The notes under the pieces were generated by a model, which was not told where the DNA came from, did no database searches, and worked only from the letters and a program-made list of their open reading frames with translations. From the NCBI GenBank assembly GCA_002713365.1, contig PASR01000011.1:295875-342109 (forward strand): DNA of 46,235 bases, given 5' to 3'. Source of the DNA: Rhodospirillaceae bacterium. Its GTDB lineage: Bacteria; Pseudomonadota; Alphaproteobacteria; UBA6615. The translations under genes were made by a program, and so were the position numbers. Shown one piece after another: positions 1-46,235 of this stretch (positions within the stretch are counted from its first letter, which is position 1; the number at the start of each line of letters is the position of its first letter).

Positions 1-1472
1 GCTCCTCCGTCAATAGTGTCGTCGCCACTAGAACCCTCAATTTTATTTGATTCTAGATCTCCTATAATAGTATCGCTATGTGTACTTCCTAGTATCCATT
101 CAATGTTAGATATTAGGTCTGTATAGTCTCCATTAATAGCTTTACCGGATGAAAGGTCTATTGAGACTGCAGATGCTATAGATAAATAACTTAAAATATC
201 TGTACCAGTCCCTCCATCAATGATATCCGATCCATCATCGCCATAGATTATATCACTTCCCGCATCACCAAAAACCAGGTCATTTCCTTTACCTCCGGTA
301 AGACGATTGGCTCCGGCATCCCCAAAAATAGTATCTGCATAATCAGTACCTATAATTGTTTCTATGCCAACTAATGTATCAACATAGCTTCCTAATGTTG
401 CTGTACCATTTAATAGGTTAACTTTTACTAGAGAGGAAGAATTTGAGTAATTAACAGTATCTGTTCCTTCTCCTCCATCAATACTATCATTACCATTCTG
501 ACCATAAATAACGTCATTACCATCTTCACCGTAAATAACGTCGTTACCATCCTGACCATATATTAAATCATTTCCTGACATGCCTTGAATGGTATTATCT
601 AAATTATTTCCGATGATTGTATCACTTTGGCTACTACCTATGGCATTTTCTATTAATGTATTAAATGCAATTCCTGTTACATCGTTTGAAACACCACTGA
701 AATAGCCTTGGCGTAAATCCACCCAGTTTCCATAAATTGAGTTCGATGCAGAGATGGTATCGGTACCACCAGAATCCCATATTACATTGGCTGTATTATC
801 ATCGAGTAAATAATAAGTTTGATTGCCTTTTCGCGTTTCATTCTCGGCGCCATACATAGTTTGTAGCGCGTAAGCATCCCATATCATAGGAGTAGTCGCC
901 CATCCGTAAGACCAACTATATAGAGGGGGTTCATAACTCATTACCGTGGTGTACATACTATCCAAAGCAGAGATTCCCAGATCTGAAAAACTAGGCCAAT
1001 TCCAGGGCCCGCCATCATGTGGGTGGGTTAATCCTAGCGCATGACCTATCTCATGTATTACGGTATGATATCCAGATTGTCCTGGGACGAATTTTTCTAA
1101 AACGGTGGATTCTAAGTTTAATTTAACCGTTCCTTCATTGACAGTACCAGGGAACCTAGCAAAACCGGCTATATTTTCTGAAAGTCCTAATGTACTGAAA
1201 TTCTCAAACGTTACTGTTATATCTGCTGTTGATTCACTTTCTGGAGAAGTTAACCAGCCTACATATTGAAACTCAGCATCAATAATTTGATCAAAATCAT
1301 TCATTATTGTAACTAGATTATCAAATTCAGTTAGATAATTGTCCCAGCTAAATGAGTTACTATCTTGTACTTCCCAGGTTATAGTTCCACCATCAGGTAC
1401 GTTCCACCTAGAACCGCCTAGTATTCCATCAAGTGCAGTATTGGTTTGATTAAAGAATACGGAGTTGGCCAT
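1..1472 (-). CDS. Serralysin-like RTX metalloprotease (M10B), C-terminus missing
   Basis: The reading frame starts at ATG 1472-1470 and stays open to the left edge, so about 490 N-terminal residues are visible and the C-terminus is lost. The zinc site HEIGHALGLTH lies at residues 140-150 and the Met-turn (VMSYEP) near 177-182, the metzincin arrangement of serralysins. From about residue 296 there are glycine/aspartate nonapeptides such as GNDVIYGED, calcium-binding RTX repeats, continuing in further blocks to the edge. There is no N-terminal signal peptide, as expected for a type I secretion substrate carrying its signal at the missing C-terminus. Known family members are secreted, calcium-activated endopeptidases. 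No type I transporter gene is in the window. Extracellular peptide scavenging is the likely role, by inference. The gene is separated by 150 AT-rich bases from ruvX on the same strand. Confidence 0.9.
   Translation of the reverse strand, partial: MANSVFFNQTNTALDGILGGSRWNVPDGGTITWEVQDSNSFSWDNYLTEFDNLVTIMNDFDQIIDAEFQYVGWLTSPESESTADITVTFENFSTLGLSENIAGFARFPGTVNEGTVKLNLESTVLEKFVPGQSGYHTVIHEIGHALGLTHPHDGGPWNWPSFSDLGISALDSMYTTVMSYEPPLYSWSYGWATTPMIWDAYALQTMYGAENETRKGNQTYYLLDDNTANVIWDSGGTDTISASNSIYGNWVDLRQGYFSGVSNDVTGIAFNTLIENAIGSSQSDTIIGNNLDNTIQGMSGNDLIYGQDGNDVIYGEDGNDVIYGQNGNDSIDGGEGTDTVNYSNSSSLVKVNLLNGTATLGSYVDTLVGIETIIGTDYADTIFGDAGANRLTGGKGNDLVFGDAGSDIIYGDDGSDIIDGGTGTDILSYLSIASAVSIDLSSGKAINGDYTDLISNIEWILGSTHSDTIIGDLESNKIEGSSGDDTIDGG
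487..567 (-). repeat. Three tandem 27-bp units encoding RTX nonapeptides
   Basis: Units at 487-513, 514-540 and 541-567 differ at only a few positions, and each encodes one and a half turns of the RTX motif around GNDVIYG. They are coding repeats inside the metalloprotease gene, not a CRISPR or an intergenic element. Such near-identical coding repeats can expand or contract by recombination. Confidence 0.8.
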
Positions 1473-1622
1473 GATAATTACTAATCTTTGTTCAGGCAGC
1501 TATATAGTCTAATACTTAGAAACAATCTGTAAATATAGCTATTAATATAATTTATTGATTCTTGGACATATATAATAAGTTTTTATTTTTTTTTTAGATT
1601 TATATTGAAGATTAGATATAGA

Positions 1623-2090
1623 TTAACTGTGATTCAAATAGTCTAGAAAGCCTTGTAGAATAACCCCAGCCGCCATTTTATCGATTACCTGTTCGCGGCG
1701 CCTACGTGACATATCAATTTCATTTATTAAAATACGCTCGACTTCCGCAGATGATAGTCGTTCGTCCCAAAAAACAATCGGAATATCAATTTTTTCGATA
1801 AGATTTTGAGCAAATTGTCGAGTTGACTGAGCACGAGGTCCCTCACTCCCATCCATATTTACTGGCAGACCCAAAACTAATCCACCGACCATACGTTCAT
1901 TGATTAAAGTGATAAGAATTTCAGCATCTATTGTAAATTTTTTTCTATGTATGGTTATTAGTGGAGAAGAAACTACTAGGTTTGAATCGGAAATTGCTAG
2001 ACCAATAGTCTTAGATCCTAAATCAAGACCTAAAACTCGTTTGTCTTTAATTAGTAATTTTTTAAAATTAAGTGGTTCAATTATAGGCAT
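1623..2090 (-). CDS. ruvX: RuvX/YqgF family putative Holliday junction resolvase / pre-16S rRNA nuclease
   Basis: A 155-residue protein, close to the usual 140-160 of the family. The N-terminal strand VLGLDLGSKTIGLAISD carries the first catalytic Asp of the RNase H-like fold. GLVLGLPVNMDG with the following RAQ stretch and the VFWDERLSSAEVE segment are the other family hallmarks. In E. coli YqgF acts in 16S rRNA 5' maturation, and the family is also annotated as a Holliday junction resolvase. It is divergent from gatC, with 107 bp between the two start codons; the structured element at 2105-2177 lies in that gap. The stop is TAA, showing that TAA is an ordinary stop here. Confidence 0.92.
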   Translation of the reverse strand: MPIIEPLNFKKLLIKDKRVLGLDLGSKTIGLAISDSNLVVSSPLITIHRKKFTIDAEILITLINERMVGGLVLGLPVNMDGSEGPRAQSTRQFAQNLIEKIDIPIVFWDERLSSAEVERILINEIDMSRRRREQVIDKMAAGVILQGFLDYLNHS

Positions 2091-2104
2091 TATATATTAT
2101 ATAC

Positions 2105-2177
2105 GCTTAGTTTAAGACAGTTACTATGGCTTGTGGATGCCGAGTCTCGGTGATAGTTTTCCTCCGCTTAACTAAGC
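2105..2177 (+). promoter_or_regulatory. Nested inverted repeat / structured leader upstream of gatC
   Basis: An outer stem pairs 2105-2116 with 2167-2177 (11 pairs with one bulged T). Inside it ACTAT (2123-2127) can pair with ATAGT (2153-2157), and at the tip CCGA (2140-2143) pairs with TCGG (2147-2150). The element ends 20 bases before the gatC ATG and also lies in the ruvX 5' region. Three nested stems suggest a folded 5' leader RNA or a cruciform operator. No known riboswitch class was recognised, and its function is unknown. Confidence 0.45.
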
Positions 2178-2197
2178 CTTAACTTTAAGAGAAATAA

Positions 2198-2485
2198 ATG
2201 ACTCTCGATACTAATACTGTAAGACGTATTGCACGTCTAGCGCGTTTGCATATTCCAGAATCTGAATTAAGTCACTTAGCTTCTGATCTATCCAATATTA
2301 TTGGCTGGGTAGAGCAGTTAGCAGAGGTTAAAACAGATGGGGTTGAACCCATGACTAATGTCGTAGAAACAGAGTCTCATTACCGAGAAGATGTGATTAA
2401 TGACGGAGGAGACTCCGCAAAAGTATTACAAAACGCGCCGGATTCTTCCGGTAACTTCTTTACAGTAATCAAGGTTATAGAATGA
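2198..2485 (+). CDS. gatC: Asp-tRNA(Asn)/Glu-tRNA(Gln) amidotransferase subunit C
   Basis: A 95-residue protein of typical GatC length. The N-terminus [19 protein letters not shown] and the central [12 protein letters not shown] and GVEPMTNV segments match the GatC helix-loop that wraps around GatA. GatC stabilises the GatCAB complex, which amidates mischarged Glu-tRNA(Gln) and/or Asp-tRNA(Asn) in the cytoplasm. It is the first gene of the gatCAB operon. Its TGA stop overlaps the gatA start as ATGA, indicating translational coupling. Confidence 0.95.
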
Positions 2486-3990
2486 TGACTAGTAAAATTA
2501 ACCTTCAATATTTAACAATTAAAGAAGCTAACCGAGCTCTGAATGAGGGTGATTATACTTCTCAAGACTTAACGCAGGCACATTTAGAAGCTATGGCAAC
2601 AGAACGAGGTCTAAATTCCTTTGTAACTGAATGTCCAGATAGAGCTCTCGCGATGGCTGAAGAGTCTGACAAAAGACGTTCTAAAGGAGAACAAATAAGT
2701 CCTTTAGACGGAATACCATTAGCAATAAAAGATTTATTTTGCACAGAGGGAATTTTATCAACTGCTGGAAGTCGAATACTAGACGGATTTACCCCAACGT
2801 ATGAATCAACGGTTAGTCATAACTTATGGAGTGCAGGTGCGGTTATATTAGGAAAGACCAATATGGACGAATTTGCAATGGGGTCCGCAAATGTAACAAG
2901 TTATTATGGTAATTGCATTAATCCGTGGAAAGCTTCGTCTGGAAATTTAGTTGGTAAAGATCTTGTTCCAGGAGGCTCTTCGGGAGGTTCGGCTGCCGCT
3001 GTTGCTGCTCGTTTGGCATTAGGTTCTACGGGAACAGATACTGGTGGATCTATTCGTCAGCCAAGTTCATTTTGCGGTGTTGTTGGCTTAAAGCCAACTT
3101 ATGGACGGTGCTCGCGGTGGGGAATTATTGCATTTGCAAGTTCTTTAGACCAAGCGGGACCAATAACTCGAAGTGTAGGAGATGCAGCTTTAATGTTAGC
3201 TGAAATGGCCGGTTTCGATCCTAAGGATTCTACCAGTGCTAATCTTCCTGTACCCAGTTACATAGAATCACTAAACGGAAATATCAAAGGATTACGTATC
3301 GGTATTCCATCGGAATACAAATTAGATTCAATGCCTGATGAGATAGAAGATGTCTGGCAACGGGGCAGGGATTGGTTAATAGATGCAGGTGCAGAGGTTA
3401 TTGATATATCTCTTCCACATACAAAATATGCTTTACCAAGTTACTACATTATTGCCCCTGCATAAGCTTCTTCAAACTTAGCTAGATATGATGGCATTCG
3501 TTATGGTTTGCGAGTAGAGGGCGAGGATCTTATTGATACATATGAAAAAACTCGAGCTGCTGGATTTGGTGATGAGGTAAAGCGCCGTATTATGATTGGT
3601 ACCTACGTTTTATCTGCTGGATACTATGACGCTTATTATCTGCAAGCCCAAAAGGTAAGAACTCAAATTACTAATGATTTTAATTCTGTATGGAAAGAAT
3701 GTGACGCTATCCTTACGCCTACTACGCCCTCAGCAGCCTTTGCTATCGGCGAGAAAATGGAAGACCCTATCGCTATGTATTTGAATGATATTTTTACTGT
3801 ACCAGCATCTATGGCTGGATTGCCGGCTATTTCCGTTCCTGCTGCTATTAACAAAGAGGGGCTTCCCCTTGGACTTCATGTGATAGGTCCAGCATTTACA
3901 GAACAAACGGTATTACGTATTGCAGATGTAATTGAGACAGCAGCTGAATTTACTGCAAATCCTAATGAAAATATTACAATCGCTGGATAG
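2482..3990 (+). CDS. gatA: Amidotransferase subunit A (amidase), interrupted by an in-frame TAA
   Basis: GatA releases ammonia from glutamine for tRNA-dependent amidation. The frame is continuous over 502 codons, normal for the family, except for TAA at 3463-3465 (codon 328). The amidase triad is present before the stop: Lys83 in IPLAIKDLF, Ser166 in PGGSSGGS and Ser190 in [10 protein letters not shown]. After the stop the same frame continues for 174 codons with the conserved C-terminal amidase half, including the [15 protein letters not shown] stretch. Family members usually read [14 protein letters not shown] here, so the TAA stands where GAA (Glu) is expected, a single G-to-T difference. 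There is no frameshift. The first codons are ATGATG, and the first ATG overlaps the gatC stop. Because GatCAB is normally indispensable in alphaproteobacteria, a sequence error, readthrough or a two-piece GatA must be considered. Confidence 0.9.
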
Positions 3991-3992
3991 AT

Positions 3993-5558
3993 GTGAGTTA
4001 CAAAGTCATGACTAATGAAGCCACTCCTGATCATCTTACAGGCCATATAACTACTCGAATCGGTCATAGAAAAGAAAACTTACTGTCTGGTGAGAATGAT
4101 GACTGGGAAATTATTGTGGGTCTTGAGGTGCATGCTCAAGTTTCCTCTGAATCAAAGTTATTCTCGGGTTCATCAACTGAATTTGGCGCTGAGCCCAATA
4201 GTCAGGTGAGCTTGGTAGATGCAGCAATGCCAGGTATGTTACCGGTTATTAATATGGAATGTGTACGTCAAGCAGTTCTTACAGGACTTGGTCTTGGGGC
4301 TAAAATTAATTTACATTCAATTTTTGACAGAAAAAACTATTTTTATCCTGATTTACCGCAGGGTTATCAGATAAGTCAGTTTGCTTATCCTATAGTCGGA
4401 GAAGGTAAAATTAGTGTTAACCTTCCTAATGGAAATAGTTTTGATGTTGGTATAGAGCGTTTACATTTAGAACAAGATGCAGGTAAGTCGATACATGATC
4501 AACACCCAAATAAATCTTATATAGATTTAAATCGATCAGGTGTTGCGCTTATGGAAATTGTTTCAAAACCAGATTTACGATCTGCTGAGGAGGCAGCAGC
4601 TTATTTAGGAAAATTGCGCTCTATTCTTCGCTACTTAGGAACTTGTGATGGAGAAATGTCTAGAGGATCAATGCGTGCAGATGTCAATGTATCAGTTCGA
4701 CATCCGGGAGATGTTCTGGGTACTCGGTGTGAAATTAAAAATGTTAACTCATTGAGGTTTGTTCGACAGGCAATTGATTTTGAAGCACGCAGACAAATTG
4801 AGATTATTGAGGATGGAGGTGTAGTTGATCAAGAAACTAGACTTTTTGACTCAAATAGAGGCGAAACGCGCTCCATGCGTTCAAAAGAAGAAGCTCATGA
4901 TTATAGGTATTTTCCTGATCCGGATTTATTACCTTTAGTTCTTGATCAACCTTTTGTTGATATTTTGAAAGATAGTCTGCCAGAGTTACCAGATGCTAAA
5001 AAAGTACGGTTTATAGACTTTTATGGTTTATCATCAAGCAATGCTGATGTTTTGGTTTCAGAAAAAGAAGTTGCGGACTTTTATGAATCTTTGGTGCTAG
5101 CTGTAATTGAAATGAAGGTCGAAATTGAAAAAGAGGTTGTAGCAACGGATGCAGCAAACTTAGTAATAAATGAATTGTTTGGGTTAATTAACGCTTCCGA
5201 TATAAATATAAATAATTCACCAATCAGCTCATCACAAATCGCTGAATTTCTTAAACTTCGTTATGATGGTGTGATTTCAGGAAGAATTGGAAAAGAGCTT
5301 TTTGTAGATATGTTTCATAGTGGGAAGGATGCAGCTGTAATAGTTGAAGAAAAGGGTCTCAAACAGATTACTGATACTGATGCAATAGAAGGTATTATAG
5401 ATAAACTTATTATAGATAATCCGGATCAAGCAAAACAGTATAGAGAAGGTAATACAAAAGTTGCCGGTTGGTTTACAGGCCAAGCTATGAAGGCAACCAA
5501 AGGTCAAGCTAACCCGCAGGTAGTAAACGATGTTCTGAAAGAAAAGCTAGAAAATTAA
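3993..5558 (+). CDS. gatB: Asp-tRNA(Asn)/Glu-tRNA(Gln) amidotransferase subunit B
   Basis: A 521-residue protein. The phosphorylation/transamidation core begins at [20 protein letters not shown] and includes the [15 protein letters not shown] segment. [27 protein letters not shown] and [10 protein letters not shown] are GatB signatures. The C-terminal tRNA-binding YqeY-like domain ends in [18 protein letters not shown]. The likely start is GTG at 3993, two bases after gatA, but an ATG at 4008 would also fit because the first 40 residues are not conserved. GatB activates the acid on the tRNA with ATP, then uses ammonia from GatA. It ends 14 bp from the convergent SDR gene. Confidence 0.96.
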
Positions 5559-5572
5559 AATTATTTAACTTA

Positions 5573-6370
5573 TCAAGTTTCTGCTATTTCTTTCCATAAT
5601 TCATCCGCCACTAGTGTACCCCCATCTACGGGAAGCACCGCCCCCGTGACATAGGCTCCTGCACGAGATGAAAGATAGATCACTGCTCCCACCATGTCTT
5701 CTGGGGTTCCGATCCGACCTCTAGGAAGGTTTTCTTCAATATTTTTTTGATGATTATTTAAGGTATATTGCATCATCTTACTTTCAAAGGGACCTGGTGC
5801 AATAGCATTTACAGAGATATTTCGTTTTCCTAAGTGATGGGCCATCACACGTGTTAGATGGTGCACAGCAGCTTTACTAGCTGGGTATGAATAAGTTTCT
5901 AGTTTGGGTATTGCTAGGCCATCTACGGAACCAATATTTATGATACGAGCTGGATCTTCTTCGGTTGCAGCTGCTTGAAGTGGCGTCAATAGAGCCTGAC
6001 TGAGGAAGAAAAGTGATTTAGCGTTTAAATCCATTACCTTATCCCAACCTATTTCAGGGACGTCTCCAATTTTTGCTCCCCAGGCGGCTCCTGCATTATT
6101 AACTAGAATATGAAGTTTAGGTTCACGAGATATAATTTCATCTGCTAGACGTTTTACCTCATTTGATTCTGATAAATCAGCCGGTATAGCTATGCATTCG
6201 CCGAAAGATGACAATTCTTCAGCAACTGCATTGCATGCATTATCAGACCTAGAAGAGATATAAGTTTTAACTCCGTTTTCGACTAGTCCACGGGCAATCA
6301 TAAGGCCAATTCCTCTTGAACCTCCGGTAACAAGCGCAACTTTTCCTGAAACTGAAAACAAATTTTTCAC
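5573..6370 (-). CDS. Short-chain dehydrogenase/reductase (classical SDR)
   Basis: A 265-residue NAD(P)-dependent oxidoreductase. The cofactor loop GGSRGIG is near residues 16-22, LVNNAGAAWG is the NNAG motif, and SYPASK supplies the catalytic Tyr and Lys. The C-terminal segment AYVTGAVLPVDGG is typical of the FabG/gluconate-dehydrogenase-like branch. The substrate cannot be read from the sequence. It lies 30 bp downstream of the PPOX-type gene on the same strand, so the two are probably co-transcribed. Confidence 0.88.
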   Translation of the reverse strand: MKNLFSVSGKVALVTGGSRGIGLMIARGLVENGVKTYISSRSDNACNAVAEELSSFGECIAIPADLSESNEVKRLADEIISREPKLHILVNNAGAAWGAKIGDVPEIGWDKVMDLNAKSLFFLSQALLTPLQAAATEEDPARIINIGSVDGLAIPKLETYSYPASKAAVHHLTRVMAHHLGKRNISVNAIAPGPFESKMMQYTLNNHQKNIEENLPRGRIGTPEDMVGAVIYLSSRAGAYVTGAVLPVDGGTLVADELWKEIAET

Positions 6371-6400
6371 TAAGTGTACTCTTTCATTGATATAATAATT

Positions 6401-7045
6401 CTAGTAAATGGTATCTTTTATTCTTTTTGGGTATGCTTTGTCATAATCATCTCCGTTTATTTTGCCCTTAGTAATAGCTTCAAGAATATTTCCAGTTGTG
6501 GGGAGTTTTTCTCTTGTAACAATACTTTCTGTATCCCAAAGTTTTGAACGAACTAAAGCTTTGGGACACTGATAATATATACTGCCAAGAGAAACTATTA
6601 TTACGCTGGTTGGGTTTTTGTTTTGTAAAGCGAATGTACTACAAAGTTCTGGGTTAGTAGATATTTTTGCTGTACCGTTTATGCGAATAGTTTCACCTAT
6701 ACCTGGGATTAAAAATAATAATGAAATCCTTTTATCACGAACAATATTGCGCAAGCTATCCACACGGTTATTGCCCCGTCTATCAGGAATTATTACTGTA
6801 TGGTTATCTGCGACACGCACGAATCCCGCTGGATCTCCGCGGGGAGAGCAGTCAAGTCCCTCAGGGCCTACCGTTGCGATAATTACAAATGGGGCTGCCT
6901 CAATGAACGCTCTATAATGATCTGAAATATATGATATTTCTTTTTTGATGGCTCCTTCAGGAGACTGTCCGTATACCTTTTCAAGCATATCTATAGAAGT
7001 AATTATATCTTCATTATTTATTTTTGATTTAGAGAAAGAAGTCAT
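6401..7045 (-). CDS. Pyridoxamine 5'-phosphate oxidase-related FMN protein
   Basis: A 214-residue single-domain split-barrel protein. The stretch FVIIATVGPEGLDCSPRGDP, then PDRRGNNRVDSLRNI and ETIRINGTAKIS, match the PPOX-like group usually named the MSMEG_1061/DR2398 type, not genuine PdxH. These proteins bind FMN or a related flavin, and their substrates are mostly unknown. It is upstream of, and probably co-transcribed with, the SDR at 5573-6370, suggesting a two-enzyme redox unit by inference. It starts at ATG 7045-7043. Confidence 0.8.
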   Translation of the reverse strand: MTSFSKSKINNEDIITSIDMLEKVYGQSPEGAIKKEISYISDHYRAFIEAAPFVIIATVGPEGLDCSPRGDPAGFVRVADNHTVIIPDRRGNNRVDSLRNIVRDKRISLLFLIPGIGETIRINGTAKISTNPELCSTFALQNKNPTSVIIVSLGSIYYQCPKALVRSKLWDTESIVTREKLPTTGNILEAITKGKINGDDYDKAYPKRIKDTIY

Positions 7046-7344
7046 ATTAATAATTCCGATGTATGAAATATTTACTGATTATTACTCGGGTTATTTTAAT
7101 GAAAGTCAACGCTTGTATTATATATACTATAGTAAAAATGGAATGTATAAAATCTTCGCTTATATATCACTAAAATTTTGGTCTATATTAGAATAAATTT
7201 ACTCATACTTTGTTTACTATATAAATTCTGAATCGGGTTGTTTTGTAAAATATGTTTGATTTTACCCATAATGAATTAATTTTCTAATAGTGAGCTTAAT
7301 ACTCTTTGATTACCAGAGAAATATAACGGGGAAAGTTAGAAACC
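7046..7344. other. AT-rich intergenic region between divergent genes
   Basis: About 300 bp between the PPOX-like gene (leftward) and the deaminase gene (rightward). It should hold both promoters. No purine riboswitch core, tRNA or strong terminator was recognised. A 45-codon rightward frame from about 7060 lacks a ribosome binding site and family features and is not called a gene. Confidence 0.5.
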
Positions 7345-7815
7345 ATGTGCGACAATACTTTTATGCGTATGGCTATAACTCTTGCCACTAATAACGTAAC
7401 GAGTGGCAATGGAGGACCGTTCGGGGCAGTTATCACGCGTGAGGGGGTGGTGATAGGAGAAGGAACCAATCAAGTAACTTCCTTCGGTGATCCAACTGCT
7501 CATGCAGAGATACTTGCTATTCGAGCAGCTTGTAAAAATATTGGGAGTCATATTTTAGATGGATGTATTATTTATACAAGCTGTGAACCTTGCCCAATGT
7601 GTTTAAGTGCCATTTATTGGGCTAGGATAAAATTTATTTATTTTGGCAACAGAAAGTCTGATGCGGCGGCAATTGGATTTGATGACGCCCATATTTATCA
7701 ACAGATAGCTCTGCCAGAAGGTCAACGATCAATTCCAACAAATCAAATGCTTTCAGAAGAGGCAATTATTAGCTTTCAAAAGTGGACACAGTCTGAATTT
7801 AAAATTGAATATTAA
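7345..7815 (+). CDS. guaD: Nucleoside/guanine deaminase (CDA superfamily)
   Basis: A 156-residue zinc deaminase. The zinc ligands and proton shuttle are in PTAHAEILAIRAAC (HAE) and SCEPCPMCLSAIYWA (PCxxC). The MAITLATNNVTSGNGGPFGAV N-terminus and the length resemble the small Bacillus-type guanine deaminase that converts guanine to xanthine and ammonia, rather than TadA (no TadA-type C-terminal region is seen). It is followed after 50 bp by a complete purine-nucleoside-type importer on the same strand, so uptake and deamination of purines is a coherent reading. The symbol is assigned by similarity; a related base or nucleoside specificity is possible. Confidence 0.8.
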   Translation: MCDNTFMRMAITLATNNVTSGNGGPFGAVITREGVVIGEGTNQVTSFGDPTAHAEILAIRAACKNIGSHILDGCIIYTSCEPCPMCLSAIYWARIKFIYFGNRKSDAAAIGFDDAHIYQQIALPEGQRSIPTNQMLSEEAIISFQKWTQSEFKIEY

Positions 7816-7865
7816 TTCATATGGTTTTATTAGAAATACACTCGCCGTAGAGTACAAAAGATTAT

Positions 7866-9419
7866 ATGTTACCTATCATGTCTAAAACCCCAATGCTTCA
7901 ACTTTTCGGTGTTACAAAACGTTATCCTGGTGTGATAGCGAATAACAATGTTGACCTCAAAATTATGCCTGGCGAGATTCATGCCTTATTAGGTGAAAAT
8001 GGGGCTGGGAAAAGTACTCTAGTTAAATATATTTATGGAGTTCAGAAAGCAGATTCTGGAACTCTTGAATGGTGTGGAAAGCAGACAAAAATCAATAATC
8101 CTAAAATGGCTCGTAAACTGGGTATAGGAATGGTCTTTCAACACTTCTCTTTGTTTGATGCCTTAACTGTAAAAGAAAATATTTCACTTGGTATATCCTC
8201 AAAAATAGCTAACTCTGATTTGGATAAGGAGATAATCAATATATCTAAAAAGTATGGACTTCCGCTTGATCCAGATCGTTATGTTCATACGCTTTCTGTT
8301 GGAGAACGACAAAGAATAGAGGTGGTGCGTTGCCTTCTTCAAGATCCAAGTATGTTGATTATGGATGAACCTACATCTGTCCTAACTCCACAAGAAGTTG
8401 AGTTGCTATTCAGAACCTTACGACAGTTATCAGCTGATGGTGTATCGATACTTTATATAAGTCATAAATTGCAGGAGATTAAAGATCTATGCCATACGGC
8501 TACGATTATGCGAATGGGAGAGGTTGTTGCGACTTGTAATCCAGATCATGAAACGCCTTATAGTATGGCTGAGATGATGATGGGTAAAAATATAAGCACA
8601 CCAAACCGTGTTGAAGACTCAATTAATAAAAGTCCTGCTCTGATTATAAGTGATTTGAGTATACAGTCTGAAAAATCATATGGAACTGACCTAAAAAATA
8701 TAAATTTTACAGTTAATACAGGAGAAGTATTAGGTATTGCTGGAATAGCAGGTAATGGACAAAAGGAACTGATGGCCGCCTTAAGCGGAGAAGTTCTGGC
8801 GGAAAGACCCGATTCTATAAAGATTGCAAATGAGCCCGTTGGTTTATTTTACCCTAACCAAAGACGTCATGCAGGTATGGTTTTCGTACCTGAAGAAAGA
8901 CTTGGGCATGCAGCCGTTCCTATGATGTCATTATGGGAAAATGCATTTTTATCTGGTGCGACTAAAATGAATTTTAAAAAAAATGGGTTTATTAGAGTCG
9001 CGGATGTAAAGGACTATACACACGATATAATAAAGAAGTTTGGAGTAAAGACTCCTAATATTCAAAATATCGCCTCAAGCTTATCTGGTGGTAATCTACA
9101 AAAATTTATTTTTGGTAGAGAGATATTACAAAACCCTAGAATTATAGTTGCCATTCAACCTACCTGGGGCGTTGATGCTGGTTCAGCAGCTGCAATTCGT
9201 CAGTCGCTGATTGATTTAGCCTCAAAAGGTTGTGCAGTGCTTGTTATTTCTCAGGATTTAGAAGAATTATTCGAGATCTCAGACCGTTTATCTGTAATTT
9301 ACGATGGCAAATTATCACCTTCTATAAATACCAAAAGTATTTCACTTAAACAATTGGGTCTGATGATGGGGGGGGTCTCGGTCTTTTCGGAGAAGGGCGC
9401 TATAGAGAATGTTAGTTAG
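7866..9419 (+). CDS. BMP-family nucleoside ABC importer, double ATPase
   Basis: A 517-residue protein with two ABC ATPase domains in tandem, as in NupA/YufO and RbsA. Domain 1 has Walker A GENGAGKST, signature LSVGERQR and Walker B LLIMDEPTS. Domain 2 has a degenerate Walker A (GIAGNGQKE), signature LSGGNLQK and an altered Walker B region (IIVAIQPTWG), typical for the weak second site of this family. It powers the two permeases encoded directly downstream. The start could be ATG 7866 or ATG 7878. Its last codons contain an eight-G run (9368-9375), and its stop overlaps the next start by 11 bases. Confidence 0.92.
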   Translation: MLPIMSKTPMLQLFGVTKRYPGVIANNNVDLKIMPGEIHALLGENGAGKSTLVKYIYGVQKADSGTLEWCGKQTKINNPKMARKLGIGMVFQHFSLFDALTVKENISLGISSKIANSDLDKEIINISKKYGLPLDPDRYVHTLSVGERQRIEVVRCLLQDPSMLIMDEPTSVLTPQEVELLFRTLRQLSADGVSILYISHKLQEIKDLCHTATIMRMGEVVATCNPDHETPYSMAEMMMGKNISTPNRVEDSINKSPALIISDLSIQSEKSYGTDLKNINFTVNTGEVLGIAGIAGNGQKELMAALSGEVLAERPDSIKIANEPVGLFYPNQRRHAGMVFVPEERLGHAAVPMMSLWENAFLSGATKMNFKKNGFIRVADVKDYTHDIIKKFGVKTPNIQNIASSLSGGNLQKFIFGREILQNPRIIVAIQPTWGVDAGSAAAIRQSLIDLASKGCAVLVISQDLEELFEISDRLSVIYDGKLSPSINTKSISLKQLGLMMGGVSVFSEKGAIENVS

Positions 9420-10485
9420 TTTAGAGCTTAGACCTAAAGCTTCTAAGGCGATGGTTTATCAGTCGCCCCTAATAGCAGTTTTTATGACATTAATAACAAG
9501 TATGGTAATGTTTTGGCTAATGGATACAGATCCATTTTTAGCTATTAATGCTTATTTTATTGAACCGGTTTCTACATTAGATGGCGTGGCAGAATTATTG
9601 GTTAAAGCTACTCCTCTTATCTTGATAGCATTAGGTTTATCTGTAGGTTTTCAGGCCAATATTTGGAATATAGGTGCAGAAGGCCAACTGACTCTAGGGG
9701 CAATATTTAGTGGAGGAATAGCACTAGCATATTTTGATGTTGATACGCCATTTCTTCTGCCGGCTATGCTAGTCTTTGGAGTGCTAGGTGGTATGTTTTG
9801 GGCAGCTATTCCTGCTATTTTAAAGGTTCGATATAATACTAATGAAATTCTTACGAGTCTTATGCTTACCTACGTTGGATTGTTATTACTCAGTTATCTG
9901 ATTCATGGTCCTCTTAGAGACCCAGATGGTTTTAACTTTCCTGAGTCCAGATTATTCCATGACTCTGCATTATTACCCATAATTATTGAGGGCTCACGCC
10001 TACATATTGGATTTTTGCTCACGTTATTTATAGCAGTTTTAACCTGGATGCTCCTTATTAAGCATATTATTGGTTTTCAAATACGCGTAATAGGTATGGC
10101 ACCTGCGGCAGCTCGCTTCGCAGGTTTTAAACAAAAGAAACTCATATGGATTACACTACTTTTTAGCGGAGGTGCAGCCGGCCTTGCTGGAGCATTTGAA
10201 GTTTCTGGGCCAATTGGACAGATTGTACCCGTAATTTCCCCTGGTTATGGCTTTACGGCTATAATAGTCGCATTTCTAGGGCGACTTCACCCCCTCGGTG
10301 TGGTGCTCGCAGGTATCTTAATGGCTTTAACTTACCTAGGTGGTGATGCAGCACAGATAACAATGAATCTTCCAAATGCAGTTACTGGAGTTTTTCAGGG
10401 AATGCTATTGTTTTTTTTATTAGCTAGTGATGTGCTCATTCGATATCGCTTTAAAATTGGATCAATAAAAAAGGAGACAACTTAG
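9409..10485 (+). CDS. ABC transporter permease, BMP nucleoside importer
   Basis: A 358-residue inner-membrane protein with about ten hydrophobic segments. NIWNIGAEGQLTLGAIF and RYNTNEILTSLMLTYVG are signatures of the NupB/YufP branch of the BPD_transp_2 permeases. It overlaps the ATPase gene and is followed two bases later by the second permease, so the two form the heterodimeric channel. An 11-base overlap with the upstream gene indicates translational coupling. Confidence 0.92.
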   Translation: MLVSLELRPKASKAMVYQSPLIAVFMTLITSMVMFWLMDTDPFLAINAYFIEPVSTLDGVAELLVKATPLILIALGLSVGFQANIWNIGAEGQLTLGAIFSGGIALAYFDVDTPFLLPAMLVFGVLGGMFWAAIPAILKVRYNTNEILTSLMLTYVGLLLLSYLIHGPLRDPDGFNFPESRLFHDSALLPIIIEGSRLHIGFLLTLFIAVLTWMLLIKHIIGFQIRVIGMAPAAARFAGFKQKKLIWITLLFSGGAAGLAGAFEVSGPIGQIVPVISPGYGFTAIIVAFLGRLHPLGVVLAGILMALTYLGGDAAQITMNLPNAVTGVFQGMLLFFLLASDVLIRYRFKIGSIKKETT

Positions 10486-10486
10486 T

Positions 10487-11413
10487 TTGATTATTGATTT
10501 GATTGTACCCGCATTACTGACAATTATAACTGCATCAACACCGCTAGTTTTTGCTGCAGTTGGAGAAATTGTTGTTGAAAAGTCAGGCGTCTTGAATCTT
10601 GGTGTTGAAGGTATGATGGTTGTCGGTGCAGTAGGTGGTTTTGCTATAGCTATCATAACCGATGACCCAGTATTAGCTATTTTAGCGGGGGCATTGTCTG
10701 GCATGCTCATGGCCTTGATATTTGGTTTGTTAACTTTGTATTTCTATTCGAATCAGGTTGCTACTGGACTTGCATTAACACTATTTGGAATTGGCTTTAG
10801 CGCTTTACTAGGTCATAAATTTGTTGGAATTACTTTCGAGGGTTTACCTAAATTATATATATCCGGTTTAAGTGATATACCTGGTATAGGGCAGTTAATA
10901 TTTGGACAAGATGTATTAGTTTACTTTTCGATATTAAGTGCGATTGCTGTAACTTGGTTTTTAGGCCGTACTAGATGGGGAATGATTGTAAGAGCCGTAG
11001 GTGAAAACCATGATTCAGCTCATTCTATTGGGTTTTCAGTAACTAGCGTTAGGTTAAGTTGTATTTTGTTTGGGGGAGCTATGGCAGGTCTTGGAGGGGC
11101 TTATCTATCCCTAGCTTATACTCCTTTATGGGTAGAAAATATGACTGCTGGAAGAGGATGGATAGCTTTAGCTTTAGTGGTTTTTGCTTCTTGGAGGCCA
11201 TGGCGTGCTTTCTTTGGAGCTTATTTGTTTGGAGGAATTACCATTATTCAACTTTATGCACAGGGTCTAGGCGTTGATGTGCCTTCACAAATATTATCAA
11301 TGCTGCCATATCTCGCTACAATTATAGTGCTTATTGTTATATCTCGTGATGATTCGCGTCTAAGGCTAAATGCTCCAGCATGTTTGGGTAGAAATTTCCA
11401 TACATCAGGCTGA
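10487..11413 (+). CDS. ABC transporter permease, second subunit of BMP importer
   Basis: A 308-residue membrane protein of the NupC/YufQ type. The N-terminal signature VVEKSGVLNLGVEGMMVVG and the segment ATGLALTLFGIGFSALLG are characteristic. The start is TTG at 10487, preceded by AAGGAG about 11 bases upstream; no ATG is better placed. It pairs with the permease at 9409-10485. It ends 27 bp before the binding-protein gene, which has its own ribosome site (AGGAGAG). Confidence 0.9.
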   Translation: MIIDLIVPALLTIITASTPLVFAAVGEIVVEKSGVLNLGVEGMMVVGAVGGFAIAIITDDPVLAILAGALSGMLMALIFGLLTLYFYSNQVATGLALTLFGIGFSALLGHKFVGITFEGLPKLYISGLSDIPGIGQLIFGQDVLVYFSILSAIAVTWFLGRTRWGMIVRAVGENHDSAHSIGFSVTSVRLSCILFGGAMAGLGGAYLSLAYTPLWVENMTAGRGWIALALVVFASWRPWRAFFGAYLFGGITIIQLYAQGLGVDVPSQILSMLPYLATIIVLIVISRDDSRLRLNAPACLGRNFHTSG

Positions 11414-11440
11414 TAATTATACTTTAATAGGAGAGTAAAA

Positions 11441-12526
11441 ATGAGTGAATTTAGAAAATTAACCTTATTAACATTGGCTATGTTGGCAAGTTTTCTAGTA
11501 GGTATGTTTGGTGTTGCCCATGCAGATCCCTTAAAAGTTGGTTTCGTATATGTTGGTCCAATTGGTGATCATGGATGGTCTTATGAGCATAACCAAGGCC
11601 GGCTGTCGGTTGAAAAGGAATTTGGTGACAAAGTCAAAACGACATATGTCGAGTCAGTTCCCGAAGGGGCCGACGCGCAGAGAGTAATAAATCAGCTTGC
11701 TGCAAAAGGACATGACCTTATTTTTACAACGTCATTTGGATATATGAACCCGACAATACAGGTGGCTAAGAAACATCCAAAAGTACATTTCGAACATGCT
11801 ACAGGTTATAAACGCTCCAAAAATGTAGCGACATACTCTGGACGTTTTTATGAAGGAAGGCATGTTGCTGGATTAATTGCTGGTAAGATGACTAAAACAA
11901 ATATAATAGGCTATGTTGCTTCATTTCCGATTCCAGAAGTTATACGTGGTATAAATGCTGTGGCAATCGCTGCTAGGTCTGTTAATCCAGATGTAAAAGT
12001 TAAGGTTGTGTGGGTTTCATCTTGGTTCGACCCTGGCAAAGAGTCTACAGCCGCTAATACTCTAATTGACCAGGGAGCGGATATTATTATGCAACACACT
12101 GATTCTCCTGCGCCAGTGCAGACTGCTCAAAAGAGAGGTGTATGGGCTTTAGGTCAAGCATCTAATATGTCTTCATTTGGTCCTAAAGCACATCTGACGG
12201 CCATAATTGATAATTGGTCTCCGTACTATATAGCTAGAACAAAAGCTGTAATGGATGGCACATGGAAATCTGGAGATACTTGGGGAGGATTTAAGTCTGG
12301 CATGGTTGAGATGGCACCTTATAACTCTGCTATTCCTGCTGATGTAGTAAATCTTGCTGAAACTGCTCGCAAGGGCATTATTAGCGGATCAGTGCACGCT
12401 TTTACTGGTCCTATAAAGGATCAATCAGGTAAAATTGTTATTGCAGATGGTAAAGTTGCTGACGATGGTATGCTGGCTGGAATGAATTTCTATGTTGAGG
12501 GTGTAGAGGGTAAAATTCCTCAGTAG
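11441..12526 (+). CDS. BMP-family substrate-binding protein
   Basis: A 361-residue periplasmic binding protein. Residues 1-28 form a signal peptide ending AHA before DPLKVGFVYVGP; there is no lipobox Cys, so it is probably soluble periplasmic, as usual in Gram-negatives. GPIGDHGWSYEHNQGR and the EGADAQRVINQLAAKGHDLI stretch match the Med/BMP (PnrA-like) family, whose characterised members bind purine nucleosides. As the last gene of the cassette it is followed by an 18-bp tandem duplication and a strong terminator, which would set the 3' end of the transcript. Confidence 0.92.
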   Translation: MSEFRKLTLLTLAMLASFLVGMFGVAHADPLKVGFVYVGPIGDHGWSYEHNQGRLSVEKEFGDKVKTTYVESVPEGADAQRVINQLAAKGHDLIFTTSFGYMNPTIQVAKKHPKVHFEHATGYKRSKNVATYSGRFYEGRHVAGLIAGKMTKTNIIGYVASFPIPEVIRGINAVAIAARSVNPDVKVKVVWVSSWFDPGKESTAANTLIDQGADIIMQHTDSPAPVQTAQKRGVWALGQASNMSSFGPKAHLTAIIDNWSPYYIARTKAVMDGTWKSGDTWGGFKSGMVEMAPYNSAIPADVVNLAETARKGIISGSVHAFTGPIKDQSGKIVIADGKVADDGMLAGMNFYVEGVEGKIPQ

Positions 12527-12562
12527 AAATATAGTTAGTCTATTAAATATAGTTAGTCTATT
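12527..12562. repeat. Perfect 18-bp tandem duplication
   Basis: AAATATAGTTAGTCTATT occurs twice with no gap (12527-12544 and 12545-12562), beginning right after the TAG stop of the binding-protein gene and ending just before the terminator stem. It looks like a recent slippage duplication. Confidence 0.95.
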
Positions 12563-12564
12563 AG

Positions 12565-12596
12565 AGGTCTGCTCAATTAGAGCAGACCTTTTTTTT
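12565..12596 (+). terminator. Rho-independent terminator of the nucleoside importer operon
   Basis: A perfect 10-bp stem, AGGTCTGCTC (12565-12574) with GAGCAGACCT (12580-12589), has a 5-base loop and is followed by a run of T. It closes the rightward operon just before the convergent SGNH gene. Confidence 0.93.
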
Positions 12597-12602
12597 AAAT
12601 AC

Positions 12603-13241
12603 CTAGGAAAACCATTTGCGCCAAGCTGGCCAGTTAGAGACTCGCTCGGATAGGATTTTGTAACCGTTACCGGTTGCGTGAACACCATCACATTCTCTCT
12701 GACTATTTGCCCACGATGGATTATTTGATAGATAATCAAATATGTTTAGGTAAGAAATATTCAGGTCGGAACATATACTTGAGGTTAGTATATTTAGTTC
12801 TGCTATGCGATCGTTTGAGTAATGATAAGCAATTCCGTTTGGGAATATGTAAGGCTGCATGTCATTTATGATAGGTACCGGGCCGATTACAAGGGTTGGC
12901 AACCATTGGGAGGCTTCAGTTAGAGTGTTTTTTAAATTATAAATTGTTTGCTTTATTGGCACTCTAATTCCAACGTTACTCTCTTCAGCCGTATCATTTA
13001 ATCCAAATGACATTACTAACTTGCCATTTACATGTTCAGGTAATCTAACTTCGCATTCTTTTCGCCAACGCGCTGAAACCATTTCAGAAGTATCACCGCG
13101 TACACCCATATTATATAGTGTTATATCATGACCTTGATTTGTCTCATTTATACTTAGCCGTCCTGGCCAACCCAGAAAATTTGTATCGCCACTTCCTACG
13201 ATAATACTATCACCAACGAAGCAAATGCGCATTGTAGACAT
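12603..13241 (-). CDS. SGNH/GDSL-family hydrolase
   Basis: A 212-residue protein. Block I is RICFVGDSI near residue 5 (GDS nucleophile), block III contributes SFGLND around residue 79, and block V is CDGVHATGNGY, with the catalytic Asp and His near residue 190. There is no signal peptide. The family hydrolyses esters or thioesters of lipids, sugars or peptides; the substrate cannot be assigned. It is followed by the importer terminator from the other strand and lies 35 bp downstream of the small membrane protein gene. Confidence 0.85.
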   Translation of the reverse strand: MSTMRICFVGDSIIVGSGDTNFLGWPGRLSINETNQGHDITLYNMGVRGDTSEMVSARWRKECEVRLPEHVNGKLVMSFGLNDTAEESNVGIRVPIKQTIYNLKNTLTEASQWLPTLVIGPVPIINDMQPYIFPNGIAYHYSNDRIAELNILTSSICSDLNISYLNIFDYLSNNPSWANSQRECDGVHATGNGYKILSERVSNWPAWRKWFS

Positions 13242-13276
13242 ATGGATTTTTCCTTATTATTCGATATATATTAAAT

Positions 13277-13696
13277 CTATTTATGAGTATTTCTATAATG
13301 GGTGAAAATAGCATTTGCGCCCCTAAAACCGCCATATGAAAGTATAAATGCAACCAGTACTATTATGAAATTAAACCCATAATTACCCTGTATAATAATC
13401 ACTAAAACTACCTCTATTAAAACCTCAAAAAATGAAAGTAATAATATAAAGCCGCAAGCTATACGAGAGCGACGATGTGCTAGCCAGGCTAAAAGAATAT
13501 ATAGAAAACCAATTCCTAATTGTACTAAACTTGGACCAATAGCCGGTGTAGCGGATAATAATACCGTTCCAAACATTAATCGATTTAATGATAGAATTAT
13601 CCCAGCATATACGCTATTTGCCGCTGTTTTCCAGGCTTCATCAGGGGTATTAGTTTTTGGATATATAAGACGTTGTATATAAATAGAATAGCCCAC
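13277..13696 (-). CDS. Hypothetical integral membrane protein
   Basis: A 139-residue protein with about four hydrophobic segments (roughly residues 26-48, 50-68, 78-100 and 105-125) and a basic C-terminus. No family was recognised. It precedes the SGNH hydrolase on the same strand with a 35-bp gap, so the two may be co-transcribed. The hydrophobic pattern supports a real gene. Confidence 0.6.
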   Translation of the reverse strand: MGYSIYIQRLIYPKTNTPDEAWKTAANSVYAGIILSLNRLMFGTVLLSATPAIGPSLVQLGIGFLYILLAWLAHRRSRIACGFILLLSFFEVLIEVVLVIIIQGNYGFNFIIVLVAFILSYGGFRGANAIFTHYRNTHK

Positions 13697-13896
13697 TAAC
13701 TAATATCTCCATATAGCTATTTTAAAGATAGTTTATTATCTAATTCTGTTATAGCTCATTAATTTTAATCTAATAACTATTGATAATGATATTTTATAAA
13801 AAATACAAAATAACATTATATTTAAATTTAGCAGATAACTTTTATTTGGGTTATATACATCTATAGCTAAAGTATTTATGCAAAAGGATTTTAGAC

Positions 13897-15369
13897 TTGG
13901 TGACCGAATACCTTCAGCAATATTGGCCATACGCTGTCACAGGTTTTGTTTTTGTATTTACAATAGTTTTATCCGCCTTCGTGATATTATATAAACGTAA
14001 TGAACGTGCAGCTATCGCTTGGGTAGGATTAATTATACTGTCTCCAATCATTGGTTCAATCGCTTACTTTTTATTGGGTATTAATCGTATTAAGCGCAGA
14101 GCCGTAAGAATTAGACCTCATGTAATTGAACAGCAGGATAATTTAGAATCGGTGCAATCAAATACAAATAAATTATCTAGTAATTATTTACCAATCGATA
14201 GTTCAAGCATGATATCGGACTGCACTAAAGGGCCAACTCTTCTTATTAACTCTTTAACAGCGAATCCACTCACTCAAGGCAATAGTGTAATACCTTTAGT
14301 TAATGGAGATGCTGCTTACCCAGAAATGTTAGAAGCAATACAACAGGCAAAACATTCCATATGTTTTGAAACATACATATTCAAATATGATGAAGTAGGA
14401 AAACAATTTGTTGAAGAATTAGGATGTGCCGTAAAACGCGGCGTTGAAGTTCGTGTCTTAATTGACGGAGTTGGACAAATTTATTCATGGCCGCCAATTG
14501 TAAGAGCTTTGAATGCTGAGGGTATTCCTAACTCAAGGTTCATGTATTCTTTATGGCCATGGCGGATGCCGTATCTAAACCTTCGTAATCATCAGAAAAT
14601 ATTAGTAATTGATGGAGAGATCGGATTTACGGGAGGGATGAATATTAGTGCTGCTAATTTAATAGATAAAAAAATAAATCAAAAAATACGTGATATACAT
14701 TTTAAATTAGAAGGCCCATTAGTAGCTCACTTAGCAGAGGCATTTGCAGATGATTGGCATCTTACAACTAATGAATCTCTATTGGGAACTATATGGTTCC
14801 CTGTTTTAATTAATAAGGGCAATATTGTTGCAAGAGGAATTACCTCAGGGCCACATGAATCGTTTGAGAGAATGCGTTGGATTATAGCTGCTGCTATATC
14901 TGAAGCAAGAAAGTCCTTATGTATAATTACTCCTTATTTTTTACCAGATGAAACGATCTCTGCGGGATTAAGACTTGCCGCTCTTCGCGGAGTAGAAGTT
15001 GATATTATATTGCCTGAGAAAAATAATATGGCTTTTATTAATTGGGCAGCGATGGCGAAAATAGATGAATTAGTTAACGTTGGGTGCCGTGTTTGGTTAG
15101 GAAGTCCTCCATTTAATCATTCTAAGTTATTGCTGGTGGATAATTACTGGGCACTCTTTGGTTCTTCTAATTGGGATCCTCGAAGTTTAATTCTAAATTT
15201 TGAATTTAACGTTGAGTGTCAGGGAAAAGATTTAGTTAGACAACTTTCTGAAATTTTTGAAGCAGAATTAGCTCGATCACGTTCATTATCACTTAATGAG
15301 CTTAAAAATAGAAGTCTCTTAATAAAGCTTCGCGATGGCATAGCCCGCATGTGTTCGCCTTATTTGTGA
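13897..15369 (+). CDS. cls: Cardiolipin synthase (phospholipase D superfamily)
   Basis: A 490-residue protein of the usual bacterial Cls length. Two N-terminal membrane segments (about 12-32 and 40-60) are followed by two HKD motifs: NHQKILVIDGEIGFTGG near residue 230 and FNHSKLLLVDNYWALFGSSN near residue 406. It condenses two phosphatidylglycerol molecules, or a related pair, into cardiolipin in the inner membrane. The reading frame opens with TTG at 13897 and GTG at 13900; an AAGGA site eight bases before the TTG supports the first. It converges with ispB seven bases downstream. Confidence 0.93.
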   Translation: MVTEYLQQYWPYAVTGFVFVFTIVLSAFVILYKRNERAAIAWVGLIILSPIIGSIAYFLLGINRIKRRAVRIRPHVIEQQDNLESVQSNTNKLSSNYLPIDSSSMISDCTKGPTLLINSLTANPLTQGNSVIPLVNGDAAYPEMLEAIQQAKHSICFETYIFKYDEVGKQFVEELGCAVKRGVEVRVLIDGVGQIYSWPPIVRALNAEGIPNSRFMYSLWPWRMPYLNLRNHQKILVIDGEIGFTGGMNISAANLIDKKINQKIRDIHFKLEGPLVAHLAEAFADDWHLTTNESLLGTIWFPVLINKGNIVARGITSGPHESFERMRWIIAAAISEARKSLCIITPYFLPDETISAGLRLAALRGVEVDIILPEKNNMAFINWAAMAKIDELVNVGCRVWLGSPPFNHSKLLLVDNYWALFGSSNWDPRSLILNFEFNVECQGKDLVRQLSEIFEAELARSRSLSLNELKNRSLLIKLRDGIARMCSPYL

Positions 15370-15376
15370 GGTGTAT

Positions 15377-16399
15377 TTAATGAGAGCGATCAACACAGAA
15401 ATCTACTACATCTTCCAGTGCTTTTTTATGCGGTCCTTGAGGAAAAACATTTAGTGCTGCTCTAGCTGTTTCTGTGTAACCCCTTGCGCGTACTTGCGTT
15501 TCAGAAAGTGCACTATGTTCATTTAGAAGTTTTTGGGCATAATTAAAATCATCTTCATTTTGGTTGAGGCTTTCCAGTGTTCGACGCCAAAATTCTTGTT
15601 CTTTAGAATTACCTCTTCGAAATGCAATGATAACTGGCAGTGTTATTTTACCTTCACGGAAATCATCTCCCACATCTTTACCCAAACGATTATCTGGCGC
15701 GCCATAATCTAAGTAGTCATCAACCAGTTGAAATGCAATTCCAAGGTTAAGGCCATACTGGTAAAGTGCAGCTTCCTCGTGGTTGGGGCGTTCTGCTATT
15801 ACCGCTCCTATTTGACATGCGGCGGCAAAAAGAGCCGCCGTTTTAGAACTGATAACATTTAGATAACTATCTTCTTCAGTGTCTGTATTATTTGCCGTAG
15901 TTAGTTGCGCTACTTCGCCTTCTGCTATTATAGCGCTAGCATTTGCAAGAATATCTAGAACTCTAATTGAATCACTCTGAACCATTAACCTAAATGCACG
16001 ACTAAACAAAAAATCTCCAACTAGGACACTTGATTGATTGCCCCATACTGCATTTGCAGTATCTCTACCTCTACGCAAGTCAGAATCATCCACAACATCA
16101 TCATGCAATAAAGTAGCTGTATGAATAAATTCAACTGCCGTTGCGAGACTAATGTGACTTTGTCCTCTATAGTTACAGATGCCTGCACTGGCTAATGTAA
16201 GAAGAGGGCGCAATCGCTTTCCCCCAGCTGCAATTAAATGCCCAGCAAGCTGAGGAATGAGTGGAACTTTTGATTCCATATTATCGATAATTAACTTGTT
16301 TACTCTTGCCATATCCTTAGCACATAGATCACGCAATGCATCGAGAGCTGATAGCTCGTTGCTATCACTAGTATTAGACAATTTTACAACTACAGCCAA
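15377..16399 (-). CDS. ispB: Long-chain polyprenyl diphosphate synthase (octaprenyl/decaprenyl type)
   Basis: A 340-residue trans-isoprenyl diphosphate synthase. The first Asp-rich motif is LLHDDVVDDSDLRRG (Asp100-104 core) and the second is LVDDYLDYG (about 227-231). GGKRLRPLL near residue 60 binds isopentenyl diphosphate. Small residues precede the first motif, consistent with a long-chain product for the ubiquinone side chain; the chain length cannot be read off. Its 5' end faces trmN6 across a 378-bp gap, an arrangement shared with Rhodospirillales-type genomes. Confidence 0.93.
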   Translation of the reverse strand: MAVVVKLSNTSDSNELSALDALRDLCAKDMARVNKLIIDNMESKVPLIPQLAGHLIAAGGKRLRPLLTLASAGICNYRGQSHISLATAVEFIHTATLLHDDVVDDSDLRRGRDTANAVWGNQSSVLVGDFLFSRAFRLMVQSDSIRVLDILANASAIIAEGEVAQLTTANNTDTEEDSYLNVISSKTAALFAAACQIGAVIAERPNHEEAALYQYGLNLGIAFQLVDDYLDYGAPDNRLGKDVGDDFREGKITLPVIIAFRRGNSKEQEFWRRTLESLNQNEDDFNYAQKLLNEHSALSETQVRARGYTETARAALNVFPQGPHKKALEDVVDFCVDRSH

Positions 16400-16777
16400 T
16401 TAAAACACTCCTCACTCTAAAGAGAAATCAATATACTCTATCAATTAGTTAGATAATAATATTATAATTATTATTAAATAAACATGTGTAGAGCATAAGG
16501 GTGAATTGCTAGGGGTCAAGGCCTGCATTGTCATATAAAAAAATGTGATTGCTCCCATGATTGAATTCTTAATTCATAATGAGAATTTTTTCGTTATTTA
16601 TTGATCTAAATAACTTTTTTAGTCTACTAATCCAAAATGAGTTAGCCTAGTTTGAAGATATTATAAATTATAGGTTTTCTTAAACTTAAAATTTAGTTTT
16701 TTTTAGGCATGATTTGTTCTCTACAAAAGTTGTAAAATTAATTTATAATAAATTTTGTTAATCTAAGAAGAGCTATT
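16400..16777. other. AT-rich intergenic region between divergent ispB and trmN6
   Basis: Both promoters should lie here. An imperfect inverted repeat with AATTCTTA and TGAGAATT arms (about 16564-16588) is followed by T residues. It resembles either a weak terminator with no upstream gene or an AT-rich operator. The small DUF2007 gene often found at this place in related genomes was not seen. No RNA gene was recognised. Confidence 0.45.
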
Positions 16778-17542
16778 ATGAATCAAAACCTGATTTATAG
16801 TTTCGAAGTTACAGATGATTACCTATTTGATGGTAATATTCATCTACGACAGCCGAAGATAGGTTATAGGGTATCTATAGACACTATTTTGTTAGCTGCT
16901 GCAGTTCCAGCTAAAAACAACGAAATGATATTAGACCTTGGCAGTGGAACCGGTGCGTCTGCAATCTGTCTTCATTACCGAGTGCGGAATTGTAGGGTAG
17001 TAGGGTTAGAAAATGATCCAAATATGTTAGCTTTAGCTAGAGAAAATGTGTTGTTGAATGAATTTGAAAAAAAAATTACTTTTATAGAAGGAACAGTGAT
17101 TGATTTACCAAAACAAATCGGTAAAGAATTATTTGATCATGTTATTTCAAACCCACCGTATTTAAATCGCGAGAGAGCTGATCTTAGAAAAAATAGTAAT
17201 TCACAACGCAATAATGCTAATGTTGAAAATGATGTTGATTTATCTTCTTGGATAAAGTCTATGAGTGTATCTTTAAAGCCAAAAGGAAGGCTAACCTTAA
17301 TACATAGAGCTGATCGTTTAGATGAAGTGCTTCAAGAAGTACGACTGTATGCAGGCGAAATTAAAGTATATCCAATATGGCCAAAATCAAGCCTTAAGGC
17401 GAACAGAGTATTGATTACAGCACGTAAAAATGTGGCAACACCTCTAAGTATTTCTTCAGGTTTAGTAATACATACAAAAGAAGGCAAGTATACCAGAGTT
17501 GTTAAAAGTGTTCTTGAAAAAGGTGAGGCATTATCCATATGA
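16778..17542 (+). CDS. trmN6: tRNA1(Val) A37 N6-methyltransferase-like protein
   Basis: A 254-residue Rossmann methyltransferase. LDLGSGTGASAICL (about 53-65) is the SAM-binding motif I, and ISNPPYLN (123-130) is the NPPY catalytic motif of N6-adenine enzymes. The opening DDYLFDGNIHLRQPKIGYR resembles the YfiC/TrmN6 group. The enzyme would methylate A37 of tRNA1(Val). It starts the rightward block with the S49 peptidase (30-bp gap) and the glycyl-tRNA synthetase genes. Confidence 0.85.
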   Translation: MNQNLIYSFEVTDDYLFDGNIHLRQPKIGYRVSIDTILLAAAVPAKNNEMILDLGSGTGASAICLHYRVRNCRVVGLENDPNMLALARENVLLNEFEKKITFIEGTVIDLPKQIGKELFDHVISNPPYLNRERADLRKNSNSQRNNANVENDVDLSSWIKSMSVSLKPKGRLTLIHRADRLDEVLQEVRLYAGEIKVYPIWPKSSLKANRVLITARKNVATPLSISSGLVIHTKEGKYTRVVKSVLEKGEALSI

Positions 17543-17572
17543 GATATATATTTATTTATAAGTGGTAAAAAA

Positions 17573-18451
17573 ATGGGAATATTAAGACCTTTTAAATACC
17601 TTCTGCCTAAACGATTTCGAAGTTCGGTGCCAATTGTAAGCGTGGTTAGGATGGAGGGTGTCATTGCCAGTGGACGAGCTGGTTTCAGATCAAGTCAGAT
17701 GAACATGGAAACGCTATCTGACCCTTTGGATAGGGCATTTAAAGTACCAGAAGTTAAAGCTGTTATTTTGTTAATTAATTCCCCAGGGGGATCACCAGTT
17801 CAATCGTCACTTATAGCAAAAAGAGTTAGAGCTTTATCAGACGAAAAAGAAGTGCCGGTTTTTGCTTTTGCAGAAGATGTGGCTGCTTCTGGGGGGTATT
17901 GGTTAGCTTGTTCAGCTGATGAAATTTACGCAGATACTTCATCAATAATAGGTTCAATAGGTGTCATATTTACTGGTTTTGGCTTTCAAGAACTTATAAA
18001 GCGCTATGGTATTGAGCGAAGAGTGTATGCGTCGGGAGACCATAAAGGAGCATTAGATCCTTTTCTTTCTGAAAATAATGATGATGTTGAAAGACTAAAG
18101 AAGGCTCAGGAAGGCATCCATAAGAGTTTTAAAGACTTAGTAAGGTCAAGAAGGTTTGGCAAAATAGATGCTTCTGAAGAAAAGCTTTTTACTGGTGAGT
18201 TTTGGACGGGTGCTCAGGCACTTGAGCTTGGATTAATTGACGGTATTGGTGATTGGCGTTCTGTGATTCGTGAGCGTTTTGGTAGTAAAGTTAAATTTAA
18301 TATTATTCCACAGAAAAAAAGTTGGCTAAAAGATCGGCTTGGTATAGGCAGTAGGATTTCTTCAGAGAACCTTTTGTCTAGTAACGGCTGGGTTGATACG
18401 GCAATTGGAAATATTGAAGAAAGACTAATATGGGGTCGTTTTGGGCTTTAA
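17573..18451 (+). CDS. S49 family peptidase (SppA/SohB-like)
   Basis: A 292-residue protein, the short alphaproteobacterial S49 form. The nucleophile Ser106 is in EDVAASGGYWLACSADEI, and the general-base Lys is probably Lys158 in YASGDHKGALDPF. LLINSPGGSPVQS (about 67-79) forms the oxyanion region. Family members cleave signal peptides or membrane-protein fragments. There is no clear N-terminal membrane anchor. It lies between trmN6 and a small membrane protein gene (40-bp gap). Confidence 0.9.
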   Translation: MGILRPFKYLLPKRFRSSVPIVSVVRMEGVIASGRAGFRSSQMNMETLSDPLDRAFKVPEVKAVILLINSPGGSPVQSSLIAKRVRALSDEKEVPVFAFAEDVAASGGYWLACSADEIYADTSSIIGSIGVIFTGFGFQELIKRYGIERRVYASGDHKGALDPFLSENNDDVERLKKAQEGIHKSFKDLVRSRRFGKIDASEEKLFTGEFWTGAQALELGLIDGIGDWRSVIRERFGSKVKFNIIPQKKSWLKDRLGIGSRISSENLLSSNGWVDTAIGNIEERLIWGRFGL

Positions 18452-18491
18452 AATTGGTTTATTTAAAAACTAAAGGAACTTAGTTACTATT

Positions 18492-18701
18492 ATGTTCGGG
18501 TTTTCAATAGGTAAGATACTAGTTTTGGCTGTTATTGTGCTTAGTGTGCTCTATGGTTACAAAATTATAACAAATTCAAATTTATTAAAATCCAAAAAAA
18601 ATGAAGACTCCGACTCATCGAGTCGTATAGATACTGTTTATGATCCAGAAACAGACTCATATGTTACCAAAGATTCTTTAAAAAAATCTAAAAAAACCTA
18701 A
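18492..18701 (+). CDS. Small single-pass membrane protein, unknown function
   Basis: A 69-residue protein with one membrane helix (about 7-26) and a charged C-terminal tail containing DTVYDPETDSYV and a lysine-rich end. An AAAGGA site lies upstream of the ATG. A small anchored protein between the S49 peptidase and glyQ is common in related alphaproteobacteria. The zinc-type CxxC of PP0621-like proteins is absent. The function is unknown. Confidence 0.65.
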   Translation: MFGFSIGKILVLAVIVLSVLYGYKIITNSNLLKSKKNEDSDSSSRIDTVYDPETDSYVTKDSLKKSKKT

Positions 18702-18794
18702 TAAATACAATTATTTAAAAAATAATATTTTATATATATATTAAAAAGAATATATTTTTGATCTATTATTGCTTCTGCTTGACCCCCTTTGGAT

Positions 18795-18810
18795 CGCAAC
18801 CTAAGTTGCG
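18795..18810 (+). other. Small hairpin in the glyQ 5' region
   Basis: CGCAAC (18795-18800) and GTTGCG (18805-18810) form a perfect 6-bp stem with a 4-base loop, 34 bases before the glyQ ATG. There is no T run behind it. It could be a leader structure or part of a regulatory site. No T-box-like sequence was recognised. Confidence 0.4.
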
Positions 18811-18843
18811 TCTTAATCAGCAGTTATTAAAAGTCACTAAACT

Positions 18844-19743
18844 ATGGTGAGAAATTCATCTCAGGCACATAAAGATATGGAAGGTATATTGAGCTTCCAG
18901 GACCTAATTCTTAAGCTGCAGACGTTTTGGTCAGCTAAGGGTTGTGTTATCTTGCAACCATACGATATGGAAGTAGGGGCGGGCACTTTCCACCCTGCCA
19001 CAACACTACGTGTTCTTCGACCTTCAAATTGGAATGCTGCTTACGTTCAGCCGTCACGACGACCGGCTGATGGAAGGTATGGAAATAATCCTAATCGTCT
19101 TCAGCACTACTACCAGTTTCAAGTTATATTAAAACCGTCACCTTCTGATAGTCAGGAACTTTACTTACAAAGTCTTCATTCACTGGGAATAGATTCAAAT
19201 CTACATGATATCCGTTTTGTAGAGGATGATTGGGAAAGTCCAACGCTCGGAGCTTGGGGTTTGGGCTGGGAAGTCTGGTGTGATGGCATGGAAATAAGCC
19301 AGTTTACTTATTTCCAACAAATGGGTGGTTTAGATTGTGATCCTGTAGCAGTAGAGTTGACCTATGGTTTAGAAAGGTTGGCTATGTATATTCAGGGTGT
19401 CGAAGATGTTTATAACCTGAAGTATAATAATACTGGTGTTAGCTACGGCGATATTTTTTTACAGGCCGAAAAAGAATTTAGTTCATATAACTTTGATTAT
19501 GCAAATACAGAAAAACTATTTAATCATTTTAGTGATGCTGAAGCAGAGTGTGCAGCGCTGTTGGAGACGAATCTTCCGCTTCCTGCTTATGATCAGTGTA
19601 TAAAGGCAAGCCATTTATTCAATTTGCTCGATGCAAGAGGAGTAATATCAGTAACAGAGAGGCAATCATTTATTTTAAGAGTACGCGAATTAGCTAAAGG
19701 CTGTTGTTTAGCATGGCTTAATAGCCAAAGTGAGGCTAGTTAA
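18844..19743 (+). CDS. glyQ: Glycyl-tRNA synthetase alpha subunit
   Basis: A 299-residue class II synthetase subunit. Family hallmarks are [34 protein letters not shown], the motif 2 region [13 protein letters not shown], and [20 protein letters not shown]. It carries the catalytic site of the alpha2-beta2 GlyRS that charges tRNA(Gly). The start used is ATG 18844; an internal ATG at codon 12 would also keep the conserved region. The beta subunit gene begins three bases after the stop. Confidence 0.96.
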
Positions 19744-19746
19744 CCA

Positions 19747-21828
19747 ATGGCTGATCTACTTGTAGAACTGCTATCGGAAGAAATACCAGCTGGTATGCAA
19801 AAAAACGCAGCTAAACAATTAGAATTACTGTTAGTTGAGAAAATTAAAGAATTAGGTTTAGAGTATCTTAGTGTAGGAACATATTATGCTTCACGACGCC
19901 TGGTGGTTTTTATTAATGGTTTACCTATTATTCAGGCCAATAGAACGATTGAACGAAAAGGTCCACGAGTAAGTTCAAGTGATAGTGCTATCAAAGGATT
20001 TCTGAACTCTAATGGTATTTCATTGGATGATTGTGAATTAAGAGATGATAAAAAGGGTAAATATTACGTTGCAGTTTTTGAAGAAGAGGGTAGGCCAGTA
20101 AAGGATTTGCTAGCTAGCGTAATTCAAAATGCAATTTTGAAATTAAATTGGCCTAAGTCAATGCGGTGGTCACATTTTCAATTTCGTTGGGTGCGACCAC
20201 TCCAAAATATTTTAGTTGTATTTGACGGAGTGTCTGTATCGGGAAGTATTAAAGTTGATAATTGGGAGCAATTATTTACAAATTATACTTATGGGCATCG
20301 CTTTTTAGCTCCTGAAAAAATCTTTATCGAAAGTCATGAGGACTACGTAAAAAAATTAGCAAATAAATTTGTTATTATTGACCCTGATAAAAGAATGAAT
20401 TTGATTTCTGACAATTTACGAGAATCTGCTGAGAAACTGAACTTAACTGTTAGTCATGATCCAAAATTAGTTGAAGAGGTGAATGGGTTAGTAGAATGGC
20501 CAATCGTTTTAGTTGGCGACATTGATCAGGAATATATGGTATTACCATCTGAAGTTTTGACTGCTTCGATGAGAAGCCATCAGAAATATTTCTCTTTACT
20601 AAATCCTGATGGAAAGCTGGCCTCTAGGTTTAGTTTTGTTGCCAATATGAATGCTGAAGATGGTGGGAGTGTAATAATTTCTGGCAATCAACGCGTTCTT
20701 AGGTCTCGTTTGGCTGATGCAAAGTATTTCTGGGAACAAGACCGAAAGACAAAATTAGTAGATCAAGTGACTAATTTAGATAAAGTTGTATTTCATGCGA
20801 AGCTTGGTACGGTCGGGCAAAAAGTCAAACGTATAATAAAACTTTCGAAACAAATTGCTATTTCAATTCCGCATGCTGACCAGAATTCTGTAACTCGTGC
20901 GGCTTTATTAGCAAAGGCTGATTTAGTGAGCGGCATGGTCGGTGAGTTTCCTGAGTTGCAAGGTGTTATGGGCAAGTATTATGCCTTGGAAGACGGTGAA
21001 CCGATGGAAGTAGCATTGGCTTTAGAGGAACACTATTCTCCTTTAGGTCCGTCTGATAATTGTCCTACTTCACCTGTTAGTATAGCTATCGCGCTTGCTG
21101 ATAAGATTGATACATTAGTAAGTTTTTGGGCAATTGATGAAAAGCCAACAGGTTCTAAAGATCCATTTGCATTACGTAGAGCAGCTCTGGGTGTAATCCG
21201 AATAATTCTAGAGAATAAAATTAGGTTACCATTAAAGAGTCTTTTATGTGATGCTGGAGATTTATTGGAAGTAAATACAACTGAGTATTATGATGACTTA
21301 ATGTCGTTTATTATTGATCGCCTAAAAATGTATCTTCGTGAAGAAGGCATTGAATTTGGGTGTGTAGAAGCAATTTTCACTGCTTCAAAAGATGATGACC
21401 TTTTAGTCTTGCTTGAACGAACCAGAACTCTTAATGAGTTTTTAGCCACGGAGAATGGAATAAACCTTTTAATTGCTTATCGGCGGGCTGCAAATATTGT
21501 AAAGGTAGAGAAAAAGAGGGATAACGAGGAGCTTCAAGATAAAGTTTATGATGTAGCCCTAGGAAAACTAGAGAAAGATGGTGTTGAGATTTCTTTATGG
21601 AACTCCATGTTAGAGATTGAAGAAAAAGTAGACGCGTTGATAAAAGAAGAAAAATTTGTAGATGCTATGTCTTCTTTAGCTAATCTACGTCAGCCAGTAG
21701 ATAGTTTTTTTGATTCTGTAACCGTTAATGTTGATGATACTAGTATCAGACACAACAGATTACGGCTGCTCACTTATATTCAACAGGTAATAGATAATGT
21801 CGCTAACTTCTCAAAGATCGAAGGTTAA
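19747..21828 (+). CDS. glyS: Glycyl-tRNA synthetase beta subunit
   Basis: A 693-residue protein of standard GlyS length. The N-terminus LLVELLSEEIPAGMQ, the SMRWSHFQFRWVRPLQNI segment, LTASMRSHQKYFSL, and KPTGSKDPFALRRAALGVIR are family landmarks. The C-terminal part corresponds to the tRNA-binding HD- and DALR-like region. It acts with GlyQ in one complex. The last 32 bases overlap the start of ppdK. Confidence 0.96.
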   Translation: MADLLVELLSEEIPAGMQKNAAKQLELLLVEKIKELGLEYLSVGTYYASRRLVVFINGLPIIQANRTIERKGPRVSSSDSAIKGFLNSNGISLDDCELRDDKKGKYYVAVFEEEGRPVKDLLASVIQNAILKLNWPKSMRWSHFQFRWVRPLQNILVVFDGVSVSGSIKVDNWEQLFTNYTYGHRFLAPEKIFIESHEDYVKKLANKFVIIDPDKRMNLISDNLRESAEKLNLTVSHDPKLVEEVNGLVEWPIVLVGDIDQEYMVLPSEVLTASMRSHQKYFSLLNPDGKLASRFSFVANMNAEDGGSVIISGNQRVLRSRLADAKYFWEQDRKTKLVDQVTNLDKVVFHAKLGTVGQKVKRIIKLSKQIAISIPHADQNSVTRAALLAKADLVSGMVGEFPELQGVMGKYYALEDGEPMEVALALEEHYSPLGPSDNCPTSPVSIAIALADKIDTLVSFWAIDEKPTGSKDPFALRRAALGVIRIILENKIRLPLKSLLCDAGDLLEVNTTEYYDDLMSFIIDRLKMYLREEGIEFGCVEAIFTASKDDDLLVLLERTRTLNEFLATENGINLLIAYRRAANIVKVEKKRDNEELQDKVYDVALGKLEKDGVEISLWNSMLEIEEKVDALIKEEKFVDAMSSLANLRQPVDSFFDSVTVNVDDTSIRHNRLRLLTYIQQVIDNVANFSKIEG

Positions 21829-24517
21829 TAGTTCTAAAATAAATGAGGCCACGAGTAGTTGGGTCTACAGCTTTGGCAACGGTAAGGCCGACGGCAGTGC
21901 TGAAATGCGCAATTTATTAGGAGGAAAGGGAGCCAATTTAGCAGAAATGTGCAATCTAGGTTTACCTGTGCCCCCAGGCTTTACGGTTAGTACAGATGTA
22001 TGCACTTATTATTATTCTCATGACAGAGTTTTTCCAAACGACCTTTCCGATCAAATAGATGCGCAATTAATTCTAATTGAGGATAGTGTGGGTGCTAGGT
22101 TTGGAGATTTTAATAATCCGCTTTTGGTTTCGGTTCGCTCGGGATCACGGGCATCTATGCCAGGAATGATGGATACCGTTCTTAATCTAGGGCTTAATGA
22201 TAAGACGGTAGAAGGCCTAGCTAATAAATCAGGTGATTCTAGATTTGCTTATGATAGCTATCGGCGTTTTATACAAATGTTTGGTGATGTGGTAATGGGA
22301 GTTGATCACTATTTATTTGAAGAATCCTTAGAAAGCTTAAAACTTGGGCGAGGTATTACTCTTGATACAGAGTTGAGCGCTGAAGATCTGCAACACCTAG
22401 TTGAGTCATATAAAAATATCATTATCGCTGAACTTGATAAACCTTTTCCACAAGATCCAAAACAACAGCTATGGGATGCTATAGCAGCAGTCTTTGGTTC
22501 CTGGATGAATCAACGGGCTATAACTTACAGACGACTTCATGAAATTCCTGCCGGTTGGGGTACGGCCGTAAATATCCAAGCTATGGTATTTGGTAATATG
22601 GGAAATGATTGCGCAACTGGGGTGGCATTTACTAGGGACCCTTCCACGGGTGAAAATGTTTTTTATGGAGAATATCTATGTAATGCTCAAGGTGAAGATG
22701 TTGTCGCAGGCATTCGAACTCCTCAGCATTTAACACTAGCTGGCAGGGAAGCAAATGGATCAAAACTGCCATCTATGGAAGAGGTTATGCCTGATGTTTT
22801 CAGGCAATTAGCAGATGTTCGCAGTATGTTAGAAATTCATTATAAGGACATGCAAGACATTGAGTTTACTGTTCAAAAAGGTAAATTGTATATGTTGCAA
22901 ACTAGGACTGGTAAACGGACTGCAGCCGCGGCGGTACGAATTGCAGTAGATATGGTTGATGAGGGATTAATTGATCAGGTGGATGCTATTAACCGAGTTG
23001 ATCCAGTTCAAATTGAACAGCTCTTACATCCACGCCTTGATCCAAACGCAATTCGTAATGTTTTAACTAGGGCCTTGCCGGCATCACCAGGTGCAGCCTC
23101 TGGAAAAATAGTATTTAGCGCTGACATAGCTGAAGACATGTCTCAAAAGGGTGAAGATGTTATTCTTGTTAGGATAGAAACCAGCCCAGAAGATATTCAT
23201 GGAATGCATGCTGCTAGAGCTATTCTTACAACACGTGGTGGTATGACTAGCCATGCTGCTGTGGTAGCACGAGGCATGGGTAGGCCTTGTGTGGCAGGTG
23301 CAGGAGAAATTCTAATAAATTATTCTGACGAAGTAATGTCTATAGGTGGCCGAAATTTTTCTGCTGGGGATCTTATAACTATTGATGGCGGTAAAGGAGA
23401 AGTAATTGAGGGTAGCGTGCCTACTATAGAACCAGAGGTTTCTGGAGGTTTTGCTAGGTTAATGGAATGGGCCGATAAAGTCAGAAAAATGAAAGTTAGA
23501 GCTAATGCAGAAACTCCTGCAGATGTAATGGTGGCAAAAGAGTTTGGGGCAGAAGGTATTGGTTTATGTCGCACCGAACATATGTTTTTTGATCCTGAGA
23601 GAATTGTGGCTGTTAGGCAGATGATTATGGCTGATGATGAAGCTGGACGCCGTGATGCATTGCATGAGTTGTTACCTTTTCAACGTAATGATTTCCAAGA
23701 GATCTTTAGGGTCATGTCTGGTTTACCTGTTACAATTCGATTGCTTGATCCGCCTTTGCATGAGTTTTTACCACATTCGGATGAAGAGATTAATGAGGTT
23801 GCCAAGGCCTCGGGTAAAGACCCAAAAAAAATGCGAGATGTTGCAGCAAGACTACATGAATCAAATCCCATGCTAGGTCATAGAGGCTGCAGATTAGGTA
23901 TAAGTTATCCTGAAATATATGAGATGCAAGCAAAAGCAATATTTGAAGCTGCAATTACTGTTTCTTCAGAATCCGGCAAGTCTGTGATTCCAGAGATTAT
24001 GATACCTTTGGCCGCAACAAAAACTGAACTTGATATCCTTAAAAATAAGATAGATAGCGTTGCGGAATTGGTTTTTGCATCTTTAGGTAAGAAAATCAGC
24101 TATACAGTAGGAACTATGATTGAACTGCCGCGAGCTGCTTTGCGTGCTGATGAGCTTGCTGAAATAGCTGATTTTTTTAGTTTTGGAACTAATGATTTGA
24201 CTCAAACAACCTTTGGAATTAGCCGTGATGATGCGGCAAGTTTTCTTCCAGATTATCAACACTATGGTATACTAGAAGTAGACCCATTTGTAACAATAGA
24301 TGTTGAAGGTGTTGGTGAGTTAATAAAAATGGCTGTAGAAAGAGGGAGGTCTAGCTGTTCTGATATAAAGCTAGGTATATGTGGAGAACATGGGGGAGAT
24401 CCTGCTTCTGTACATTTTTGTCATAGGCTTGGATTAGATTATGTTTCTTGTTCACCTTATCGTGTGCCCATTGCTAGATTAGCTGCGGCACAAGCATCTA
24501 CCGTTAAAGACGAATAA
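21797..24517 (+). CDS. ppdK: Pyruvate, phosphate dikinase
   Basis: A 906-residue enzyme interconverting pyruvate, ATP and phosphate with PEP, AMP and pyrophosphate. The N-terminal ATP-grasp part begins WVYSFGNGKADG and LLGGKGANLAEM. The swivelling domain carries GGMTSHAAVVARG with phospho-acceptor His486 and the adjacent regulatory-type Thr484. The C-terminal PEP barrel ends with the LGICGEHGGDP cysteine motif. The start at 21797 lies inside glyS (32-base overlap) and gives about 20 residues before the conserved region; no later ATG would keep the N-terminus. The ppdK-after-glyS order is common in alphaproteobacteria. No PDRP regulator gene is adjacent. Confidence 0.96.
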   Translation: MSLTSQRSKVNSSKINEATSSWVYSFGNGKADGSAEMRNLLGGKGANLAEMCNLGLPVPPGFTVSTDVCTYYYSHDRVFPNDLSDQIDAQLILIEDSVGARFGDFNNPLLVSVRSGSRASMPGMMDTVLNLGLNDKTVEGLANKSGDSRFAYDSYRRFIQMFGDVVMGVDHYLFEESLESLKLGRGITLDTELSAEDLQHLVESYKNIIIAELDKPFPQDPKQQLWDAIAAVFGSWMNQRAITYRRLHEIPAGWGTAVNIQAMVFGNMGNDCATGVAFTRDPSTGENVFYGEYLCNAQGEDVVAGIRTPQHLTLAGREANGSKLPSMEEVMPDVFRQLADVRSMLEIHYKDMQDIEFTVQKGKLYMLQTRTGKRTAAAAVRIAVDMVDEGLIDQVDAINRVDPVQIEQLLHPRLDPNAIRNVLTRALPASPGAASGKIVFSADIAEDMSQKGEDVILVRIETSPEDIHGMHAARAILTTRGGMTSHAAVVARGMGRPCVAGAGEILINYSDEVMSIGGRNFSAGDLITIDGGKGEVIEGSVPTIEPEVSGGFARLMEWADKVRKMKVRANAETPADVMVAKEFGAEGIGLCRTEHMFFDPERIVAVRQMIMADDEAGRRDALHELLPFQRNDFQEIFRVMSGLPVTIRLLDPPLHEFLPHSDEEINEVAKASGKDPKKMRDVAARLHESNPMLGHRGCRLGISYPEIYEMQAKAIFEAAITVSSESGKSVIPEIMIPLAATKTELDILKNKIDSVAELVFASLGKKISYTVGTMIELPRAALRADELAEIADFFSFGTNDLTQTTFGISRDDAASFLPDYQHYGILEVDPFVTIDVEGVGELIKMAVERGRSSCSDIKLGICGEHGGDPASVHFCHRLGLDYVSCSPYRVPIARLAAAQASTVKDE

Positions 24518-24598
24518 ATTACTCGACCTTAGTTAAGAGGGTGTTAGATAAACCTATTTGAATCCAAAGATACATTTCATCAAAATTAACTAGTTTAA

Positions 24599-24778
24599 TT
24601 ATTTTTTTAGGTTTTTTATAAGACGCTCAGCTTCACTATGGAGACCTTGCCTTGAGAGTTCATTGGCAGCTCGTGCTGCACTATACAAAATAATTGCTTT
24701 GTATATTTTATTTCCAAAGCGCTTAACAAAATTCCATGCGCCTGTTTCGACAACAAGCGTTTCAATCATAAATGTCAT
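24599..24778 (-). CDS. Small basic protein of 59 aa, possibly DUF1127-like
   Basis: A 59-codon frame from ATG 24778-24776 to TAA 24601-24599, starting MTFMIETLVVETGAW and ending RLIKNLKK. The middle, RAANELSRQGLHSEAERLI, has the arginine-rich helix and ELS pattern of small alphaproteobacterial stress-associated proteins (DUF1127-like), but the match is loose. AAAGG lies about ten bases before the first ATG; ATG at codon 4 is an alternative. It is downstream of another small gene (24879-25052) on the same strand. The function is unknown. Confidence 0.5.
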   Translation of the reverse strand: MTFMIETLVVETGAWNFVKRFGNKIYKAIILYSAARAANELSRQGLHSEAERLIKNLKK

Positions 24779-24827
24779 TAAATAAAACCTTTATTTATAG
24801 TGAAATGTAAATCTACAGTGAGAGTGT

Positions 24828-24868
24828 CTATAAAAGCTGGTAATATCTAATTTTCTCAGCTTTTATAG
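24828..24868 (-). other. 12-bp inverted repeat between two small genes
   Basis: CTATAAAAGCTG (24828-24839) and CAGCTTTTATAG (24857-24868) are perfect complements around a 17-base loop. It lies between the two small leftward genes and has no T run, so it may be an attenuator, an RNA processing site or a weak terminator. Confidence 0.5.
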
Positions 24869-24878
24869 CTCTTAAGCA

Positions 24879-25052
24879 TTAATTTTTACTTACTTTATAA
24901 CCGCCCATAAAAAGTTTCGTTTGGCGGTTTGAAATTATATTTTTTTGTTTTTTAAATAGGTTACTGAAGAACTGCCCTATTACTTTGGCTCGTTCTTGCT
25001 CTGCTATATTTATAATCTCTGCTTCGGTTCTGTTTATATATGTTTTATCCAT
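24879..25052 (-). CDS. Small charged protein of 57 aa, unknown (RSP_7527-like?)
   Basis: The longer open frame begins at 25109, but ATG 25052-25050 is preferred: GAGGG lies about six bases before it, and the protein MDKTYINRTEAEIINIAEQ then starts directly with the charged helix. AEQERAKVIGQFFSNLFKK resembles the A-x-x-x-R-A-x-x-[LIV] pattern of tiny alphaproteobacterial proteins such as RSP_7527, which are often stress-induced together with DUF1127 proteins. This resemblance is weak. With the 59-aa gene downstream it may form a two-gene unit. Confidence 0.5.
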   Translation of the reverse strand: MDKTYINRTEAEIINIAEQERAKVIGQFFSNLFKKQKNIISNRQTKLFMGGYKVSKN

Positions 25053-25109
25053 GATGCCCTCATATAATATGAAAAATTTACCTAGTATATATGACAGTAA
25101 TAGTGACAT

Positions 25110-25384
25110 AACAATACATAAGATATGCTATTAATGCATATCAGGATTAAAATGAATACATAACTTATCAACCGATAAGTTATGTATAAATTAACGTTAA
25201 ATACTGTATTTATTATAATATTTAACCAGTTAATGAATGAATATATAATTTGAAAGAGAAAAAATTAATATATAAAAAAGGACAGCAATAATATCTTATA
25301 AATTATCAGTAGCTATCAATATTGCATTCCTGTTTAATCTAATACTGTGTTTCTGTTGTTTGATAGTATTCCAGTATTCACCTG
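25110..25384. other. AT-rich intergenic region with a 14-bp palindrome
   Basis: This stretch holds the promoter of the small leftward gene and the 3' end of ygfZ. A perfect inverted repeat with 14-base arms pairs 25156-25169 with 25174-25187 around the loop AACC. Three bases further is the palindrome TTAACGTTAA (25191-25200). The long stem may end ygfZ transcription, although the T tract behind it on the minus strand is interrupted. Confidence 0.6.
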
Positions 25385-26269
25385 TTATTTATCAAAAGAC
25401 TTAAATCTGGATATAACGATACCGTTTGATGTTAGGGGATTAGCTATACCGGATTCTTCGAGCGCATCCAGCCGCAACATAGCAAGAGATAGTCCATCAA
25501 CACTTGACTTAATTGTACCAACTTCTTTTCCATTTAATAATATTGGAGTGCCAGAGTTAATACTTGGTCCTTTGTAGCTAACAGTTACTAGTCGTCTTTT
25601 GAGTAGACCTCTAAATTTACTTCGGGCAGTTACTTCTTGTCCAATGTAGCAACCCTTTTCCCAATCAATGCCGTGCAATTCATCGAAATTAGCTTCAAGT
25701 AAAACTGACTTGTTTACTAACAAGTCCTTGGTTCCATCAGGAATACATAGACTCAAGCGAATAGTATCATATTCAATAAAGGTTCCTTCTTTTATAGAAA
25801 GATCTTCTAATAACTCTATAGTATCTGATTCTGGTGCAATAATACGGCAGCCTAAGCCTATTTTTCTTGGGTCTACAAAAGCAATACCATTTTTTATTTC
25901 TCTGGATGCACCTAATATATTTGAAAGATGAAGTGATTGACTGGCTTCATCTCCAAATACGGAAAATACCGATAACTCTTTTTCATGTTTTAATTCTACT
26001 TTAGCTCTTAATTTGAACTTGCTTATATTAGATATAAGTTCTTCTTCTCTACCTTGTTCACAGTCAAGAATCAGATTATTTCCTATTTTACTTATACAGA
26101 AATCATGTAGAAATTTTCCTTGCGGCGTAAGTAGGGCACTATAGGCTGCTTTCTTTTGTGTCACTTTATTCACATTCTGTGATATCAGTCCTTGCAAAAA
26201 CGTATTACTATCTGAACCAGATATTACTACTAGACCTCTGGGTAACTTTGTATATTTAGTATTAGGCAT
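25385..26269 (-). CDS. ygfZ: YgfZ/GcvT-family folate-binding Fe-S repair protein
   Basis: A 294-residue protein. The family signature KGCYIGQE with the conserved Cys207 is at residues 205-212, followed by TARSKFRGLLKRRL. The N-terminal GSDSNTFLQGLISQNV is also typical. The family binds tetrahydrofolate and supports synthesis or repair of some Fe-S enzymes such as MiaB. It is divergent from the glycosyltransferase operon, with about 150 bp between starts. Confidence 0.9.
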   Translation of the reverse strand: MPNTKYTKLPRGLVVISGSDSNTFLQGLISQNVNKVTQKKAAYSALLTPQGKFLHDFCISKIGNNLILDCEQGREEELISNISKFKLRAKVELKHEKELSVFSVFGDEASQSLHLSNILGASREIKNGIAFVDPRKIGLGCRIIAPESDTIELLEDLSIKEGTFIEYDTIRLSLCIPDGTKDLLVNKSVLLEANFDELHGIDWEKGCYIGQEVTARSKFRGLLKRRLVTVSYKGPSINSGTPILLNGKEVGTIKSSVDGLSLAMLRLDALEESGIANPLTSNGIVISRFKSFDK

Positions 26270-26420
26270 CTTATTTTAATTATCCAGCTTTTTACTTAAA
26301 ACTTTATATAGTATTTGGCAGAAAACTATTGAGACCATAAATTATTAAAAGAGTATATAGGAATGTATTTTATCCAAGTTGGCAAGTTTTGTTCTGATCA
26401 TTTATAACCTATAGTGTATA

Positions 26421-28172
26421 ATGAAAATACTAATAATAGGACCGACTAGAATTGGTGATGCTGTGCTAGCATCGGGATTAGTCAGACATTTGAGTATAAC
26501 CCATAAGAAGGCCGAGGTCACGATTGCCTGCGGTGTTCTTGCGGCTCCTTTGTATCAAGGGTTACCAAATATAGATCGTATTATAACTATTGTTAAGAAA
26601 CCCGCCTCAACACATTGGATAAACGTTTGGAGAGAAGTAGTTGGCATAAAATGGGATATTGTCGTCGATATTCGCAGGTCGATAATTCCTTGGACTGTGT
26701 GGACAAAGAAAAGATTTGTTTCGAGATCTGCTCTAGACGAGAATGAACATAGGGTAGTGTCCTTAGCAAGGACTTTACGATTACAAGATAACCCGCCTGC
26801 ACCATATTTATGGATATCTGATAAACACCATGAAAGAGCTAAGCAATTAATACCTGATGGAGGTCGAGTTCTCGCAATTGCTCCAACTGCTAACTGGCCT
26901 GGAAAAATATGGCGTTCGGAACGTTTTGCGGAATTAATAAGGCAGTTAACTAACAATAGTTCTAATGGGATATTGCCGAAAGCTAGGGTTGTTATTTTTG
27001 GGGGGCCTGGTGAGGCTTCTATTGCAGCAGACGTTATTGAAAGTATTCCATTAGCACAACGTATTGATTTAGTTGGTAAAGAGGACCTACCTACAGTTGC
27101 TGCATGTTTAAAAAGATGTTCACTTTTCATAGGCAACGATTCAGGTTTAATGCATATGGCAGCTGCTGCTCAGATTCCGACAGTGGGTTTATTTGGTCCT
27201 AGCAGAGCAGAAAACTATCATCCATGGGGAAACCTTACCATAGCTGTTAGAACTGAAAAATCATACGAAGATATAGTCGGTGATATCAAATATGATCGAA
27301 GAAATGCTGATACTATGATGGATACATTGTCAGTAGAGTCAGTTGCAGAAGCATCTATAGCTCTTTGGAAAAAATATGAACATAATACTTCTCGTGCTTC
27401 TATTTTCTCTGAGAGACCGATGCTTTCTGCTTTATTGGTAGTTCATAATGAGGAAACACACCTTTCCGATTGTTTGGATACTGTTAAATTTGCTGATGAT
27501 ATTGTTGTGGTGCTCGATAGATGCACAGATCGCTCTAAAGATATAGCTCTATCACATGGAGCAAGAATTATAGAAGGGGGGTGGGAGCTTGAAGGAGAGA
27601 GAAGAAATATTGGAATAGAGGCATGTATAGGAGATTGGATTATAGAAGTAGATGCAGATGAACGAGTTACAGAAAAGTTGGCTGAAGAAATACGTAGTAA
27701 AATCTCCAACGCCACTTCAGGTTATTTTTTGATACCTTTTGATAATTATGTGGGAAACCATCTAATAAAGTATGGGTGGGGAGCATCTTGGGGAGTTAGT
27801 GCTACTGTTAGACTATTTGCTAATGGTCCTAATGGCCCATCGAAAAGGTGGGGTGATCAAAGGGTGCACCCACAAATTGATCTTAAGGGCTCTGAGGGCA
27901 AACTGACTGAACCGATGGTTCATTATGTAGATAAAAATATTTCAGATATGCTTAGAAGATTAGACAGATATACAACGGCACGAGCTACGGACTTACGTGA
28001 AAATGGGGATATAGGTAATTTGGGAGCAAATATTAGGCGTATTTTTTCAAGGTTTTGGAAATGTTATATCTCTAGAAAAGGTTATCGTGAGGGTGCATAT
28101 GGTTTCTTAATTGCTTTGATGGCTAGTCTTTATCCTATTTTAAGCTATCTAAAAGCGCGATATGAGGACTAA
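26421..28172 (+). CDS. Fused heptosyltransferase-like (GT9) and WaaE/LgtF-like (GT2) glycosyltransferase
   Basis: A 583-residue protein made of two glycosyltransferases. Residues 1 to about 325 are GT9: MKILIIGPTRIGDAVLASGL at the start, the LAIAPTANWPGKIWRSERFA segment, and FIGNDSGLMHMAAAAQIPTV for ADP-heptose binding. From about 331 a GT2 domain begins (MLSALLVVHNEETHLSDCL), with a DADERV catalytic Asp triad and the GERRNIGIE segment of the WaaE/LgtF/KdtX group. GT9 enzymes add heptose to LPS inner core and WaaE/LgtF adds glucose to heptose, so the fusion would join two successive core steps. The next gene starts six bases later. Confidence 0.85.
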   Translation: MKILIIGPTRIGDAVLASGLVRHLSITHKKAEVTIACGVLAAPLYQGLPNIDRIITIVKKPASTHWINVWREVVGIKWDIVVDIRRSIIPWTVWTKKRFVSRSALDENEHRVVSLARTLRLQDNPPAPYLWISDKHHERAKQLIPDGGRVLAIAPTANWPGKIWRSERFAELIRQLTNNSSNGILPKARVVIFGGPGEASIAADVIESIPLAQRIDLVGKEDLPTVAACLKRCSLFIGNDSGLMHMAAAAQIPTVGLFGPSRAENYHPWGNLTIAVRTEKSYEDIVGDIKYDRRNADTMMDTLSVESVAEASIALWKKYEHNTSRASIFSERPMLSALLVVHNEETHLSDCLDTVKFADDIVVVLDRCTDRSKDIALSHGARIIEGGWELEGERRNIGIEACIGDWIIEVDADERVTEKLAEEIRSKISNATSGYFLIPFDNYVGNHLIKYGWGASWGVSATVRLFANGPNGPSKRWGDQRVHPQIDLKGSEGKLTEPMVHYVDKNISDMLRRLDRYTTARATDLRENGDIGNLGANIRRIFSRFWKCYISRKGYREGAYGFLIALMASLYPILSYLKARYED

Positions 28173-28178
28173 GTTATT

Positions 28179-29219
28179 TTGCGTCTAATGCAAACCATGG
28201 CAGGATCAAAAATGGGCGGAGCAGAAGCTTTTTTTGTTCGTTTAGCCATTGCTTTAAATTCATCAAATATTACTCAGAAATTAGTTATTAGAAAAAATGC
28301 TAATAGGTCTCAGGTTCTAAATCAGGCAGGAATAAATTCTGTTCAACTAGGATTTGGGGGACAGTTTGATTTGCAAACCAGGATTTCTCTCAAACGAGAA
28401 ATTTCCAGCTTTCGTCCTAATGTTATTTTGAGTTGGATGAGTCGTGCGGCCAGGATGACTCCTCGATGTCCAGAGCTTTATACGCATATTGGTCGTCTAG
28501 GAGGGTATTACGATTTAAAATACTTTAAAAATTGTGACTATTTAATAGGAAATACTCAAGATATCGTTGATTATATAATTCAAGAAGGATTTGATAGTAA
28601 CCGCGTAATTCATTTACCTAATTTTGTGGATCCTCCCAGTAATCCGCCTATATCAAGATTGGATTTAGATACGCCACTAGATGAAACTCTTTTATTGGCT
28701 ATGGGTAGGCTTCATAAAAACAAGGCATTTGATATTTTAATAGAATCCCTATCTATGGTCCCTAAAACATGGTTATGGATTGCTGGAGATGGTCCTGAGG
28801 CAAAAAGCCTTAGAGAACTAGCAAATAAATTTGGCGTTGAAGACCGAATAAGGTTTCTTGGTTGGAAAGATAATACTGATTCTCTGATGGCTAGTGCTGA
28901 TTTATTTATTTGCCCGTCACGTCATGAGCCTCTAGGTAACGTTGTACTTGAGGCTTGGGCAGCAAAAAAACCTGTTATTGCAACAGCTGCTAAAGGTCCA
29001 GCAGAGTTATTAGGTAATAATGATAATGGTTTATTAGTACCAATTGATTGTCCAGATAAATTAGCTATGGCTATAAATGATTTGATAAATAACCCAGCAA
29101 AGGCATCAAATTTAGCTGAAGCAGGATATGAGGCATATGATAAGAAATTTACTAAAGATATTGTAACTGCCCAGTACATATCATTTTTTGAGAAAGTAAA
29201 AAGAGAATGTGTGGCATAG
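28179..29219 (+). CDS. Glycosyltransferase family 4
   Basis: A 346-residue retaining GT-B enzyme. The C-terminal half has LLAMGRLHKNKAFDILI, WIAGDGPEAKSLRELA, and the EPLGNVVLE acid pair that binds the sugar nucleotide. The N-terminal GSKMGGAEAFFVRLA is the acceptor-side glycine loop. The frame starts with TTG 28179; ATG 28188 is equally plausible. It sits between the GT9-GT2 fusion (six-base gap) and asnB (13-base overlap), a translationally coupled envelope-glycan operon. The sugar donor is unknown. Confidence 0.88.
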   Translation: MRLMQTMAGSKMGGAEAFFVRLAIALNSSNITQKLVIRKNANRSQVLNQAGINSVQLGFGGQFDLQTRISLKREISSFRPNVILSWMSRAARMTPRCPELYTHIGRLGGYYDLKYFKNCDYLIGNTQDIVDYIIQEGFDSNRVIHLPNFVDPPSNPPISRLDLDTPLDETLLLAMGRLHKNKAFDILIESLSMVPKTWLWIAGDGPEAKSLRELANKFGVEDRIRFLGWKDNTDSLMASADLFICPSRHEPLGNVVLEAWAAKKPVIATAAKGPAELLGNNDNGLLVPIDCPDKLAMAINDLINNPAKASNLAEAGYEAYDKKFTKDIVTAQYISFFEKVKRECVA

Positions 29220-30985
29220 TTGGTTTAATGACGCGTGATGGTAGTGCACCTGATAGCTTTATCTTAGAAGGACTAATTAATGCTGTACGTCATCGTGGAC
29301 CCGACGGTGAGGGTCAATACTTAGCCCGTAATTTCGCAATGGCGCAAACACGACTCGCTATAATTGACCTAGAAACTGGAGATCAACCACTCTATGAATC
29401 TAGCGGAGCTACTCTAGTTGCTAATGGAGAAGTTTATAACTACCTAGAGATTCGTAAAGATCTTGTAGATGCGGATTTTAATACAGCTTCAGATTGTGAG
29501 GCACCATTACATTTGTATCGTTCTTATGGTCTTGATTTTGTTGAATATCTGCGAGGTATGTACGCTATTGCTCTTTATGACTCAATTGAAGAACAGCTTA
29601 TACTTACGCGTGATCCATTTGGTATAAAACCTCTCTATTATTCGGAGACAGAATCCGGTTTTTGTTTTGCATCAGAACCTCAAGCCCTACTGGTAGCGGG
29701 TCTAGTAGATCGTTCTGTAAACACAATAGCTAGGTCAGAACTATTACAGCTACAATATACAACTGGATCAAGCACAGTATTTAAGAACATAAATAGAGTT
29801 CTGCCTGGTGAGACAATTGTTGTACGTGATGGCCGAATTGTTGCACGCAGACGTAAAAAAGCTTTACCAAATAATAAACCTGAAAACTGGCATTTTGATA
29901 AAGCTATGGAAACGTTAAGTGAGGCTCTTAATGATAGTATTGAAATACATCAACGTTCGGATGTTCCTTACGGAATGTTTCTTTCTGGAGGAATAGATAG
30001 TTCAGTATTATTAGCATTAATGTCCGAATTAAATGAACAACCTGTTAAAACTTTTACGGCTGGTTTTGAAGGTACATCTGTTATTGATGAACGCGAGCAT
30101 GCAAAACTTATAGCTGAATATTTAGGGGCAGAAACGGTAGACATCGAAATTACAAGAAAAGATTTCTGGAACCGCTTACCAGAGATTGCTGGTGTTGTAG
30201 ATGACCCGACAGCTGATTACGCTATTATTCCTACATACTTGCTAGGAGAGGCCGTGAGTAAAAATGGGCTAAAGGTGGTTTTATCGGGAGAAGGAGGAGA
30301 TGAACTATTTGCAGGTTATGGTAGGTACAGAAGTGTGGTTAGGCCGTGGTGGAAAGGAGGTCGAAGTATGCACTCGAGAGGTATGCTGGATGGTTTAGAT
30401 TTATTTCGTCATCCACCTGTAGGTTGGAGAGATGGTATATCAGCTGTAGAAGAAAGGTTAAATGCTGAGCCGTTAAGTCAACTTCAGATAGCTCAGGCGA
30501 CTGATTGTAATGATTGGCTTCCCAATGACTTGCTAACTAAGGTTGACCGTTGTCTGATGGCTCATGGTGTTGAAGGTCGCACTCCATTTTTAGACTCAAG
30601 AGTTGCTTCAGTAGCATTTAGTTTACCAGATCAATTAAAAATTAAGGATGGGATAGGTAAGTGGTTATTAAGGCGTTGGTTAAATGACCGTTTGCCGGTT
30701 TCACGAGCCTATGAACCCAAACGAGGCTTCAGCGTTCCAGTAGCAGAATGGATATTTCAGAGAGGTAATGAATTAGGTCCTCTGGTTGCCCGTCAGGAAG
30801 GAATTTATGAAATATTTGATCCAAAAAAAGTTGAAGGCCTTTATAAAAAAAGAGGAAAAAGACAAGGTTTTGCTGCATGGTTATTACTTTTTTACGCGCT
30901 ATGGCACAACCACCATATTTTAGGGAATTCATCTTCTGGAGGAAATGTATTTGAAGTGCTCGATTATAGTGGCAGGAACTTATAA
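29207..30985 (+). CDS. asnB: Glutamine-hydrolysing asparagine synthetase (class II amidotransferase)
   Basis: A 592-residue enzyme. After the start Met comes the nucleophile Cys2 of the glutaminase domain (MCGIVGLMTRDG), with HRGPDGEG and RLAIIDLETGDQPL. The synthetase domain has the PP-loop YGMFLSGGIDSSVLLALM and LSGEGGDELFAGYGRY. Because it overlaps a glycosyltransferase gene by 13 bases, it may act as an amidotransferase on a sugar or peptide in surface glycan assembly, as many AsnB homologues in polysaccharide loci do, instead of, or in addition to, making asparagine. Confidence 0.9.
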   Translation: MCGIVGLMTRDGSAPDSFILEGLINAVRHRGPDGEGQYLARNFAMAQTRLAIIDLETGDQPLYESSGATLVANGEVYNYLEIRKDLVDADFNTASDCEAPLHLYRSYGLDFVEYLRGMYAIALYDSIEEQLILTRDPFGIKPLYYSETESGFCFASEPQALLVAGLVDRSVNTIARSELLQLQYTTGSSTVFKNINRVLPGETIVVRDGRIVARRRKKALPNNKPENWHFDKAMETLSEALNDSIEIHQRSDVPYGMFLSGGIDSSVLLALMSELNEQPVKTFTAGFEGTSVIDEREHAKLIAEYLGAETVDIEITRKDFWNRLPEIAGVVDDPTADYAIIPTYLLGEAVSKNGLKVVLSGEGGDELFAGYGRYRSVVRPWWKGGRSMHSRGMLDGLDLFRHPPVGWRDGISAVEERLNAEPLSQLQIAQATDCNDWLPNDLLTKVDRCLMAHGVEGRTPFLDSRVASVAFSLPDQLKIKDGIGKWLLRRWLNDRLPVSRAYEPKRGFSVPVAEWIFQRGNELGPLVARQEGIYEIFDPKKVEGLYKKRGKRQGFAAWLLLFYALWHNHHILGNSSSGGNVFEVLDYSGRNL

Positions 30986-31064
30986 GATAAATTTTTATAA
31001 ATAGACTTTTTTGATAACAGAATTATAATTAGTAAATAGATATTGATATTTTAAGGAGAGAATA

Positions 31065-32225
31065 ATGTCGGCATGCATAGTGGGTTGGGACCATTTAAAG
31101 TTTGGTAAGCGAAGCGACGAGGATATAGAAGATATGATCGTTCAAGTGGCATCTGGAGCCATTAACGATGCCGGTATCGAACCTAAGGATGTTGATGCAA
31201 TTTATCTGGGAACCTTTGGAGGCGGATTTGTACAACAGGAATTTCCAGCTTCACTTGTTCTTCAGGCCTCCGAGGATTTACGCTTTAAACCGGCTACTCA
31301 TGTAGAGAATGCATGCGCTACAGGCTCAGCCGCTCTTTATCAAGGAATTAATCAAATCGCTGCAAGTAAAGCTCGAATTGTCCTAGTGGTAGGAGTAGAA
31401 AAGATGACAGACGTTAGTGGAGAGGTTCTTGGTGGTATTCTCTCCAAAGCATCTTATTTGCGAGAAGAATCAGCTTCTAGTTTTGCAGAAATATTTGGCC
31501 ATATTACCGACCGGTATTTTCAGACATATGGAGATAAATCTGATGCGCTTGCAATGATAGCTGCTAAAAACCATAAAAATGGTGTTGATAACCCATATGC
31601 ACAGATGCAAAAGGATTTAGGCTATGATTTCTGCCGAAATGTCTCGGAAAAAAACCCTACTGTAGCCGGTCCGCTTAAGCGAACAGATTGTTCTTTAGTA
31701 TCTGATGGTGCAGCAGCTATCGTACTTTCAGATTTAAATTCAGCACTTTCAATGGATAAAGCAATTTATTTTAGAGCATCTCAGCACGTACAAGATTTTT
31801 TGCCTATGTCAAAAAGAAATGTGATTGACTTTGAAGGGCCTGCACAGGCTTGGCAAAAGGCTTTTGAGGAAGCTAACATTAGTCTACAAGACCTTGGCTT
31901 TGCTGAAGTCCATGATTGTTTTACTAGTGCAGAATTACTTACCTATGAAGCAATGGGGCTTACTGGGCGTGGTAAGGGTGAAATAGCTATTAAAGAGGGC
32001 TGGACGGCGCCTGAAGGGAAGTTGCCTATAAACCGTTCAGGCGGACTTAAGTCGAAAGGACATCCATTAGGTGCTACTGGTGTTTCAATGCATATTATAG
32101 CTTCAATGCAGTTAACTAATACAGCTGGCGAAATGCAGTTACCTGATCCTAAGCTTGCTGGAGTTTTTAATATGGGTGGTGCGGCAGTTTCGAACTATGT
32201 ATCGGTGCTAGAGCGCTTAAGGTAA
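31065..32225 (+). CDS. Thiolase-family acyltransferase
   Basis: A 386-residue thiolase. The acyl-accepting Cys84 is in VENACATGSAAL, and the C-terminal GGLKSKGHPLGATG holds the catalytic His. The second Cys region near the end is not the CxG of biosynthetic thiolases (NMGGAAVSNYVSV), which places it with the SCP-x/lipid-transfer or uncharacterised acetyl-CoA acetyltransferase branch. It would cleave or form beta-ketoacyl-CoA. AAGGAGAG precedes the ATG. It stands alone, with convergent pagL downstream. Confidence 0.87.
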   Translation: MSACIVGWDHLKFGKRSDEDIEDMIVQVASGAINDAGIEPKDVDAIYLGTFGGGFVQQEFPASLVLQASEDLRFKPATHVENACATGSAALYQGINQIAASKARIVLVVGVEKMTDVSGEVLGGILSKASYLREESASSFAEIFGHITDRYFQTYGDKSDALAMIAAKNHKNGVDNPYAQMQKDLGYDFCRNVSEKNPTVAGPLKRTDCSLVSDGAAAIVLSDLNSALSMDKAIYFRASQHVQDFLPMSKRNVIDFEGPAQAWQKAFEEANISLQDLGFAEVHDCFTSAELLTYEAMGLTGRGKGEIAIKEGWTAPEGKLPINRSGGLKSKGHPLGATGVSMHIIASMQLTNTAGEMQLPDPKLAGVFNMGGAAVSNYVSVLERLR

Positions 32226-32263
32226 ATATTAGTAGCAAACATTATTGCTGAATTTACTATGAA

Positions 32264-32788
32264 TTAAAAATGTTTTAGTGGAATATGGTAATATATATTA
32301 AATATTTCTGTGCCAGGGTTCTGGTCACTTAAGTGGGCATTGGAAATATGGCTTACTGCTGCTGAAACTCGTGATTTATCACTAAATTCATAGCCTAATT
32401 CTAGTTGTGAACGGAATTCAATTGTGTTGCCCAAGTCTTTCCCATTCCCATCGCTATAAAGCCCAATACCAAAACTAGGAGTGATAATTATATGTTTACT
32501 AGCGTAAATATCAGAAAGTATACCTGTTAATCCGTAAGCAGCATTATCAGTAGTTAATTGTATGCCAACCCAAGGTTTTATTATTTTCAAATATTTTGTA
32601 TTAGATCGATACTCAATACGTATGTCGACTGCATCCCTATTATCATTAAAGTCATACCATCCGGTACCTATACTCAGTAATCCCTTTTCTTGAGCTGACG
32701 AGGGCTTCAAGAAAAGGGTTGTAGTTAGAACGGAAACTATTAAAAGTAAAATTACTTTAAAGGCTAGCCGCATGACTTCTCCCTTCAA
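32264..32788 (-). CDS. pagL: PagL-like lipid A 3-O-deacylase
   Basis: A 174-residue outer-membrane beta-barrel protein. Residues 1 to about 32 are a signal peptide (hydrophobic core, then PSSAQ). The C-terminal SHISNAHLSDQNPGTEI contains the His-Ser pair and NPG of the PagL active site, and the protein ends in an aromatic residue (Phe) as barrels do. PagL removes the 3-O acyl chain of lipid A. The start could be codon 1 or the Met at codon 6. It converges with the thiolase gene at 32225; short complementary arms lie between them (TAGTA and TACTA). Confidence 0.8.
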   Translation of the reverse strand: MKGEVMRLAFKVILLLIVSVLTTTLFLKPSSAQEKGLLSIGTGWYDFNDNRDAVDIRIEYRSNTKYLKIIKPWVGIQLTTDNAAYGLTGILSDIYASKHIIITPSFGIGLYSDGNGKDLGNTIEFRSQLELGYEFSDKSRVSAAVSHISNAHLSDQNPGTEIFNIYYHIPLKHF

Positions 32789-32903
32789 TAGAGAAAAAAT
32801 AAGAAGAATTAAATGTACAAATTAGGCTGAAATCTTATTTAAAAACAATTTATATCTATAAATTGAAAATTAACAGTATTTAATATAACAATTATTTTTA
32901 ATT

Positions 32904-33056
32904 CTAGGGTTTTTGTATACCTGTTGGATGGTGCACGCCATCAATTACCAACTTTGGCATAACGCTAACATCTATCAATTTAGGACGCGTATCCAGATAG
33001 GATCTCAAAGAGACGATAGTCTCTATGTTTTCTGGAATTTCTCGAGGAGAGGAAAC
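32904..33056 (-). pseudogene. Protein-like remnant downstream of the acyl-CoA ligase
   Basis: Fifty open codons run from just after a TAA (33059-33057) to TAG 32906-32904, in the same frame as the ligase gene upstream. The translation contains PRPKLID-like sequence: SYLDTRPKLIDVSVMPKLVI, followed by DGVHHPTGIQKP, and looks like the end of a real protein. There is no start codon with a ribosome site, although an internal TTG or ATG is possible. I could not assign a family. It may be the tail of a decayed gene or an unrecognised short gene. Confidence 0.35.
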
Positions 33057-33071
33057 TTAGCAAGAAGCAAT

Positions 33072-34703
33072 TTATTTAGCTGTTGGTAGAATATGGTTGC
33101 CATACATTTCTCTTAATTTTGTCTTTAATACTTTACCGGTGGCACCTATGGGTAATGACTCCGCTACTATCATATCGTCCGGTAACCACCATTTTGCTAC
33201 TTTATTTGATAAATAATCATTTATATCTTCTAGAATAGGGACCTTGTCTTTAGCAGGCACAACAATAAGAAGTGGGCGCTCATCCCACTTAGGATGATGT
33301 ACTCCAATTACAGCTGCGTGCATTACATCAGGATGTCCCATGGCTTGATTTTCTAAGTCTATTGAGCTTATCCATTCGCCTCCCGATTTAATGACATCCT
33401 TAGTTCTATCCGTGATTTCTATATAGCCTTCGGGATCAATAGTGCATACATCACCAGTTGCAAACCATCCATCATGATCATGAGCCTCAGAATTTTCTAC
33501 CTTATAATATCCACTAGTAATCCAGGGGCCTCGAACCATTAGTTCTCCATAAGCTTTTCCATCATGAGGTAGTTCATTATATTGATCATCGACGATTTTC
33601 ATTTCTACCCCAAATACTGGTCGACCTTGTTTAATTTGAATTCTATAACGAGTAGCCTTATCAGAATTTATATGGCTGGGTTTAATAACTGAGACGGTGC
33701 CAAGTGGACTCATTTCAGTCATTCCCCACGCATGCCTTAGTTCGATACCAAAATCTTCTTGAAAAGATTCAATCATGGATTGTGGTACAGCAGTGCCCCC
33801 GCAGATTGTCCGTTTAAGCGTGGGAACATTAGTATTATTATCTTTCCAATAATTTAGAAGTCCAAGCCATACTGTTGGAACGCCCGCAGCAAATGTAACG
33901 GATTCATCAACTAAAAGCTGATGTATGCTTGCTCCATCAAGTTTGGGTCCAGGAAACACAAGTTTTGCCCCTGTCATAGTAGCTCCATATGGTATGCCCC
34001 ATGCATTTACATGAAACATTGGTACTACTGGTAATACGACCTCTTTTTCTGATAGTTGTAAAACATCTGGTAGTGCACTAGCGTAAGCATGAATAATGGT
34101 TGACCTATGACTAAATAAAGCTCCTTTAGGATTACCTGTAGTTCCTGATGTATAGCATAGAGACGATGCTGTGTTTTCATCAAAGATAGGCCATTCCAGG
34201 TCATCAGAGTTATCTTCTATTAAGTCTTCATAACACAGCAAGTTAACTACTTTAGAATCTGGTATATTTAGCCTGTCCGTCATAACCACTATGCCTTTTA
34301 TAGAAGGTATCTGGTGCGCTACTAGCTCTATAAGCGGTAATAAGTCAGCATCTACAAATATGTATGCGTTTTCTGCGTGGTTGATAATGTAAGTCAATTG
34401 ATCAGGAGCTAGACGCGGGTTTAGTGTATGGGTAATTGCTCCGATACCTGATATTGCATAGTAACACTCAAAATGACGGTAAGTATTCCATGCTAGAGTA
34501 GCAATTCTATCTCCTAGCTTTACTCCAAGTTTTTTTAGTGCATTAGCAAGTCTTCGTGATCTAGCGTGAGCATCACGATAGTTATAACGATGAATAGGCC
34601 CTTCAACTGAACGAGTGATAATTTCTCGATCACCGGAAACCCAATCAGCATGAGATATCAAGCTGGATATCAGTAAAGGTTGGTTCATAATTAGACCACG
34701 CAT
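33072..34703 (-). CDS. Acyl-CoA ligase (AMP-binding, medium/long chain type)
   Basis: A 543-residue adenylate-forming enzyme. The P-loop-like motif is SLCYTSGTTGNPKGALFSHR, then RHAWGMTEMSPLG (A5), GWFATGDVCTIDPEGYIEIT (A7) and GATGKVLKTKLRE with the catalytic Lys (A10). Overall it resembles FadD3/AlkK-like fatty-acid--CoA ligases. It would activate a carboxylic acid to its CoA thioester at the cost of ATP. The start could be codon 1 or the Met at codon 6. It lies downstream of the alpha/beta hydrolase on the same strand (119-bp gap). Confidence 0.9.
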   Translation of the reverse strand: MRGLIMNQPLLISSLISHADWVSGDREIITRSVEGPIHRYNYRDAHARSRRLANALKKLGVKLGDRIATLAWNTYRHFECYYAISGIGAITHTLNPRLAPDQLTYIINHAENAYIFVDADLLPLIELVAHQIPSIKGIVVMTDRLNIPDSKVVNLLCYEDLIEDNSDDLEWPIFDENTASSLCYTSGTTGNPKGALFSHRSTIIHAYASALPDVLQLSEKEVVLPVVPMFHVNAWGIPYGATMTGAKLVFPGPKLDGASIHQLLVDESVTFAAGVPTVWLGLLNYWKDNNTNVPTLKRTICGGTAVPQSMIESFQEDFGIELRHAWGMTEMSPLGTVSVIKPSHINSDKATRYRIQIKQGRPVFGVEMKIVDDQYNELPHDGKAYGELMVRGPWITSGYYKVENSEAHDHDGWFATGDVCTIDPEGYIEITDRTKDVIKSGGEWISSIDLENQAMGHPDVMHAAVIGVHHPKWDERPLLIVVPAKDKVPILEDINDYLSNKVAKWWLPDDMIVAESLPIGATGKVLKTKLREMYGNHILPTAK

Positions 34704-34822
34704 AACAACCCCCTAATCTACAAATTTTTTATTAATTTACTATACCACTGAATATATTATAACCGGATGTATTTTATATGCACCTAGGTTCTGGATTTGT
34801 ATTTTTAAATATTAACATGATT

Positions 34823-35617
34823 TTAAAGCGAAGATAGAAAATCAAGGCATATATGCGCAAAAATTTTAGGAGATTCCATTAGTGAAACGTGACCGGTACC
34901 TTCCATAATATGTAACCTAGAGCCTTTAATGTTTTCTTGAATTTGTTGTGATAGGTGAGGCGGCGCAATAATATCAAGGTTGGAACAGGTGATTAGTGTT
35001 GGTGTGTCAATGAGATTTAATCGATCAAAAGTATCACCGTTTATGCAGGCCTCTAACTGTCCAACCCAGCCATTATTTACTGGTGATTGATTTAATAAAA
35101 ATGATCGATGGGCTTCCATTTCTTTAGGATTAGAATCGTAATATCTAGAAGAATGTAGCGCGAGCATACTTAGTTCAGTTAAAGCAATTCGTTGATCATT
35201 CTTGGCAAGATGAAGTCGGGTCTCTTGGAATTTTTTTAGTCTTGGTGAGTTTTTTGACCAGCTGTGATGTATTCCTAAGCTTTTAACTCTATCTGGATAA
35301 TTTATGGCTAACTCTTGGGCAATATGCCCGCCCATTGAAAACCCCATTACGTGAGCGCAATTAACATTAATATGGTCAAGTAAATTAACTGCGTCATCAG
35401 CCATATCAGCTAGTGTATAATTTTTAGTTGGTATAGTTGATCTGCCGACACCACGATTATCAAAAACAATTGAAGAGTACCTCTTCGCAAAATATGGTAA
35501 TTGATTAGACCAGAACTCTAAATTATGTCCTGTTCCACTAATTAGTAATAGGGGAGGGCCCTCTCCATATATTTCATAATTAAGTGAGATGCCTTTATGA
35601 GGTTCTGTTAACGCCAT
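34823..35617 (-). CDS. Alpha/beta hydrolase
   Basis: A 264-residue protein. LLISGTGHNLEFW supplies the oxyanion loop, VMGFSMGGHIAQELA is the nucleophile elbow (Ser near residue 94), Asp lies in ITCSNLDIIAPP, and the catalytic His is in GTGHVSLMESP. It resembles 3-oxoadipate enol-lactonase-like hydrolases, but specificity cannot be read from the sequence. It is the first of two leftward genes with the acyl-CoA ligase. Confidence 0.86.
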   Translation of the reverse strand: MALTEPHKGISLNYEIYGEGPPLLLISGTGHNLEFWSNQLPYFAKRYSSIVFDNRGVGRSTIPTKNYTLADMADDAVNLLDHINVNCAHVMGFSMGGHIAQELAINYPDRVKSLGIHHSWSKNSPRLKKFQETRLHLAKNDQRIALTELSMLALHSSRYYDSNPKEMEAHRSFLLNQSPVNNGWVGQLEACINGDTFDRLNLIDTPTLITCSNLDIIAPPHLSQQIQENIKGSRLHIMEGTGHVSLMESPKIFAHICLDFLSSL

Positions 35618-35698
35618 TTAAACGAGATCCTTGAGTATATAAAACAAATTTTAATCTTAGTAAGGATTCTAATTACAGATTTAAGGGTAGGCTAGATC

Positions 35699-35735
35699 AA
35701 AAAAGAAACCGTCCCGGCTTTTAGGTCGGGACGGT
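35699..35735 (-). terminator. Rho-independent terminator of the 79-aa membrane protein gene
   Basis: ACCGTCCCG (35708-35716) pairs with CGGGACGGT (35727-35735), a 9-bp GC-rich stem with a 10-base loop. Read on the minus strand it is followed by TTTCTTTTTT. It closes the small gene ending at 35774. Confidence 0.92.
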
Positions 35736-35773
35736 CTAACATACTTTAACCTTAAAAGTACTTTAAAAAATGC

Positions 35774-36013
35774 TTAACCTGGACTCCGTTTAGCAAACAA
35801 CCAAAGAATAATGGCGATTGCAACCAAGCCAACTAAGCCGTTATCTCCTAGAGAGGCAATTAGTGCAGTTAAATTGCCCACAACATCGCCAAAGAAGGCG
35901 AGGTTATCTCCAATTAGGATTTGAAGCACTATCGCTAGGGCTACCAAAAGCATTCCTAGCTCAGTTACTTGTCCAATCCATTTTTTAATACTGTCAATCA
36001 CATTTCCTGGCAT
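35774..36013 (-). CDS. 79-aa two-helix membrane protein, unknown, strong expression signals
   Basis: The protein opens MPGNVIDSIKKWIGQVTELG, then has a hydrophobic helix (about 19-36), a GDNLAFFGDVVGNL linker region, a second helix (about 58-73) and the basic end FAKRSPG. AAGGAGG lies four bases before the ATG, a near-perfect ribosome site. A consensus TTGACA box is upstream and a strong terminator downstream, so the gene forms its own monocistronic unit and is probably highly expressed. Size and two helices recall VirB2-like pilins or holin-like peptides, but no family signature was recognised. Confidence 0.75.
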   Translation of the reverse strand: MPGNVIDSIKKWIGQVTELGMLLVALAIVLQILIGDNLAFFGDVVGNLTALIASLGDNGLVGLVAIAIILWLFAKRSPG

Positions 36014-36054
36014 GAGTCCTCCTTTATGCGATTTAAATACTTACAAGTGTTAGA

Positions 36055-36072
36055 ACCCACCATGTGGTAGGT
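36055..36072 (-). promoter_or_regulatory. Imperfect palindrome in the leader of the 79-aa gene
   Basis: ACCCACCATGTGGTAGGT is an 18-base palindrome with one mismatched pair. It lies between the predicted promoter and the ribosome site, where a repressor could block elongation or initiation. A hairpin in the mRNA leader is the alternative. Confidence 0.45.
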
Positions 36073-36078
36073 GCAAGC

Positions 36079-36110
36079 AGTATATCCACAAAATATGCTG
36101 ATACTGTCAA
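36079..36110 (-). promoter_or_regulatory. Predicted sigma70-type promoter of the 79-aa gene
   Basis: On the minus strand there is a perfect -35 box TTGACA (36110-36105) and a candidate -10 TATACT (36084-36079). The spacing is 20, or 18 if the overlapping GATATA is used. Start prediction from sequence alone is uncertain, but the -35 match is exact. Confidence 0.5.
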
Positions 36111-36530
36111 GCACTAATCAAGCTGATAAATATTTTAATAATTAATATTTAATTTTATTACATGGTATTTACTTAACAAAAATAGCATTTAAAACTCTAG
36201 TACTTACATTTATAGTATTTATTACTTACATAAATATTTTAATATTGATATTAACTACATAAATATAGAATTAGTATATACTGGAATTTATTTTTATGTA
36301 TTTAAAGTAATAAAGTATTGTAATATTATGTAAATTAGTTGGAAAAGTAGTGAACTTATAGATCAACATTTATTAGGCTTTTACCCTATAAATTTAGACA
36401 AAATTTGCAGGTGATTCGGTTTTTTAAACATTTTTCTTATAGTTTTAATATTTTAAATGTCTTGTTAATTGATATCTGGGCTTGGTCTATAACGTTCTAA
36501 ACAGTATCTTATGATAAATATTAGTATACT
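36111..36530. other. Very AT-rich intergenic region
   Basis: About 420 bp between the 79-aa gene promoter and the flavin reductase gene. It is mostly A and T, with short recurring ACATAAATAT-like strings, and shows no open frame of note, RNA gene or clear hairpin terminator. It should hold the promoter of the flavin reductase gene. Confidence 0.5.
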
Positions 36531-36566
36531 TTGAATATATTTACGGGAATTTTGGGAATTGTCCGC

Positions 36567-37061
36567 ATGATAGAACAGGGATTTGATAAGCGTCTATTTC
36601 GAAACGCCTTAGGTAACTTCGCTACTGGTGTTACAGTTATTACTGCTAAAGCTACGGATGGAACGTTAGCTGGTGTAACTGCAAACTCATTTAGCTCTGT
36701 TTCGCTTGATCCTCCATTAGTTTTATGGAGTCTGGATTGTAGTTCGCCCAGCTTAAGAGTTTTTGAAGAGACCAGTCATTTTTGTGTTCATGTCCTTACG
36801 GATGTTCAAAAAGATTTATGTATGAAATTCGCTACTTCTGGGGATGATAAATTTGAAGGTGTGGAATTTCGGGATGGTCTGGGAGGAGCGCCTATATTCG
36901 ATAATTGTTTGGCTAAATTTGAGTGTAGCAATTTAGTGCGTTATGAAGGTGGAGATCATATTATAATTATTGGTGAAGTTAAGCGTTTTGATACAGGTGA
37001 AGGTAACCCACTCATTTTTTACCGAGGAGATCTTGGATATACTTTGCTATCTAATGGCTAG
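36567..37061 (+). CDS. Flavin reductase-like FMN-binding protein
   Basis: A protein of about 164 residues of the flavin reductase domain family. LFRNALGNFATGVTVITA, GVTANSFSSVSLDPPLVLWS and HFCVHVLTDVQKDL are typical of the NAD(P)H:flavin oxidoreductase subunits of two-component monooxygenases. The frame is open from TTG 36531, but ATG 36567 is chosen because conserved sequence starts there and no ribosome site precedes the TTG; GGGA lies about ten bases before the ATG. No partner oxygenase gene is adjacent. Confidence 0.87.
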   Translation: MIEQGFDKRLFRNALGNFATGVTVITAKATDGTLAGVTANSFSSVSLDPPLVLWSLDCSSPSLRVFEETSHFCVHVLTDVQKDLCMKFATSGDDKFEGVEFRDGLGGAPIFDNCLAKFECSNLVRYEGGDHIIIIGEVKRFDTGEGNPLIFYRGDLGYTLLSNG

Positions 37062-37203
37062 GTAATAAGTCAATATTATTACTTAATGCCTTAAAATATT
37101 TTCATATAGCTTATCATATAACTAAAATATAACATTATCTTACTTATAAGGTTCTTTTAATCTGAGTTATGTTAGTAGTGTTGTTTGGAAGAGGAATAAA
37201 TTA

Positions 37204-38703
37204 ATGAAATCGTATGTAAACTGGATAAACGGAGAGCACACTGTAGGAAGTTCTAAGCGATTAGGAAAAGTATTCAATCCTGCTATTGGTGAGCAGATAG
37301 CTAATATATTATTATCTAATTCAACAGATGTAGATTCTGCTGTAATGGCTGCTAAGAAGGCTTTACCGGCTTGGTCAGCATTGTCGCCGATACGTCGTGC
37401 CCGGATTATGTTTAAATATAATGAACTTCTTCTAAAACATACAGATGAGCTATCAGAATTAATTTCCATTGAACATGGAAAAACTATCGAAGATGCCAAA
37501 GGTGATGTTACACGAGGACGTGAAGTTGTAGAGTTTGCTTGCGGTATTCCTCATTTACTTAGAGGTGATTTTACAGAAGAAGTAGGCACTGGGATAGATG
37601 CATATTCTATACGTCAGCCTGTTGGGGTGTGTGCTGGAATTACACCGTTTAATTTTCCCGCAATGATACCTTTATGGATGTTTCCATTAGCAATTACCTG
37701 CGGTAATACATTTATTCTCAAACCATCTGAACGAGACCCTTCGTGTCCTCTTCGTTTAGTGGAATTAGCTAAAGAAGCGGGGGTGCCAGATGGGGTGGTT
37801 AATGTGGTTAATGGCGATAAAGAAGCAGTTGATGCTATTTTGCATCATCCAGATATATCTGCAGTTTCTTTTGTAGGTTCAACACCTGTGGCGTCTTATA
37901 TTTATTCCACAGCTGCAGAGAGTGGTAAGAGAGTGCAGGCACTTGGGGGAGCTAAAAACCATATGGTTGTCATGCCAGATGCAGATATGGATCAGGCTGC
38001 AGAGGCCTTGATGGGAGCTGGTTATGGTTCTGCTGGACAGCGTTGTATGGCAGTTTCTGTGGCAGTGGCCGTAGGAAAAAATACAGCCGATGAATTGATT
38101 AAGAATTTGGTTCCTCGTATTCAAGAGTTAAAAATAGGACCTGGCACAGATTCGGATATAGAAATGGGACCTGTGGTTACCGAACAGTCTTATAACCGTG
38201 TAAAGGAACTTATTGATAAAGGTGTAGATGAAGGTGCAGAGCTTATAGTTGATGGTCGTGATTTCACCATGCAAGGTTATGAAAATGGCTATTTTCTGGG
38301 AGGTACTTTATTTGATAATGTTACTGAAGACATGGAGATATATAAACAAGAAATATTTGGACCCGTCTTATCAGTAGTTCGTTCTCCAGACTATGAAACT
38401 GCTGTTGATTTGGTTAATCGTAATGAGTATGGCAATGGAACTGCGATTTTTACAAAGGATGGTGACGCTGCACGTGATTTTAGCGAAAGAGTTCAAATAG
38501 GTATGGTAGGGGTTAACGTTCCTATTCCTGTACCTGTAGCATACCATAGCTTCGGTGGGTGGAAACGTTCTTTATTCGGAGATACACATATGCATGGTAT
38601 GGAAGGCGTCAGGTTTTATACAAGATTAAAGGCCATAACATCGCGCTGGCCAAAGTCAGGGGTAAGAGAAGGTCACAGTCTAAATATGCCAACTATGGAG
38701 TGA
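37204..38703 (+). CDS. mmsA: CoA-acylating methylmalonate-semialdehyde dehydrogenase
   Basis: A 499-residue aldehyde dehydrogenase. The nucleophile Cys is in GSAGQRCMAVSVAVAVG, and AGITPFNFPAMIPLWMFP and SFGGWKRSLFGD are MmsA signatures that separate it from ordinary ALDHs. The enzyme turns (methyl)malonate semialdehyde into propionyl- or acetyl-CoA in valine, inositol, thymine or beta-alanine breakdown. No pathway neighbours (mmsB, iol genes) are adjacent, so its route is open. A GAGGAA site lies upstream of the ATG. Confidence 0.93.
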   Translation: MKSYVNWINGEHTVGSSKRLGKVFNPAIGEQIANILLSNSTDVDSAVMAAKKALPAWSALSPIRRARIMFKYNELLLKHTDELSELISIEHGKTIEDAKGDVTRGREVVEFACGIPHLLRGDFTEEVGTGIDAYSIRQPVGVCAGITPFNFPAMIPLWMFPLAITCGNTFILKPSERDPSCPLRLVELAKEAGVPDGVVNVVNGDKEAVDAILHHPDISAVSFVGSTPVASYIYSTAAESGKRVQALGGAKNHMVVMPDADMDQAAEALMGAGYGSAGQRCMAVSVAVAVGKNTADELIKNLVPRIQELKIGPGTDSDIEMGPVVTEQSYNRVKELIDKGVDEGAELIVDGRDFTMQGYENGYFLGGTLFDNVTEDMEIYKQEIFGPVLSVVRSPDYETAVDLVNRNEYGNGTAIFTKDGDAARDFSERVQIGMVGVNVPIPVPVAYHSFGGWKRSLFGDTHMHGMEGVRFYTRLKAITSRWPKSGVREGHSLNMPTME

Positions 38704-38905
38704 CCCATTAATAGTATTAATAATTACTAATAATGGTTAAAATACCTTGTAGTATTAAAGCATGAATGTTTGATGTTATTTAGATAGAATTTCGAATTCC
38801 CGATAAGAGATGCTCTGATATCAGCTGATGATACATGTGATAGTTCAGTATCGGTTTGCCATGTGCAAAGAAAGATAATGAGTTAATTGGTGCTAAATAA
38901 ACTTT

Positions 38906-39988
38906 CTAATGAATAAGATTTATTTTAGAGAATGTTGTAATAGTAATTAGGCTGATTAATCCTACGACCGTTGCAGCAGTGAAACCAACAATAAATGGTT
39001 TGTATCCCATATCCTTCAATTCTTTTATATTGATTGATAGCCCTAACGCTGCCATGGCAATGCTAAGGAATATTCCAGAAAAATCTTTAATTAGAGCTAT
39101 GGTTTGTTTCCAAGTACTAGCGTCTATAAAAAGTTTTTGAGCAGAGAATATTTCGTCACCGATTGTACGTATAATAACCATTAATAAAAACCCAATTACG
39201 AATAATGGAAATATCCCTTTTATCGAGTGTTTTCCAACACTTTGTTCCCTATTATAGAAATAAGCAAAAAGAGGAATCATTACTAATAGAAATGTGTTCC
39301 TTACAAGTTTTGTTATTGTTGATATTTCAAGTACTTTAGTGTTGCTGAATTGTTGTTCATAAATTAACCCTGAAGCTATTACCTGTGCTGTATCGTGTAT
39401 GGCTGTTCCTAGAAAAAGCCCTATATAACTCTCTTCTCCATTAAATATAGAGTTGGCTAAGTAAGGGTAGAACAGCATTCCAAACATACCAAAAATTGTT
39501 ATGTTAGCTATTGCGTAAGTTATTTCTCCTTTCTTTGCGTTTATTACAGGAGCCATAGCTACAATTGCACTAACACCGCAGATAGATGTCCCTATAGCTA
39601 TTAAATAAGACATTTCAGTCGAAATTTTAAGGTATTTTACGGTGAAACGCACAGCTAATAAAACTGTTATTATACATATAATAATCAGAGGAATTGAGAC
39701 TGATCCGTATGTAAAAACCTCTGTGAGGCCAATTCTAATTCCTAATAAAATAATTCCAAGCCGTAAAATAATTTTTAAAGAGAAGTTTATACCCTTAGTA
39801 AAGATTTCACCTATTTTAATGAAATTACCAACTACAATACCTATTAATATTGCAAATAATACTGTTGATATCGGGCTTTTTTCATAAAAGAGGATTTCCT
39901 TCCCTACAAAGTTGCTCAATAAATCAGCCAATAGGTAAATCAGAGTAGATAATAATATCCCCGGTAATAATGCGTAAATTCTAGGCAA
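38906..39988 (-). CDS. yeiH: YeiH/UPF0324 family putative sulfate/sulfite exporter
   Basis: A 360-residue inner-membrane protein with about ten hydrophobic segments. GTSICGVSAIVAMAPVI and FLGTAIHDTAQVIASGLIY are the two family signatures. Members are annotated as sulfate exporters and are often linked to sulfonate/sulfite metabolism; direct transport evidence is limited. The start is TTG at 39988, with GGGA about eleven bases before it. It is the last gene of the leftward unit that begins with arsR. Confidence 0.85.
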   Translation of the reverse strand: MPRIYALLPGILLSTLIYLLADLLSNFVGKEILFYEKSPISTVLFAILIGIVVGNFIKIGEIFTKGINFSLKIILRLGIILLGIRIGLTEVFTYGSVSIPLIIICIITVLLAVRFTVKYLKISTEMSYLIAIGTSICGVSAIVAMAPVINAKKGEITYAIANITIFGMFGMLFYPYLANSIFNGEESYIGLFLGTAIHDTAQVIASGLIYEQQFSNTKVLEISTITKLVRNTFLLVMIPLFAYFYNREQSVGKHSIKGIFPLFVIGFLLMVIIRTIGDEIFSAQKLFIDASTWKQTIALIKDFSGIFLSIAMAALGLSINIKELKDMGYKPFIVGFTAATVVGLISLITITTFSKINLIH

Positions 39989-40102
39989 CTTAGGTTTAAT
40001 CCCTTTTTATATGATTGGGTTATATTTTGTAGACGTTTTGCAATTGGTAATTATTTTTTGTTCATTTTTTAATAGTTTTTTTAATTCATATCTAACTATT
40101 TA

Positions 40103-40573
40103 TTATACCAGTTTATCGATGTAATCGTCTTCAATATCACCAGGTACAATTGTTACCGGTATGCGAAGTTTTCCCATAAGCTTTTTTGTGAAATACATAA
40201 TTAGAGGTCCGGGACCCCGCTTATTAGTTGATGCAGCCAGTACCAAAGAACTTATTTGATTGTCTTCATTTATTAATTTTACTAAAGCTGATTTCGTATC
40301 GCCTTCTTTAATATATAATATTGGCATTTCACCTTTAGTTAACTCGCTAACGGTTGCTGCATGTTCTTGTAGCAGTTGTTCTGCCTGTTCACGGGCCTCC
40401 TCTCTCATTAAATGTCCAATAGCTGCCCAATGCTGGAAGTCTCCTTTGCGCACTACGCGCAGAAGGCCAACGCGGCCTCTTGTTCGCAAAGCTCGGATAC
40501 TTGCATATTTGAGGGCAACTCGCATTTCTGTCGTGTTATCTACCACAACGAGAAAAACATTTGGTTCAATCAT
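40103..40573 (-). CDS. Universal stress protein (UspA family)
   Basis: A 156-residue single-domain protein. NVFLVVVDNTTEMRVALKYA opens the Rossmann-like fold, and the nucleotide loop near the end reads GKLRIPVTIVPGDIED; the canonical GxxGxxxxxxxxGS loop is only partly kept (LAASTNKRGPGPLIMYFTKK). This form is common in alphaproteobacteria. It lies between the TIGR02186 gene and yeiH on the same strand, suggesting a stress-linked role in the sulfur unit. Confidence 0.85.
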   Translation of the reverse strand: MIEPNVFLVVVDNTTEMRVALKYASIRALRTRGRVGLLRVVRKGDFQHWAAIGHLMREEAREQAEQLLQEHAATVSELTKGEMPILYIKEGDTKSALVKLINEDNQISSLVLAASTNKRGPGPLIMYFTKKLMGKLRIPVTIVPGDIEDDYIDKLV

Positions 40574-40630
40574 GTTTTTTTTTAACCTTTCACAAATAAT
40601 TATAAATGTCTATTTTGTACTTACCCTTGG

Positions 40631-41419
40631 TTATACGTTTCTAAAAACAACACCAGCAAACCATCCGGCAGCTAATGCAATTAAGATAGCAACAATGCCG
40701 TATAATGAAGGGTGCTGATTTGCAAAATCAAATACATTAGACTCAAACCCTGTTTTTCGAACCTGAAGCGGGGTATCGGTTCTTTCAATAATTTTTCCAT
40801 TAGAAATCAGATATGTAGTTGCTATATAATCTCCTGTTGGAACATTAGATGGCAGATTTACTTTAGTACGAAATAATCTATTATTTTGAAATTCAACTTT
40901 ATTAAATTTATAGTTAAATAGACCGACCTTTTCTTTGTTTCGTATTAAAGCTTTTGTAAAATCAGAGATCTGGTATTCTGACACAGACTTAAATGGTTTC
41001 ATAGACAAGTATCTGGCACCGATCTGTTCTTTCTTTAGCGTTGTTTCAGGTAACAGATCTGTAATGGGCTGTGTGGCAGCTAAGTAATAGAAGCCAGGCA
41101 CGTTTTTAAAAATAACTCTGTCTGAATTAATCCAGATACCCCCTGTTCGTTTTTTTCGGCGGACAACTACTTGGCTTTCTGGCGCACGAACGACGACGAT
41201 TATGTCACCAATACCGTTTGTGGATCCAAATAACAAAACTTCTGCGCCAGTGAATCTAGTTGTAATAGCTATTAAGTCTTTACTTAGATCAGCGACTAGT
41301 AATGGCGTGTTTGTTATAGCTGGAATAGAAGTTTTATGATGAGTATCAGCGTTTACATAATTTTCAGCTAAGAAAGCTGTGGCCAACAATATAATGAGTG
41401 AATAGATTATTATTCTCAT
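40631..41419 (-). CDS. TIGR02186 family membrane-anchored protein
   Basis: A 262-residue protein. Residues 1-24 are a signal peptide, and a C-terminal helix (about 239-257) anchors it, leaving most of it in the periplasm. LVADLSKDLIAITTRFTGAEVLLFG and VVVRAPESQVVVRRKKR are typical of TIGR02186, a family found beside TSUP permeases in alphaproteobacteria. Its start overlaps the TSUP stop by four bases (ATGA), implying joint expression and a partner role in export. The molecular function is unknown. Confidence 0.85.
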   Translation of the reverse strand: MRIIIYSLIILLATAFLAENYVNADTHHKTSIPAITNTPLLVADLSKDLIAITTRFTGAEVLLFGSTNGIGDIIVVVRAPESQVVVRRKKRTGGIWINSDRVIFKNVPGFYYLAATQPITDLLPETTLKKEQIGARYLSMKPFKSVSEYQISDFTKALIRNKEKVGLFNYKFNKVEFQNNRLFRTKVNLPSNVPTGDYIATTYLISNGKIIERTDTPLQVRKTGFESNVFDFANQHPSLYGIVAILIALAAGWFAGVVFRNV

Positions 41420-42342
41420 CCACCAAATCCTGAAATTTCACTGATTGAAAATAGGTCAAATGGTGTTGATATAAGGTCGTAGGCGATTTTACTACATACT
41501 AAAAGTACCATCAATGCTAAAAGGCCACGCAATTGCTCGCCACGAAGTTTTACTGCTACTCGCGTACCAAACTGAGCTCCAACCACGGCACTAGTTAATA
41601 GAAGCAGAGCTAATACAACATCTACTGTTTGGTTGGATGTTGCTTGCAGAAATGTGACGTTTGCAGTTACAAATATTATTTGAAATAGGGATGTTCCCAC
41701 AACCATTGCGGTAGGCATACCCAGTAGATAAATCATGGCAGGTACCATTATAAATCCCCCGCCCACTCCCATTATAGCAGCTAATATTCCTACAAAAAAA
41801 CCAATACCTATAGGTAAAAGAGCACTTATGTATAAGCGCGAACGTCTGAAGCGCATTTTGAAGGGCAAACCATGCAGCCAAATATGTTGATGCAATTTTC
41901 CTCGGGTTGCGGTTCCCGCTTGGCGTCGTAATATAGTTCTGCTGCTTTCAAACAGCATCAAAGAGCCGATCGCTCCTAGTAAAATAACGTAACTCAGAGA
42001 TATAAGAAGATCCACTTGTCCTAATTGACGTAATAGTGTGAATATTACTACTCCTACGCTAGACCCTACGAATCCACCGGCAGTTAATACTAGGCCCATT
42101 TTTATATCAACATTGCCGCGCCTCATATGAGCCCAAGCTCCAGAAACAGACGCGGCCAATATCTGGTTGGCTTCACTGGCTACAGCTACGGCTGGAGGAA
42201 TACCAATAAATATTAATAATGGGGTCATCAAAAAACCGCCACCGACACCAAACAAACCCGATAAAAAACCTATAGCGCCGCCCAACCCAAGGATCAGGAA
42301 TACGTCCACCGACATTTCGGCGATCGGTAGATAAATATTCAT
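41416..42342 (-). CDS. TSUP (TauE/SafE) family sulfite/sulfonate exporter
   Basis: A 308-residue membrane protein with about eight helices and two internal repeats: GLFGVGGGFLMTPLLIFIGI near the start and AIMGVGGGFIMVPAMIYLLG in the second half. The family exports sulfite, sulfoacetate or related organosulfur anions. It is coupled to the TIGR02186 gene by overlap and follows rhodanese after about 40 bp. Confidence 0.9.
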   Translation of the reverse strand: MNIYLPIAEMSVDVFLILGLGGAIGFLSGLFGVGGGFLMTPLLIFIGIPPAVAVASEANQILAASVSGAWAHMRRGNVDIKMGLVLTAGGFVGSSVGVVIFTLLRQLGQVDLLISLSYVILLGAIGSLMLFESSRTILRRQAGTATRGKLHQHIWLHGLPFKMRFRRSRLYISALLPIGIGFFVGILAAIMGVGGGFIMVPAMIYLLGMPTAMVVGTSLFQIIFVTANVTFLQATSNQTVDVVLALLLLTSAVVGAQFGTRVAVKLRGEQLRGLLALMVLLVCSKIAYDLISTPFDLFSISEISGFGG

Positions 42343-42383
42343 CTAGTAGCTAAATTTTGATTGCAAAATAATTATTATGAGAG

Positions 42384-42719
42384 TCAAGTTTCTGTGCCTA
42401 TCTCTGCAGGTAGCCCTGCAGCAACCCAAGCTTGAAGTCCACCTGCCATGCGATATATTTTATCTTTATAGCCGGCGGTTATTAGTTGTTCAGATGCTAA
42501 ACCGCATCTCAGGCCACTACGGCAATGTAGAACTAATAGTTTGTTATTTGGTGGTAATACATCGCTAGGATTAAACATAGATAATGCCATTAGAGAAACT
42601 CCAGATATATGTACTTGTGCATATTCTTTTGGCTCACGCACATCAATAACATATGCTAAATTTTTATCCATTAGTTCCTGAACTTCTATTGGTTCCAGAA
42701 AACTTACTTGATTTATCAT
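42384..42719 (-). CDS. Single-domain rhodanese-like sulfurtransferase
   Basis: A 111-residue protein with one rhodanese domain. The active-site loop is VLHCRSGLRCGLA, with the catalytic Cys carrying the persulfide, and DVREPKEYAQVHISGV is the family N-terminal motif. It would transfer sulfane sulfur to thiols or to sulfite. It lies 104 bp from arsR and ahead of the TSUP exporter. Confidence 0.93.
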   Translation of the reverse strand: MINQVSFLEPIEVQELMDKNLAYVIDVREPKEYAQVHISGVSLMALSMFNPSDVLPPNNKLLVLHCRSGLRCGLASEQLITAGYKDKIYRMAGGLQAWVAAGLPAEIGTET

Positions 42720-42823
42720 AATAATAGAGCCTCTAATTTAAGCAATTATTTTTGAATTAGTTTATCTTAGTATTTCAATTTTCCCGTGCCTTATGGATTA
42801 TTATTGAATATTTTATTTTTATA

Positions 42824-43135
42824 TCAGGAAGATGGTTGAACGCCAGGACAATAAATTTTGCAAAGTGCGCCTAAGATACTAATAGTTGCATCACAAGAAA
42901 TTGAATAATACATTTTTTTAGATGCTCTAAGAGTTTGGATTAACTTGTCTCTTCTAAATTCCGCCAAATGTTGGGATAATCTTGATTGGCTGAGTTTAAG
43001 TATTGGTTTCATTCCGCTAACTGATTTTTTACCTTTGTGTAAATTTCTATAAATCAAAAGTCGTTGCTCATTACCTAGAGACCTCAATAATGTGGATACT
43101 TTACCTGTACTAGATTCTAGAGCTGTTATATTCAT
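42824..43135 (-). CDS. ArsR-family transcriptional regulator (BigR/SqrR-like)
   Basis: A 103-residue winged-helix repressor. LRSLGNEQRLLIYRNL leads to the recognition helix LSQSRLSQHLAEFRRDKLIQ and the wing MYYSI. In persulfide sensors of the BigR/SqrR type a Cys in the segment GECSV pairs with one near the C-terminus. Here the first reads GKKSV (no Cys), while Cys92 and Cys96 (ALCKIYCPG) and Cys81 are present, so sensing by that pair is altered. It heads the leftward sulfur unit and is divergent from tusA. Confidence 0.87.
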   Translation of the reverse strand: MNITALESSTGKVSTLLRSLGNEQRLLIYRNLHKGKKSVSGMKPILKLSQSRLSQHLAEFRRDKLIQTLRASKKMYYSISCDATISILGALCKIYCPGVQPSS

Positions 43136-43157
43136 ATAATTAGTATATTAATATATG
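43133..43157. promoter_or_regulatory. Candidate ArsR operator in the arsR-tusA control region
   Basis: The palindrome TATATTAATATA (43144-43155) is perfect and lies 9 bases upstream of the arsR start; CATATA and TATATG flank it as a wider repeat. AT-rich inverted repeats at the promoter are typical ArsR-family sites. AT richness makes chance palindromes likely, so this is only a candidate. Confidence 0.35.
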
Positions 43158-43256
43158 TGAAAAATGATTAATGAAGATTGCCAGTAATAAGATCTTAACA
43201 AAATAGTATATCTATATAAACAAATTTACTAATAAAAACTGCGTACAGGTTTAATT

Positions 43257-43484
43257 ATGAATGTACTAGACACATCGGGACTTAGATGTCCCCTACCTGT
43301 TTTAAAAGCTAAGAAAGCATTAAAGCTACTTTCTGCAGGTGAAAAACTTAAAATTATTGCCACTGATCCAGGGGCTATAAAAGATTTTCATCATTTTTGT
43401 GAAGTCACTGGAGATCTCTTAGAAAAAGTCAGTAATAATGATGGAACTATAACTTTTATTATAAGTAAATGCAGCCAGAACTAA
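43257..43484 (+). CDS. tusA: TusA-family sulfur carrier protein
   Basis: A 75-residue protein. LDTSGLRCPLPVLKAKKAL carries the CPxP motif, with the Cys (residue 10) that binds sulfane sulfur, and the fold continues to the conserved FHHFCEVTGD. TusA proteins shuttle persulfide sulfur to tRNA thiolation, molybdopterin or oxidation routes. It shares a control region with arsR and is followed after 25 bp by the MtnA-like gene, so the two are probably one transcript. Confidence 0.92.
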   Translation: MNVLDTSGLRCPLPVLKAKKALKLLSAGEKLKIIATDPGAIKDFHHFCEVTGDLLEKVSNNDGTITFIISKCSQN

Positions 43485-43509
43485 CTTACAGCTAATATAT
43501 AGAAATAAG

Positions 43510-44619
43510 TTGAAAATAGATCATATTAATTATCGCACCATTTGGTGTTCTGAAGATGGCTGGTCAATAAATATTATTGACCAGGATAGTTTACCAGGAG
43601 ATTTTAAAGTTATTAATTTGTCTAGCGTGCAACAGGTCATTGGTGCAATTAAAACTAAGATTGGTAAAGGGCGTTCAGTTAATATGGTCATGGCGATGTA
43701 TGGCATGGCTCTAGCTATGAAAAAAGATTCATCCGATGAATCCATTAGATCTACTGCGAAAGCCTTAATTAGTAATTATTCTGGTATTGAATATATAAAA
43801 AATATAGTAAGCGAATTATCTATGATGATAGCTTCCGTTCCGCCTGATGCCCGTCAATCTTTGGCATATAAAAAGGCCAAAGAAATGGCTGATTTAGATG
43901 TCGAGATTAATAATAAAATTGGAGATAATGGACTAAGTTTAATAATTAATGCCCATAAGAATATTAGACAAAACCGTTCGATTAACCTACTTACCCATGG
44001 AAATGCCGGATGGCTAACCACGGTGTATTGGGGAACAGCTCTTTCAACGATTTTTAAGTCTCATGGTTTTGGCATACCAATTAATGTGTGGGTAACAGAA
44101 ACGATAAAAGGGGAACGGGAATGTGCTTTAACTTGCTGGGAATTAGAACAGCAAGGTATATCTCACGAGATAATTGACGACAGAGCATAAGCTTATATGA
44201 TGCAGAATGGATTAGTAGATATGTGCATGATTAGCGCAGATCTTATGTCTGCTGAAGGGGATGTTATAAATAACGTAGGCACTTATGTAAAAGCGCTGGC
44301 AGCGAAAGATAATAATATTCCATTTTATATTGCGTTACCTTCTTCGTCTATTGATTGGAAGTTACACGCTAATTTATCTGTAGAAAATACAACAGAAAGA
44401 GATAAACCCGATCGGTTAGGAATTAAGCATCATATAAAAAATAGTGCAAATCAGAGTAATATAATAACTGCAGATTTACTAACAGATAATTTTTATAGCG
44501 AAGTAACGCCTTCTGGTTTAATTACTGGCCTAATAACTGAAAAGGGTTATACCTCAGCTAGTGCTCACGGTCTGGCAGCTTTGTTTCCTAACCTAGCGCC
44601 ATTTGTAAGCCTTGGTTAG
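43510..44619 (+). pseudogene. Divergent MtnA-like (methylthioribose-1-phosphate isomerase family), in-frame TAA
   Basis: The frame covers 369 codons, the usual MtnA length, broken only by TAA at 44188-44190; ATG 44197 restarts in the same frame. It starts with TTG 43510. Family sequence is recognisable throughout: NYRTIWCSEDGWSINIID, MYGMALAMKKDSSD, LTHGNAGWLTTVYWGTAL, CWELEQQGI, GDVINNVGTYVKALAAKDN and FYIALPSSSIDW. Key residues are changed. The substrate loop (usually VRGAP) reads GKGRS, the catalytic Cys of THCNAG is Gly, and the DETRPRNQGA loop reads TETIKGERECA. The catalytic Asp of the D-R motif is kept (SADLM), but its Arg is not. So it can hardly be an active isomerase. It is either a decaying gene or a repurposed paralogue; the absence of frameshifts favours a late interruption. 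Confidence 0.75.
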
Positions 44620-44927
44620 GTTGGCGTTGCATCGCCGCCTTCTACAATTACTAGCTCATTTTTAGCAACGCCCGGCGCTCTACGAAAAGCTGCTGCATTA
44701 GTATAATCATCAGAATTAAAGAAATCTTCTGCTGCTTTAGAAGTTACAAATTCTATTACAATATAGCGCTCAAAAGGAGGTTTATCTCCCTCGAGTACTT
44801 TATATTCCCCACCTCTGGCTAATACTCTTGCATTATACTTTTCAAATAGTTTTGGTAGCTTGTCAGTATAATTTTTGTAAGCGACAGGATCTTTTATGTG
44901 CGCGCGCGCTAGCCAATAAGCAGGCAT
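44616..44927 (-). CDS. DUF1330 family protein
   Basis: A 103-residue alpha/beta dimeric-barrel protein. PAYWLARAHIKDPVAYKNYT at the start, RVLARGGEYKVLEGD and RYIVIEFVTSKAAEDFFNS are typical of DUF1330. The function is unknown; the fold is shared with small monooxygenases and stress-responsive dimers. It is convergent with the MtnA-like gene (four-base overlap) and downstream of badI on the same strand (77-bp gap). Confidence 0.88.
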   Translation of the reverse strand: MPAYWLARAHIKDPVAYKNYTDKLPKLFEKYNARVLARGGEYKVLEGDKPPFERYIVIEFVTSKAAEDFFNSDDYTNAAAFRRAPGVAKNELVIVEGGDATPT

Positions 44928-45004
44928 TATTTTTTTCCTCGTTTGTCTATTTATGACATTAATTTATTTAAATTAATATTTATTTGAGAAATATTAAAGT
45001 TATT

Positions 45005-45799
45005 TTATTTTACATATTTTCTGAAATCTGGTTTTCTTTTTTCACGGAATGCATTTCCACCTTCTTTCGATTCCTCTGTATCGTAATAGAGACGTAGTGA
45101 CTCCATTCCAAGCGCTCCAATGCCATTAATATGATCGGTATCAGCATTGAACGAGCGTTTAGCTATTGAAATAGCAGTAGGACTTCGCTCCACTATTTCT
45201 TGACACCATTGACGTACCTCAACATCTAATTGTTCCTCAGGCACTACTTTGTTAACTAAACCCATAGATTCTGCTTCATGTGCTGTATATTGCCTGCATA
45301 AGTACCAAATTTCTCGAGCTTTTTTTTCACCGACTATATGTGCCATATATGCGGTTCCCCAGCCCGGATCGACTGAGCCCATTTTAGGCCCAACTTGTCC
45401 AAATTTTGCTTTTTCAGAAGCAATTGTGATATCACAAATAGCAGCAAGAACATTCCCCCCCCCAATAGCATAACCTTGAACGCGTGCAATAACGGGCTTT
45501 GGTACATCTCTAATAAGAGATTGTAGTTCATTAATTGGCATACCGATCGTACCCCTTAGTTCTCCATACGACCCACTGGCTTTACTATCTGCAGATTGAT
45601 CACCACCAGTTGAAAATGCTTTATCGCCTGCACCGGTTAATACGATTACACCAATACTCTTATCCCAGCCACAATCTTGGAATGCATCTATCAGTTCTAC
45701 TACGGTTTGGGCACGAAAAGCATTGTAAACTTCGGGACGATTAATTTTTATTGTCGCTATACCATCTGCTTTATCGTATTTTATATCTTCATAATTCAT
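45005..45799 (-). CDS. badI: BadI-like 2-ketocyclohexanecarboxyl-CoA hydrolase (crotonase family)
   Basis: A 264-residue crotonase. The sequence follows Rhodopseudomonas BadI closely: AFSTGGDQS, the RDVPKPVIARVQGYAIGGGN oxyanion loop, FGQVGPKMGSVDPGWGTAY, ERSPTAISIAKRSFN, LRLYYDTEESKEG and EKRKPDFRKYVK at the end. BadI opens the ring of 2-ketocyclohexanecarboxyl-CoA to pimelyl-CoA; the related MenB (naphthoyl-CoA synthase) is the main alternative. The upstream gene is a BadH-like dehydrogenase that would supply its substrate, which supports BadI. The oxyanion glycines are encoded by a nine-base G run (45455-45463). Confidence 0.85.
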   Translation of the reverse strand: MNYEDIKYDKADGIATIKINRPEVYNAFRAQTVVELIDAFQDCGWDKSIGVIVLTGAGDKAFSTGGDQSADSKASGSYGELRGTIGMPINELQSLIRDVPKPVIARVQGYAIGGGNVLAAICDITIASEKAKFGQVGPKMGSVDPGWGTAYMAHIVGEKKAREIWYLCRQYTAHEAESMGLVNKVVPEEQLDVEVRQWCQEIVERSPTAISIAKRSFNADTDHINGIGALGMESLRLYYDTEESKEGGNAFREKRKPDFRKYVK

Positions 45800-45859
45800 T
45801 AGATAATTTCCTTTAGGTCATGGATTTTCTTAAAATGTTTAATTTGTTAATGATCAAAA

Positions 45860-46235
45860 TTAGCCGTGCATTGTAAGCCCCCCGGACACACTAATTATTT
45901 GACCTGTGATATAATCTGAATCTTGACTAGCTAGAAAAGCAACAATACCAGGAATGTCACTGGGTTCTCCCAGACGTCTCATTGGTATGGCCTTTTGGAA
46001 GGCTTTTGCTAAACCACCATCTAAATTTCCATCTGGTATCATTGATCTTAGTAAGGGAGTATCAACTGGACCAGGAGCAACAGCATTACAACAGATACCA
46101 TTGCGTGCTAATTCTCTTGCAAGAGTTTTTGTAAAAGCAATAAGTCCACCTTTACAAGCTGAATAGACTGCTTCACCTGAGGAGCCGACCCGTCCAGCAT
46201 CGGATGCGATATTTATGACCTTACCTGACTGTCTT
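45860..46235 (-). CDS. badH: BadH-like 2-hydroxycyclohexanecarboxyl-CoA dehydrogenase (SDR), N-terminus missing
   Basis: The frame enters from the right edge, so only the last 124 or so codons are visible and the cofactor loop is missing. The stretch SGKVINIASDAGRVGSSGEA leads to the catalytic YSACK (Tyr and Lys); NAVAPGPVDTPLL and the end ITGQIISVSGGLTMHG resemble the C-terminus of BadH more than generic FabG. BadH oxidises 2-hydroxycyclohexanecarboxyl-CoA to the ketone, the substrate of BadI. It precedes badI by about 60 bp on the same strand. Confidence 0.75.
   Translation of the reverse strand, partial: RQSGKVINIASDAGRVGSSGEAVYSACKGGLIAFTKTLARELARNGICCNAVAPGPVDTPLLRSMIPDGNLDGGLAKAFQKAIPMRRLGEPSDIPGIVAFLASQDSDYITGQIISVSGGLTMHG

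Follow-up and report, generated by a model that had tools for sequence, protein, structure and literature searches.

The window analysed here, a stretch of 46,235 nucleotides, corresponds to C9:295875-342109 of a draft genome of 2.52 Mb in 19 contigs (G000, hereafter the host genome). It carries a gatA gene and an mtnA-like gene, each interrupted by one in-frame TAA and each resuming in frame with homology beyond the stop (Table 1). As the preliminary description had pointed out, the two stops lie in the same phase within an identical 10-mer, GCATAAGCTT, which occurs exactly twice in the window, both times on the forward strand; dinucleotide shuffles of the window gave 0.20 expected copies, and two copies were reached in 2 of 100 shuffles. 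The intact form of this sequence, GCAGAAGCTT, which had been placed near position 28227 in a glycosyltransferase gene, is indeed found there. A PADLOC search gave no match.

Table 1. Interrupted genes and related 10-mers in the window (plain positions) and elsewhere in the host genome (positions with a contig prefix).
Feature	Position	Strand	Stop	Remarks
gatA frame, one interruption at codon 328	2482-3990	+	TAA	TIGR00132 559.9 bits, read through with X
GCATAAGCTT with in-frame TAA at 3463-3465	3460-3469	+	TAA	gatA; all 29 relatives examined have Glu
Intact in-frame GCAGAAGCTT	28221-28230	+		Glycosyltransferase (GT4) gene, C9:324095, open frame of 348 codons
mtnA-like frame, one interruption at codon 227	43510-44619	+	TAA	TIGR00512 212.8 bits; motifs conserved in relatives lost
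GCATAAGCTT with in-frame TAA at 44188-44190	44185-44194	+	TAA	mtnA-like; of 29 relatives examined, 28 have Gly and one has Ser
topA	C9:291266		TGA	TIGR01051 794.3 bits, cut-off 456.4
EamA-type permease	C9:420391		TGA	Weak profile match; G002 homologue spans the stop
livH-type permease	C6:160912		TGA	11 relatives, 68-88% identity
M24 peptidase	C12:87487		TAG	Six relatives, 86-98% identity
Nnr-type enzyme (nnr)	C5:46246		TGA	PDB homologues
Glutaryl-CoA dehydrogenase	C10:39222		TGA	PDB homologues
Short-chain dehydrogenase	C10:104102		TGA	PDB homologues

When its stop is read as X, gatA clears the profile cut-off of 481.1 bits, the frame itself being broken by the TAA. A GAA codon had been expected at this position, and the comparison with sister genomes agrees: all 60 genomes had matches, and of the 30 loci retrieved one was the host's own; each of the other 29 encodes Glu, as GAA or GAG, and none of them contains an internal stop by tblastn. 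A family-wide stop in gatA, suggested by TGA, TAG or TAA codons listed for several relatives, was rejected on the same alignment, as the listed stops are terminal and fall outside it. The closest database matches of gatA are at 66% and less. We also discarded a second copy of the interrupted sites: one near-identical gatA is found among the matches listed (the other host rows listed are amidases of 32-34% identity), there is one mtnA-like match, and the overlap between contigs C9 and C12 described below stops short of these sites. The host genome contains glnS (732.8 bits), and no asnS was found in it (best score 104.1 bits, cut-off 342.6). From what is known of this pathway, Asn-tRNA should in the absence of asnS depend on GatCAB and, with Glu in all 29 relatives, gatA looks indispensable to the host.

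The second gene is homologous along its entire length to MtnA (S-methyl-5-thioribose-1-phosphate isomerase), at about 37-45% identity to eight aligned relatives, and no homologue above 45% was found in 24 genomes of the order. Unlike MtnA, however, it stays below the profile cut-off of 279 bits when read through with X, and it lacks four motifs conserved in all eight relatives (VRGAPLIG, THCNAG, ETRPRNQGA and GTDRT); the Cys of THCNAG, which is catalytic in MtnA, is replaced in the corresponding THGNAG. Gly prevails at the equivalent position in relatives but, with this divergence and the loss of the motifs, does not serve as a guide to the gene's own former codon. The gene is absent from two same-genus genomes, its frame is otherwise open across 370 codons despite the divergence, and it may be a real pseudogene. 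One relative, G012, has a TAA within its own mtnA match, at codon 25.

We then searched 1.40 of the 2.52 Mb of the host genome for in-frame stops preceded and followed by coding signal; the scan took in C9 1-440 kb, C6 1-400 kb, C12 1-260 kb, the whole of C5 and C10 1-140 kb. Nine single-stop interruptions were accepted, including the two of the window (six TGA, two TAA and one TAG), so that each Mb holds roughly 6-7 gene-breaking changes; the count of nine is an estimate, since boundary-like candidates such as PhoH/YbeY at C6:383513 were discarded by eye and homology checks covered part of them. A further candidate, a TGA at C6:191456, stands outside the nine. An unfiltered homology screen of 3046 host stops was swamped by antisense frames and was rerun with a coding filter, which returned six host rows, three of them accepted (gatA, topA and the EamA-type permease), and none in the reverse direction, from the same-genus genome G002. 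The other three rows, TGA codons opposite Cys at C9:262293, C9:376044 and C9:82048, were discarded as antisense-looking by eye, and many other stop rows in the comparison with G002 are, in our reading, antisense frames. A stop at C9:388618, 14 codons before the end of a homologue, was left out of the count. So were the frameshift rows, seven in one direction and three in the other, which fall only in repeat-protein genes or in one probable tandem paralogue. In 884 kb of G002 no interruption was recognized where about six would be expected at the host rate (P 0.0025 with that rate taken as known, 0.010 conditional), a zero that rests on the same judgement by eye and on the coding-filtered screen.

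These interruptions might be real nonsense mutations. The mtnA-like gene would then be a genuine pseudogene, and in the other genes the assembly would have captured rare, deleterious variants from individual cells or strains. The lost motifs of the mtnA-like gene, its absence from the two same-genus genomes and the TAA of G012 would all fit this account, as would the strain variants that the assembly contains. We nevertheless regard it as unlikely: loss of gatA in a genome without asnS, or of topA, which has one match in the genome, would be impossible in a living lineage (an argument that draws partly on pathway knowledge), the mtnA-like frame is otherwise open, and frameshifts, which are expected in decaying genes, are confined to the repeat and tandem-paralogue rows.

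Does the shared 10-mer nonetheless set the two window genes apart? The whole host genome holds nine copies of it versus six of a reversed control, and the 10-mer is not over-used; only the two window copies are flanked by long open frames before and after, the next best having 53 codons before it and 36 after. The initial view that the seven-base flank match is unlikely by chance stands for a single pair, at about 2e-4 (a random codon pair shares the three upstream and four downstream bases with a probability of 1.6e-4 for all codons and 2.0e-4 for GAA codons), but for any of the 36 pairs among the nine interruptions the figure is 0.6-0.7%. Coincidence, one of the explanations offered at the outset, is at this figure the most likely account of the flanks that the two genes share. 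Two small results lean toward a special context and leave a residue of doubt. No GAA codon with these flanks occurs among 13,080 in long open reading frames with the first 30 codons omitted (2.4 expected, P 0.09), and the host sample has three in-frame GCA-(G/T)AA-GCT-T sites within long frames, of which two carry TAA.

The same two results, together with the occurrence of both TAA codons in GCA-TAA-GCT-T, are what would be left behind by a systematic error that depends on the bases preceding AAGCTT. Such an error is highly improbable given that seven of the nine interruptions lie in other contexts, that the glycosyltransferase site is intact and that GAAGCTT is not depleted in the host relative to G002: we counted 198 GAAGCTT and 219 TAAGCTT in 1.33 Mb of the former, and 162 and 181 in 0.88 Mb of the latter, the distribution of the preceding base being much the same. 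The notion of a context-tied error can accordingly be kept as far as the error goes and dropped as far as the context does. The matter was to be judged by whether interrupted genes favour the 10-mer; in 56% of the genome two of nine carry it, both of them the genes from which the idea arose.

The interruptions can also be described by their substitution type. The residue to be expected at the stop is Glu in gatA and Gly in livH (11 of 11 relatives), topA (14 of 23 relatives, among them the 11 of highest similarity, with Asn and Thr in the two same-genus genomes), the EamA-type permease (one relative), glutaryl-CoA dehydrogenase (the human enzyme, in both rows shown) and Nnr (one of the two homologues shown, the other having Lys), the alignments pointing only weakly to these residues for nnr, EamA and topA. 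For the M24 peptidase it is Trp in six of seven homologues, the seventh being a 36% paralogue, and comparison of the short-chain dehydrogenase with PDB homologues gave no assignable residue. For six of the seven interruptions with an inferable residue a single G>T change would give the stop, and for the remaining one (Trp) a G>A change. Random nonsense would by codon usage be G>T in 22% of cases (P 0.0006 for six of seven; 0.002 if Nnr is left out, and 0.009 if topA is left out as well). Within the G>T cases, TGA at Gly is commoner than G>T alone predicts (five of six, P 0.010; four of five without nnr, P 0.029).

Missense changes of the same type accompany the stops. In topA, the DPDREGEA motif, which we take to be part of the catalytic region, carries Arg82>Leu (CTA), a G>T-type change at an Arg that is invariant in the aligned relatives (23 rows, with columns filled to at least 80%). 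Across the invariant columns of gatA, topA, M24 and livH, the host shows 12 one-step deviations, six of them G:C>T:A, whereas relatives show 137 with 21 of this type (P 0.009). Two of the six host changes are the stops that led us to select these genes. An artefact should produce changes dominated by a single type of substitution, causing missense and nonsense alike and unsieved by selection; this is the pattern found, in small numbers.

Were the stops real, those in gatA and topA would mark a bacterium in transition between genetic codes, but missense accompanying the stops is not predicted by recoding. Context-dependent readthrough of GCA-UAA-GCU-U, also put forward in the preliminary description, would yield full-length GatA and MtnA-like protein and would suit the in-frame resumption of homology in both genes. 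Comparison does not support it, and we see almost no chance for it: the stop is missing from all 29 gatA relatives examined, the mtnA-like protein has lost catalytic motifs, and topA and other genes are interrupted without this sequence, topA with a missense change of the same type besides. If UGA were beginning to be reassigned to glycine, and the two UAA cases were a matter apart, this would explain why Gly is indicated at each of the five TGA interruptions for which a residue can be inferred, weakly so for nnr and topA. In-frame TGA where relatives have Gly recalls the code of Absconditabacteria and Gracilibacteria as set out in PMC8629427, where the presence of RF2 and the absence of tRNA-UCA were taken as support for UGA as a stop. 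The host differs from these lineages in its few sites, in its UAA and UAG interruptions and in its decoding apparatus. RF2 is complete (506.9 bits, cut-off 370), TGA terminates 141 of 874 open reading frames of 250 codons or more (16%; 68 of 307 in G002), and no stop-reading tRNA, including one with anticodon UCA, is present among 42 tRNA hits (C16:1-71 read by eye), an incomplete set in which no Ile-GAT was seen. As Arg82>Leu in topA would also be left unexplained, reassignment of this kind is barely credible. We would allow a very slight probability to a looser scheme, an early reassignment with all three stops still in use, in which the stops in gatA and topA would be tolerated through inefficient termination or ambiguous decoding, UGA being read as Gly at some sites and GCA-UAA-GCU-U being read through.

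Altogether, we consider it about 80% probable that the interruptions are errors, G>T in most cases, in the consensus of a single draft genome and do not reflect recoding. Nine interruptions in unrelated genes and contexts, with none recognized in G002, argue for this reading, as do the G>T spectrum with its missense changes, the need for gatA, the single topA match and the contig overlap and N blocks described below; the excess of TGA at Gly, the shared flanks, the scarcity of the sense form and the weakly indicated residues of nnr, EamA and topA count against it. The two TAA codons would then be isolated point changes in the consensus of a draft genome seemingly merged from several near-identical sequences, belonging to a scatter of gene-breaking changes, mostly coding-strand G>T, that selection has not sieved. 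Their likeliest origin would be template damage or thin coverage passed into the consensus, and not a change present in the living population. The changes, their spectrum, their absence from the relatives examined and the lack of asnS are observations, whereas the origin by error, the merging of sources and the chemistry of the damage are interpretation. Oxidized guanine would fit the G>T bias, and G>T artefacts from guanine oxidation were reportedly described by Costello in 2013 and Chen in 2017. According to PMC6337315, guanine oxidation is a source of G>T (C>A) artefacts in sequencing data; the host changes resemble these in being dominated by G>T, unselected in appearance and located in required genes, and differ in that the artefacts treated there are rare variants in reads, whereas ours are calls of the consensus. 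If the changes are indeed artefacts, a draft genome rated 100% complete can hold several false gene breaks per Mb, a density that can mimic pseudogenes or recoding, and one dominant substitution type is what betrays them.

The assembly itself bears on how such a consensus may have arisen. A 73-kb overlap between two contigs (C12:186994-260000 and C9:1-73008) shows 99.87% identity, with one gap and 93 mismatches, of which three involve N. Single Ns occur in blocks of the host genome at a density of 1.4-1.6 per kb, similar to the divergence within this overlap, and no Ns were found in the sampled parts of G002. The blocks probably record disagreements between merged sequences. The window, being free of Ns, may derive from a single source. 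All nine interruptions fall outside the N blocks, which chance would also allow (P 0.15-0.20). The differences in the overlap comprise 47 synonymous, 34 non-synonymous and 12 intergenic changes with no nonsense, and look for the most part like strain variation, which counts against the consensus-error reading. No clear motif was apparent by eye around the G/T differences. At 11 coding sites C12 has G:C where C9 has T:A, and 10 of these are non-synonymous, including one Gly>Trp where G002 has Gly; in the opposite direction there are six, three of them non-synonymous. Polarized with G002, the 10 non-synonymous sites agree with C12 in three cases, with C9 in one and with neither in five, the last having no reference.

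Isolated single Ns occur in the 19-contig draft in discrete blocks, spread over five contigs, at a density of approximately 1.4–1.6 per kb inside the blocks and zero between them. The pattern looks like the product of merging near-identical sequences, with disagreements written as N. The ends of contigs C12 and C9 (the latter carrying the window) share a stretch of 73 kb or more that is 99.87% identical, and the mismatches in this overlap, read on the plus strand, include 17 G/T against 3 C/A differences (P 0.003).

Coordinates of the features discussed.
Feature	Coordinates
Single-N blocks	C9:137-182 kb; C6:1-148 kb; C12:154-187 kb; parts of C5 and C10
Overlapping contig ends	C12:186994-260000; C9:1-73008
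mtnA-like gene	window 43510-44619
gatA	window 2482-3990
topA	C9:288977-291616
Repetitive protein genes	C9:206378-211616

The protein encoded by the mtnA-like gene belongs to the MtnA family, and its frame of 370 codons is open except for the single stop despite the loss of the motifs VRGAPLIG, THCNAG, ETRPRNQGA and GTDRT. A homologue above 45% was sought in 24 genomes of the order and not found. The gene may be a paralogue that has acquired another function; alternatively, it may be a pseudogene. The mtnA match of one relative (L024 in G012) also contains an in-frame TAA, located close to the start at codon 25, which aligns with a Gln of the mtnA-like protein.

Among the matches listed, gatA is up to 76% identical to other genera of the family versus 72% to the two same-genus genomes, while the corresponding values for topA are 79–80% and 66%. 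Judged from these sequence identities, the region may have been transferred, or the genus assignment may be doubtful. Elsewhere on C9, long genes for repetitive proteins contain internal repeats with approximately 85–90% DNA identity, and in their homologues in the same-genus genome G002 the repeats lie in a different register.
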